Below are positions 1-64,000 of a stretch of 64,000 bases of DNA, one piece after another (position 1 is the stretch's first letter; every line of letters begins with the position of its first letter). The position numbers and the translations under genes are program-made. Under the pieces are notes generated by a model. That model was given only the letters and a program-made list of their open reading frames with translations. It was not told where the DNA came from and ran no database searches. The DNA is from Heliocidaris tuberculata (taxonomy: Eukaryota; Echinodermata; Echinoidea; Camarodonta; Echinometridae): NCBI GenBank assembly GCA_025618425.1, contig CM046850.1:11940971-12004970 (forward strand). Direction: 5' to 3'.

Positions 1-1688
1 AATGTCTTTGAAAACAATATACATCATTAGAAACTTAGTCGAAAAGTTGAAAAAATTGCATATTTTGATAAAAAATAGTGATTTTGAACCTCTCAATGTG
101 TTGCCAATTTAAGGATTATGAAGCTTATTCTCCTTTTTGAAATTCCTGGCATCAAACGCAATATGGTCATGCAACGAAAATGGACACAATGTGTGTAGAA
201 ATTTTTGCTTTTTCTACTCCTGCATCTGGTTATATTTTAGAGCTCTGAATCATAAGTTATTGAGCCAAACCACAAAATGTGGTCAATTGTCTTGAAAGGC
301 TTAAGAACAATGTTGGCTTTCTGGACAAAGGCCCTAATGGCAACAGTTGAGTGTATAAAGCCCATATAGAGCCTAATTATGTTCTGTTAGTTGAGGGATT
401 GCCCAACACGACTAGTGTAAGTCATATATTATAATTTTCTGACCCCCTTCCCCCTAAAACAACTGTTTCAGGGTTGATGCAACCAATTCAATTATGAGCA
501 TTTAAAATTATATAGTGTCTAAAAAGGTTTCTTCTTATGTTATGTGATTACATAATTTCTAAAAAATTGTTGGCTGTGTATGATCCTGAACTACAAAGAA
601 TCTCTATTTGTCTCAAATGTTACAACTAATTCAAAGCATTCTTACAAAATAGGTTGTAGTAATTTCATCTATGAATTTTCAATTTCACAGTGTTCTTGTT
701 GAACTAATCTAGAGTATAATTAGTAACCTAGGAATTTCAATCTCCTGTTCAACTACCATATTATATGCGCTATTTTTAAATGAATATGACACGGTCTTTT
801 CCTTCTTGTCGTTTCATCATGGTTTTCTTGTTCAAAATCAGTTGTGATATCAGTTTCCTCCTTTTTCATAAAACTATTGATAATAAATGCTCTTTAATAC
901 TTGTATATATTTGGCACAATTCCATGAAAATATAGGAACTTGGTAATTATATGTGTACCAGTAAAGCTTTTAGCAAAATTTCTGCTATAGTCCACACCCA
1001 CCATGCTTTCAATAATTAATTTTCATGCTTAATTCAAGCAATTACAGTAATGACAGTAGTTTCTATGCTTTCGTGGGCTTCATGCGACAGTGACAATTTT
1101 CCATTATACTTTTTAATGAAAACCAATCACTTTCAGAATATTATGCATGAGTGTCAGAAAAAACAACCAATCAGTCAAAAAAATGAAAAAAAGAAACCCA
1201 TGTTTGCAATTTTTTCTACCTCTTTTGATAGGGAGAAAGCAACTTGAATGTGACACCAATATTTCATGAAGTAGAATTCGAATGTCAGTGAAATATTTTC
1301 TGGTTTTTCAGAAGGTCTAAACGTGCAACCAGTGATGTTATCAGTGGTAAAAGAGAAAGGAATAAACTTGCTTCCTTTTTAGCGATAATATCTTATGAAG
1401 ATATGACATTCAACTGAATTTTGAAAGGAACTTCATGTCATCTTTGTGCTATGCGTTGGACTTCTCATTTCTCAAAGGAAAAAAAAATCAGTGCCATAAA
1501 GCAAAGGAAATGTATAACAGCGTGACATTCCTTATTTAAGTTTGCGTTTTCACTGGCTTATACAATGCTTTAATTTGCACAGAAAAAAAAAACAACAATT
1601 ATAGTAAATTATCTTTGCATAGGATTTTGAATAAATAAAATTAGAATAGTAGAGCATCTGCCGATATTTATCTAGATTTTGGAATAAA
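1..1688. other. AT-rich non-coding stretch upstream of the GPCR
   Basis: I see no gene, RNA or clear repeat here. Only short spurious frames occur, such as 65 codons at 1050-1247. The last 100 bases hold AT-rich TATA-like stretches (around 1630) that could belong to the promoter of the receptor at 1701. Confidence 0.6.
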
Positions 1689-1700
1689 TAACATTACGTC

Positions 1701-2690
1701 ATGGCTATCCTCAATGGGACCGCTATCCCTGTAGCACTTCGTTCTAATTCTCTAGCTTACAACGCAGTACTTCTAACATTCAGCATTCTCCTCATCTTCA
1801 CTGTTGTTGTTGGAAATTTTCTGGTACTTGCAACTTTCCTGAAAACAGATCGTCTCCGAAAGCCTATGTACTATCTCCTGTCCAGTTTAGCTTTTGTAGA
1901 TTTCCTAACTGGTTTGATTGACATCCCTGTGGAAACTTACAGGAGAGTTGTCCTGACAGAAGTAACATGCGTTAACCATATATACTTGCATGGAGTAACG
2001 GGTATTTTAGGCGTGGGCTCTTTGTGCCATTTATTCTTTGTTACAGTTGATCGTTACACAGCAATTAACAAACCTCTTCGCTATGAAACTATTGTCACCT
2101 CAAAGAGAATTGCCATTGTAATTGCTGTTATCTGGGGCCTTGGCGCGGGGTTACTTGTGATGTGGGTATTACTTGTCCAGAAAATCCCAACTCTGGTATC
2201 GCCCTACTGTGCTGAAACCAACACTCACACCTATTTTCTTACTAGAGTAATGAACTTGTTAGGGATAATGGTGTTTGTGTTACTGCAAATCACCTTGATC
2301 ACTTTGAATGCGATTATTCTCCGGACAGCTTTGCGACATGCACGTAGAATCGCCCAGATGGAACAAGCGTTAGGAGGTCAAAATGGTACTGGTTCTCGTG
2401 TGAAGGCAGCAAAGACCATGATGCTCATTACCGCAGGGTTTTTTATCTGTAATATGCCTGCAAATGCTTTTGTCTTCATTCTCGGGATCGACATCGAGGG
2501 TTCTCTCTACAGTCGGCCACTTGAAGACTTTGCATACTACCTATATTTATGCAACTCTGCCATGAATCCAATCATATACTCCTATCGTGATCGTACATTC
2601 CGTGAGAACGCCCTCAAATATTTTAAGGACAAAGCTGCCTGGAAAAATCTTTGTTCTGCTAAATCCACTTTTTTTGACATGGAGGCCTGA
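1701..2690 (+). CDS. Rhodopsin-family (class A) G-protein-coupled receptor, single exon
   Basis: A 329-residue seven-helix receptor for the plasma membrane; the ligand is unknown. The start is the first Met after an in-frame TAA at 1689, in the context gtcATGG. An N-glycosylation site (NGT) is at residue 5. Class A landmarks are visible: GN at 38-39 (helix 1), D67 (helix 2), DRY at 117-119 (helix 3), W145 (helix 4), a CNMP motif at 250-253 in place of CWxP (helix 6) and NPIIY at 289-293 (helix 7). The length is normal for a small-molecule or lipid receptor of this class. The Cys before helix 3 (residue 90) sits three residues earlier than usual, while Cys170 in loop 2 is present, so the usual disulphide may be shifted. 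It is intact and intronless, like the large lineage-specific rhodopsin-type expansions reported in sea urchins. Adenosine, melanocortin or lipid receptor affinity is possible, but I cannot decide. Confidence 0.9.
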   Translation: MAILNGTAIPVALRSNSLAYNAVLLTFSILLIFTVVVGNFLVLATFLKTDRLRKPMYYLLSSLAFVDFLTGLIDIPVETYRRVVLTEVTCVNHIYLHGVTGILGVGSLCHLFFVTVDRYTAINKPLRYETIVTSKRIAIVIAVIWGLGAGLLVMWVLLVQKIPTLVSPYCAETNTHTYFLTRVMNLLGIMVFVLLQITLITLNAIILRTALRHARRIAQMEQALGGQNGTGSRVKAAKTMMLITAGFFICNMPANAFVFILGIDIEGSLYSRPLEDFAYYLYLCNSAMNPIIYSYRDRTFRENALKYFKDKAAWKNLCSAKSTFFDMEA

Positions 2691-2876
2691 TATTGGAAGA
2701 AAGTATAGGAATAAGATTTGAAGACACTACTTGATTTATACACTTTATGCCTGCGTCACAACGCAAAACCAACTCCACACCGACTCCAAACTGACCGGAG
2801 CTTGGCCATTAGGGGTAATGTGATTAATTGTTCGGTCCGTTGTTGGTATGGTGGTGGTCTCATTGGTGACTGGAGT

Positions 2877-3410
2877 CTTAAAGAGCAATCCAACCTTTGT
2901 AAAGAGCTGATTTGTGTGAAAGGAGAAAAATAAGAGAAACAGGATGGTGAAAGTTTGAAAGAAATTGGACAAAGAATAAGTAAGTCATGAATGCTTGAAA
3001 AATGAGGTCACTGCATCTACAATGTATGCGAATCGCAAATTGGTAATTTGACAAATCGATTGTGACGTAATTCACGGTCAACTCTCCCATTTTCTCCTGA
3101 GCACCTTTTCCCTCGGGGCAGTACTAAAAATATATTGTAGATAGCATATTGTTATAAGTCCTCCAAAATGAAAAAAAGATCCTGCATTTTGTATTTTAGT
3201 CATTTTGTGTGTTGGGGCGAATGGGAAAGTTGACCGCCGCTACATCACAGTGACCTTACAGATTCGGTCAATTTGACATTCCCATGTTTGTAGTGATTAC
3301 AACTTTCTTATTGCTTGTCCGATTTTGTTCAAACTTTCACCAGTCTGCTTCTCTGATTTTTCTGCTTTCATACAAATCGAATTATTACAAAGGTTGGATC
3401 GCCCTTTAAG
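2877..3410. mobile_element. Imperfect foldback element (TTAAAG type)
   Basis: The left arm (about 2877-2985) is the approximate reverse complement of the right arm (about 3300-3410). Both carry the same 'caatccaacctttgta' type text with scattered differences. The ends read TTAAAG.../...CTTTAA, as in the foldbacks at 22656-23269 and 39875-40379. No coding capacity was seen, so it is a non-autonomous element. Confidence 0.7.
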
Positions 3411-5430
3411 GGCTGATCACATTTGACCCATATTGTGGATACATCACTTTATTGATACTTGAACAGTAAAGGAACAGAGGGAAAACAAATCACACTTTGA
3501 AATTCAAAGAAGGAAATACACAGCACAAGAACAATAGGTGATAAATAAAACCCCAGGACTTGACTAGATTAATGGTCCATGCAGGGCAGTTAACATTTGA
3601 AAAAAAACTATTCATTAAAAAAATTATTATTCATCAATTATTATCAATCATAGAAGTAAATGCTACACTTCGGTTTCTACAAATTCTAACCAGTAATATT
3701 AAATACTGAAAAACGTCAAATTGTTTAGATAAGTTTACCTATAAGTCATTGCCAGAAATCGCTCAAGCGTTGTTTATAATGTGGAAAATGAATAGGAAAT
3801 TGTAATGGTAGGTCCATCCTCACAGATGTGTGCTAATGAGCCAATCGTTTTTTGAAACTTCGAGGTGACGTTAGTTCAGAAGAATCATGTGGGCAATGTC
3901 CGTCATGCTTGATTGACAGAAGCCCACCGATTCTATCAGTCAGGTGTGACCACTTTTATCGTTATCGTTATAGGTAGATTTAATATATGCGCATACATTA
4001 TTGTCATCGCTATGAGACGAGTCTGACCAGCCCTTTAGGAAGAAATCTTCTGTTGAGAGCCAGAAGGGCGTTAACTCCGTGTTAAAGTATATGCGTTAAT
4101 GCCCTTCTGGCTCCAAACAGACAAAATACATTGTGTAGATGCAAACATTGTCAACAGCCTTCGTGCCAAGAAAGCAGTTCAGCAAAATGAATATTTTGTA
4201 AACTGATCTTTATTTGATTTCATGTCTGAAATGAGTTGCTTGAAAGGTTTTTGGTAGTTTACCTGAAATGTTAGGATAGGGAGTATTATGCAACAGGTGT
4301 CCTGTTATATTGTTTTTGATTTTCAATGTTTTATAAATTAATGATGCTGTGTTTATCTATATGTTTGTGAATTCACTGTTCAGTCATGAAACGTAAGTGG
4401 CTTGTAGTAATTTTTAGTTAATCAGTGTATATTGTTATTTTGGTAAAAATCTAGAATACAATTACAAAACTCCAAAAGAACTTTTATTATTTCAAAAAGA
4501 TGCATAGTGTAGAACTTTCAGATATGACATGAGACAGGTGATGAATACACTATTCCACCTTCCATAGCCAGAGTGAGAGAGTCAGATACCTCTTTTACAC
4601 TTGGAGTTGAGGCGTTTCAGAGGCGCCCTAACTCCCAGTATAAAGGGGTTGAATAAATTTTTGGACACCTCAAAATTAAGGCACTCTCGGAGGTGTTTTC
4701 TGGTCTGGACCAGAGGTGCCCAAATGACAGTATAAAACACTGTTGAGGGTTTAGCCAGTTTTGTGAACCGTAATGTGAAACCGTATACTGTTTCTGAGTT
4801 ATCCATGTGTGTAGCGATACTTTAGTGATGCTTTCATGCTTGATCACATTTTTAAGCAACTGAACTGCATCTGTGTGGAACGCCCCTAAGGTGGTCGAAA
4901 GAGCAGTAGATTGTAAAACCAGAAATGTTTGCAACATGAAAATTTTGTGATTTGTAAATGTCAGCCATTTTCATAGCAAAAAACTTAAATTTAGTGTTAG
5001 TCTAGATCTATGTCAATTATGATTCAATGATTTCACGGCATGAAACTTTCACTATTCTGAAATTCGCAAACATCAAATGCGCGTGAAAGTTTCTTGGTTT
5101 TAAAAATGATTTAGGCTGGTCTAAGGAAGCATTTTAGAATCGCCCTAAAATTTGGGTGCAGTTATAAAAGGGTATCAGAGATTTCAAAAGCATGTCTTTA
5201 TTTCATCTCCTTTTTTTATGTTGCCTAATTGCTAATTGTGTTATCTAATTGCTTGTGTTACCTAAATGCTTGAGAGAATTAAAAATGATAAAATTAAGTA
5301 AAATTGTGAAAATTAAAATGTATATTCCCATGTAAATGTCAGCCATCATTTTGTATTTTCATACAGTCCTGATGAAGATCACAGATCAAAAGCTTGACAA
5401 ATAAAGGATAAAAAAAGCTATGACCATCTC
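3411..5430. other. Non-coding stretch with a strong hairpin and a possible small element
   Basis: No gene was recognised. At 4057-4075 and 4095-4113 there is a 19-bp inverted repeat with one mismatch (gagccagaagggcgttaac) around a 19-nt loop. Positions 4583-5178 may be a small decayed element with inverted ends of the form GATACC(T)CTTTTA. The rest is AT-rich and unremarkable, apart from the hammerhead-like relic listed at 5369-5392. Confidence 0.5.
5369..5392 (+). ncRNA. Degenerate hammerhead-ribozyme-like core (relic)
   Basis: The sequence CTGATGA is followed by a short GATC/GATC stem with an ACA loop and then AAAAGC, where an active core would have GAAAC. The downstream 'ttgacaaataaagga' is a text I associate with the ends of Penelope-like retroelements. 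The G of GAAA is missing, so self-cleavage is unlikely. Confidence 0.25.
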
Positions 5431-5517
5431 ATGGTGATCATTTCTTTCACTATACTTTCCACTGACACAACTATGAGTGACCAAGAGCGTTTTGTTCGAG
5501 GAACATTTCTCCCAATA

Positions 5518-5567
5518 TGTGTGTGTGTGCGTGTGTGTGTGTTTGTGTGTGCGTGTGTGTGTATTTA
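5518..5567 (+). repeat. (TG)n microsatellite
   Basis: An alternating TG tract interrupted by a few C and T bases. The open frames over it are artefacts. Confidence 0.9.
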
Positions 5568-5764
5568 TGTATTAAGTCCTGTGCAAAAAAAAATGATATA
5601 TATATTTACATATATATATTACATCTCTCTTTCCCTTTTACTTTTTTTTTTTCTCATTGGTTGGCCTGCTACTTTCCACTATGCATTGTTTGCATATGTA
5701 TATTCCTTGTATGATCATTTTATTTGTGATGAGGACGTCAACTCAAGCTCTGCTTATGACGACC

Positions 5765-6980
5765 CCTTTTTATGCCTCTGTACGCCAAAGGTGTTGCCGG
5801 AGGCATTATGTTTTCGGGTTGTCTGTCCGTCCGTCCGTCAGTGAGATATGAACTTCAAACTTGGTGCTAGTATGTATCACCATAGGAAGACGATCTCATT
5901 AGATTTGGGGGTACGTAGGTCAAAGGTCAAGGTCACAGGCCAATTTCTGAAATTTCAGGTGTTAGCCTCATTCTCGTGATAACTCAAGAACCATTTGAGG
6001 TATGATTTTCAAACTTGGTGCTGGTATGTATCACCATAGGAAGACAATCTGATTAGATTTGGGGGTACTTACGTCAAAGGTCAAAGGTGACAGGTAAATT
6101 CAGAAATTTCAGGTTTTAGCTTTGCTAACACGATATCTCAAGTACCAACTGAGGTATTAATTGCAAACTTGGTGCTAGTGTATATCACCATAGGAAAACA
6201 ATCAGATTAGATTTGGGGGTCCTTAGGTCAAAGGTCAAAGGTGACAGGTAAATTCAGAAATTACAGGTTTTAGCCTTGTTAACACGATATCTCAAGAACC
6301 AATTGAGGTATAAATTTCAAACTTGGTGCTAGTATGTATCACCATAGGACAACGATCTAATTAGATTTGGGGTTAGGTCAAAGGTCATAGAGGTCCATTC
6401 TGAAATTGCAGGTTTTAGCCTTATTAACACGGTATCTCGAGAACCAATTTGGGTATGCTTGATGCTAGTGTGTATCACCATATGAAGACGATCTGATTAG
6501 ATTTTAGGGTGTTTAGGCCAAAGGTCAAAGGTCACATAGGTAAATTCTGAAATTACAGGTTTTTAGCCTCGTTATTGCAATATCTCTTGAACAATTTGAG
6601 CCATGAATTTCAAACTTGGTACTAGTATGCATCACCATAGTGAGACAAACTGATTAGATTTTTGTTTACGTAGATCAAAGGTCACAGGTATAGAGGTTAA
6701 TATACAATGTAGTTGAAATTAATGGTTTTTTAGTTTTGTTATCACTATATAACTATTTTAGCTATGAACTTCAAACTTGGTACTAGTATGCATCACACTA
6801 GTGAGATAAGTGAATTTTAGGTTTAGTAGAACAAAGGTTTATAAAGAACAAAGGTCAATGTGCATGATATTTAGATATCTGAACTATTTTGTATGCATGA
6901 CTGGGAGGAGTTAAAGTGATCAGACTTTTGGGTTGTTAGGTCAAAGGTTAAAAGTCAAAGAGATCAATTAACATCTATTT
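5765..6980 (+). repeat. Interspersed repeat with about 150-bp internal periodicity, AGGTCA half-sites and a GACGGAC-type end
   Basis: It begins with a hairpin-like terminus (TATGCCTCTG...GGAGGCATTATG) and CTGTCCGTCCGTCC. Then come about seven degenerate units of roughly 150 bp, each with 'aacttggtgctagtatgtatcacc', a 'gattagatttgggg' block and AGGTCAAAGGTCA. The same family occurs in the opposite orientation at 26.5-27.1, 27.9-28.1, 28.3-29.9, 52.5-52.8, 53.2-53.4 and 56.5-58.5 kb. No protein is encoded. Confidence 0.85.
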
Positions 6981-7101
6981 CACAATTGAAGGCTTTTGGT
7001 AACACCATGTTGGAGCCTCTGAAAAGGCTGTTGATATATTCTTTCGTGAAAATAACCCACTTATGTGGCGTTTAGAAGAATTTTGGAAAAGTGACAGGAA
7101 A

Positions 7102-7395
7102 GCATAGGTAGGTTCGCTCCCCTGCTCCAGCCGCCCAGCGAGTTTGCACGTTCTGCTAAAATAAGGAAAAGTCTCTGCACATGGCTTTTGCATAAATTAA
7201 TTTGCATACTAGTTTAACCAATGCGCATTGGTTGAGCTACATGTAGTATGCAAATTAATTACTCAACCAATGCGCATTGGTTGAGCTGGTATGCAAATTG
7301 ATTTATGCAAAAGCCATGTGCAGAGACTTTTCCTTATTTTAGCAGAACGTGCAACTCGCTGGGCAGCTGGAGCAGGGGAGTGAACCTACCTATGC
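7102..7395. mobile_element. Foldback MITE, about 294 bp
   Basis: The left arm, from gcataggtaggttc at 7102, pairs with the right arm ending gaacctacctatgc at 7395. The arms are about 95 bp with few mismatches. The centre contains two copies of the self-complementary 18-mer AACCAATGCGCATTGGTT (7216-7233 and 7265-7282). No coding capacity. Confidence 0.85.
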
Positions 7396-8486
7396 ATGGG
7401 TATGAAATGGGGGAAACTTCAAACGTTTTGGGATGATTATTTTGTTGAAAAACTTTGTGCCATAGCTCTTTAAACATGGAACTTCTGTGATAGTTCTTGG
7501 ATTTATCTAGCAATATTTTCTCAAGCAAGGTATCACTTTGCCCTAATCTGTATCCTTACTGTGTGTTTTGTGATGTTTTCTTTCATTTTGATAGTGATTA
7601 AGATACGATCATGCATCTTTATTTTGACAAGCGTCACGTCTTTGCAAGCCTTGCTTGGTCAATGGACTTGTATTTGGGGAGCCCTCATTGAGAGTACGGC
7701 ATCCTGCCACCGTGGTTTGTGTCACAGCATGAACCTGCTAGTGGGTTGTATATGCAAGTTAGGCTGTTAATTTCAACATCAAAATTAATTTGTAAAAATA
7801 TTTCGTAGCATGTAGACTTCAAAACAGTAAATGCATTCCCTTTGAGCATATATAAACAGGACCTTAGACCCTTAGATTATTGTCAGTTTGGGCGATATAT
7901 GACTCTTCCTTTTTTTTTTTGCAGCCTAGCATCGTGTATTACCCGTACCCCCGACTTTTGACATTTTACGGTATTCAGCGTGCGCTGGCCCTCGTCGAGT
8001 CAGTATATTTTTGTTTCTTCTTCCTTCTCAATCTCTCGCTCACTGGCTGTATTTAGAGCCGTTTCTTCCCGTTTCTTTACGACCGCTTTCACAACACCGC
8101 TGTGCAGCTTATGAAAACTGAAATTTGAGATAGTGACTTGTTTACTCGAATCGAGACTGATTTTATATTTATTTATTTATATTTTTTAATTTTTTTTTTC
8201 TGAGGTCACAGCCGGTTACGATCGGCGTTACAGCCGGAAAAAATAACCGGTTACCGGCTATTAACAAGAACCCTGCTTGAGAGGCTCCCACTTGGTGTTA
8301 TCAAAAGCCTTCAATTGTGAATACTCACTCACCATGGAAACCTACAGAGAACATCTAACATGTAATTGTACACTTTTTATTCTGGTTATCCCAATATTTC
8401 AAGAACTGCTTGAGCCATCAACTGAATTTAGGCAGAGGCATATAGGAGACCCAGTCGCATTCATCTTGTTTTTAAACAGTTGACTA

Positions 8487-8517
<31 letters not shown>

Positions 8518-8578
8518 GTTTTTCTCAATTTCTACATTTATACAACTATTCAACATTTTTTTTCATCCATCCTTACAG
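7396..8578. other. Non-coding stretch before the three-exon gene
   Basis: I see no coding exon. There is a poly-T run near 7910, an AACCGG-rich patch at 8210-8265 and a (CT)n microsatellite at 8485-8518 directly before the splice acceptor at 8578. A promoter or 5' exon of the following gene could lie here, but nothing marks it. Confidence 0.4.
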
Positions 8579-8664
8579 AACCAGACTTCAGTTCATATCT
8601 TGAAAATGACAGACAGACACACAAAGGAAAAGAGAGTGGCTGTTCATAAAGCATTCAAGTACTG
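8579..8664 (+). CDS. Exon 1 (coding) of an acidic three-exon gene
   Basis: This exon follows a pyrimidine tract and acceptor (ccttacag, 8571-8578) and ends at a consensus donor, CTG|GTAAGT. The first Met is at 8606 and gives 19 codons plus two bases. The frame is also open from 8579 to 8606, so coding could begin in an exon further upstream. The text after Met is basic (MTDRHTKEKRVAVHKAFKYW). Confidence 0.55.
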
Positions 8665-11096
8665 GTAAGTTCAATGAGAGAGAGAGAGAGAGAGAGATGA
8701 TATGGAGGAAGAAGTGAAATAGGAATTACCATTTAAACTGAAATAATTGATTTATACATTGGAAACATTGTATAATGCCTCATTATACCTTTCTTCATTT
8801 GAAGTGGAGAGTCTCTAAAATGTGAATGTATAATGATATGTTTTTTCCCCTCTTGACTGTATATTTTATGTGGGATGCGGGCTAACTCGGCACTAGGGCG
8901 AACTCGGCCTTGGCGGAAAATCGCCGCGGAGTGAGCCCAGAGAGTTAAAGTGATCGCAAACACTTGTGTTGAATTTCGCATTTAATTACACATTTCAAAA
9001 CACTTAAATTCAAATTATTTGATATCAATGTCTAAAATGATTAGCAAAGAAGTAATGTTGAAAATTTCAAGAAGTAAAATTATGCATAACATGAAATTTA
9101 AGGTTAAAAAAGGGTACGGTGCGTAGCGTGGACTTCAACTCTCGATACATAGTCACCGCGCAGTGCCGAGTTCGCCCTAGTGCCGAGTTAGCCCGACCCC
9201 TTTATGTGATACATAGTTTCTAACAGAAGAGAAAAATTTTGTTTTTAACATAAAAATGATCATGTTGCTTAAAACTTCTGGGGAGCGTTTCATCAAGCGT
9301 TTTGTCAGTGATCTTTACTGACAAATTTGCTCTCAGCCAATCAGATGCAAGGATTTCAGTAGCTTATAACTGTTGTCAGTAAAAATCACTGACAAAACGT
9401 TTGATGAAACGTTCCCCTGAATTATATAAGGTAGAATTAAGCATAATTTAACAATCGTAATTCACACTCCTTAGATCTCAAGATTTCAAGATTTTTTTCA
9501 GGGAAATTGACTGTGCTATGTCATAAACCTATGTGCTTTTCTATTTAATTTGGTTTAGTAAAGTTTGTTTTATTCTCTCATCAAATCACGCATCATCGGG
9601 TATTCTCTCGTTCCTCTCCATGCAGGAACAGCACCAGTCCAAACCCTGGTCCAGGTCCTGCTGCCGAGCAGACCATCAGACGACAGGAATGGACCCTGAA
9701 GCAGGATCCCTCTGCTCACGTCGCCCTCCACATCCGACGTCTCATCCTGAGGCTGGTGGATGATGCTGTCCAGAAGGTAGATGGAGAGTTCTCTGAAGAA
9801 GACCGGAAGAAACATGCAGAGCAAGACCTGAGGCTAGCTCATGAGTATTTTGGGGCGAGATTAAAGGTGTGTAAATTTATCCAGATCTATCATCATCATC
9901 ACCATCATCATCATCGTACATTCATTCAGTTGCATGTAGATAGTTGCAGACCATGTACAGTTTTGGTACGCATCAAGTTGCAGGGTTTTATTTTGATGCT
10001 ACCCGAACTTGTGTTACCTTTAAGACCTACAAATCAAAGACCTACAAGTCAATGTAATCAATGTATTATCAAATAAGATTATTTAAAGTCAGTGAAATTA
10101 TTTGTCCCTTGTAAGATCAGGCAGTGCTTTCACCAACCAACCTTGGAAGATTCAAACGATGCTTCATATGCAAAGGGTTCTGACACAAAACAATAATGAT
10201 AATAATAATAATAATTATAATACCTGCATTTATATGGCGCCTTTCCAGTTAGTAACTGATCAAAGTGCTTTCAGTGTATTATTACTCCGGTCACTGGATC
10301 CAGTTACGATTCTGCACTTATAGTGCACATTCTCCACTCACTAGGGAGCATTCCAGTCTGGCTGCCATTTCACAGGTGCACATATACTATTCCAGTCACA
10401 ATGACATTTGCATCCCACCGGATACCCACTTAACACCTGGGTGGAGAGTGACAAATGTAGATTTAATGCCTTGCCAAAGGACATTAGTGCCGTGATGGGA
10501 CTCGAACCGCAAACCATGTGATCATGGTCTGGTGACATATCCACTAGACCATGACACCTCAGAAGCATTTTTATTACCCCTATCCAAGACCCTCCCTTCT
10601 TTATGTCCCCCTTTAATGATATTTGCAGCTCATGCAGACACTTCTGATGTGATCAAGCTGCCATAAGAAGAAAAAAATAGGATTTTAAATCAGTCACAAG
10701 TGTATTTAAACTCTTCTACCCTGAGGCCCTAGTAACAGACTACTTGTAGTATATTTACCAGTGATAGATTTGTATTTCAGTAGTCAGCGTGTAGGTTGCA
10801 TGCATACATTGTTACTATGTTGGGCAAGCCTCTGACATGCTTTAGGCTCTTCAGTAGGAACCATTGTTGTAGAGGCATGCATACATTTTTTTTATACATT
10901 TGGTCTGTTTCTAATGATGGGCCATAAACAAATCTCCATTGTCCTATTGCAGGGGGCTGGAGCTGCAGAAGAACAGCCTGTGGATGAGAGGGAAAGGGAG
11001 GAAGATGTTGAGCAGGAGAACGTCCATCGGGTACAGCCTCCGGTTCAAGGGGACGATCTCAGGGATGATGAGGCTGAGGAACACCCAACTGTCTAG
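8606..11096 (+). CDS. Small acidic protein of unknown function, spliced from 8606-8664, 9626-9866 and 10953-11096
   Basis: The three exons join in consistent phase (59, 241 and 144 nt) to give 147 residues and a TAG stop at 11094-11096. The donors are GTAAGT and GTGTGT; the acceptors are CCATGCAG and TATTGCAG. The product has a basic N-terminus (residues 1-20), a Pro/Gly linker (SPNPGPGPA) and a predicted helical segment with VALHIRRLILRLVDDAV and FSEEDRKKHAEQDL. The C-terminus is very acidic and rich in Glu, Asp and Gln. I recognise no family, signal peptide or membrane segment. An AATAAA at 11773-11778 could serve for polyadenylation. Fresh splice sites and an open spliced frame argue for a real gene; the start may lie further upstream. 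Confidence 0.6.
8678..8697 (+). repeat. (AG)n microsatellite
   Basis: Ten AG units in the first intron of the acidic gene, just after its donor. Confidence 0.9.
8878..9195. mobile_element. MITE with perfect 31-bp terminal inverted repeats
   Basis: Left arm 8878-8908 (starting cgggctaactcggc) is the exact reverse complement of right arm 9165-9195. The interior is AT-rich and non-coding. It lies in intron 1 of the acidic gene. Confidence 0.85.
9280..9417. mobile_element. Short hairpin MITE, 138 bp
   Basis: The ends ggggagcgtttcatcaagcg and its near-complement at 9390-9417 flank paired TTGTCAGT/ACTGACAA blocks. It is non-coding and lies in intron 1 of the acidic gene. Confidence 0.8.
9626..9866 (+). 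CDS. Exon 2 of the acidic three-exon gene
   Basis: Acceptor CTCCATGCAG, donor TTAAAG|GTGTGT. It encodes 80 codons after completing a split Trp codon: a Pro/Gly-rich linker, then an amphipathic helix with many charged residues. GC content is clearly higher than in the flanking introns, which fits a constrained coding exon. Confidence 0.65.
10190..10562 (-). mobile_element. tRNA-derived SINE
   Basis: Read on the minus strand it starts with a tRNA-like head (TGGTCTAGTGGATAT...GGTTCGAGTCCC, A and B box) at about 10562-10495. It ends in a TTATTATTATT tail at 10190-10220. It lies in intron 2 of the acidic gene. Confidence 0.75.
10953..11096 (+). CDS. Exon 3 (terminal) of the acidic three-exon gene
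   Basis: Acceptor CCTATTGCAG; phase 0. It encodes 47 residues dominated by Glu and Asp, ending EEHPTV, followed by TAG. The +1 frame is also open and gives a basic peptide, but the phase set by exons 1 and 2 selects the acidic one. Confidence 0.6.
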   Translation, partial: GAGAAEEQPVDEREREEDVEQENVHRVQPPVQGDDLRDDEAEEHPTV

Positions 11097-11273
11097 GCAT
11101 CACCTAGTAGTTAGCAACAACTGAGCAAGTCCACTTCGAAAATATTAGCACAATATTTTTACAAGTTGATTTGACCGGCATAAAGCTTTTATTTTTATGC
11201 AGCAAATGTCTTCTCACAAAAAATGGAACAGAATCTTTCTGTAGCATCATTAGCTGAATTGTTGGAATGTAGA

Positions 11274-11304
<31 letters not shown>

Positions 11305-13320
11305 TTTTGGGGGGGGGGGGGGTTCCAAGTTCACCAAGTTCAGACAATGAAATGTGCCAAATTCTCTTGAGTTATTCCATTTTGATGTGTGTGAGTGTGT
11401 GCGTGTGTGTGCGTGTGTTTTACATGTGCAAGAAATGATTTTTTTTTTGTCCTAACAAGTGCTTTAACTGACCCTCTAATGGCTATATCAATCTGTATGA
11501 ACTTGGTAGTGATCCAAGAAACGTAAAAATATAGCGAAAAAGCTATGTAATTCTGTCACTGCCCATGGCAAATTATCCTTGTGTATATGTACCATGTGTA
11601 CATTCGACCATATTTTGGGCTTATGCTGTGGACAGAAAGATTGATTACATAAAATAATTTAGGACAAAATAGATGGCGATAGTTCCTCCGTGTGCTTAAT
11701 GATTGGGCAAGTTCAGGATATTTGGTCATTTTGTGTCCGAAATATTCCCAAGCGTCATGGAGTAATGAACATAATAAACACTGGAACTATAATTTTTCTT
11801 TGATATATGTTCTGATGCATTGTTCTGATCTATAAGGGCCATCAGTGTTAAACAGTCATCAGGTATACTGAAGTCTCTAAGTTAGTCCGTAATGTTAGGA
11901 ACAAAAGACCTTGGGCTTGACCAATAATTGTAACTCCCAACCATCGTGCCTGGAGTATATTTCACAGAGTTTAGCGCTGTTGCCTGTTGGTACATTTGGC
12001 CAGTTATACTCCATGTATCAATGGTAAATGTCTTTGGGGTTTGTGGTAACAGAATGGTAACACTGACATAACAAAAGGCAGATATTCCATGCATCATGCT
12101 TATGTAATCACCTGTATAGAAAGACCCCTCTCTTTCAATGCCACTTTTTTTTCCTTCAGTGCTTCACTTTAAACTTGTGCAGGAAGAACACCTGTCTATG
12201 AAGACCATGTTGTTGCTTTCCTTCACCAGTATTTTTCGTAGAGACATGTAGGTTATTTTGGGCTGTGATACTAAATCAATCCAGAGTATTATGAATTGCA
12301 AGATGCTCTCATATTTGTTTGGATATTTCATACCTGATCACTTGGTATCTTGAAGTGTGACTCCCTTGCAAAATTGTTTATTTTTTTATTTGTAGTTATA
12401 TTCATACAGGGTAGCATTGTCAGTTACAAACCGGCTTTCCACAAGGAACCCGTAGGCCTACAATAATTATATAACCAGTATGTTTGGAGACTAAAAAAAT
12501 ACAGAAAAAAAAAATTAATCAATCAAGTATCAAGAAAACCTTTCTTTTTTTATCCCTTGTGAGATCCTGATTCTTTTCAAGACTTGTTCAGGTCCTGGCA
12601 GGACTTGGTCCCTGAGCAGGAAGGAGGAAATCCATTTCATCTCCCTTTGGTAATGTCACTGTGGTTTTATCTTTTTGGACTGTTATTTTCAGCAAAATGG
12701 CTCTGTTCTCATATTCTCATGAAGCATATTATTATCATCATTATTTATTTGGCACTTTCAAAAGAAGAAGAACAAAATCAAGAAACAATATACAATGTAC
12801 GTACATTCAACTTGAATGAATACAATAGTTTCATTGACACTTGCGCACCTTACCAGGTGACCTGGGAGAGGAACAGGTCAACTTAATGACCATGGCCCAC
12901 AGGCCTTCCTTCCCACACTTAATCGGGTGCACAAGCATCTTAACATACAGTGTGGATACAACATAGAATAATATCACATTGAAAAATATGACAGATGAGA
13001 AGTTCAAACATAATATACATGTAGCTTAATTTCAGAGATCATAAAGTAATGCTTCTCTTTAGAGGAACAGTTTACATGACTATGCCATGAACTGCATATA
13101 GTCAGCTTTAGAAAGAAGTGTCATCTAACTTAGAAGTACTTGGCAGTAGTTGCCATCAGTGCATCTCCAGGCAGAGTATGATGATACACTGGAGGAACAT
13201 GGGAGAAAGGAGGTGATGAATTAAATCTGCATATGGAATCCAGAAATGCTTGATTTTATTTCACCGCAACCATTTTAGAATGTCATTCTGCCTTCAAATT
13301 TAATTATTCAACTTCACCGT
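11097..13320. other. 3' flank of the acidic gene; non-coding
   Basis: It contains a (TA)n-T(n)-G(n) compound microsatellite at 11273-11322, a GT-rich patch at 11385-11420 and an AATAAA at 11773. I found no supportable exon. The 100-codon frame at 12584-12886 has no splice or protein features. Confidence 0.5.
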
Positions 13321-13322
13321 AG

Positions 13323-13433
13323 GAAATTCCTGTGGAAGATTCTTTTGATTACGTTGTGCCACCATCAGTATATCAAAAGAATTCACCCTTCAACCTGTAC
13401 CCTCAGCCTGCAAGGGATCCTGTAGTGCCATAA
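13323..13433 (+). pseudogene. Exon-like fragment, plus strand, repeated at 16182
   Basis: After an acceptor-like ttcaccgtag, one frame reads EIPVEDSFDYVVPPSVYQ and continues about 17 more residues to a TAA. A second copy at 16182-16270 encodes nearly the same peptide (EIPAEDSFDYFVPPLVYQ) after ttcaccatag. Conservation of the frame hints at former coding; the family is not recognised. Confidence 0.35.
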
Positions 13434-13929
13434 TGATAAATTCTATAAAGGGGCCAATGCATAAAACAGTATTTACAGTGCATTTTTTAGGGTGCACTGT
13501 AACGTCCACCTTGTGTTCTCTTGGTTCAGCATTTGCCTTGGCCTGGAAAAATTTTTTTTATATCTCTGGGAATGAAAATATAAAATCAACTCGAATCAAT
13601 TTATTGAAATAAAATCCATAATTTTGGATTATCATGAACATAAAAATGCAAAGGAAGATTCAAAATAGGTTACAGATGATCAAAGCAGAACATTAATTAT
13701 TGAAAAATAACAAAGCAACAACAACAACAAAATATATGAGACACCGAAAGACATTCTCTTTTGTAAGCTCAATTGTGGAAAATTTTATTTCATTCAGAAT
13801 ATTTTTTTTTGTGGTAACATAGGATCAAATGTGAATATTCTTTCCATTGTAAAAAAAAAAGGAAAAATTTATGTGTGCACAGAATTGTTCAATTAACTAT
13901 GATTTCAAGTACTTCTCATAAGCATTTAC

Positions 13930-14110
13930 ACTTTTTGAAACTCACAGGGCAACTGAAATATTGAAGGTGTTATGGTATGCTATGAACACTGCTATGATAG
14001 CCTAGGCTGTTTGGATGAAGGAGGATCGCTAGTTGAATGACCAGCTTAAAGGACTTTCTGTTCTGTCTTCAATCCTCCCTCAACTTCAACTAGTCCTTGT
14101 CAGTAAGCAT
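13930..14110 (-). pseudogene. GGDK-family exon copy 1 (strongly decayed)
   Basis: The minus-strand text retains FKLVIQLAILLHPNSLG, matching the second half of the exon seen at 14250-14540. The upstream GGDK part is ruined by substitutions and a frameshift lies after PNSLG. Confidence 0.45.
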
Positions 14111-14249
14111 CCCTCTATTATTTTTAAAAATAATAGATTTTATTTCCATGAGAATTTTCCTTTTTCTTTTTGGGTGTAAGATTTTTACAAATCGTCAAAT
14201 GTGAGGTGAATGTTTTCCATGTGAACAAATAGTCCAATTAACTATAATT

Positions 14250-14545
14250 TTAAGTCATTGCTATTAGTTTTTCCTCCTGTTGTTGAAACTCTTGAAGGTC
14301 TACTGAAATATTTAAGGTTTTATCGTCTGTCTTAAACACAGCAAAGATAGCAGTATTTCTGAGACTTTTTGGAGGAGAACATTTGCCAGTGGGATGACCA
14401 ATCTGAAGGAACATTCCTCTTTGTCTCCCCCGAACTTCACCCATACCTCATCTTTGGGAATTCCTCCATTCCATGTAGGAAGGTCCAGCGTAAAAACATT
14501 CCAATATTCAGAAGAAGTCAGGATGGAAAAAAAGAATCTCATAAT
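14250..14545 (-). pseudogene. GGDK-family exon copy 2 (one frameshift)
   Basis: Reading the minus strand: LDLPTWNGGIPKDEVWVKFG, then GDKEECSFRLVIPLANV, a frameshift, then RNTAIFAVFKTDDKTLNI. This is the best-preserved copy of the family in the window. I recall an uncharacterised, widely dispersed animal gene family with W(I/V/L)K(I/L)GGDKGG.SFK followed by HPNS..NT.VFA.F.A.D, but I cannot name its function. Confidence 0.55.
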
Positions 14546-14707
14546 GCTAGTGATACCTATGAGTGTATGTCTGGTGCAAGTATCACAATATCTCTTTTTT
14601 AATGAAGCAGATTATTATCATAATATACAGATGATATTATTGCGATTTCTGTCATAGCTAGAATAGGTGCAGTGTCTTTTTTCTTTGTGTTAACAACCCC
14701 CAACAAG

Positions 14708-14772
14708 GTTGCAGAACTGGTGTGAGTAGCCATGGTTGTAGAGGATAACCGCTATCTCCATGGAGATGCCCA
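14708..14772 (-). pseudogene. PIF/Harbinger transposase exon fragment
   Basis: The minus strand reads GHLHGDSGYPLQPWLLTPV, the second catalytic-Asp block of HARBI1-type DDE transposases (GDSGYP.(R/Q)PWL.TP). Only this block is present, directly downstream of a GGDK exon. Confidence 0.6.
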
Positions 14773-14799
14773 TCAACTTGCTTCAGGTTATTGTTCAGT

Positions 14800-14965
14800 T
14801 CCTTAGATTGTTCAAATGTATTGCCAGTTTGAAGGGTTTTACCCCTTTGTCACATCCCAGCTTGATCCAAACTTCATTGTTAGGGAATCATGAATTCCGT
14901 GTGAGAAGGTTCAATTCGTAACCCGTAAATATTTACATATTTAAATGAATTTAGGATGAAAAAAA
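14800..14965 (-). pseudogene. GGDK-family exon copy 3, fused to a Harbinger block
   Basis: The minus strand reads NNEVWIKLGCDKGVKPFKLA in frame, then runs within about 40 nt into the Harbinger GDSGYP block at 14708-14772. The same fusion recurs at 62053-62330 and 62641-62910. Confidence 0.5.
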
Positions 14966-16181
14966 GGAGCTCTTAATGATATGATTAGCTTATTTCCTTC
15001 ATGAGATTGATAACACATTGGGCATGTAATATTATTTTGACTTGTGCCAGTTTGCTGTGTCAGTCCATGGGCTTTTGTTAGGAACTATAGTCTCTGCTTT
15101 TACCAAAGTGCATTCTGTTGTAAATTTCAGTTCATATACTTTTCAGGTAGTGGTATCCCAAGAGAGGATGCATTCTGATGAAAACACATACAGCAAATCA
15201 TTCATTCAGGACAGTTAATACTTTCTACAGGCACAAGACAAAGTCAGCAAACAGTCATCTTGATCTCGTAGGGCTCTGTTTATGCACTCTTCCATCCTGA
15301 CTTGCTTCTGTGCTCTGGTCAAGATGGAATCAAAACATTACCTCTTATTAGTGCTCTATGCAATGGCTACTGCATGCAGTTGAGAGATACTGATCTTGCA
15401 GCACATACATGTATGAATAGGTCTTACTGCCTAACAATTGATTTTAGTACAATTACGAAACAGATCCACAGAGTTGTTTGTATACTGAACCCAGTCATTA
15501 ATGGAAATCTCTTTCTTGGTTTTTTTTTTTTTAATCTTCTTATATGGAGATTATTTCCAGCATAAATCCACTTTTGACTGGAATAATGGACATGTGGGCA
15601 GACAGGATAATTCAAATAATTATAATTTAAACTATGTGTACTTGCCATCAGCAATTCCACCTCTTGTTCAAAGTCCTGAAGTGTTGCCACCTGCCTGAAA
15701 CAACAAAAATGATTGTCTTCCATAGACTGTTCAGATCTATGAAGTTGTCATCTTGGAAGTCTAATTTGAAAGTGCTCCACATTTTGATGTTTCAGCTCAC
15801 TGTTTCTGTGCTTGGGATGACAAAAAGACAACAACAGGATTGTCTGCGTTAGGAGTTGCCTCCACCAAAAATCAGCAGCAGAATAACATTTGTGTTCTAT
15901 GCACATCCCTTTTATACCATTGGGGCCCCTTCCAGAAAGGAACTGTAGGCCCCCATGACTGTGACTGGTCAAGAGTTTGTGACGCAATCACGCGCAAAGC
16001 CTACAATACAGACTGGCTGGTTTTTTTGGCAGGGAAAATTGACTTCTAATGCCTTAAATTCCATCATTAAAGGAAACAGTTTATCACAGAAGGGGAAAAT
16101 ACAGCATCAAGCTTCTATTTTTGGAAGCATTTACAAGGTAAGTTCCTTCGAATCTTATTATTCAACTTCACCATAGGAAAT

Positions 16182-16270
16182 TCCTGCGGAAGATTCTTTC
16201 GATTACTTTGTGCCGCCATTAGTATATCAAAAGAATTCACCCTTGAATCTGTACCCTCAGCCTGCAAGGG
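16182..16270 (+). pseudogene. Second copy of the plus-strand exon-like fragment
   Basis: See 13323. The peptide frame is preserved from acceptor-like ttcaccatag onward, and the downstream sequence differs (no TAA at the same place). Confidence 0.35.
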
Positions 16271-16284
16271 ATAAAAGGTCCAAT

Positions 16285-16425
16285 GCCAGTTGGATGACCA
16301 ATTTGAAGGAACATTCCTCTTTGTCTCCACCAAACTTCAACCACATCTCATCTTTGGGAATTCCTTCATTCCATGTAAGAAGGTCCAGCCTGAAAACATT
16401 CCAGTCATCAGAAGAAGTCTAATGA
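16285..16425 (-). pseudogene. GGDK-family exon copy 4
   Basis: The minus strand is open through LDLLTWNEGIPKDEMWLKFG and GDKEECSFKLVIQLA without a stop. It is close in sequence to copy 2, so these two are recent duplicates. Confidence 0.5.
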
Positions 16426-16767
16426 TAGTGATACATGTGAGTGTATGTCTAGTGCAAGTACATGTATCATGATCTCTCTTTATTTCATGAAGAAGATTAT
16501 TATCATAATATACAGATGGTATTATTGCAATTTCTGTCATAGCTGAAATAGGTGCATTGTCTTTTTTCTTTGTGTTAATCAACAAGTATGCAACATCATA
16601 GTGACATTAAGTAAGCCAAGTTTGGATAACAGATCATAAGATACATGACTGAAAATATCAAGAATGAAAATTATCAAATATTTAGTAGAAAATGGTATTT
16701 TATAATGAATTAACTGCATTAAGGTGGAGGTATATGGGAGCTACATTCTTGTTTCTATCTCAATCCT

Positions 16768-17130
16768 CTACTTCTCCAATTCAACTAGTTGCTCAGCAGG
16801 AGATTGTTCTAGAGGAGCAGGTGGCACATGTTTTAGGACAGAGGCAGCCTTCTTTTGTATTACTTGAGGGTGTTTGATAGGCGGTGTATGTAGGTTGGTG
16901 GATGGACTGGAATCTTCAATTCCACTAGTTGCATGCTCAGTGGAAGATTGTTTTGGAGGGGCAGGTGGCACACATTTTAGGACAGAGGTGGCCTTTCCTC
17001 GGACTAGTTGTGGGGGTTGGGTGAACGGTGTAGTAGCGGTGGATGGACTGTAGGGTATGGTGGGCATGGCAGGTAAAAGTCTGAAGGGTAGGGTGGAGGT
17101 GGCAGGTGAATGTTGAGATTGAGGGGACAC
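16768..17130 (-). CDS. Pro/Ser-rich exon-like open frame with an internal duplication
   Basis: An open frame of 120 codons on the minus strand, rich in Pro, Ser, Thr and Gln, lies between GGDK copies 4 and 5 on the same strand. It contains two copies of a roughly 46-residue unit, (A/T)SVLK(C/H)VPPAP..QS..E, from a DNA duplication of about 140 bp. It could be a linker exon of the GGDK-family gene or a translated minisatellite. No splice sites are clear enough to fix its ends. Confidence 0.3.
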   Translation of the reverse strand: MSPQSQHSPATSTLPFRLLPAMPTIPYSPSTATTPFTQPPQLVRGKATSVLKCVPPAPPKQSSTEHATSGIEDSSPSTNLHTPPIKHPQVIQKKAASVLKHVPPAPLEQSPAEQLVELEK

Positions 17131-17214
17131 TGGACTCTATTGGACTATCAGTCATGCCTTCCAATATGTAACAGGCTCTTCCATCCTGACTTGCTTCTGT
17201 GCTCTAGTTTGGAT

Positions 17215-17295
17215 TCATTTTGAAGGAGCTCCCCCACTTTGTCTCCAACTTTCAACCAGGTTTCATTGGTAGAATTTATGATCAATCTTATTTCC
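17215..17295 (-). pseudogene. GGDK-family exon copy 5 (fragment)
   Basis: The minus strand reads NETWLKVGDKVGELLQN, an eroded version of NEVW.KLGGDKGG.SFK with a lost Gly codon and a shifted frame. Confidence 0.4.
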
Positions 17296-17449
17296 TTCAG
17301 AATGGTGTTAGGAGCCTAGGAATTTTTTTCTTCTTTTTAAACATCAAATTTGAATGGTCCATTCTAGCATCGTTTAACTTTTGAAAAATTAAAATGTGGA
17401 CAGATTCATTCAGTTTCCAGGGTAGCTATGGTTTTTTAGTATTTGCCAT

Positions 17450-17660
17450 TGGCATTTTCTCCTGTTCTTGAGGGGCCATTGATAATATAAAGGTGTTATC
17501 ATCGTTTACCTTAAGCACAGCCAAGATCACTATTAGGATGAGTAAGGTTGGCTACTTGTATCGCAAATTTGAAGCTCTTGCCTCCCTTGTCTCCATCAGC
17601 TTCAACCATATTTCATCACAGGGGATTCCTCCAATTCTGAGTAAGAATAATAAGTATGAT
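17450..17660 (-). pseudogene. GGDK-family exon copy 6
   Basis: The minus strand contains GDKGGKSFKFAIQVANLTHP followed by NS, then after a frameshift VILAVLKVNDDNTFILS. A one-base change disrupts the frame just before GDK. This copy shows the canonical spacing of the family most clearly. Confidence 0.5.
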
Positions 17661-17792
17661 TAATCTTATTTCAATCTGGATGTTTTTAGTGTTGTGGGAT
17701 CAAATGTGAAGTTTCTTTCCAGCATATATATTGACTTCTGAACTGAAAATCAAAATATGGATTTAGTTTTTCAATAGTTAGGTGGTCTGTCG

Positions 17793-20380
17793 TAATCGAC
17801 AGATTACCTTTTAATTTCGTCAGAATTTTCTTTATTATTATTTATTTTTATTTTAATCCCACTTTCTTGTGGTCATGATTCCTCAAATTCGGCCCAGTCA
17901 ATTTTCTTCAAATTTTCGTCAGATATCAGGTCATATAATATGAAGCTCTGGGTTCTTTTTCAAGGTCATCAGGTCATCGTGACATCATCCAGGCGCCATT
18001 TTATGAAATCACATTATCAATCATATCTACATAACGAGTCATCAAAAATGAACCATAGTTGACATACATGAACTTCAGGTCAAGGATCAACATAAAATGT
18101 CAATAAAATCCGTGCGCGCATCATGGTGCGCGTCAAAATTTAGAAATGCTCAAAATCACTTTTTAATCAAATGAGAGTACGGTTCAGGACATTTTAAGCA
18201 TTTCAAAATTTTCCGTGCATGCGGGTCCGCGCGCACAGTGCGTACAGAACGTAAAAACACCGTTTTTTTTCATGGTTTGTATTCTTGACACTATTCTTGA
18301 CAATATCCAACTATTTAAAGTCATTCTCGACCTTCCATAATGCCACACGCGCGCCTCAAACTTTCAAATTCGTGCTCGCCTCAATGGGCAATATAATGTA
18401 AAAAGTGGTAAAAACATGCCTTTCTAGAATCCGCCATAGCTTGTCAGAATGAACCGGTACCCCCAAATTTTATTACATATTCTGAAAGCCTATGAGTTGT
18501 AGATTTCGATTCATGCAAAATTTTGGCCGATCGGATTTTGTGACATCATCATATTTGCATATAAACTCAAAAATTTGATTTTGAAAAAATCACGTCATAA
18601 TTTTTGTATTCATTTGACAATATTTGAGTAATAGGTTGTCGATTTTCTTCCAAATTTTGATATGTTGTAGCTGAGACAATTCTCTACAAGCTCAGTTATC
18701 ACCATTTTTCATTTTGACAAAGGCATCATGGTGTATTTTTGCGATTAAAGGAGGTATGTCAATTTTTCACATTTTGTGTGTATTCTCTATGGGACATGAC
18801 TTTTTCTCAAATCTTGATTCTACATTCCAGTCTTTTTCGAGCTGTATCTCTCCTATTTCTGCTCGATTTCCTTCCAAATTTTAGTATGTTATAGCTGAGA
18901 CTATAAGCTTTTACTATTGTGCCCTCCAATTTTTGATCAGATGCCGGGATCATGCCGATTTTTAAACTACAAAATGTGATTTCAGAATCTCGCTTTTCGT
19001 TTACATGTTATCTCTATTGGAAATATTTTGGTCTATTGGTAAAGCACTTGCCTCCCAATCTGGTGACCCAGGTTTGATCCCCGATGGGTCCATTTTTTTT
19101 GAAACCTTTTTTTTTCTTTTTGCCTTTCTTTTTTGCCATTCTCTTCGACTATTATAACATATGCAATCATAAACAATGTAATAAACTGCCTTATTTTGCG
19201 TGTTATGTCTATTGGAAAGTAGTGTGCAGTAGTTTGTGTACATGCAATCTGATTCCATGTGTATTAAAGCTACGGGGATAATCTAACACGTGTCCTGCAA
19301 TATCAAATCGTCCAATCTGTTATCACGATTTCTTAAAATCGGCTGAGTCAATTTTCTTCATATTTTCGTCAGTCATCAGTCCTAATGATTTTTCAAGTAG
19401 TGAAAAAAGAAAAAAAAAGAAAAAAAGAAGAAAAGGAGGAAGAAAAGAGAAGAAAAGGGAAGAAAGAAGAAAGAGGAGTATTAAAAAGAGAGGTCTTAAA
19501 CATATTACCCTATATTACCCCTGTTATTTAATGGAGGAAAAAATATGACGTCATCTTTAGATCGTCTTGCCCCTCCTATCAAAATACCCTGGTGCCGCCC
19601 CTGACTGATATTCATACAATGTAATCACAAAACAATTTATTCTAGACCTAGACTAGTACTTTACTTACCCGGCTACTGTTGACGACTCTGACCTTCTCAT
19701 GGTTATCATCCATGACTACCCCGCTTATCATCAAAAAGGACCCAACTTCGATGCCCTGCAGAGATATTGCCATCTACGTTTGCTCTTCATCTGCAACATA
19801 CACATCGTTGCAATAGATTTCATATACTGAATTCTTCCCCTTGACGAGGCCTGCTCCTCGGAGAAATCGTCTGGCACTTCCCCGTACTTCAAAAGACTCC
19901 ACTAATTTAAAGTGAACAATATTCTTCGCCATCTCTGAAGAATCTAGACCTCATAAATGATCAAATCACAAATTTGTTGAAGACAAATAAAGCAGTTCCT
20001 AGTCCTACTACAACATAAACCCGAACCTACGGGAACGACATCCACATACGTGCGCGTGCCGGGGTACGGTGGACGTCAAAAGTGTTAACAACTAAAATCA
20101 TACTGGTCTAGGTCTAGTCTGCAGACCAAGTGCGCACATGCACACCGTCTATATATGATATTCCTGCACATGCGCAAATTAAAAATTACGAACTGCGCAT
20201 GGCTTTAATTCCAAGACATTTGTCATGCATATTAATCCCCACCTTTCATTGGTCAAGAACTTTATCACAATTAACTCCACTACATGCATACCTCAGAGAT
20301 CGATGCGCATGCACAGATCCACTTTATTACCATTGGCCCTTTTGCCAGCCAATCATAAACAAATAAAGTAACATGTCAAG
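17793..20380. other. Left part of the insertion: AT-rich, no genes
   Basis: Two related blocks (17885-17930 and 19325-19370) share 'gtcaattttcttca.attttcgtcag'. There is a purine tract (AAG/GGA-rich) at 19399-19475 and a tRNA-like SINE head near 19030. I see no coding exon. Confidence 0.45.
19028..19100 (+). mobile_element. tRNA-like SINE head
   Basis: The text ggtctattggtaaagcac (A-box-like) and ccaggtttgatccccg (B box) have tRNA spacing. They are followed by T-rich sequence rather than a CCA-compatible acceptor stem. This is more consistent with a SINE than a tRNA gene. Confidence 0.55.
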
Positions 20381-20707
20381 TCACGTCCGTCGTGGAGGAG
20401 GAGTTATCACGGACGCACTAATCTCTACGAGGTTTTCCGTAGAGATCAATGCACGCATACCACCCAAACTTTGCATACTTTATATGGCCACAAAATCAAA
20501 ACAACCTCCATCTGGATCTGCATCGAAAGCAATAAACTGTTATCTCAATTAATTTGTAAATAAACTACCACTCTCTATTTTTTAGTTTTGTTGCATGTTT
20601 GGAAAATTGAGCTGCAAACTACACTCAGAGCACAAGAAATGATAAATCATGAATGGTATAACGACACAACTCACATCAACAACGAAAAAGTCGCACAAAA
20701 ACAGGCC

Positions 20708-20733
20708 AAAAAAAAAAAAAAAAAAAAAAAAAT
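20708..20733 (+). repeat. Poly-A run
   Basis: A run of A inside an otherwise ordinary stretch. It creates long shadow frames in all three registers. Confidence 0.9.
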
Positions 20734-21177
20734 CAGAGATGCCCCAGGGCCCCACCCCCAATGTTTTTCCTTCTGCTCCCACCCTCTTTTCCTTTCCATT
20801 TCCCGTCTTTTTACTCTTCCTCCTTGTTTTCCTAGAAACCTATGTTGACATATACCGTGAATTTTGGAATATTTTGAATTTTTCTGTAACTTTCGCCACA
20901 ACTATTACAATTTTGTTTGACCAGAATTCTTTTACGTATTTCGTTGGGGCATGCATCATACAAGCATTGCTTTCTTACCATGCCCCCTCCGTTTCATTAT
21001 GTATATATAGGTCATTAATGATCCATTTATGTATTTTTTTGGGGGGGGGAATTCTTCCTAGTAGGCCTACCCTTATCTATGTTAGTTTGACATACTAAAC
21101 TTATTACATTTATCGTTTTATCGATATTATCTATCATTTAGTGAAGTATCAGCGACACTTTCATGGTGGAGATACTG

Positions 21178-21407
21178 AATTGTAGGTTTAGTTTTTCAGG
21201 GTTACACCATGTAATTCTTTCAAGGAATAAGAGCCCTGAAAAGGGCTGGTGAGCTCCGCTAAGATGACGATCCTGATGACGATCAGAGCATACTGATCGA
21301 AACGTCGAGAACCACAGAGCTCTTAGCGGAGCTCACCAGCCCTTTTCAGGGCTCTTATTCCTTGAAAGAATTACATGGTGTAACCCTGAAAAACTAAACC
21401 TACAATT
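21178..21407. mobile_element. Element with 86-bp inverted repeats enclosing a hammerhead-like core
   Basis: 21178-21263 and 21322-21407 are essentially perfect reverse complements (aattgtaggtttagtttttc at the ends). The 58-nt centre carries the hammerhead-like sequence described at 21273-21306. It encodes no protein. Confidence 0.85.
21273..21306 (+). ncRNA. Hammerhead-ribozyme-like core
   Basis: CTGATGA (21273-21279) is followed by CGATCAG, the six-base loop AGCATA and CTGATCG, a perfect 7-bp stem II. Then come GAAA, a C and GTC, the usual cleavage triplet. Stem III is minimal, as in the hammerheads described in Penelope-like elements and animal retrozymes; stem I could be closed by the flanking 86-bp inverted repeat. 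The last stem G doubles as the G of GAAA, so the core is one base off the strict consensus, and activity is unproven. Confidence 0.5.
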
Positions 21408-22655
21408 ATCTATCATGTACAATTATTTTGAAACGGAAAATAAATAAATCAAATCCAATCCAATCCAATCAATAATTCCTAAATACGACACTGCTGCTAT
21501 CAATCATAACACTTTTCAAGCAATGAAATAATAAAATGTTAGGATTAATTGTAACAGATTTTCACAAATACCGAATTCCACATTATTATTAACAGTAATT
21601 TTTGATAAAATTATTTTTCAAAATTGTCTTTGGATCAGTCAAATGAAACTCCTTTCTTTGCCTTGTAGAATACAAATTAACACCTCTATAAGTTCAACAC
21701 ATACTGATGAAAAATAGATTTGCATAAAACCAAAGCATGAAATAAACTGCATTTTCCATAACATTAAATTGGATAAAACTGACGAGACTATGTGTCTTTC
21801 CCGTGGCCTGACTCAGAGCCAATCGGGTTTATCCCGTTCAAAATCATTGTCTATCACATTAGAAACACTCTCGTCAGCCCTATCCCTCCCCCCCCTCCCC
21901 CATCAATATATCACACAAAACAACTCCGTAAACAACATGCTCACAAAAACATACACTTCACGATTTTTCTACTTTATTCTTTTGTTTTTACCAAAGACTA
22001 TGTTTCTTTTATTCATAAAAATCCACACAAGTCTGCACCACCTTTTCTTTTCACCACAGACACAACATGTACACTGGCCATGCATATGGCAGGTCAAAAA
22101 ACTTTATAAACTCTGTACCCTCCTTCAAACTAGACATACATGCCCTTATACAACATTATGACCCGCCCATCAACCACGCCCATACTGAGTCACCAACCTT
22201 TAATTTCTGGAACAGTCCATTCTCCGCCCCTATATCTTCAGGAACTTCTTAATTGATCATGAATGCATGAACCTCCCGCAATAGAAAATATTTCGACTGT
22301 TATGCTATGATAAAAATGCACTTAATAACAGGTCAAGTTCTAAAAAAATCCATGCAAGACTGCAAGTGGTACAAATTAGTGAAAATACCCCAAGTCAGTG
22401 ACATTTGTTTCCATTTTCTAAAGCCATCAACAAAACTAGCTATACACACATTGACACACATGTGCTTACCCAACAAAACAACATAATGGTGTACATTATA
22501 ATTAAACCACATTTACATAAGATCTCATCGATCGATGTAATAGACGTGGATCAGGAGTTGGCCTCGCACTCAGCAGGCAGCCCTCTGCATTCACCTAAAA
22601 CTAACGCTGATCGGACCCAGGTTTGAATCTCAGTCACATCTATCGGACGGTGACG

Positions 22656-23269
22656 TTAAAGGAGAATGAAACCCTGGGGAAAAATCAATTTCAATGAAAA
22701 GAGAGACTAGTGAGAATTAATAATTTAAAAAAAAATCCATCAAAATCGGTTAGGAAATCAGAAAGTTATGAAAGTTGGAAAAGTCTCAATAAAATTTCAA
22801 TGGTGATCCTCAAACTTGCAATGTTGCTTCAAAGTGACAAGTTTTGTAGTACAACTCTCCATATATTTTGTACACAAAATTTCATATTTTCCCCATTATC
22901 TCTCAAGGTGCAGCTTGTTTCCTTCTTTCCTCAATATATATCATGGGAAAATGTATTTGACACAACATAATGTTGAGTTCACAAAAAGACAAGCAGCATC
23001 TTTACAAATAATGGAGAAAATATGAAATTTTGTGTACAAAACATAAACGAGAGACGGTGGGCCTACTACTAAACCTGTCACTCTGAAGCAACATTGCCAA
23101 TTTCACAATCGCCATTGAAATTTAAATAAGGCTTTTCAAACTTTCATATAACATTTTCATTTCCTAACCGATTTTGATCATGCTGATGAAACTTTTTTTA
23201 AAAATTGCTTCTCTCTATCCTCTCTTTTCATTAAAATCCATTTCTCCCCACGATTTCATCCTCCTTTAA
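22656..23269. mobile_element. Foldback element (TTAAAGG type), about 614 bp
   Basis: The left arm, from TTAAAGGAGAATGAAACCC, is mirrored by the right arm ending in CATCCTCCTTTAA. Inner blocks such as AATCGGTTAGGAAAT and ATTTCCTAACCGATT confirm long imperfect pairing. Confidence 0.8.
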
Positions 23270-23396
23270 AACTCAATGCCAGATGTAAATAATCATATCT
23301 GATTCATAATTTTTTTTTAAACACTCACACACATATTTATGCCAAACACAAGTACGGTAAAACAGCAATGTATAAAATGCCTTGCTCAAGGGCATA

Positions 23397-23475
23397 GGGC
23401 CTAATAACTGGGGATCGAACCCAAGATCTTCGCATTCCCAGTCGAGTGTCTTAACCTCTCGGCTACTAACACCTC
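23397..23475 (-). mobile_element. tRNA-like SINE head
   Basis: The minus strand reads TAGCCGAGAGGTTAAGAC (A box) and GGGTTCGATCCCCAG (B box), resembling a Ser/Leu-type tRNA with a long variable arm. It is followed by an (AC)n tract at 23491-23513. A functional tRNA seems less likely than a SINE. Confidence 0.55.
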
Positions 23476-23513
23476 TCTAAAAACCCAATTACACACACAC
23501 ACACACACACCCG

Positions 23514-26480
23514 TACGTGTTTTCGCCTCCGAACGTGGACCGCTCTTTAAAACCATACAAACGTGGACGTCGTTTAAATCAAAGAAATTCTGGTTCATGT
23601 AAAAGGAAAATCATATTTTAGCTTAATTTTTGCTTTTTAAGTGCATATCTAGTCAAAATTAATTTTTTATTCATGTCATATCTTATGAAGAATTTGGACA
23701 TGCAACCGTGGACAAGTATTGTACACTACATCCGAACGTGGACGTCTAACTCGTTATTAGGTAAATCCGCCCCAGATTGATGCGCTGTCAGTGTACAAAG
23801 GAAAGTGAAATGAACAAACTGAAAGTTTGAGCAAAATCTGGTAATCCGTTCAGGAGTTATGAAGTTTGAAAGATCCAGCGATAGAACACAATGGGCGTCC
23901 TATAAGTTGACAACTTTGGCCGCGCAGACTCAAATGTCATAGAGGACAACTCCCCATTAACTTTGTATGAAATTGCTTAATATCGAATTCAAAATGAGGA
24001 ATCAACAAAATTCTTTAAAAAATGCTTGAAGAATAAACGTAGCAATGTTATACTCAAACAAAAAACAAGAAGTTTCGTATACATTTCTTGAAAAGGGGGG
24101 AAAAAAACCCCCAACAAATGGAATATTGTGGGTACAAAAGGAGTGGACAGCTGTCCACGATATTACAGATTCTACCAAAGTTGCCAACACAGGGATCTAC
24201 ATCACTGGTTGTTCATGTAACTTTGAAAATTCATAACTTTTTAAAGAATTAAAGACATTGTCTAATGTTGTGGTTGCGCAATACACAAACACACAAAAAA
24301 ACTTCTCAAATCGAGGTAGCTGGCGTACATTAATTGTTATATTCTAATGGAGGGAAAACTAATAAAGAATGCAAATATAAACAAAGTCAAGCATGCACAA
24401 TCAAGATATCTCTGAATATTGAATGAAGCAACACTAGGACTCATAACTCCAGTACAGTATATCCATGGCCCTTTTCTTTTTTCTTTCCTTTTTTTTCTTT
24501 TAAAGATTTGGGCTGTTTTAAGCATTAAATGATGATGTTGAAGCCAAATATTTTCACAGCTAATTCATACAGAGCGTATCAATAAAAGGGAGCAATTTGA
24601 AAATTTTCAAACTTTTGTTGAAAATTATGTCTTTATTTTGATGTTTACAGAGTCTAATCTTTCAAATGCAATTTATGACAATAAAAATCGTTCATGCTTG
24701 AGCGAACACGAGATGGTTTTATCAGGGGTTCAAAAGAGGATTGCTCAGAAATGGCAGGAAAAGAAAAGTATGATCATTAGACCGCTTAGTAGTCAAAAGA
24801 CTGAAAGTCCTCCTCACCTTTTCATTATCTTTGCCATTTTTGTCGAATTATGCTTTTAAAAGTCGCTTACAAGGTTATTAATTAACTTATCCCATTATAA
24901 TAATTCATTTCTCAGCAGTAAATATTCATTCATCCAAAAAAAAAATTGTCAATCTAAGGAAGGTCTAATTTGCCAAGGGTCTATGAACATCAAAATATAC
25001 AAAATATAGAATCAAATATTTGAAATAAAAAAAATTGATAGACATTTCAATCTGCTCTGTTTCTATTGATACACACTTGTCATTAATACATATGCCAGTA
25101 ATAATCATATAGCATTTAGGACCTGGCAGTTGACATTTTCCTTTCAATGAAAAAATTGTTAACCAATACCTTGTATAGATTTTTTCTCAAACCTCTACAG
25201 TTTATTCATCTCATTTTTCTTCATTCATTCACAGCGCATCATTCATTGAATAGACCCCTTGGGGGCTCAGACAAAATAATTAATTCAGACACACAAAGCA
25301 TTTTTCTTTAACTTTTAATGCCTTAACAATTTCCTCAATTACAGACTGGCTGACAGTAAATGTAAGAGGATCATAAAAAAATAACTTGTTTACTTAAGCA
25401 TTTTTTAAGTTGCTATGAACTTTACTTACTATGTCAGAAAAATGCTACAAATGTTTGGAGCAACTTACCCTTTATCATCTTTTTTTAAATACTCTATTAT
25501 GTATTTACAAAGAAAGGTCAAATAACAAACCTACTTATACCTATTATTGATGCATATTCATTGAATATTACCACATGTAACACTGTATGTTTAAGCAAAA
25601 TACCACGTGTTATATTTAATCAAAATTGCTCCATGACACATCTTAAAGAGTGGTGTAACAGGGAAATCCCCTTTTGCTTTAAAGTTCTCGTGCTGGGGAG
25701 AGCCACAGATTTTCTATCTAAGGAGGTTCTAAAATGTTTTTGAATTTCTTAGGCTCTATATCAAAAGCTTTAAGGTTCTTTAGTGACTGTTCCCCCATCC
25801 CAGGTTGAAAAGGGACACAAAACCAGTAATATTTGAAGAATTTGTCATCTCTGACAAGCGATGTTATTGCATTGATCTTTCATAAATCTTATCTAACTAA
25901 AGAACATACATGTATGAATTAATCTTTACTTGTTTTTTAAATACACGGTGGATTAAAATAGCCATCTGATTTAAAATGTTCAGATATTTGTATTTAAATC
26001 ATTTTCACCATTGCTTTTAATTCCAAGGAGTGGTAAAAAATAGTTAAAAATAGGCAAGAGCAATACTAAGATATATATATCTATCTTTTAGATCTATAAA
26101 TTTTGGAAGAATAACATTAAGTAAAAATCACATATATCTTTATTTTAAGATCACAGATTGAATTTTATTCATCTTTAACTATCAAGAAATGATATTCAAC
26201 CCTTCGAAGCCAAGCTGTCATGAGTGAGATAAATTTACATTTAAATGGTCTTCATGAATATAAATATTGTTATAGTGCAGGCATGAACTCTAGTCAATAT
26301 TGGGTGACCTAAGGTTTTGATAAAATATACTGATGCCTAAAAGTCTTTATATACTTTAATGAACCAGCTTCAATGAAGTTGCTCCCTCTAACCTTAAATA
26401 AATTAGCATGGTTTTGTGGGAGAAAACTTTGAACTTCCTACAAATAATTTCAATTGGTTCTGAAATGTTCCAGAACTTTA
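23514..26480. other. Non-coding stretch with ACGTGGAC motifs at its left end
   Basis: Between 23520 and 23750 the motif (A/C)CGTGGAC occurs four times. Beyond that the stretch is AT-rich and I find no exon, RNA or clear repeat. Confidence 0.45.
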
Positions 26481-27132
26481 TTTGGTTAAATATAAAAGCT
26501 ATAGTTCTCATTTCATATCATTCAAGTTTGAACTAGATGGATCATCGATTGTGTACAGTCAAAATTTATGCATCCTCTATTGCCAGATCAGAAAAGTATT
26601 CTAATAGTAACCTCTGTGACTAAAAAAATGTCATTTGTTCATTTTCATACAGAGTGATTTAAAAAAAAAAATAAATATGTGCTTTATATGCTTATAATAC
26701 TTTTATGTGCTTTATATGCTTATAATACTTTAAGTCAAGTTTTGTAGAAATCCTTTATTTTTTTGGGGTGATTTCAATACTTTTTACATAGGTTTTGGCC
26801 CTGTGACCTTTGACCTCATGAACCCCAAATCTAATCAGATCATCCTTCCATTTCTATGCATACTCTTGAGTGAAGTTAGGTAGAAATGCATTCAATTTGA
26901 AGTTATCAAGGTAACATGCTATTTGGTGGTGATTTTAGTGATTTTTAAAAACGTTTTTTGCCCAGTGACCATTGACATTATCAACCCAAAATGTAATCAG
27001 TCCATCCTTCAGCAAAATAAGGTACAAGTCCATTGGATATTTCTGATGTTATCGCAGTAACATAAATACAGACGGACAAAGAACCTGAAAACTCAATGCC
27101 TCCGGCCCCTTCAGGGACAGAGGCATAATAAC
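26480..27132 (-). repeat. AGGTCA/GACGGAC-family repeat, reverse orientation
   Basis: Contains TGTGACCTTTGACCTCATGA, 'aaatctaatcagatcat' and the end 'cagacggacaaag...gaggcataat', the complement of the element at 5765. A 26-bp direct repeat (tgtgctttatatgcttataa...) lies at 26680-26735. Confidence 0.75.
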
Positions 27133-27163
27133 CTGGTGAGTTTTGAGTAGAAGCATAGCATCA

Positions 27164-27593
27164 CCCCGGGGGGGCCACTCACAGATACCAAGTGTACACA
27201 TGCGTGTCCATGGGTTTGAAAAATACCCCCTAAACAGGTTTTATACTTTGATAAAATGACACCCCTAAACAAGGATTTTTGAGTGCCTTCTCATGATTCC
27301 AAACCCTCCTTAAGAGATTTTAAATGAATATTACCACCTATACAGGCTTGTTTCTTTGTTTTTTGTTTGTTTTCAGGACATCTTTTTTATAAAAATTGTC
27401 AAGATGGAAAATTTTCCCCCTAAACGCATTCAGCCAATCATCAAAAGCACCCCTTTTTGTTGAAAATCAGCGTTTTGGGGACCCTTAACGCGTAACACGC
27501 GTTACGTGCTCCAGGTTGAAAAAAGACCCCTTTTTACGCGTTTTCTTGGACGTGCATGTGTACAGCTTTTATCTGTGAGTGGCCCCCCCCGGG
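27164..27593. mobile_element. MITE with CCCCGGGGGGGCCACTCACAG ends
   Basis: Inverted ends pair CCACTCACAGATA...GTGTACACATG with CATGTGTACA...TATCTGTGAGTGG. The flanks AGCATCAC and AGCACCAC may be an 8-bp target duplication with one change. Non-coding. Confidence 0.75.
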
Positions 27594-27894
27594 AGCACCA
27601 CAACCTACAATTTCAAGACTGTCTCCACAACAATTTCAAAAGTAATTCCGGTTATAATTCAAACATATTTGCTAAGAATGGAGGAATTATGTTAGTTCGT
27701 TGTTGTGCATAAACACTGTTGGCAGCATTTGTATGGGATGTCAGCCTTTATAGTGGGCCAGGATTCAAAGGACTCATTTACAAACAACTATGTTTTCATA
27801 AACTTATTATATAATAAATCGGACATAGAACATTATACATTATTAGTCTAATATGTTCTCAATTCTTATTCATGTCACCACTACATGATATTTG

Positions 27895-28075
27895 TTATAC
27901 ATCAGAATGTTTCTCTTTATTTATATTGAAACTAGATGAATTATTGACTGCGTGCAGTCATGGCTTTGCCATTGCCAGATCAGAAAAATATTTTAATAGT
28001 AACCTCTGTGACAGACAGATGGACAACCCAAAATCAAAATGCCTCCGACCCCACCTTTTGGTGGCGGAGGCAAAA
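27895..28075 (-). repeat. Partial AGGTCA/GACGGAC-family repeat
   Basis: Contains 'ttgccagatcagaaaaatat', 'acagacagatggaca' and the end 'gcctccgaccccacc...ggcggaggca'. It is truncated compared with the copy at 5765. Confidence 0.65.
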
Positions 28076-28376
28076 AAAAAAAAACCAAGGTCCTCAGACA
28101 AAATCATTTGATAAGCTAAGGAGTCTGGAGAAAATAAAAAATATCTGTAGAGTTAAAAATGGTTACAAATAGCATGAAATATTAGTGTCTTGAATGGAAG
28201 GATTATTTTGACCAACAGTACAAGAAGATTGTATAATACAAAATTATATAAAACAAGAGAAATTCTCAACTGCACTCGCTCAAAATCTATGCCTCTGCCA
28301 TAGCACGATATGAAACATTATACACCCTTGCCTGAATAAAATTATGAAATAACAACCTCTTCTATACAGTGGCAGC

Positions 28377-28614
28377 ACCTGAATTTTAAAGTGGATGGGG
28401 GGGGGGGGGAACAAATGGGGGCAAAGCGAAATGGGGGGGGGGGGCAAGGCTGGATTAAAAAAAGATGTGTGTATAGCCCTTTTCTTTTATTTCTCATTTT
28501 CAACCCTTCATATTGTTTACTCCAAAAATTATTGGGGGGGGGGGGTAACTGGGAGGAAAGCTTCTGACTGGGGTGGGGGGCAAATACCCCCTACCATCCG
28601 ATTTGACACCACTG
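28377..28614. mobile_element. hAT-type MITE
   Basis: The ends CAGTGGCAGCACCTG and (complement) CAGTGGTGTCAAATC are partial inverted repeats beginning CAGTGG. The flanks CTTCTATA and CTTCTTTA match at seven of eight bases, as expected for the 8-bp duplication of hAT elements. The interior holds several G runs. Confidence 0.6.
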
Positions 28615-28629
28615 CTTCTTTACTGTATG

Positions 28630-29900
28630 CATACAAGTAGATAAGCCAAGTCTGTTAGAAATCTATCCAATCGTTTTGAAGTTATGCAACAAGAAATTTT
28701 TAGTGACTTTACACAGGACACCCTGACCCTTGATCTTTGACAATCTTGGACCAAAAGCTAATCATTTCATCATTACATGATTATACTAACTTGATTCAAA
28801 GCTTAGTGAAATATATCCAATGGTTCTGAAGTTATGTCAGTAACAATATATTTTTGGTGATTATTGTACGTTCTACATGTATGACTCTGTGACATTTGAC
28901 CTTCAACTTGCTCTTATCACTTCATTCTGAAATGATTATACATACTTGATCCAGGCTTAATTATTAAAATATATCAAATGGTTCTGTATTTATTGCAGAA
29001 ACAATATTCTTTTAGTGATCATTTCCTGAAGGGGGGGGGGGGGGGGGGGGGGGGAGGGGTCTGCCAATATTGAAGGGGGTGTCATGCGTAACCAAAGACT
29101 TGCAAAAATCACCCTAAACACGTATTTACATGTACGTAACCCCCCCCCCCAAAAAAAAAAAATAAAAAATAAAAAAATAAAAAAATAAATAAATAAAATA
29201 CACCCAAAGTAAAATTACACTCCATTTGCTGTCCTAATATTTTTATTAAGTGTGGATTTTTCAAATACCCCTTATCAGGTAATAGCCATTTTTTACTATC
29301 CTAAATAAGTTAGCATTTTTTTAATACCCTATTATCAACAATTTTTAGAACCCCATTAAAAAGCAATAGTTATTTGTGTACCCTTAGCAAGTAATATCCA
29401 TTTTTGGTCGCCAATTTACCCCAACTACAATTCACAGAATTTGGGATTTTCCTTATGGGTTTCCCTAGATTCCCTAGAATAGATTTTAATGACCTTACAA
29501 ACGTAAGGTAAGTTTTTAATGACCCTAGATATGTGATTCAGCACTTTAAAAAATATACAATTCTTCTGGATTTTTGGTGACTTTGAGACCCTATTCAAGT
29601 TACATGCATAACACGTGCCATTGTCAAAAACAAACCTTTTTATATGAATTTTTGGTCACGCGTGTCACCCTCTTTCAATAATGACAGACCACCCCTCCCC
29701 TGAATTATTTAATGTTTTATGACTCTGTGACCTTCGACCTTTGACCTCATACCAAATTCTAATGAGTTAATCCTTACATGCTTTTACATCCTTGAGCAAA
29801 GTATGATAAAAGTTGACATACCAAGTTATCATGTTAACAAGAATTCGGACAGACAGACGTGACTGACAAACAAAAGACCCAGTAGTAGAGGCATAAAAAA
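28630..29900 (-). repeat. AGGTCA/GACGGAC-family repeat interrupted by a MITE
   Basis: Repeat text runs to about 29020 and resumes at about 29705 with 'tgactctgtgaccttcgacctttgacctca', ending in 'ggacagacagacgtgac...agaggcataaa'. Confidence 0.65.
29025..29704. mobile_element. MITE with GGGGAGGGGTCTG.. ends and G/C runs
   Basis: The left end (ggggaggggtctgccaatat, gaagggggtgtcatgcgt) pairs with the right end (acgcgtgtcaccctctttca, cagaccacccctcccc). It splits the flanking AGGTCA-family repeat, which dates it as the younger insertion. Confidence 0.65.
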
Positions 29901-30428
29901 CCCTTCATGGTAGCAAATATGACCGTGGAATACTATTGTTTCGAGACTAAGACCAAATAAAAAGGAGTGCCGAAGCATGTGTGATAACAAAGGCAAGTAC
30001 ATATCAGATGTTGGATAAAAACACTGTCCCTTGCATGTTCAGGTGAAGGACCGGATAATAGTTTCTCAAAAATTACTCTTTCGACTTTTGCAACTAAATG
30101 ATTTATATGAAGCAAAGAAGTATATTCATCAAACTGAGCATCCTAAATGATACTTTAAACTCCAGTACAGACTTAAATCTACTTTCATCAACATAAAATA
30201 CCACACTGGAATATACCTGATTTGGTATCTTTTGAATTGAATGCTTCTCCACATATCATTAACCATGAATTCAATATATTACGGAAATACAGTTAAGGGG
30301 CATGCATACATGATTCTAACAACCAAACATTTTTCAACTGATTCCGCTACACTGTTGTGATTTGCTTCCATTTTTAGAAAGCTGAGGGTTTTCATTTACA
30401 TAAAATCAAGGGGGTCAGTTTTCTTCAA

Positions 30429-30679
30429 CTAATTTCTAACAAAGTCCTTAATATTTGTCCAATCCCTTCCTCTCAAGGAAGGTTCTGCCGATTTACATTC
30501 ATCACACTGTGCTTTGCCAGGTACCTTTCTGAGCTCAAAGCAACTTTTTAGCCTTTTTGCGACTGCTACCTTTTCATCTCGAGTCCATGGTCTCTTTCTG
30601 ACAACTTTTTTCATTTTAGTCATCTTCTTTACCTTCTGTGGTGGGGCATATGATGTTTTTCTATTCTTTGATTTGGCAC
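30429..30679 (-). CDS. Terminal exon: basic KRPW C-terminal domain
   Basis: Acceptor ttcactttatag|GT, phase 1; 83 residues and a stop. A Lys-rich lead is followed by RKRPWTRDEKVAVAKRLKSC, then KVPGKAQCDECKSAEPSL and RDWTNIKDFVRN. I recall the same KRPW...C..C...(N)I(K/R)(D/Y)(F/Y)V(R/H)N layout at the C-terminus of zinc-finger/recombinase proteins in fish, probably a Myb-like or zinc-binding DNA-contact module. It joins the recombinase side of the fusion through a 44-residue acidic module. Confidence 0.75.
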
Positions 30680-31523
30680 CTATAAAGTGAATAAAGAAAA
30701 AAAGGTGTCTAGGGATAAATAATCATGTATATTTGCATTCATATCTACTTATAAACAAATTAAGAGGACAAGAACTTACCACCTGAGCATATACATCATT
30801 TAACCCTAACTAGGCCGGGGGGGGGGGGGGGGGGCCTCCGAGGCCCCCCACCCCTCGACAAATTTTGCGATCACTTCGCCGCGCAAAATTTTCTGACCAC
30901 GCTGCTTGTCGACTTTTTTCTCTCAAGTGTCCCGCAACTTTTGAGACCATTTTCACGAATATCGGACCTACCGTTACGACGCTATGCGACATTTTATACA
31001 TGCATGTCAGCCTCAAAACTGCTCCAAAACGTGATTTTGTGTACAAATTCAATGCGAATTGTGTTTTTTTCTACTAATTCACTTAAAAATTCATATTTTT
31101 GCTTTCAATAGCTGAAATCAATTTATTTTAGCACAATTATTCATGAAAAAATATTTGCAAAAATATTTTGCTCAAAAAACAATAAAAAACAAAAGGTCAA
31201 AAAAACAAAGAAATACATAAGAAATTTTTAAAACAATAAAAAAAAATAATAAATTCATTTGCGCAGCTGCAAAATTGTTAGAAATTATACAAGGAACATT
31301 TATACCAAACATTAGCCTTGTATGATCTCTTTCCAGTGATTTACAGCAAAAAATGTACTTTTATGCATATATTAGCATAATTAATTAATTAGAAATAAAC
31401 AATGAATTTTTTCAAAAATTATACAGTGAGATTTTGTAGCTTACATGATACTCTGCACGTGTGCAAAGTTTCGCGGCGATAGCCCGATCGACGGCCGAGA
31501 ACCAAAGGGGGGGGGGCCTGGGA

Positions 31524-31567
<44 letters not shown>

Positions 31568-34500
31568 AGCCATGAGAACTCGCAAATTACCCCGGCCTAG
31601 TTAGGGTTAAAGAGTCATCCATACGTGCTAGATTTCAATACAGTTGCCCACATTGAACACATCAAACAGTAATCAGCTGTAAACCATATATCTGCCCTAC
31701 TTTAAACTAATATCAATTTAATTGGGTGATCTATCTTGCACTCATCACTCCCAAAACAAAACTTCAATGGTGGACAAATCTGACCTTTTTATTCTTTATA
31801 AGCTGATAATATGCAGATATTTTTTCATACAAGTGAAAAAAAAATGTTGTAATCATAACTCCAACTAATAAAGTCATCATAACATAGGATCAGAATAATA
31901 CATGTATTCCTTTAAAATCTATGTGCTATTTTGGGTCAATAGTTTATTAAAAGATGTGCATGTCCTCGTTTGAAGGGGTTGACACAACTCACAACTAGAA
32001 TAAAATTTATTCATTAGAGATCAGCCCTCAGTTTAATGTATACACAAATTGGATTGCGTTTGGTCAATCAACTTATACACACCTACAATGGTAGAGTCCT
32101 AAATTACATGTCCCCAATGAATATCAGCCCAAAATAATTAGCCAAAATATTGATTCACTTTACATGTAGAAACATAATTTTCCAAACTCAACTTAAAAGG
32201 CAAAAACATCGCCAAGGATTCAAATAAAATTTAGCTGTTTCAGCAAAGTCTGCTGAAGGGTTCTGTACTGTATATTTCAAGCTACTACTGATTTAACCCA
32301 AACAATCCATAAACCGACTTGCCGGACGCTTATCTTTCTCCAGCAAGGCACCATGCGTGGACGAACCTCAGTGTCCAGCTTACGCGAGGAAACCACAGTA
32401 AATGAGTTCTTTATTCTTTCATACAGTACTTTCAGATATTGCTTCTTACAAGTATATTTAAGAGGATCGCACACATAGAAACATGGTTTGAAATGATTTA
32501 ACATTATTGACCAATGGCTTTAATGTAGAGCCCCGATTCTCTGGGATGTAACAAGCATCACTATTTATCCACACATTGAAGTAGATGGGGAACATGGGCC
32601 CTATGGTAATAAGCAGCTGTACAGGTTAGTAAAAACTATCCTTGAAATCTGACACAAGTGGATTTGATAAAACTCAGTTTAAAATGACAGCAGGTTAAAC
32701 CAATACCAGGTGCACACCATTATTAAGATACTTATTGTTGTGATAAACTATGCCATGTTCGCTGGCCCACAAGCATTGTTTAACCCTATTTTAAGGGCGC
32801 AATACTGGTGTAATGGAAAAGAAATGCACAGTCAGCTAATAAATGAGTATGAGACATAACATTTTAAAAATTAATCATTAATTTTTTAGGGATATCTACT
32901 CAAAGATATGTGCTAGAAACTAGAATAATTCACTTTCTGAGATAAAGTTTTTACTTCTATTTGAACTGCTGCATCAGTGCAATATATCTTGATGATACAC
33001 TTAAATCACCACTGCAACGCAGTCACAGTACTTGCAAGGATGGTGTATGGAAATTCTTACCATCTGTCAACAACTCCACATCTTTATCTACAAGTACTTC
33101 AAGGTCCGCATCTCCAGCATGGCCCTCATCAATAGGAAGGGGATCATCTTCATGATCTACATCTGCCTCCAAAGGAGCATCCAGTGGAGCCTCTGAAAGG
33201 GAAAAATGATACACAAAAGGATACATTTAGTAATAGTAATACATTTGGTAGACATACCAACAAGACCTTCATCTCATCACTGCTGATTTTAATAATGAAA
33301 GGGTTTTCAGGTAAAAATCTATCATTGGGGTACAGATTTAAGATGGAAATGAAAGAGCTCTTACAGTACATGAAAATGCTTTGCACCTATCGCAATAAAT
33401 CTCAAAAGTATACTATTGAAAATGTGTGTAAATCATTTAGACCAAAGCAAATTTTGCTGTAAATAATGAAATATTACTTGTATATCTACATTTGTAAATT
33501 TCAAAATAAACCTCCAACTTTTGGCGGTTATAAAGCCTATATTGCCACTAACAAAGATATCGAATATCGTATTGCTAAGAAAAATTATAAACTTCCCACT
33601 CATTTTCGGAAATGGAAATTTAAATTATAGGTATTGTTATAGTCATTAATTGAAATGGGATATCACTTGTAACCACCGTGTGTACTATAAATATGAAAGC
33701 AATTTTTTTCTTTTTTTTTTCTTTACGACCATTTTTTTATTTTTGTCTTACAAGCCATACAAAATGCATTGATTTTTTTTCATCCCTCTGTTATTATACA
33801 TTTGCCTTATTTAAGTGTGGCGATAAATCATAGAAAACACAAAGTGAAGGCCTCAATATACTTACAGATAATTTTGCTACATTGTTTTCGATGTATACTA
33901 ATTTAATGCTGGTTTATTTTATTGTTGTTTTTGTTTTTTTTCCTTAATTTTTTGCTTTGATTTGTTTCTTAATTGTTAAGCATAAAATTATGATAACCCA
34001 ATAAAACTTTTTAAAAAAAAATTGCTGTAAAGGAAGCTGTCACATGTATTTGGGTTTCATGTAACATCAGTCAGGGAGGTGCTCAAAATAACCCAGTACA
34101 GTAAGCGTTAAAAAAAATCTCAACTGCCAGGCTTCCGGAATATTTGATTGGGTAGAATTAAACTGTGAAAATATCATGCTTTAAAACCGTTGTTTAGTGC
34201 TAAAAAAAAGCTTAAATCCAAAATACCCCCTCTCTAGAGCACTAGTGCTGGAATTTTGCATCTAAGGGACGCTGCATTTAATTTTCATAGATATCTTGAT
34301 AGTGTGTGTGACTCCCTTTATTTTTGCAATCTTTGTTGGTTTTTCATCCATCAGAATATAATTAGATACATGTATGTCAGACACCTTGATTTGAAAATTT
34401 CTTTAATTGCTCAACCACAAACCTGACCAGTGCCTTTAATTGAAGCTCTCACAGATTTCATGAATAATTCACAAATCTACATTCTAAAACAGTCAAATTC

Positions 34501-37500
34501 AGTGGCTTTTGTTAACATCAAGCTGGAAGGAAACTTTGCAATATTTGGTATAGAATAGAATTGTAAAAAATTAGCTTTTCTTTCATTTCATTGGTGTATT
34601 TCGCTTTTCTTTCATGAGATTAACCAATCAGCATGTCATTATAACAGCCTCCAAAGGTTGGTGTAAACTTTCATCACAGTTTTCTCCTTAACCGCTTTTC
34701 TTTACGTTAATCTTAAAATGTATGTAACTTCGCCCAAGAACATGGTATTACAATATTTTCTTTGAAAAATTAAATAAGCTTGTATTGTGTAGTTTGCAAT
34801 AAACCTAACAACTCATTTTTGACAATATATGACTTATTTCTGATTTTGCTTGCTTGTGTCACATATTTCAACAAGTTCTTTTCATGGCTAAAAACAGGAA
34901 TTATGGTTAATTTGCATATTTACATATTCTTTCACCATAAATGACATGAATGTGATAAAGTACATCACTTGCTAGTATGTTTACAGAAAACCTGGAGAAA
35001 TCCTACAATTTCTCTTGCTTTCAGTTAAAAAAACTGATTTTCTCCAAAATTCACCCCAAATTAGCATATTCTTTCTTTTTTTCTCAAATTCTACTTGACT
35101 TGTTTTACCTATGTACCAAATTTACAGTCAATTGGTCTGTTTATGGCCGAGACTTAATATCCTCAAATAACTTGATGGGATTAGGATTAATGTCACTCGC
35201 ATGTTTCCCTTTTTATCATCCCCTAGAAATATGATTGAAATGCATCATGTAAGAAATTAAGTGTTCTAATAAAACATGAAAAATATAAAAAGTACCTTCA
35301 TCATCCTGCAAGACTATGTCATCCAGGCTTTTTCCAGCAAGATTAGCAAGGGTACCACTTTCCATGTGTAGAAGGACCTTTGAGACCTTGGCAAGGTGTA
35401 GGGTTTGTTCAGGAAGGCGATAAAATTCTCTGTGAACCCGGATATCGTGGCCGAGAAATCTGGCTAACAGGTCTAACTCATTGTCTTTCAAATTCATGAC
35501 TTGTGAAGCTGTTCCGATGTGCTTCCTCAGTCTGGTGGATCTCAAGTATTCTGGTTTGCTTGCACCACATAAGCTGGCATGCTTGCGAATAACATCACAT
35601 CCTCTGACATGGCCTGTGGACTTCATCAAGGGGAATACATATTCATTCTCAGTTAGTACCCCAGCCTCTTGTCTTTTGTCCTTGAGCAGATTCAGGCTTT
35701 CCATCATGGCTTCAGTTAGTAACACAGGTACTGTTCTACCTTTTTTACCAACTATCTCCAAATGACACAGAACTCTGCACAGCTCTTTCTCCCATTTAGA
35801 TAAGGATTCTCCAAACATGTCAAGATTCTCTGCTCCTTGTTTACACTTATCAAGATCCTGCCGCTTTATTTTGGACACTTCTCCTGACCTCTTCCTATTA
35901 AACACCAAGATGGCAGCCAAGGTTACTTCATTAAGGTACTTCCACTTTTCTGATGCATTTGGACAGTGAGTTAAATTCTGCTTTCCTACTTCAACTTGGG
36001 TCTTCAAGTAAGCGTTGAACTTGGCAATGTCACTGGTAACTGGCAAAAATGCGGTATTGTTTCTCTTGTTCTCTGTCAATGTACGCAATGCGTGGCTTGA
36101 TATATCTATCCACTTCATAGCTAACAAATCTCTGAATCTGTTGCATCTCTTCTCCATTACCTCATCTCCAGCCATAAGAGCCTTCCCTAAGAGAATTTCC
36201 GTCACTTTTTTCAATTCATGACCAATTTTAAGGGCCAGGCTTGGTGTTCTGTAGAGGTGGGTAGTTTCGTCAAACCCAGCCGCTTTCCTTGTAGCCTGAA
36301 TAACATAATTAAACTTCACTGGGTCAATGATGTCAGTAAGCATGGCACTTGATTCATTTGTTAGAGCCCTATATTCTAGCACCATCCGTCCTACCTCTCG
36401 CAACTTGTTCCTTATGTGCCCAAATTGATCTTTGTCATGTCCCAGCTTTAAGGCATACTTCTCAGTGAGTTGGTGCATAAGTTCATCACTCTTTATGAAG
36501 CGTGCCACCCCATTTTCATCATTGTGCAGTCCAGATAGAATGCCATGTGCTATTTCTGACATTCCTTGAGAAGGTAGCAAAAGCCTGCCTGGTTTCACAA
36601 AATCTCCCCTTTTCTTTTTACCTTGGCCTTTCTGATTAGGTAGATTAAGGTCTTCTTTGACCTTGCAGCTATGTTTCCAAAGGTCACCTTTTGCAAAGTA
36701 GCCAAGACAATATTTGCAAGGAAGGTAGTTATTGTAATCTGCATTGTAACTTGGTCTGTAGACTGGGATGATTTCACCTTCCCCTTTCTTCAAAACCTCA
36801 GCATTGTGCAAGAAATTCCCATAATTTCTCATCTTGGTCAATAGCTTATCTTTAAGGGCTTTGTCTGTTGTGGCTTTCCATTGGATAATCTGCATCTCAC
36901 TTTGGTGGCTTTTATTTTCTTGCAGATGTCTGGGTAGCTTTTTTTGAAATGTCTGGCAAAAGGGGCAATATGCACCCTTGTCCCATTTCCTCTTGCCATT
37001 AGTATTTTTTGTTTGCATAAGAGTTATGCTGACTTTCTGAACACCACTACCAGATTTTTTACCAGCATCACCATCATTCCTATCAGCTTGATGACCACCA
37101 TCATTATCTGTAACAATATGAACACTATCAGCGCCATTTCTATGAACATGACCATCAATATTTTCAGTCACTCTTTGTATGGTTCCTGAATTTCTTGCAC
37201 TGTCATGTTTCCTAAGTACTTTCCTTGGTATTGGATCCTCATCACTTGATGTATCGCTTGATGTTGCAGGAACATAGTCATCATCAAGAAAATCTAAAAA
37301 CAAATAGAAGAAAAAGAAAAACAAGGCAAGTGCCATTTTGAGTCTCGCCCATAAAGCATACAGTATAAATTGGGCCATTAAAAGAATACCATTTGGCCGT
37401 TAAAATTCATCCACCCCTGCCTGGGACCTTTGAGCCTGTGATGACAATTCACTCCCCATGTGACATCATCCACCCAAGTTAGATCACAAACAGATCTATG

Positions 37501-40500
37501 GATCAAAACTTATGAGCCATAATAGAATCTTGCCATAAAAACTGAACATTGAGGGGGGGGGGGGGGGGGGGGCTTAAAGTTTGTTGGCCCCTGCCTGTGA
37601 CATTTGACCCTGCAGTGACCTTCAATTTCCCATATGGGACATCTTCCATCCAAGTTTAGTCAACAGACCTATGGATAAAAAGTTATCAGTAATAAGTAGA
37701 ATCTCCCCATAAAAATGGTAATGTTAGGATAATCTAGGATAAGAAAATGAAGATTTGTGAACTGACAACTAATATTGTTCAAGATATTTGATTTTGAGTG
37801 ATAGATTGATATCTATGGTAATGTAAGCCTGCACTTTTTATGTGACATCCAAAAAAAGTGCTTCAAAACGTGTCAACTCGATTTCAAAATTGGAAATATC
37901 TCGTAGTCCCAGACCATCCCCCCACTCAGTCCCATTGTTTCCTTGCCAAGTCTACTGTTTTCTAATTAACCATGTTGGCAAGTACATGCATATTAACAGG
38001 AGAATTCACATTATTTTGAAACTTGAAAGCATGTATTTCAAATTCAAATGCTCACCTTTTTACAGAGCTTTTACTGTAGGTAGATTACCCCAAATGAATA
38101 ATGCAGGAAATGGAAAAGATAGCATACAGAAAAGAAAATAATTGAAGGGACAATACAAGATGCACACTACAGGGACTGAAGAATGTTTTTTGAGTGGGGG
38201 CGGGCAGACAGGCATGATCCAGTGCCTCAGCAAGGGGGAGAGGGTGTGTGAGGAAGGTACCTGCCCTCCCATGATAGAGAGCTTTTTCAATTTTAAGTCT
38301 CAAAGTCACTCTCAATGGTGCAATCTTGTGCAAACTTAATATATTTAAACTTCCTGTTACCCTTTTTTTTTTAATGTCTTTGATATTCAGCAAATTATTA
38401 AACATACCTATGACCCAGCCTCTCATCTTTACAATGATCCATATTTTGGTTGTCCTTTGTTAATTTCAGAATCGCAAAAAATGATTATTATGATGATCTT
38501 ATTAAATATGCTGTGAAGAGGTCATAGGGTAAGGGATGCTGTGCATAAAACTTGTCATAGGGCTACAGATAAGTAAACTGGTATGTGGGAGATCCCTTGG
38601 TCTAATCTCACTAAATGAAACACAATTTATTATTGACCGTATCAGACATCTGAGCAATGTGACTTTTACTCTTTATCGGCCTTGCTCTGAAAAACAAAGA
38701 GAGTGAGCGGTTCATAAATTACTTTGTCACCCTCGGTCAAATGTCTATGGGATTTGCATGTAAAAACAGTGGTCCATAAATTTTTGTCTGGTGACGAGAC
38801 GGGTACGCGCAGTCTAATATCTGCGCGATCCACATCAAATGCACCCAACTTCACAGTGACACACTATCCCTGTGACTGGGATAGCCTTTCAGCATAATTT
38901 GCTTACGATTTTTTCGAATTACTAATTAAGTATTCCTTCTAGATGTCTGATTTTTGTTAATAATAATAATATGGACTATCAACTTTCGGGAGATACAACA
39001 TTTATGGCCCTTGTAAAACCGTATTGCCCTCTTCATTCTGACTTGGGTCCATACACTTCTACTCAGGGCCATAAATATTGTATCTCCCTCAAGAGTAGTC
39101 CTTATTATATTAATGTTGGGCGGACAGGCTCCTACCTACATGTATGTTGCACATGCGCAATATGGAATAAACTAGGAAAGCATGTAGTCCAATGTTGGGT
39201 TATAACAGGATATATGTAAACTATTTCTTTTTAATTTCAAAATTACAAATTGATAGGTTTTAAAGTTTTCCATTTTTTTTCTTAATCATTAAAAAAAAAT
39301 AACGTCTATCCAAAAAAGAGAAGGGACTGCAGCCCCCCATCCCCCCCCCCTTTCCCCGGTTCCGCCGTCCCTGGACTATGAAATACACTGAATTATTGAA
39401 TGATTACAGAGCACAATACCATGCAATAAGAATGATGACAGTAAACACAATGAGAAAAACTAAAACACATGCAACAAATGACTTTATGGGTACAAGATGC
39501 TGAGGATGAGATGCAGGTGAAGGAGACTGATGACTTGGGGGAGGAACAGCAATATGATGGAGTGGTGGTAATGATGATGAAATATAATTAATGTGGGATA
39601 GGTCAATTCTAGAAGTCGGACTGAGTGAAAATGTAGACTGGCCATGGGAAGAAATGATTGATGGAAATGATGATGAAAGAGAGCACGAAGAATAGGAAGA
39701 GTGTGGGAAATGAGAAGAAAAAGAAGCAGGTGATAGTGAAGATGAGGGAGTTGGTGGAGGAGGTGGTGGTGTATCATCATCACACATGAATGCTGGAACT
39801 GCAGAGAGCATGGAGGAAGGACAAGGATAGAAAAAATGTATGGCTTTTGGACTGCATCAGCAATGAGCATTGACTTAAAGGGGAAGTTCACCCCGAAGAT
39901 TACTTGAGTTTAAAAAATGCAGAAAAAATGCAGAAAAATATTGGCGAAAGTTTGGACAAAATCCGTTAAAGAATAACGGAGTTATGGACTTTTGAAGTTT
40001 TGATTTTGTGACGTCACATGCGAGCAGCTCCTCCATTATGTAATGTGATAAATATTCCATAAAATACAGTTTTCTCAGAAAATTTAGAATATTTTCGTCT
40101 GTGCATTTGATATATTGTCAGAAATGTTATTCAATACTAGATTCTGAAAAGAAACAATATCAATTTATCGTGGAACGTAAAAAAAATGCGAATATATGGA
40201 ATATTTATTACATGACCAATGGGCAGCTGCTCGCATGTGACGTCACGAATCCAAAACTTTAAATACTCATAACTCTTTTATTATTTGACCGATTTTCATC
40301 AAACCTTCGCCAATATTTTTCTTTATTTTTTCTGCATTTTTTAAACTCAAGTGATCTTCAGGGTGAACTTCCCCTTTAATAGGCGAAACCCTACATACCC
40401 ATGCATACAAGATATAAAAAGTGACGTCCCTAGAGATCTTAGCTTTAGACCCAAACCCTAGTAATTATAACCACAAAGAGCAGCACCCCCTCCCTTCCAC

Positions 40501-43500
40501 ACACACGCAATCACATGACCTGCAAGGCCATATGGGAAGAGTTACAAGCCAAGAAAACACCCAGAGCTTGAAACAAGAATAAAAGACTTGCCTGGGCCAA
40601 GAAACACGAAACCTGGACAACCCAAGAATGAAATACAGTCTTATGGGCAGATGAATCCAAATTTGAAATATTTGGATCCCATTGCAGGGTCTTTGTAAGA
40701 AGCCGGAAGGGCGAAGGCATGAATGCTGCATGTGTGGTTCCAACAGTCAAGCATGAAAGGGGTATTGTGATGGTTTGGGGATGTTTTACTGGTGGCAAAG
40801 TTGGGGATCTATTCAGACTTTGTGGTAACCTAAACCAAAATGGCTACCACAAGATCTTAACATGCTTCTCACTCACCTTAGAAATGTTCAGTTACATGTA
40901 TATACACTGAACAACTCAAACTTGAGACATGCAATAGAGGACAGTCCTCAGTTGCATGTAAAAACATTTCTCATTCACCCTAGAAATGTTCAGTTAAATA
41001 CACTGCACAACCCAAACTTGAGACATGCAATAGTGGACAGTCCTCAGTTGCATGTAAAAACACTTCTCATTCACCTTAGAAAAGTTCAGTTATTTACACT
41101 AAACAACTCAAACTTGAGACATGCAATAGTGGACAGTCCTCAGTTGCATGTAAAAACACTTCTCATTCAACTTAGGAATGTTCAGTTAAATACACTGCAC
41201 AACCCAAACTTGAGACATGCAATAGAGGACAGTCCTCAGTTGCATGTAAAAACATTTCTCATTCACCTTTGAAAAGTTCAGTTATATACACTGAACAACC
41301 CAAACTTGAGACATGAAATAGAGGACAGTCCTCAGTTGCATGTAAAAACACTTCTCATTCACCTTAGAAAGTTCAGTTAATTACACTGAACAACTCAAAC
41401 TTGAGACATGCAATAGTGGACAGTCCTCAGTTGCATGTAAAAACACTTCTCATTCAACTTAGAAATTTCAGTTATTTACACTGAACAACTCAAACTTGAG
41501 ACATGCAATAGTGGACAGTCCTCAGTTGCATGTAAAAACATTTCTCATTCCCCTTAGAAATATTCAGTTATATACACTGAACAACTCAAACTTGAGACAT
41601 GCAATAGTGGACAGTCCTCAGTTGCATGTAAAAACACTTCTCATTCCCCTTACAAATGTTCAGTTATATACACTGAACAACTCAAACTTGAGACATGTAA
41701 ATTGTAATAAGGGTCAGTCCTCAGTTGCAAAACAACATGCTTCTAAAACATTTTAATAGTCATTCTCTTTTAAAAGACGGTCCCTGGTTATTCTTACCAT
41801 CTGTCAGCAAATCCATATCCCCATCTCCGTGAAATTCAGTATCTTTGTCTTTATCTGTCGGCAGGGGGTCATCTACATTCTCGTCCCGGGTAACAGGACC
41901 AGCTTCCAGGGGAGCTGCCAAAGGTGCATCTGAAATGGAAAATTGATATCAAGAAATACACCTGAAAATTCACATTTATATATAAGGCTGTGAGTATTTT
42001 TTTTTCCAGCCAATAACTCCTAATAGTCAGTAATGTCCCTTAATTGCTTCCTATTATTGTGGTGGAGCGCATCATTCTTAGAAATCTAGCTGACATTCAC
42101 TACATATATGAAGAAATAAAAAAGCAAATCTCACGTCATCACACAAAATTGACACATGCAATAGAGGACAGTACTCAGTTGCATGTAAAAACATTTCTCA
42201 TTCCCTTTAGAAATGTTCAGTTATATACACTGAACAACCCAAACTTGATACATGCAATAGAGGACAGTCCTCAGTTGCATGTAAAAACATTTCTCATTCA
42301 CCTTAGAAATGTTCAGTTATATACACTGCACAACCCAAACTTGAGACATGAAATAGAGGACAGTCCTCAGTTGCATGTAAAAACACTTCTCATTCACCTT
42401 AGAAAGTTCAGTTATTTACACTGAACAACTCAAACTTGAGACATGCAATCAGGCCCCTGAAGCTCCGCCATGTTGTCCGGATCCATTAGAAGGCCCGATA
42501 AGCACCCATGCATAATTCATGAGCGTAAATGCATGATTCATTTTGTAAGATGCTCCCCGAGAGTAGCATGTGTTTGTACGCGGTATGAAACACATTACGC
42601 GCATCAGCTTAGAGCATGCGCAGTAAGAAAGGTCAAATTCGGTAATTTATGCATATATGGTAATATATTCATGGTTCAATGCAACAGATTCGGCGAATCA
42701 AAGTCGTTAATTTCTGATTGTGGCCGGAGGCGCTCGGTCAATGCACTTTAATTGTAATCGATCTCCGAAACAAAATCTATCGCTTTACAGAAAAATTATT
42801 TGTAAACAAATCAAGCTACAAAATGTAACGGGGCCGTATCAAATCTAAATCATGGATAATGTAAAAAAAAAAAAAAAAAAAAATTAGTAGGGGCTTGCTT
42901 AACACTTAGTGGGAAAAGACTCTTTTCTTGTTTGAATACTTATATTTCTGTGAATATATTCATTCGATATGCATTAACAATTTGATGAATAAATACATGA
43001 ATAGATAAATAAATAATACATGTGAAATGGAAGAAAAAAAACATCAAGAAGTTATCTTACGGAGTAGAATTTTTCAGGGATGGTACAGTGTGCAGGAAGG
43101 ACAATCTTCATTTGGGGAGATGGGGCGGCGTCCTGTGATAAACTGAGATTTTCTTTTTTATTCATTTCATTTTATAGTCTTGATGTAAACGAAATTTTTT
43201 TAATTTTATGTTGAAAAAAAGGGTACGTTTGTTCTTTTTTGGACGTGATTTTTTTTTAAATTGAAATGAATAATCGAAAAACCGGGAACATTTATTTCCA
43301 AAATTAACGTTTACTCTCCATTTGTATTTTTTTTTTTTATTTTGCCATTCCTTTCCAGCTTTCATGCCTGTAGGTCACCACTCAATCACAAGTGTCTTAC
43401 AATACCCATTCATTTCCATTTTCATGAACATGCACTTATGATTAACCATTCCATTCACACAAAGCTTATTGTCTTCACTCTCCCTTTCACACAGGGGTCA

Positions 43501-46500
43501 CAAGAGAATTTTGAATGAGGAGAGGTGGGCTAGTGCTAACCCTACAAGGCCACTGAGAACGATTTTTTTTTCATAGGGGTGTTGAGACCTTTCAAAATCC
43601 TCTGCCACCCAAAAAAAAAAAAAAAAAAAAAAAAATCAGGATATACTTTTCTTCCAAAATTCTGTGACGAACAAAACAAGACAAAAAAAAAAAAAGGAAG
43701 AAAGAACGAAATAAATAAAATAAAAATAAATTTTAAAAAAAATCAAAGTGGCACATCTGCCTTTCCTCATTTTTGGACTCACATATAATTTGGGGGCCCC
43801 CCCCCCACTCCAAAAAGTCAACCCCAGCACCCCCGGCTTCCAGGGGCCTAACCCTGCTGACCAATTTTCCCAAAAAATTTTGACAATTAAAAAAGAAAAT
43901 GGAAGTTGTTTGATATATATTTTGACATGCCAACATAAAAAAAAGCATAACAAATATTAAGAAGGATCCCCCCCCCCCTCGGGCTGGATACGGGATTTTG
44001 TAAAAGATGGGGCACACACTGCAGAAAATTCTGACAAATTGAAAAATGACATTTCAAAAAGGGAAGGAGAGTACAATCTTGAAGTTGAATACTGAAGGCA
44101 TGTCACTTTGTATCTAGGGGCACGGGCCAAAAGTGCCCCTTAAATCTGCCACTGCCCCCTCCCTCCAGCAATACCACTGCTGTTACTCACACTTTTCCTC
44201 TTTCTCAACTGTGACTAACCTTTCACACAAACTTTGCATTTCACATTTTTAGTTATGGAAACCCCCCCCCCCCCCCCCACTCATTGAATCCTTCACAGGG
44301 GCGGATCCAGGATTTTGGAAATGGGGCACACAAATCTCCGAAAATTATCTGGAAAAAGGGGGGATGTTTTGGGACCTCTTTGTTGTTTAAAATTCTGTGA
44401 TAAGCAAAAAAGAAAAAAAAATAAATAAAAAATGAAAAGGAAAATAAAAATACAACAAAATTGAAAATATCACTTCCAAAAGAGGGGGCACAATGTACAC
44501 TTTTCTTTCAAGGGGGGAGGGAGCGGGGCCGGAAGTGCCCATAGAATAAATAAAAAAGGGAAACAATTTTAAAAAGAGGGGCACAATGTACACTTTTCCT
44601 TCAGGGGGAGGGGGCTGAAATTGCCCCCCCCCCCCACCTCCCTAAATCCGCCACTGCCTTTAATGCATTTAAGTACATTACATTATCCCTAAGGCTAGTG
44701 AGAATTTTGGATTTTAAAAGCTCTATATAGGACTTGTGAATGTTACAGATAACCAGATAAGATGATTTTCCATCTCCTTAAAATGATTAAAAAAAAAGAT
44801 GAACCAAAATCTGTTGTTGTTGTCTATTTAATAACAATGAACATCAGTTCAAATAACAAGTCTATAACTTGATAAAGAAAGAGATTAATGAAAATCCGAG
44901 ATCCTTGCACATCCTTGCATAAGTATAGTGGTAAGTGAAATTTTCATAATATCACTTATATCATTGAATGAAGATTCAGTTTTTCTCATAGTCAGTTATA
45001 AATTAATTTGCAAAACAGCAGTTTCATTCTATTATTCTGTTGACAAGGTGAATGCACTAATTCTTTAAGTTTTCAGCAAATGCATTACGGTATTCCAAAC
45101 AAAAATCCTCAAAATCAGAAAGCCCTTTATCTGTATTGTTTTAATTTGAATGAAAGCCCCAATTTCATTACATGTATCTACTTGTAAAATGGATACACAA
45201 ATACATACCGAAGTAGTATAATATTAAGCAATATAAAGTTCTTTCTAAATTGTATAACTTTAATCCTTGAACAATTTTGAACATCCATTACTGGCATCTG
45301 CAGCACATGGTATCATGAAAAGGAAGATGTCTACTACAGCAACCACTAAATCTTGTGTCCCGTAACCAGGGAAGAAGAGCTGTAGTGATAATCCTTAAGT
45401 CTGTTGAATGAAAAGAGAAAATAAAATAGATTAGAAACTAATAAGGTCGTAAACAATAACACAGGACTGCAATGTGCCAGATATGTGTATCTGCATGTAC
45501 ATGAATGAAACAGAATGAATATAGCTTGTTAAAAAAAGCTATTTTACACACATTCATTAAACCAAGTTCATTTGTATGCATGAAAATGGGAATGACAAAT
45601 TCTTGTAAAGATTACATGAAAGAAATTCCTACATTTGATTAAAAAGTATTTTTTTTTTCAGGTCAGAGGGACAGGAAAATACAACTGTTTCAAATCACTA
45701 GTTTCCTCTATACGTTGGAGTACTACTGATAGATTATATTATATATTTTTGATACTGATACATTTAAATTTTTGTTATTTATTTATGTATCTATTAATTT
45801 TTGTCTTAAAATTTATCTATTTATTTATTTACTCTTTTTTTTTTTGGAGGGGGAGGGGGTAATCCCAAGTTTAAATATGCACAGTAGACCTACCTTTCCA
45901 AACTTGAGCAGGTCAGTATTTGTTCTTTGTTCATCTCTCCTGATTGTGTTTCACCATCTCTTGTAAAGAATCATCCTGTGTGAAAAAAAATAAAAATAAA
46001 GGATAAATAAATGTTCAAGTAAATAGAAGCAATTTAGACATACATAACATATCTTTGTCAGAAAAACTTGTACTCCACTAATTCCTTCTATTTTAATCTT
46101 CGCAAACAGGATACATCCAGATCATAGTACATACCTCAAAGCTCAAAAGAGTTTTCATAGAATGTATTGTGAATAAATAAGAAGTGCAGTCTTCTCCTTC
46201 TTCTCCATGCTTACACACAATGCTGGGTTTGGTTAGTAATGAATATTTACAGAGCTCATAAAGGGACAAGCTATAACTGACACATGATTTAGGGACCCCT
46301 GGAAGCCCTAAATGATTTGAATCATAGGCATAAAAACGGGAGGGGGGCTGGTGGGCTTAAGCCCCCCCCCCCCCCCCCCCCCCCACATTCATATGGCTGA
46401 AAATCTTGTATTTTGTGCATTTTTAAAATCCTTTGCATCAGATTCTGGCATTTAAAATAAGGTTGATATTGCACCAAAAAGCATCTAGAATCCCAGGGCT

Positions 46501-49500
46501 TCCAGGGGCCTTGAGTGGGCCCCAAACCCCGGCCGTAAGGGACTTGGCACTTTCCGCTCGTGATGTGTGCTTTGTGCACATTCAAAATTTTCAGGATGAT
46601 TGCTTCAGCCCTTCCCCTTCCCACTTCAAAAAAGTTTCCTACGCTTTTGTTTTGAATTACACGATATATAAGCATACTCATGAAGATGAATGGAAAGGTT
46701 CACTAAATTTACCTGTAATTTAGGAGCGCTAAATTTCTGATTCATCATGCAAGGTCAACAGTTGCAATGTTGGGTTCCTTTCCATTTGGATCTGTAGTAA
46801 AAAAATTAAAAAAAAAAGAATAAATAAATTCATAAATCAAAATACAGTTGTCACTTTTTTAAAAAAAATCTTTCTTGATAGAGTCATGAAATACATGGAT
46901 AGGTTATTTTTTATCAGGCATAAGTAAAAAAAAAAATCAGTGATCATTAATAGCTACCTTATCTTTATAAAGTTGCATTCAAGCATATTATAAACCTTGT
47001 TTCTTGGAAACAAAAAAATAAATAAATAAAAAAGAAAGGTATATTACTATTTACAGTCTATAGACACAAACTTTCGGCTAGTACAGGCTTCAGTCAGTTT
47101 AATTGCCCAAGTGGCATGAATTGAATAAAACATTCCAAAGAGATCTACATGTTTGGTAAAAAAAAAAAAAAAAAAAATTAAATGGGGAAAAAAATCAAGT
47201 AAAAAGGGTGAAGTTGAACCGACAGTAGAACTAGAGGAGCCTACACCCATCTTGTCGGTCATCGAACTTTTCCCCTCAACTTCTCAAGCAAAGCATTTAC
47301 CTTATGCTTAGCCCGCGGGCCTGGGACTGGGTTGGCCCGTCCAAGCCATTGACTTAATTGGTCTACATCTACTCAAGATACTGAAGATTCAGATTTCAGT
47401 TCATGGAATAAAATATCAACAAATATACTGAGTTCAAAACATTAAAACCTCGTGTAACATTAAATGGTGTGTAAAATTTTTATCTACATTAATTTCGATC
47501 TTAATATCTCACTGCAGAACCCCATCACACAGGTCACAGCCATATTTTCCAACTCTTTACTTTAGTGTACTTAATACCCCGTACGTTAGAATTTAGATTC
47601 ATGTTGGACCAACGAGTACGCTTGTGTGCAGCATACTGATTAACACGAAGAAAATCTTATGAAATATAATCTAGACGAAAAAATCAAATCATTACTGATG
47701 AGTTAGATCCAATTTGTTTGCATGGTCATGCATTTAAATTTTTGACGCTGTCAAAATAGCCACCGCGCCGCTGACCGAAACTGGCCCAGGGCAGCTGGGT
47801 GGCTGTCATGAGTAGCAGCGTGTGAGGACAGCAATCTCTGTGTCAAACACCTCTCGACAATAAGTTTAGAACAGTAATTTCGAGAGAAAATTGTTTCAAT
47901 CCCTTTTCAACAAAACTCTTGTTAATCCTTTGGAAATGTAGAGAAATTATTATAGATCACCTATACCTGTTCAAGTTATTTCAATTAATGAACTTAATAT
48001 ACGATATTTGATAATAATTTGAGCTCTACTCACCTTGTCCTTTTGAACTAATATCTCTCGTTTCGTGCGGGTGACGTCATGTTGCATATGATCTGCATAA
48101 TTAATAGGCTTGAATTGACGAAGTTGAGGTCAAGTAAATTTTGATCGATACTGTCGAATTATGTACATATTCATGAACTAGCATCCAATCAAAGTTTCAC
48201 AATAAACTGGCACGCACAAGTAATATGAATAATGAATACTAATGGTGCTTATCGGGCCGTTCAAATGATCCGAAAGAGGCGGAGCCTAATGCCATTCGCG
48301 TAATGATTTCCACGCGTGCTGCTTTCCGTCTAGTAAAATTTATAATACGTCTATGCATGCAATAGTGGACAGTCCTCAGTTGCATGTAAAAACACTTCTC
48401 ATTCAACTTAGAAATTTCAGTTATTTACACTGAACAACTCAAACTTGAGACATGCAATAGTGGACAGTCCTCAGTTGCATGTAAAAACACTTCTCATTCA
48501 CCTTAGAAATGTAAAGTTATATACACTGAACAACTCAAACTTGAGACATGTAAATTGTAATAAGGGTCAGTCCTCAGTTGCAAAACAACATGCTTCTAAA
48601 ACATTTTGATAGTCATTCTCTTTTAAAAGACGGTCCCTGGTTATTCTTACCATTTGTCAGCAAATCCATATCCCCATCTCCGTGAAATTCAGTATCTTTG
48701 TCTTTATCTGTCGGCAGGGGGTCATCTACATTCTCGTCTCGGGTAACAGGACCAGCTTCCAGGGGAGCTGCCAAAGTTGCATCTGAAATGGAAAATTGAT
48801 ATCAAGAAATACACCTGAAAATTCACATTTATATATAAGGCTGTGAGTATTTTTTTTTCAGCCAATAACTCCTAATAGTCAGTAATGTCCCGTAATTGCT
48901 TCCTATTATTGTGGTGGAGCACATCATTCTTAGAAATCTAGCTGACATTCACTACATATATGAAGAAATAAAAAAAAGCAAATCTCACATCATCAGACAA
49001 AATTGACACATGCAATAGAGGACAGTACTCAGTTGCATGTAAAAACATTTCTCATTCCCTTTAGAAATGTTCAGTTATATACACTGAACAACTCAAACTT
49101 GAGACATGCAATAGAGGACAGTCCTCAGTTGCATGTAAAAACACTTCTCATTCACCTTAGAAAGTTCAGTTAATTACACTGAACAACTCAAACTTGAGAC
49201 ATGCAATAGTGGACAGTCCTCAGTTGCATGTAAAAACATTTCTCATTCCCTTTAGAAATGTTCAGTTATATACACTGAACAACTCAAACTTGAGACATGC
49301 AATAGAGGACAGTCCTCAGTTGCATGTAAAAACACTTCTCATTCACCTTAGAAAGTTCAGTTAATTACACTGAACAACTCAAACTTGAGACATGCAATAG
49401 TGGACAGTCCTCAGTTGCATGTAAAAACACTTCTCATTCAACTTAGAAAGATCAGTTATTTACACTGAGCAACTCAAACTTGAGACATGCAATAGTGGAC

Positions 49501-52500
49501 AGTCCTCAGTTGCATGTAAAAACACTTCTCATTCAACTTAGAAAGTTCAGTTATTTACACTGAACAACTCAAACTTGAGACATGCAATAGTGGACAGTCC
49601 TCAGTTGCATGTAAAAACACTTCTCATTCACCTTAGAAATGTAAAGTTATATACACTGAACAACTCAAACTTAGACATGTAAATTGTAATAAGGGTCAGT
49701 CCTCAGTTGCAAAACAACATGCTTCTAAAACATTTTAATAGTCATTCTCTTTTAAAAGACGGTCCCTGGTTATTCTTACCATCTGTCAGCAAATCCATAT
49801 CCCCATCTCCGTGAAATTCAGTATCTTTGTCTTTATCTGTCGGCAGGGGGTCATCTACATTCTCGTCCCGGGTAACAGGACCAGCTTCCAGGGGAGCTGC
49901 CAAAGGTGCATCTGAAATGGAAAATTGATATCAAGAAATACACCTGAAAATTCACATTTATATATAAGGCTGTGAGTATTTTTTTTTCAAGCCAATAACT
50001 CCTAATAGTCAGTAATGTCCCTTAATTGCTTCCTATTATTGTGGTGGAGCGCATCATTCTTAGAAATCTAGCTGACATTCACTACATATATGAAGAAATA
50101 AAAAAGCAAATCTCACGTCATCACACAAAATTGACACATGCAATAGAGGACAGTACTCAGTTGCATGTAAAAACATTTCTCATTCCCTTTAGAAATGTTC
50201 AGTTATATACACTGAACAACCCAAACTTGATACATGCAATAGAGGACAGTCCTCAGTTGCATGTAAAAACATTTCTCATTCACCTTAGAAATGTTCAGTT
50301 ATATACACTGCACAACCCAAACTTGAGACATGAAATAGAGGACAGTCCTCAGTTGCATGTAAAAACACTTCTCATTCACCTTAGAAAGTTCAGTTATTTA
50401 CACTGAACAACTCAAACTTGAGACATGCAATAGTGGACAGTCCTCAGTTGCATGTAAAAACACTTCTCATTCAACTTAGAAATTTCAGTTATTTACACTG
50501 AACAACTCAAACTTGAGACATGCAATAGTGGACAGTCCTCAGTTGCATGTAAAAACATTTCTCATTCCCCTTAGAAATATTCAGTTATATACACTGAACA
50601 ACTCAAACTTGAGACATGCAATAGTGGACAGTCCTCAGTTGCATGTAAAAACACTTCTCATTCACCTTAGAAATGTAAAGTTATATACACTGAACAACTC
50701 AAACTTGAGACATGTAAATTGTAATAAGAGTCAGTCCTCAGTTGCAAAACAACATGCTTCTAAAACATTTTAATAGTCATTCTCTTTTAAAAGACGGTCC
50801 CTGGTTATCCTTACCATTTGTCAGCAAATCCATATCCCCATCTCCGTGAAATTCAGTATCTTTGTCTTTATCTGTCGGCAGGGGGTCATCTACATTCTCG
50901 TCCCGGGTAACAGGACCAGCTTCCAGGGGAGCTGCCAAAGGTGCATCTGAAATGGAAAATTGATATCAAGAAATATCCTTGAAAATTCACATTTATATAT
51001 AAGGCTGTGAATCAATTTTTTGCAGCTTACAATTCCTAATAGTCAATTAATCAGTAATGTCACTTGGTCCTTTCATTAGGTTGGAACATATCGCGCTTTA
51101 GAAATCTGGTTAACATTCATTATAAAAGAAATATAATGTCCTTAAAAACATGAAAAATACAAAACATACCTTCTTCTTCCTGCAGCACAGTCAACTTGAC
51201 ATCATCATTCTGTTGCATCTCCAAATCGACTCCCTCTTGAGATTCACAACTAGACACCTTTTAATCATAATAGCAAAAATACTGGTTTGAGAACCACTTG
51301 GCTTGGCAGTCAGCAAGATGTCTATATGACTAAATAACTCACTTTAGATCCAAATTCAATTTGACCTCTGTGGCCCCTTCACTATTGTAAAGACAATCAC
51401 CACTCTATTTAAACAACTGTAATAATGATCAAATTTGGAAACCATCACACACGTCAAGCTCACCATTCTTGTAAACTTGCATTTTATGATAAAATTTGGC
51501 AGCCATACATGTACATAGCATGTCACTTATCACATTTGCAGATTGCCAACCATTCCAGAATATCAGCGACATTTATTCTTATCTGAGTTCTGTGCTTATT
51601 TTGCAAATAAATGGCTGAGCTCATGAGAAATATCTGGTTTTGCCATTAACATGATTAAGTTATTCATATTGTACTTTCTATACTCAAACATATATTCCGT
51701 ATAATAGTTGACATCTCTGTATTTGATCTTGGTCAAGGTGTCTATTGTTCTGAACTTTGTTGATTTGCATGATCAAATCTGTAGCACATGCTTTACCCCA
51801 TTTTACCTCTGTTGACCAACACTTCAACAGTTAAAATCCGTTCTTCCACTTGGCACTATCATACCCTTAGAGTTCAGTATACTTGACAATGATTTTGCAT
51901 AATTTATACAAACACTGCACTTACTCCACCACTAAATTCAATTCAATTTCAATTTATTTATTAAGTGAAAATCACATGAATAAGTATACCATGTGAAATG
52001 TGAGGATCACACCCAAAGAAAGCCAAAAGCTTGAAGGATTGGGGGATCCTTTAACAGAGTAAAACAGATGACTGCATATCTAAAAAATAAAGTCAATTGG
52101 ACTGTTAAGTTTGTGGCAAATTCTATGACTAGAACTTAAATTTGAATTTGTTAAAAAAAATGTTCAAATTTTAAGCTATAATCATCTTAGACAAAGGGTA
52201 AAGTCAAGGAAACGTAGAATAAATTATACAGTACTACAGAAGATCCATATAAAACAAAACAAGGCATTACTCAAACCACGCATGTTGCCTGATCTCACAA
52301 TTAATACATATTACATGAAATTCAATGTATTCATCATGTTAAGTTTGTAGAATAACTGACAACCTGACCATAAATTACCTTGTCAAGTTGTCATGTATCT
52401 TCAATTAATGTGTGTCACAATGCCAATGTTCCCATTGTGTTGCCATTATGCACCTTCAAGTTTGACTGTTATTGAAACAAACCTGTTCGAACAGGAGCAA

Positions 52501-55500
52501 GTAAATACAATATTAGCCTAAATATTGAACAATTTGACCATAAATGACCTTGACATCTGACCTTTGACCCCATAGTGTGTCATCATGTGAAGATTCCCAT
52601 AGTGCACCTATTATCCAAGTTTGGTTGTAAATGTAACAAACCTCTTTGAATGGGAGCAATTTAAAAAAGCTTAACCAAAACTTTAACGGACACGTGGACG
52701 CACGGATGGACAGACTGACAGACATACAGAATTTGGATCGCTATGTGTCCCCCCAAAAAAATTAGTTCAGGTGACACAAAAACAAAAACTTACCCTCCAA
52801 GGGGCAGATCTTCGGGCGTAGTCATATCTTATCTCTGTTCCACTTCTTACATGTTTCTTGGCAAATAAGCAGAGATGGGGATTCCCTTTGATATGGATTA
52901 GTTTAACGTAGCCATTTGCCCCATTACCCCATCCATCATTGGCAAATCTTCCAAGTCTATTGGTGTTGTATGCATCAATGCTAGGAAAAGAGGTAAAAAG
53001 AATAACAGATAAAATAAAAATTTTGAGTGCAAACTCAAACAATTGAAGATCTTACTGGAAGAAGTATGTAAGCGCAGAAGGAATTTGGGTGTCAAATGAA
53101 TAAGCTTCAATGGGTTTTGCCTGCAAAATATGTGAGGGGTCTTTGGACTTATATACTTCTTCAACTAAGGACTTCAATTGGATTAGCTGATTTTTTGAAA
53201 GTCACAAGCTATTTTGGGTGATATTTAGTGAGTTTTTTACAAGTTTTTTTGCCCTGTGACCTTTGCCCTTTGACACCCTGAATCAAATTGGTTCAGCATT
53301 ACATGTTTATACCTACTTGGGGAAAAGTTAGGTAAAATCCATACTTTTGAAGTTATTGCTGAATCAAGAATTCAGACGGACGAATGGACAAGACAACCTA
53401 GAAATTCAAAGTATACTTTAATTTCATGATCATTCAATGCATGAACAAATTTGATTCTTCACAGGAAAAAAAGTACCTTACCCTAAGGAAGTATATTTTA
53501 GTGTTTTAGACCAAAATAGTTTCAAAGTAATAGGCAACTTTAATCTCAAGTTAAAAAGTACAATCAAAATAAATTATGAGATGATTTGTGAATCAAACAC
53601 TCCATGAGCCAAAAAAAAAAATAAAATAAAAAAATATAAGAAGACTTTCAAAAAATGACCACTGATACAAATTAACGTCACCTAGTGAAAACATACAATT
53701 TAACCAAACCAACCAAAAAAAAAATTGTTGTAAAGGGTAGCTTGTTTAAAGAATTTAAGAAATAAAAACAAAAAAATATTTGATAATCTTTTCTCATTGT
53801 AATTTACAAAATCAATTATTGGTTTTCTTTTGATATTTAAGACTTTTAATTGGTATAATCTTGTGTAGATACTTGCTGACCAGCTAAAAAACAATGATTA
53901 GTTTTTTTTTTTGTTTATTTTTGATGGACATGACTGTGTATATGAAAATCAAACACCAGTATTACATTTTACTTCAGACATGTTGGGCCACAGTGGGGTC
54001 CCTCATTATATGTAGAAAAAAACTTCACTATATCTTACCAATAAAGGACACCTTTAGTATGACTAAAAAAGTAGGCATAATCCCTCCTCTTTTCTTGTAA
54101 TTCACAGTCAAGTCTTTCTTGGGAGAGATCAAAGTCTGCTTCTGACATTAGTGTGCCAGAATATTCTGTGATGAAATCATTTTTTTGCAAGTCCTTTGTC
54201 ACAAACAAACCCCATCCTGAAAAAAAAAAACAATTATTGAGAATAAGGAGTGTGCTGAAATCCGCTATAAAGCAATGACAGGAAGAATAAGTTGTTGAGG
54301 TATTCTCCTTCAATCTCAATGTGTAATCATAGATTTACAATGTGATTTCAGTTTAAGCAGGGCAATGTTTCCTAGGTTAGAAAGGCTTCTCTATACAGAG
54401 ATGATCTTGTGTTGTGTAAAATGACTTTAATAAATATATTTATGCTGTGAGTTGACTCTTTTTAATAGGAAATAGAGCAGGATTGGTTATGTATATTTTT
54501 AAAGGCCTATACTGTGGATGATAGCCATAACCTTCATTTTGCAGAATCAATTCACAAAAATTATCATGTCCATTTATGACTTGATACTGTATATTGATAG
54601 TATTAACTCACTAAAAAAACAGGTATTAACATAATTTCATAATCATCATTATCATTATGATCACTATTTGTTTCAATAATTCTCAAATAATTATGTGCAT
54701 TAAGGAATAGACTAGGGGTAATTGTTAGACAGTTGCTCCTGGTTGTAAAATTTTTATGTCGAGCTCTAGCTGGTCTGAAAGTTCTTAAATTTTGATGTGT
54801 AGAATAAATAAAAGCCAATCCAAATGAAGTGAATTAAATTGTTTTGGACCAACAAAGTTCTGTGAATTAAATATTTAGAAATACAAATTGTAAAGCTTGA
54901 CAATCAACACCATACCTATGTTGTCATTGACATATCTTTTCTCAACCCATGGAGGATCCTCCTGCTTATCAATCCAGTACTTGGAATCCTCAGGATTCAC
55001 CCTTGTTTTACTCCTCTGAAAATTAAAGAATATGTTTGTCAATTAGTACAGCTATTTCACTTGGTAATCTACTTAATAGATATGTGTCAGAACCAAATCT
55101 ACATGTAAAACTGTTCACATTATTAGCTCCTTTAAAGAACCAATTATTTTAATTCTCAAATCAAATACCATTGATCAGATGATACTGCAACTGTAATCTG
55201 AAAAAAAAAAATAAAACAAATAAAATGAATAAAATAAAAAATAATAAACTAAAAATATTACAATAAATGCTTATCAGTCACCGTTCGCACAAATCCAGCT
55301 GTAAAAAAATAATTTGTAAATGTCTGTGCATGATCAAGCATGGCAATTTTGTTGATCTTTTTTAAAATAAAAAAGGATTATAAGATTTAAATCATATTTT
55401 TTCTATTTGATAGGTGAGTGAGCCGAAATATGCTTGGGGAATGCTGTACTTGATAATGATAATCTATATGTACCAGATATCTATAACAAAACCTATTTCT

Positions 55501-56199
55501 ACTGGCAACAAATTAAAAAGAAAAAAAAGATATCAGATTATCAGAGGAAACTGCTAAAATTTCCACCTTACGCAAAGGTCACATATCGACTCTAGGATCC
55601 GCACAATGCGTAAAAATGGAGTTCCTTTTCATAAAAACAGCCTTTAATGAGTTCATGGATATCCCATTGAATAATGTATCCTGCAAAAATGATTTCATTG
55701 GGATTTCCAAGAAGCTTGATTTATGACCGGTCTCATGAAGAGCTGCCCTGTTTTGCTCCCTGTACAGACTCCAGTAGATACAAAAAAGAGCCCCTTCAAA
55801 GGTTGAGTCAATATATTGCACCATTGAGGTATTCAGATTGTTTGTCCAAAAAGTTGTAGAAGTGAACATTACGAAAGAAGCAACACTATTTATGAAAGAA
55901 CTTGACTTCATGACAAAAATGGTTATAACCCAAGTGACGTGACTTAGTGATTTTCTATTTTCTTAAAAATCAAGGCGATATAGATTGATCAAAAGCTAAC
56001 CCTGTATGCGATGTTCTCTGAAGATTCTAATCCAGCTGTTGGACAACTTATACATGCTACCAGAAAATTTTTTAAAAACCAACAAAAATTAAGATGTTGC
56101 ATCATGATGGTTACAAATACGCTTTAGACTGTACAGATTATGAGGGTAGCTATAAACTGTAATTACCTGTGTTCTCTGTCTTGTACATATAACATCCAT
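30429..56199 (-). CDS. SET-domain / zinc-finger / tyrosine-recombinase fusion gene (12 coding exons)
   Basis: The exons, from 5' to 3' on the minus strand, are 56167-56199, 54916-55015, 54039-54216, 52794-52980, 51170-51257, 50815-50946, 49780-49911, 48651-48782, 41798-41929, 35296-37293, 33061-33192 and 30429-30679. All have AG/GT borders and the phases agree throughout; the sum is 3495 nt, i.e. 1164 residues plus stop. The domains are SET (about 44-160), four 44-residue acidic modules (196-371), two zinc-finger-like motifs (481-501 and 564-581) and a tyrosine recombinase domain (about 820-1010). A fifth acidic module (1038-1081) and a basic KRPW domain (1111-1164) complete it. The likely setting is nuclear chromatin: lysine methylation coupled to DNA binding or recombination. 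The zinc-finger/recombinase/C-terminal part resembles a family I recall from fish and invertebrate genomes, thought to be related to Crypton-type recombinases. The model is my assembly and has no transcript support here. Confidence 0.75.
30804..31606. mobile_element. piggyBac-type MITE, 803 bp, flanked by TTAA
   Basis: CCCTAACTAGGCCGGGG at the left end is perfectly inverted at the right end (CCCCGGCCTAGTTAGGG). TTAA flanks both sides (30800-30803 and 31607-31610), the exact target of piggyBac-like transposases. A C run of about 42 bases lies at 31526-31567. No transposase is encoded. It sits downstream of the last acidic exon, in the last intron of the SET-recombinase gene. Confidence 0.85.
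31612..33060. other. Intron of the SET-recombinase gene, no extra features
   Basis: Between the terminal exon and the fifth acidic exon I see only ordinary AT-rich intron. Confidence 0.5.
33061..33192 (-). CDS. Acidic 44-residue module exon, diverged fifth copy
   Basis: 132 nt, phase 1 at both ends (acceptor cctttcag, donor gtaagaat). It encodes EAPLDAPLEADVDHEDDPLP and ends VELLTD. The layout matches the four copies at 41.8-50.9 kb (APL.APLEA, DDPLP, LLTD), but the sequence has diverged, so this is the older copy. It lies downstream of the recombinase exon. Confidence 0.75.
33193..35295. other. Intron of the SET-recombinase gene
   Basis: AT-rich, with T-runs near 33705 and 33920. No exon, RNA or clear mobile element seen. 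Confidence 0.5.
35296..37293 (-). CDS. Large exon: zinc fingers plus tyrosine recombinase
   Basis: 1998 nt without a stop, phase 1 at both ends (acceptor tttgtttttag, donor gtactttt). It begins with an acidic Ser/Asp segment (DDDYVPATSSDTSSDEDPIP). A first finger, CPFC...RH.(6)H, follows, and then a second, CKYC...WKHSC. The C-terminal third has tyrosine-recombinase landmarks: box A RKRSGEVS (R840, E843), a beta-hairpin Lys in GKKGRTVPVLL (K888/K889), TRLRKHIGT (R961), FLGHD (H987) and EFYRLPEQ (Y996, nucleophile position). The first His of the usual H-x-x-R is Thr. The HVREFY-type ending fits Crypton-like and related eukaryotic recombinases rather than phage integrases. A single exon of this size suggests acquisition from an intronless source. 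Confidence 0.85.
37294..39400. other. Intron, mostly featureless
   Basis: Holds a poly-G run at 37553-37572 and a partial AGGTCA-type text around 37440-37700 (tgtgacatttgacc, 'tccatccaagtttagtcaac'). No exon found. Confidence 0.45.
39404..39798 (-). CDS. Possible alternative terminal exon with a C-terminal transmembrane segment
   Basis: An acceptor-like gctctctgcag| precedes an open frame of 131 codons on the minus strand. It starts VPAFMCDDDTPPPPPPT, runs through Pro/Ser/His-rich text and ends with a 24-residue hydrophobic stretch (FVACVLVFLIVFTVIILIAW and four more), then a stop. Read from this acceptor it is phase 1, the same phase as the donor of the acidic exon at 41798. Splicing 41798 to 39798 would give a membrane-anchored SET protein without the recombinase. 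The Pro/Ser part is low-complexity, so it may be chance. Confidence 0.3.
39875..40379. mobile_element. Foldback element (TTAAAGGGGAAGTTCACCC)
   Basis: The ends TTAAAGGGGAAGTTCACCC and GGGTGAACTTCCCCTTTAA are perfect inverted repeats; long arms follow with TGACGTCACATGCGAGCAGC and its complement. Non-coding. Confidence 0.9.
40584..40862 (+). pseudogene. Tc1/mariner transposase fragment
   Basis: The plus strand reads RLAWAKKHETWTTQE, then an in-frame TGA at 40629-40631 (normally Trp), then NTVLWADESKFEIFGS, RVFVRSRKGEG, PTVKHERGIVMVWGCF and NQNGYHKIL. This is the central DDE region of Tc1-type transposases, with the second catalytic Asp in WADESKF. Both ends are missing, and the 96-bp minisatellite follows directly. 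Confidence 0.85.
40895..41700 (+). repeat. Minisatellite, about 96-bp unit, block 1
   Basis: About eight to nine copies of a unit containing 'cttgagacatgcaatagtgg', 'acagtcctcagttgcatgta' and 'acacttctcattcaccttag'. The units are 90-97% alike by eye. The open frames running through it are repeat translations, not genes. Confidence 0.95.
41798..41929 (-). CDS. Acidic 44-residue module exon, copy 4
   Basis: 132 nt, phase 1-1, acceptor ttccatttcag, donor gtaagaat. It encodes DAPLAAPLEAGPVTRDENVD and ends MDLLTD. It is practically identical to the exon at 49780-49911 and lies in the same 8-kb-shifted duplicate block. Confidence 0.75.
42150..42449 (+). repeat. Minisatellite block 2, interrupted at 42449
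   Basis: Three to four 96-bp units. The last is cut after CATGCAAT, where a 5.9-kb insertion begins; the sequence resumes at 48356 with CATGCAATAGTGG. Confidence 0.9.
43600..43634 (+). repeat. Poly-A run
   Basis: A run of A (after 'ccaccc') of the kind that marks a retrotransposed tail or a slippage artefact. Confidence 0.8.
44296..44656. mobile_element. hAT-type MITE (CAGGGGCGGATCCAGG)
   Basis: The left end CAGGGGCGGATCCAGGATTT and the right end, whose complement is CAGTGGCGGATTTAGGGAGG, are imperfect inverted repeats. A related element lies at 59902-60153, and a decayed copy at about 43970-44155. No coding capacity. Confidence 0.7.
45894..45975 (-). ncRNA. Possible exon of a spliced non-coding transcript
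   Basis: Bounded by acceptor ttttttcacacag and donor GGAAAG|gtaggt on the minus strand. All three frames contain stops. Similar bordered segments lie at 46713-46791 (ctacag/gtaaat) and up to 45400 (cattcaacag), and donors are found at 48034 (ACAAG|gtgagt) and 47301. Together they look like a multi-exon non-coding RNA inside the 5.9-kb insertion. Confidence 0.3.
46713..46791 (-). ncRNA. Possible exon of a spliced non-coding transcript
   Basis: Acceptor actacag, donor TTACAG|gtaaat. It contains only a 19-codon frame starting MERNPTLQLLTL. See 45894 for the set. Confidence 0.3.
48356..48545 (+). repeat. Minisatellite block 2, continued after the insertion
   Basis: Two 96-bp units that complete the block cut at 42449. 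Confidence 0.9.
48651..48782 (-). CDS. Acidic 44-residue module exon, copy 3
   Basis: 132 nt, phase 1-1, same borders as its sister copies. It differs by a few bases: the start reads DATLAAPLEA, and the end reads LLTN rather than LLTD. Confidence 0.7.
49008..49680 (+). repeat. Minisatellite block 3
   Basis: Seven 96-bp units of the family described at 40895, between acidic exon copies 3 and 2. Confidence 0.95.
49780..49911 (-). CDS. Acidic 44-residue module exon, copy 2
   Basis: 132 nt, phase 1-1. It and its flanks (49742-50428) match 41760-42446 almost base for base at an offset of 7982, so this is a very recent duplication. Confidence 0.75.
50137..50715 (+). repeat. Minisatellite block 4
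   Basis: Six 96-bp units between acidic exon copies 2 and 1. Confidence 0.95.
50815..50946 (-). CDS. Acidic 44-residue module exon, copy 1
   Basis: 132 nt, phase 1-1, acceptor ttccatttcag, donor gtaaggat. Ends LLTN. It is the first module after the SET-side linker exon. Confidence 0.75.
51170..51257 (-). CDS. Acidic linker exon after the SET domain
   Basis: 88 nt, enters in phase 0 and leaves in phase 1 (donor gtatgttt). It encodes VSSCESQEGVDLEMQQ and ends VLQEEE, paralleling VLQDDE at the end of the recombinase exon. Its acceptor (atgattaaaag) has a weak pyrimidine tract and is the least certain splice site of the model. Confidence 0.6.
51258..52793. other. Intron with a partial AGGTCA-family repeat
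   Basis: The stretch 52540-52755 has 'ccttgacatctgacctttga' and 'ggatggacagactgacagac'. The rest is AT-rich. No exon seen. Confidence 0.5.
52794..52980 (-). CDS. SET domain, second half
   Basis: 187 nt, phase 2 to 0; acceptor cttttcctag, donor gtaagttt. It encodes CIDAYNTNRLGRFANDGWGN, then PHLCLFAKK, GTEIRYDY and APWR. This matches the SET C-terminal core of KMT5A-type enzymes (C.DA....R.GR..NHS...PHL...A...I..G.E..YDY). The NHS motif is changed to NDG at 118-120; Asn118 is kept and the YDY tyrosines (156, 158) are present. No post-SET Cys cluster follows. Confidence 0.85.
53180..53410 (-). repeat. Partial AGGTCA/GACGGAC-family repeat
   Basis: Contains 'ccctgtgacctttgcccttt' and ends 'cagacggacgaatggaca'. 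It lies in the intron between the two SET exons. Confidence 0.6.
54039..54216 (-). CDS. SET domain, first half
   Basis: 178 nt, phase 1 to 2; acceptor with a long T tract (tttttttcag), donor gtaagata. It encodes GWGLFVTKDLQKNDFITEYS, then GTLMSEADFD and KRRDYAYFFSHTKGVLY. The G(W/R)G(L/V)F and EY.G motifs of the S-adenosylmethionine pocket are intact. Confidence 0.85.
54217..54915. other. Intron, no features
   Basis: AT-rich. The 71-codon minus-strand frame at 54603-54818 has no splice sites or protein character. Confidence 0.5.
54916..55015 (-). CDS. Pre-SET exon
   Basis: 100 nt, phase 0 to 1; acceptor ttaattttcag, donor gtatggtg. It encodes RSKTRVNPEDSKYWIDKQED, then PPWVEKRYVNDNI leading into the GWGLF of the SET domain. 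It has no Cys cluster, so there is no true pre-SET zinc module. Confidence 0.75.
55016..56166. other. First coding intron
   Basis: An A-rich tract lies at 55198-55260. The 110-codon minus-strand frame at 55579-55911 does not fit the splice phases and has no recognisable features. Confidence 0.4.
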
Positions 56200-56243
56200 C
56201 TGTGCAAGTTGGGAGGGGTCTTGCTGTATTGGTTTTCAGTTAT
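56167..56243 (-). CDS. First coding exon (start codon) of the SET-recombinase gene
   Basis: The ATG at 56197-56199 gives MDVICTRQRTQ and ends at donor ACACAG|gtaatt in phase 0. In the same frame a TGA lies upstream within the exon, so this Met is the first possible one. The acceptor-like tttttcag at 56244 implies a further 5' non-coding exon. Confidence 0.65.
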
Positions 56244-56479
56244 CTGAAAAAATGAAAAGTAGATGGGATTTAAGGGATGTTATTCTAATAACTGCATTTC
56301 CATAGCACCTTTGCCTGTGGGATCAAAAGTTGGCAGAATATATAAGGTACGGGGCATATTCTGGTATGCATGCTTTTTTTAGCCAAGTCACATTGTCAGA
56401 GATTTTTGTGTTACACTTATGTCTAGACATTAATCCAAAAAGCATCATCATTGCAATTAAAAAAAAACCCTAGATGAAC

Positions 56480-58455
56480 TTTCGACCTTACATCATCGGA
56501 ATTTATGCCTTCGCCATCACCAGATCGGAAATGCATGGCTTATTTATATCGACTTTTTAAAATCTTGTAAACATGGCATTTTCGACCTGGACCTTCATCC
56601 TTGAGACCACAAATCTATTTAGACCACTGCATGCATACAAAAGTCCGGGAGTTGAATCGTGGAGTTCTTTAGTTATCACAAGTATGAATTTATGTCAATG
56701 TACATGTATATTATAACCTCTCTAATCTATGAACTTGCACTTTGAGACCCTAAAATCAAATCAGAAAAATGTCTCTCACTTTAATATGCATGCATGATTT
56801 AAGTTTGAAGTTTATCCATCACAGGTTATAGCAAGAACTAGTCATTTTCATGTATTTTATGGCCTCTGTGAACTTGAAATTTAACCACATGACTCTAAAA
56901 CCATGTCAGATCATTGTCACTCCCTTATGCATACATGAACCAAATTTAAAGCTGATCTATCAAATGGTTCTGAAGTTATGGCAAGAATGAGCCATTTCCA
57001 TATATTTCACTGAACTTTATGAACTTGAAATTACACATGACCCCAAAACCTAATCAGATCATTGCTCCTGCCATAAGCCAAGAATGAAGTTGATCTGTCA
57101 AATGGCTCTTAAGTTATCCTAATCAAAAGCCATTTTTATGTATTTTATTGAACACTGTGACCTTGTACTTCAACCACAGGACCTTGAAATCTACGCAGAT
57201 CATTGCCTAGTTCATATGCATACATGAACCAAGTTTACCGTTGATCTGTCCAATGGTTCCTAAATTATCACAAGAACGAGCCTTTTTTTATGTATTTTAT
57301 TGAACTCTGTGACCTTGAAACTTTTATGTCATAACCCTGAAATCTAATCAGAACATTGCCCTTCCTATATGCACACTCCAATTAAATCTGAAGTTAATCC
57401 AATAAATGGTTCTCAAGTTATTGCAAGAACAAGCCATTTTAATGTCTTTATTGAACTGTGTGACCAACTTCAACCTCATGATGCCAAAATCTAAGCAGCA
57501 CATTGCCCCTCCAATGTGCATACTCAAGCCAAGTATGAAGTTGATCAATCAGTTTTTAAGTTATTGCGAGAACGAAACCCCTATGGATGGACAGACGTAC
57601 GGTAGGACAGACGTACAGAAGGACAGATGTACGGAAGGACAGACGTACTGAAGGACAGACGGACGGACGACCCGAAAACATAATGCCTCCCGCCACCATC
57701 CATGGTTGGCAGAGGCATAAAAATAATGCCAATGAATTCTATTCCATGGATACTAAAGCCAAGTCTGAAGTTGATCAGTCAATCAGTTTTTAAGTTATTG
57801 TGAGAACAAACAATTTATACTAGGTATTCTATTGAACTCTGTGACCTTGAAACTTTTATGTCATAACCCTGAAATCTAATCAGAACATTGCCCTTCCTAT
57901 ATGCACACTCCAATTAAATCTGAAGTTAATCCAATAAATGGTTCTCAAGTTATTGCAAGAACAAGCCATTTTAATGTCTTTATTGAACTGTGTGACCAAC
58001 TTCAACCTCATGATGCCAAAATCTAAGCAGCACATTGCCCCTCCAATGTGCATACTCAAGCCAAGTATGAAGTTGATCAATCAGTTTTTAAGTTATTGCG
58101 AGAACGAAACCCCTATGGATGGACAGACGTACGGTAGGACAGACGTACAGAAGGACAGATGTACGGAAGGACAGACGTACTGAAGGACAGACGGACGGAC
58201 GACCCGAAAACATAATGCCTCCCGCCACCATCCATGGTTGGCAGAGGCATAAAAATAATGCCAATGAATTCTATTCCATGGATACTAAAGCCAAGTCTGA
58301 AGTTGATCAGTCAATCAGTTTTTAAGTTATTGTGAGAACAAACAATTTATACTAGGTATTCTATTGAACTATGTGACCTTGAACTTTTACCCCATTACCC
58401 CAAAATCTAGTCAGCATATTGCCCCTCCCATGTGCATACTCAAGCTAAGTAAAAA
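56480..58455 (-). repeat. Long AGGTCA/GACGGAC-family repeat upstream of the SET-recombinase gene
   Basis: About ten degenerate units with TGACCTTGAA-type blocks, 'aatctaatcagatcattgc' and 'gtgcatactcaagccaagta'. It includes two complete GGACAGACGGACGGACGACC ends with the 'gcctcccgccaccatccatgg' hairpin. It contains the exact tandem duplication at 57300-58363. Confidence 0.85.
57300..58363 (+). repeat. Exact tandem duplication, 532-bp period
   Basis: 57300-57831 and 57832-58363 appear identical base for base, including the GACGGAC tract and all reading frames. Divergence resumes at 58364 (ctgtgacc versus atgtgacc). Confidence 0.9.
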
Positions 58456-58675
58456 GCTAAGTAAAAAGCTAATTAAAAAGCAACATATAGCAAAGATAAT
58501 AAAAAAAGACACATAATTCATGGATAAAATATTATTTTTGGTTACAATAATCATATTGGTTAGAGTTCCATATGTACCTATAACTAAAATTGAAAAAAAA
58601 AAATATGGGGAAGGTTCAAAATAATATATCTAACCATAATCGAGGTATATTGGGATGGAAAAGTGAAAAACATAC

Positions 58676-58760
58676 CGAAATATGGCTTTATTCCGTCAAT
58701 TTTTCGAGCAGGATCGAGTGAATTGTCATAGACATCGCTTTATTTAGTCAGTAAAATGAC
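58676..58760 (-). promoter_or_regulatory. Candidate 5' non-coding exon / promoter area of the SET-recombinase gene
   Basis: A consensus donor (TATTTCG|GTATGTTT) on the minus strand at 58675 is preceded by a stretch free of repeats. It could splice to the acceptor at 56244. There is no TATA evidence and the 5' end is not defined. Confidence 0.3.
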
Positions 58761-59901
58761 TGGAGTGCCTAGACTAGTCGATCTTTTGATTTATAATCGC
58801 CAAATACCACTTCCGCTATCAGCGATTCTCGCTAGCCCACTTGACACCGGAATCAACGAGGGAATCTCGGATGGAGGTTTGAATCCTGCCACTGGGTATG
58901 GAAGCGAGACATGGAGGAGAGATAGAAGGAAGAGTAGAATGAAGAAACATTGGGAGGAATAGGAATCCCGCTTTTTTTTTTTTTTTCAAGAACCCCCCCC
59001 CAAAAAAAAAAAAAAAATTCCAGGCCCCATTTTTTTACTCAACCCCTATCAAAAAATCGCCCTCTTTTAGACAGTAGGCTAGTGACTTCATAACAAACAA
59101 TTTTAGTAACAGGTACATATGGAACTCTTTCCATCATATTTTTAAGACTATTTTTTTTTTTTACTATGAGTATGACTGTTTTGAGTAGGGCCTACTGCTA
59201 AATTTCACTACACTGCAGTGCAAGTGCTGAGACTGAGTGAGGGGGGGGGGGGATTTAGGCTGCCCTAGACTGCATGGACTCTTTATCATATTTTAAAGAT
59301 TTTCTTAATTTGTTGTGTGCTGCCTAGTTTCACTGCACAGGGTGGTCCACCAGCACAGGGTTAAGTTGTGCATTGAGTTGGCCGGGTAACCTCACACGAT
59401 TTCCCATCACAGCGGCGCCTTAGTTTAGGCTACCGTCTGTGATGCAGGGACTGTTTAGTCACTGTAGGCCTAGCCTGGCTATGGCTATGCCTATGGCTAT
59501 GGCCTATAATGCCCTAACTTTTTTTGCAAAAAGTAAGACTCCTATATCTATTTCTTTTGAGCCAATGCAACAACATTACCGGAGTGCCTTACCGAAATTC
59601 TTCAGATTTGCCGGGTTGTAGACTTGCCTCTATCAAGCAAATTTCCACCTTTCACTCTCCCAGATAATGACTTTATGACACTTCTTGCTTGTGACTGGTC
59701 TCCAGCATAATTGTAGCCGTCCACAGATCCGGCCGGATATGGCGCTCTAGCTCTGGCCTGGCGCGCCACAATTCACTCCATCCATAAGATCCCGCGCCCG
59801 CGGTTTACGGTACTGTACAATCCGCGCCAGGGCTGCCACTCTAAATTTTTATTTCCCCCTACCACGCATGCTCATTTCCCCCTACGTTTCCCCTACGCTC
59901 G
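58761..59901. other. Non-coding stretch near the right end of the insertion
   Basis: A T-run and C/A runs lie at 58970-59020 and a poly-G run at 59240. There is a GC-richer patch at 59720-59830 (ggccggatatggcgctc, ggcgcgccaca). No gene. Confidence 0.4.
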
Positions 59902-60153
59902 CAGGGGCGGATCCAGGATTTGTGGAAAGGGGGGGGGGCGGAGTCCCCATTGAGGAGTCACCGACCGCCAAAAGCGGCCCTTAAATATGCGAGGGCCGGA
60001 GACCCGAGAAAATTTTGCATTTTTCTTGTCCCTAGATGCGATTTCCTGGCATTTGGGGTCGTTATTTTCGAAATTCTTACTTTAAAAAATATAGGTCGCC
60101 GAAAATAAGGGGGGGGGCGTGCGCCGGTTCCGCCCCCCTTGAATCCGCGCCTG
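59902..60153. mobile_element. hAT-type MITE, 252 bp
   Basis: The left end CAGGGGCGGATCCAGGATTT and the right-end complement CAGGCGCGGATTCAAGGGGG are imperfect inverted repeats. GCTCG is repeated on both flanks. Confidence 0.75.
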
Positions 60154-61441
60154 GCTCGCATGGTCTATAATCTATGAAAAGTTGATTCACATTGCTTTTT
60201 CCCTACATTTATCAGTGCGTATCCTTGCCCCCTTCCCCCCCCCCCCCCACCTAGGGGTAGATATTGGGGATTGAGCTATGGTCGACCAATATTCGTCAAG
60301 GGAAATATTTTATTTAAAGGCAACATGCCCCACTCCTGCCACCCGCGCTGCTGAAGGCTGTAGAGAATCTAAGTAGCACGTTAAACCCATATTAAAAAAA
60401 TAATAAATACCATGATTTTTGTTTAAAAAAAAACAACAAAAAACAACCCTCATTCATGAATGATGTGTTAGGTTACTTTTGGTTCGCAAGAGTGCTCAAA
60501 TCTCAAAACACATTTTTGCAAGGTCCTCTATAATTTTGACTGGGAGAACCTATTGCAATGCTCAAAATTAAATATTTGAGCTTTCTGATAAATTTCAAAA
60601 CAGCATAACAGCCAAGATTATAATGAAAGACTCATCATTCACGAATGACACCTTTTTTGGTCGCAATAATAATATTTTCAAGATTTTTTTTTTAATTTTT
60701 AGTATGAGTTTTGTGCTGAATTAATTATTTTACAGATTGATTCAGCAGTGCGAGCATGAATGCGAGTGCCCTTAAATTGCAGCTTAATTCACGCCTTCAC
60801 GTGAAGGTTATTTAACAATGTCAGCAACGTCGGCACACCAGAAAGACATGATTTTACTTGAAAACCTTAATGTTTAAACATTAATTTACCAAAACATTGA
60901 AAAATGTCAAATCCCCCTACATCCCCCTACAAATCGTGATTTTCCTCGGAGGTTTAATCTACCCCCTACAAATGGCCAAAATCCCCTACCGTAGGGGGTT
61001 TCCCCTACGAGTAGCAGCCTTGATCCGCGCTCAAACTTCACCAAATGGGGGCGCTATGACATGACGACTTACACGCCACATCGCTCCATCGGTGATTCAT
61101 ACCCAAATCGTAGGGTTAAGTTTGCTGAAAAACATGCATCCGAGGACTATCTCCCTATCACTGTAATTTTCAAACACCCCCTCTATTGTCCTTAATTAAA
61201 CATGTTAGAACCGTCATTCCAAATGTGGACGGTCCCCCATTGTAGGTACGTCCACGGTTTGAAGGTACTTTTCCATGCAGTGGTCCGCGGTTGCCGGCGA
61301 ATTCAAACGCATGCACACACACTTTAATATGCACACATAAAGCAACATAAATTTCCTGTCATGATTCTTGACATGTACTTACCCCTTTCAGATACATCGT
61401 TATCAACATGTCAAAAGGTCATTCACCTATATCAAAATTAC
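60154..61441. other. Right interior of the insertion, non-coding
   Basis: A C-run lies at 60235-60249. Repeated 'ccccctac' text occurs at 60910-61010 and CGTCCACGG/GTGGACGG motifs at 61220-61260. No exon. Confidence 0.4.
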
Positions 61442-61554
61442 CGACAGACCACCTAATTCGTCTTCAGTGACGAATTAAATTTCTAGTTTTCATTTTGAGT
61501 TTGCCAATCCTATTTCCACCCATTGCTGAAACTCCTGAAGGGGTAGTAAAAGGT

Positions 61555-61760
61555 TGAATGTGCTATCACTTGCTTGGAAGACTGCAACAACTATGGTGTT
61601 CCTTCACCTGTTTGGATGTAAAGCCAGCTTGAAAGATTTTTCCCATTTGTCACCCCCGACTTCATCCAGATTTCATTGTTTTGGATTCCTCTATTTCATG
61701 TGAGAAGGTTCAGCCTGAAAATGTTGAAATACTTGAAAGAATCCAGGATGGAAAAGGAAC
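61555..61760 (-). pseudogene. GGDK-family exon copy 7
   Basis: The minus strand contains NNEIWMK, a one-base deletion, then GDKWEKSFKLALHPN, an in-frame stop, then RNTIVVAVFQASDSTFNLLL. This is the right-hand part of the array unit interrupted by the 43.7-kb insertion. Confidence 0.5.
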
Positions 61761-62052
61761 TCATAATACATGTATTTATTCACTTTTTTTTCACAAATAA
61801 CATTAATATCGTTATGGCCTGTCAATATTATTTTGGCTTGTGCCATTTTGCCCTGTTAGTCCAAAAGCTTTTGTTAAGAACTCGTAGTCTCTGCATTTAC
61901 CAAAGTGCGTTCACCTTTCTTTTCAGGTAGAGGTGTCCCATAAAAGGATGCATTCTGTTGAAATTACAAAGCATACATACAGGATGGTTGATAACTTTCT
62001 ACAGGCACAAGACAGAGGAAACAGCAAACAATCACCTCGTTCCCTTTAATAG

Positions 62053-62140
62053 ACACTCTTCCTCTGAAATTTGAGGTCTCAGAATCGGTGTGAGTAACCA
62101 CGGTTGTAGAGGGTAACCACTGTCTCCAAGGAGATGCCCA
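62053..62140 (-). pseudogene. PIF/Harbinger exon fragment, copy 2
   Basis: The minus strand reads GHLLGDSGYPLQPWLLTPIL, then RPQISEEE, without a stop. Confidence 0.6.
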
Positions 62141-62164
62141 TAAACTTGTTTCACGATATTGTTC

Positions 62165-62335
62165 ATTCCTTAGACTTTTTTAATATAATGCCAGTTAGAA
62201 GGATTTCCACCTTTCTCTCCCCCAGCTTTATCCAGATTTCATTGTCGAGGATACCTGCATTCCATTTGAGAAGGCTCAGTATGTAAATGTTTAAATACAT
62301 GAAAGAATACAGGATGGAAAAGTAACCTAAAATGT
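62165..62335 (-). pseudogene. GGDK-family exon copy 8
   Basis: The minus strand reads DNEIWIKLG and then loses frame in the GDK block. It is fused within about 40 nt to the Harbinger fragment at 62053-62140. Confidence 0.45.
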
Positions 62336-62640
62336 TAAGTTGAGCTTATTTCATAAGTGAGATTGATGACATATTGGGCATTTGATATTATTTTTGACTT
62401 GTGCCAGTTAATCCTGTCAGTCTTAACACTTTTGTCAGGAACTTGTAGTCCCTGCATTTTAATCAAAGTGCATTCTTCTTTCTTGTCTGTTCATAAGGTG
62501 TTCAGGTAGTGGTATCTCCAAGGATGCATTATGTTGAAAACGCAAATGGTAAAGCATACATTCAGAAAGGTTAATAACTTTCTTCAGGCACAAGCCAAAG
62601 ACAACAAACAATTATCTTGATCTCCTATTGGCCCTGTTTT

Positions 62641-62728
62641 CCACTCTTCATCTGAAATTTGAGGTCTCAGAACTGGTGTGAGTAGCCAAGGTTGTAGAGG
62701 ATAACCGCTATCTCCAAGGAGATGCCCA
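62641..62728 (-). pseudogene. PIF/Harbinger exon fragment, copy 3
   Basis: The minus strand reads GHLLGDSGYPLQPWLLTPVL, then RPQISDEEW. It carries the GDSGYP catalytic-Asp block, 588 bp from copy 2. Confidence 0.65.
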
Positions 62729-62759
62729 TTAACTTTCCTCAAGTTATTATTCAGTTCCT

Positions 62760-62912
62760 CAGACTGTTCAGATGTATTGCCAGTTTGAAGGATTTTCCCC
62801 CCTTTGTCACCACCCAGCTTGATCCAAACTTCATTGTTAGGGAATCCTGAATTTCATGTGAGAAGGCTCAACCCATAAATGCTTAAGTATTTAAATGAAT
62901 TCAGGATAAAAA
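62760..62912 (-). pseudogene. GGDK-family exon copy 9
   Basis: The minus strand reads NNEVWIKLGGDKGG, with a one-base insertion in the following G/A run that breaks the SFK part. It is fused to Harbinger fragment copy 3. Confidence 0.5.
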
Positions 62913-62961
62913 CAGGAGCTTATTTCCTTCATGAGATCGATAACTCATTGGGCATTTGATA

Positions 62962-63313
62962 TTATTTTTGACTTGTGCCAGTTTGCCCTGTCAGTCTGCA
63001 GGCTTTTGTCAGGAACTCATGTAGGCCAGGAGGAAGGTGGACAAGTGGCGGCATCTCCTCAGGCTCGGATCCTGGAATATCTAGCTCCTGGCATTTGAGA
63101 GAGATATTCCACAGGACCGAGCAAGCCACTATAATTGTAAATACAGTGCCCACCTTCACTCTCAGATCATTTAGGCAAGGAAACCTCCTCTTCAAACAGC
63201 CAAAGGTCCGTTCAATAATGCACTGCCCTCTTTTGTGGGTGTTATTGTAGTGCACCTGTGGCTGTCCAAGAGGATGCAGGAGTGGAGTCAGAAGAAAGGG
63301 GAGACACGGGTAC
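62962..63313 (-). CDS. PIF/Harbinger (HARBI1-type) transposase, 3' exon
   Basis: Acceptor tccaatttcag; 116 residues and a stop. It starts YPCLPFLLTPLLHPLGQPQ, followed by VHYNNTHKRGQCIIERTFG and CLKRRFPCLNDLRVK. This is the C-terminal part of the DDE nuclease of PIF/Harbinger transposons and their HARBI1 relatives, with the catalytic Glu in CIIERTFG. The exon is intact. The upstream exons with the two catalytic Asp residues would lie beyond the window or have decayed. It could be a live transposon, a domesticated gene or a remnant. Confidence 0.8.
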
Positions 63314-64000
63314 CTGAAATTGGAAGATCAAGACAAAAGCATACATAAAAATCTTTGTTGGTTATTCCTTCTTTCTATAAACAATATTTATTTGTTTAAT
63401 TTATATCATAATGATATAATTGTAAAAGAAACCAATCTATTTTCAATAGAATATCCAATTGGAAATTAATGGCACTAAAAATATTTATCAACCTATTGAA
63501 CTGCCTGCATTTCCTGTGTGAAAAAAATATAAATTTTTAAGAATACTTCATTTTCAAAATTGCAGACCTGTTTAGAAGATAGTAAACAAATTGTCATGAT
63601 TTGTTTTGTTATTGATGCCTGCAAGACAGTGTGCAATTCTGTCCAAATGTCTCTATTCCTGTAACCCTATTTCTACTAGAAAATGGGAAATTTATTACTT
63701 ATTCAAAATATAGATCATTTTACATGTATAAAATGATCTATATTTTGAATAAGCTATAGATCATTTTCAGCCTAGGAATTAATTTTTTTTTTTTAGGGGC
63801 TACTTTTTTTTTTGCCTTGGGGCTACTTTTGAATTTTATGGGGCTATTTCTTATATTATTGGGGCTACCATTTTAATGGAAAGAGCAGACTGTCAGCCTG
63901 GTTATCAATTTGGGTTTTTTGTGATATTGCGATTGCTGTTTACATTGGTACTAATCGTACTATCTCATGCACAGGTTTACTTTACGTCATACTGCCCAAT
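63314..64000. other. Intron or flank with a perfect palindrome
   Basis: 63698-63722 and 63729-63753 are a perfect 25-bp inverted repeat (cttattcaaaatatagatca...) with a six-base loop. GGGGCTAC/T is repeated irregularly at 63797-63870. No coding sequence identified. Confidence 0.5.

Follow-up and report, generated by a model that had tools for sequence, protein, structure and literature searches.

A gene joining a KMT5A-like SET domain, two zinc fingers and a predicted tyrosine recombinase belongs to a family found in echinoderms and fishes

The window analysed here is a stretch of 64,000 nucleotides from Heliocidaris tuberculata (GCA_025618425.1, contig CM046850.1, positions 11,940,971 to 12,004,970). 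An earlier note had proposed that a twelve-exon frame on one strand, at 30429..56199, encodes a SET methyltransferase fused to zinc fingers and a tyrosine recombinase (YR). We rebuilt this frame in full on the minus strand, from 56199 to 30429: all 11 of 11 introns are bounded by GT and AG, the phases match, and the spliced model predicted from the sequence is 3495 nt, or 1164 codons (1164 residues) plus a stop. An in-frame stop lies upstream of the first Met in the rebuilt model, and the junctions 51170/50946, 41798/37293 and 35296/33192 came out again. The introns of this 26-kb gene contain other repeats. Its features are as follows.

56167..56199, minus strand: exon 1, start Met plus 10 residues (MDVICTRQRTQ); GT donor and phase
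54916..55015, minus strand: exon 2, start of the SET region; gap-free at its junctions in alignment with relatives
54039..54216, minus strand: exon 3, N-terminal half of SET (GWGLF...TEYSG); Pfam SET below cut-off, family SET profile
52794..52980, minus strand: exon 4, C-terminal half of SET (CIDA...RYDY...PWR); Pfam SET below cut-off, KMT5A chain 5teg
51170..51257, minus strand: exon 5, linker; splice signals and phase
50815..50946, minus strand: exon 6, 132-bp linker repeat, copy 1
49780..49911, minus strand: exon 7, 132-bp linker repeat, copy 2
48651..48782, minus strand: exon 8, 132-bp linker repeat, copy 3
41798..41929, minus strand: exon 9, 132-bp linker repeat, copy 4
35296..37293, minus strand: exon 10, acidic segment, two zinc fingers and the entire tyrosine recombinase
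36905..36967, minus strand: zinc finger 1, C-x2-C-x9-H-x6-H (exon residues 109, 112, 122, 129)
36665..36718, minus strand: zinc finger 2, C-x2-C-x11-H-x-C (exon residues 192, 195, 207, 209)
35357..36499, minus strand: YR fold, core-binding and catalytic domain (exon residues 265-645)
35420..35890, minus strand: YR active site, R468, K516, T586 (in place of His), R589, H615, Y624 (exon numbering)
33061..33192, minus strand: exon 11, 132 bp, after the YR; diverged relative of exons 6-9
30429..30679, minus strand: exon 12, C-terminal domain and stop; identity to sea urchin relatives

Splice signals and phase place exon 1, of 11 residues, as well as exon 5 and linker exons 6-9, which drew no homology support. 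Exon 1 is the least certain part of the model, as several relatives begin with a Met followed by an Arg-rich stretch. Linker exons 6-9 are near-identical copies of one another, so their number could vary with allele, splicing or assembly. Exon 11 is equal to them in length and phase and shares 17 of 44 residues with them, a level reached in 0 of 10,000 shuffles. Exon 12 is 35-65% identical to the C-termini of relatives (45-65% for three from sea urchins, where the alignments continue beyond the window stop). Relatives extend at least 11 residues past the stop at 30429, and matching residues restart for 10 codons downstream of it, so the ancestral protein probably did not end here. The C-terminal domain is helical in a Strongylocentrotus purpuratus model (pLDDT mostly 92-95) and was found by profile in 112 of 224 relatives.

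A SET profile made from seven relatives matches residues 13-167 of the spliced model, encoded by exons 2-4 (E 1.5e-37). Against Pfam SET, the exon 3 reading frame gave 21.4 bits (E 3.5e-4), under the cut-off of 22.4, and exon 4 was under the cut-off as well (E 1.5e-3). Exon 4 by itself matches KMT5A among PDB sequences (chain 5teg, E 4.8e-07), as does a relative, P0016 (E 1.5e-12). The SET domain of the family is closest to KMT5A by both sequence and fold, and the predicted structure of the SET part matches SETD8. The key Tyr and Asn residues, including the Asn of NHS, are kept in 47-50 of 50 family members. The family differs from its nearest SET domain, that of KMT5A (SETD8, PR-Set7), at the His of NHS, which is Asp in 47 of the 50, and given this change the methyltransferase could be altered or dead. 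KMT5A itself is not known to be fused to a recombinase.

Both zinc fingers were assigned by their residues, with zero matches to either in Pfam. In zinc finger 1 the two Cys and the first His are present in 105 of 105 aligned rows with a letter at the position, and the last His in 90 of 106; in zinc finger 2, all four ligand positions are kept in 107 of 107 such rows. Named echinoderm proteins are 49-54% identical to the YR exon in alignments that cover most or all of it. The predicted structures show the core-binding plus catalytic YR fold and match XerH and Cre. In sequence searches the window exon had no Pfam YR match and no match among PDB sequences at E <= 1, and the PF00589 profile recognised 3 of 45 family members at E <= 0.05, the strongest at 3.7e-05. 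Of 109 non-redundant cores, 101-105 keep Arg, Lys, Arg, His and Tyr, while 101 have Thr in place of the His of box II. Judged by these residues, the active site of the family is largely intact, and the Thr substitution means that the recombinase could be altered or dead. The fold and the R/K/R/H/Y residues are common to XerH, Cre and lambda integrase, whose active sites these residues form; those are prokaryotic or phage enzymes not known to carry SET domains or zinc fingers.

One reading frame joins the SET domain, zinc fingers and YR, and the same order was found in predicted proteins of other echinoderms and of fishes. The fusion is predicted in many bony fishes as well as in sea urchin, sea cucumber and sea star, with a KMT5A-like SET, a linker that is often repetitive, two zinc fingers, the YR and a C-terminal domain. 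Searches with SET only returned at least 104 new proteins among the matches listed, many of them isoforms, and 100 of the 104 also contain the YR. When aligned to relatives, the junctions are in frame and gap-free. Separate SET and YR genes, the outcome named earlier as fatal to the model, are unlikely, since many species have predicted proteins with this fusion and since P0006, a protein of 1114 residues encoded on a contig of 10.6 kb, combines a SET end, repeat linker and YR. The architecture is not unique to this locus: by its sequence, the gene is a member of an animal family defined by a KMT5A-like SET, a fast-changing linker, two zinc fingers and a YR, which is multi-copy in echinoderms and fishes.

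Near-identical full-length copies occur at different loci in fishes, and assemblies of Vanacampus and Alosa contain near-identical loci. A pipefish carries three full-length copies, 98-99.8% identical, on three large contigs, which suggests that SET and YR spread together as one gene; copies on several contigs could also come from segmental duplications or, partly, from assembly effects. In Apostichopus, five proteins are just 29-44% identical, consistent with old host paralogs. SET and YR trees conflict for P0076, P0015 and P0025. The YR tree did not show SET gained once and cleanly: 16 label changes were needed, the same as with shuffled labels, in a set of 50 rows picked from 122 (the rest mostly unnamed entries or isoforms; P0012, with two YRs, was excluded). 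Truncated gene models are a likely cause of this scatter, since near-identical proteins differ in label. A prokaryotic or viral origin, or contamination, was rejected, as tblastn gave no relatives in viral, bacterial or archaeal contigs, where viral contigs were queried with the exon and alignment A1 and the scans cover only stretches matching a few peptide patterns. Structural matches among viral proteins were weak, and the named top ones were mostly integrases or recombinases. Terminal repeats were sought by flank-against-flank blastn at the single window copy, the one test of this kind, which gave no clear end pair; its matches were short and repeat-like, the best covering 73 bp at 77%.

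Known systems share parts of this design. SETMAR (Metnase) of anthropoid primates likewise joins a SET lysine methyltransferase to a DNA-element recombinase, in a fusion described as beginning about 50 million years ago (PMC6326780). Its partner is a mariner DDE transposase described as inactive, whereas the family here has a YR fold with a largely intact active site, a KMT5A-like SET, and many copies across echinoderms and fishes. Like this family, Cryptons encode a eukaryotic YR with no reverse transcriptase, and they are reported from sea urchin and medaka (PMC3212892). That paper reports that no terminal repeats were found in animal Cryptons. It also reports that they have no C-terminal domain, whereas the window gene and 112 of its 224 relatives do have one, and the term "SET domain" is absent from the paper. 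None of 45 family members matches DUF3504 at E <= 0.05, which does not place them with CryptonA/DUF3504, and the box-II His is Thr here. Helentrons are mobile elements that also carry a SET-domain gene, but it is described as Clr4-like and as a separate reading frame of a rolling-circle Rep/helicase element (PMC4067079). Some retrotransposons likewise took up a chromatin-modifying enzyme, in that case a cytosine methyltransferase in retroelements of dinoflagellates and charophytes (PMC5890265).

We give an even chance to the reading that the gene comes from a Crypton-like YR element with its own histone methyltransferase, and encodes either the protein that mobilises this element or a lightly domesticated descendant of that protein. 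What we infer here concerns the two activities, the substrate, the DNA sites, the sequence of the steps and whether the window copy can still move. The zinc fingers and core-binding domain would recognise the DNA ends, and the YR would cut and rejoin them through a 3'-phosphotyrosine, so that the element moves as DNA. The SET domain would methylate nucleosomes at the donor or target site, most likely at H4K20 by kinship, and in this way place a mark on the new copy or on its target. The coupling of DNA movement to histone marking put forward in the earlier note is compatible with the data. More tentatively, the family may represent a class of animal DNA elements, kept or spread in echinoderms and fishes, in which the mobility enzyme doubles as a histone methyltransferase that marks its site of excision or insertion.

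Weighing against a mobile element, the window gene, with 26 kb and 11 introns, resembles a resident host gene. It may instead be a domesticated host regulator like SETMAR, in which zinc fingers and YR mainly bind DNA and guide the SET domain to the leftover ends of elements, while recombining DNA rarely or no longer; we hold this to be a serious possibility, somewhat short of even. The intron-rich locus and the old, diverged echinoderm gene family fit such a regulator, as does the loss of catalytic residues in fish double SET-YR proteins (P0122, P0124, P0130), and in SETMAR the transposase part is described as guiding the SET methylase to transposon ends (PMC6326780). However, fishes have recent copies at different loci, and YR residues other than the box-II His persist in 101-105 of 109 cores, unlike Crypton-derived DUF3504 genes, in which neither the Tyr nor the second Arg is reported to have been kept (PMC3212892).

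It is improbable that the protein is an active host recombinase carrying out programmed rearrangement of the animal's DNA where its own SET domain has marked the chromatin. Both activities in one fused protein, with active sites conserved across diverged echinoderm paralogs, would suit this role, but a mobile element accounts better for the multi-copy spread. Less probable still is an artefact in which the exon chain wrongly joins two neighbouring genes, or a gene and an inserted YR element. Exons 1, 5 and 6-9 do depend on splice signals, and the relatives are mostly gene models as well; yet against an artefact stand a domain order repeated in many species, the YR in 100 of the 104 new SET matches listed, gap-free in-frame junctions, and SET end, linker and YR within P0006.

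Eukaryotic YR genes are described as rare, and until 2011 all known ones were encoded by mobile elements (PMC3212892). No SET-YR fusion was recognised among the matches listed in the literature searched, a scope that left out most subscription journals and bioRxiv, and the relevant passages of papers using both terms (SET, YR) hold none. A protein combining a YR with a histone methyltransferase would be a convenient example of chromatin marking tied to the movement of DNA, one that can be put to the test in fishes and sea urchins. With this family, SETMAR also gains a second, much wider counterpart. The fusion would also explain some fish genes labelled uncharacterized or, once, KMT5A-A, the label carried by the fish SET-YR relative P0134.

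The fusion of a SET domain to a tyrosine recombinase (YR) is very probably real, and it very probably belongs to a recurrent family. The gene spans 56199 to 30429 on the minus strand. Reconstruction gave the same 12 exons, GT-AG introns, compatible phases and 1164-codon open frame that an earlier note had read from the sequence, and the in-frame stop it reported upstream of the first Met was confirmed.

Exons of the SET-YR gene model and the basis for each
Exon 1, 56199-56167, minus strand, splice signals only
Exon 2, 55015-54916, minus strand, reconstruction
Exon 3, 54216-54039, minus strand, reconstruction
Exon 4, 52980-52794, minus strand, reconstruction
Exon 5, 51257-51170, minus strand, splice signals only
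Exon 6, 50946-50815, minus strand, linker, splice signals only
Exon 7, 49911-49780, minus strand, linker, splice signals only
Exon 8, 48782-48651, minus strand, linker, splice signals only
Exon 9, 41929-41798, minus strand, linker, splice signals only
Exon 10, 37293-35296, minus strand, zinc fingers and YR, reconstruction
Exon 11, 33192-33061, minus strand, reconstruction
Exon 12, 30679-30429, minus strand, C-terminal domain, reconstruction

Each half of the SET domain scored under the Pfam cut-off when taken alone, and the YR exon had no Pfam YR match and no PDB sequence match; its predicted structure gave a best Foldseek E-value of 3.5e-3. At 30396-30431 the frame ends at least 11 codons short of the end of its relatives, with matching residues picking up again for 10 codons past the stop; truncation, an allelic difference and an error are all candidate causes.

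A protein search using only the YR exon and its open flanks returned 369 proteins. The best 120 included named echinoderm matches (Lytechinus, Diadema, Apostichopus, Strongylocentrotus, Holothuria, Amphiura and Anneissia), many teleosts and a few molluscs, and the nearest named proteins among these listed matches were echinoderm. Seven relatives were used to build a SET profile. It matched 26 of the 122 sequences scanned, which were 121 proteins and the window model (matched at 1.5e-37); the Amphiura and Anneissia members examined did not match it. In a Pfam scan of 45 chosen members, with known SET carriers placed first, SET was found in 17 and Phage_integrase in 3. Reverse searches queried with SET alone gave 2 matches (1 new) for a sea urchin protein and 253 for a Pungitius protein, with 103 new among the best 120 listed for the latter. 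Among the matches listed, 100 of these 104 new proteins also carried YR and 70 the C-terminal domain. Searches covered lengths of 0.55-1.75 times the query, and numerous matches were isoforms of one gene. P0121, from a sea star, combines SET with a partial YR and the C-terminal domain, and the 1114-residue P0006, from a 10.6-kb contig, holds the SET end, repeat linker and YR in a single protein. Among the papers that literature searches listed, none was recognised as describing such a family.

Most relatives are annotated gene models. When presence of SET was mapped on a YR tree of 50 selected rows, it required 16 changes, as many as shuffled labels did. Near-identical rows disagreed in this SET label, which suggests incomplete gene models; real loss or gain is also possible.

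Three Vanacampus margaritifer proteins align over their full length, SET included: P0096 and P0102 at 99.8% identity, and P0103 at 97.9%. Their contigs measure 25.9, 31.4 and 18.7 Mb. One of the three is annotated as NCK2a, suggesting that it sits at that gene. Two more loci of this species are 91% identical to one another and 39-51% to these three. Isoforms of the first loci have 1046, 1067 and 1088 residues, steps of 21 that equal the linker repeat period in P0103, suggesting spliced genes rather than processed copies. Alosa has five genes on five contigs at 85-98% identity and a sixth at only 41-49%, and five Apostichopus proteins are 29-44% identical. In some fishes the family thus behaves as if it had spread recently, and in a sea cucumber as a set of old paralogs would.

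Active-site residues were compared in 109 YR cores, kept from 231 rows at ≥400 residues and <80% identity. In exon numbering, R468 (101/109), K516 (103/109), R589 (103/109), H615 (104/109) and Y624 (105/109) were conserved. T586 was Thr in 101 of 109; this position, set by sequence and spacing, we take to be the first of the HxxR motif of YRs, and Thr therefore opens the motif nearly family-wide. Exceptions or gaps at the remaining five positions occurred in 14 cores, of which six belong to three double fish proteins and two (P0058 and P0002) are gaps. These double proteins (P0122, P0124 and P0130) are arranged SET-YR-SET-YR, have lost YR catalytic residues, and are possibly a domesticated offshoot. 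For SET, 130 long rows were reduced to 50 at <80% identity. In what we take to be KMT5A numbering, equivalents of Tyr245 (49/50), Asn298 (50/50), Tyr334 (47/50) and Tyr336 (50/50) were kept, and that of His299 was Asp in 47 of 50.

A 132-bp phase-1 exon occurs four times in the linker, as exons 6-9, with 97.7-100% identity between copies. Exons 7-9 share introns at 97-98%; exon 6 is only 84% identical to the other copies across 300 bp of intron either side, with 1-2 differences in the first 60 bp downstream. Exon 11, 3' of YR, is a diverged relative of the linker exon: 17 of its 44 residues match, a level that none of 10,000 shuffles reached. A clear tandem repeat lies 5' of YR in 25 of 33 chosen relatives, with a unit of 18-71 residues that differs between relatives; the other 8 had none upstream at periods 15-79. 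Given these varied repeats and the duplicated exons, local duplication seems to lengthen the spacer time after time. Arrays of a 96-bp minisatellite (40865-42449 and 48998-50714) flank the duplicated exons, and a 1.4-kb block is repeated 8 kb apart at 97% identity.

The precedent for SET joined to a transposase is SETMAR (PMC6326780). For elements with YR alone it is Crypton, reported from sea urchin and medaka (PMC3212892). Unlike animal Cryptons, the family lacks a DUF3504 match (0 of 45 members scanned) and has a C-terminal domain, and is therefore not classed as Crypton. We propose that it nonetheless works like one. That one protein would both move DNA and mark chromatin is a strong, testable hypothesis rather than a result.

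Among other YR relatives, P0037 (Patella) has a different N-terminal part with a stretch that looks Tudor-like by eye, and P0057 has an OTU protease domain there. The C1-type zinc domain PF00130 matched 8 of 45 members scanned, including fish such as P0070, where it is listed alongside SET. Elsewhere in the window, 57216-58441 and 5842-6689 hold a 697-bp direct repeat (93.5% identity) and a ~154-bp array of 5.6 copies. Three open reading frames were noted by eye, resembling a Tc1-type transposase fragment in the intron before exon 10 (40632-40910, plus strand), a Harbinger-type transposase fragment (62962-63327, minus strand) and a rhodopsin-type GPCR (1692-2690, unbroken, 332 amino acids).
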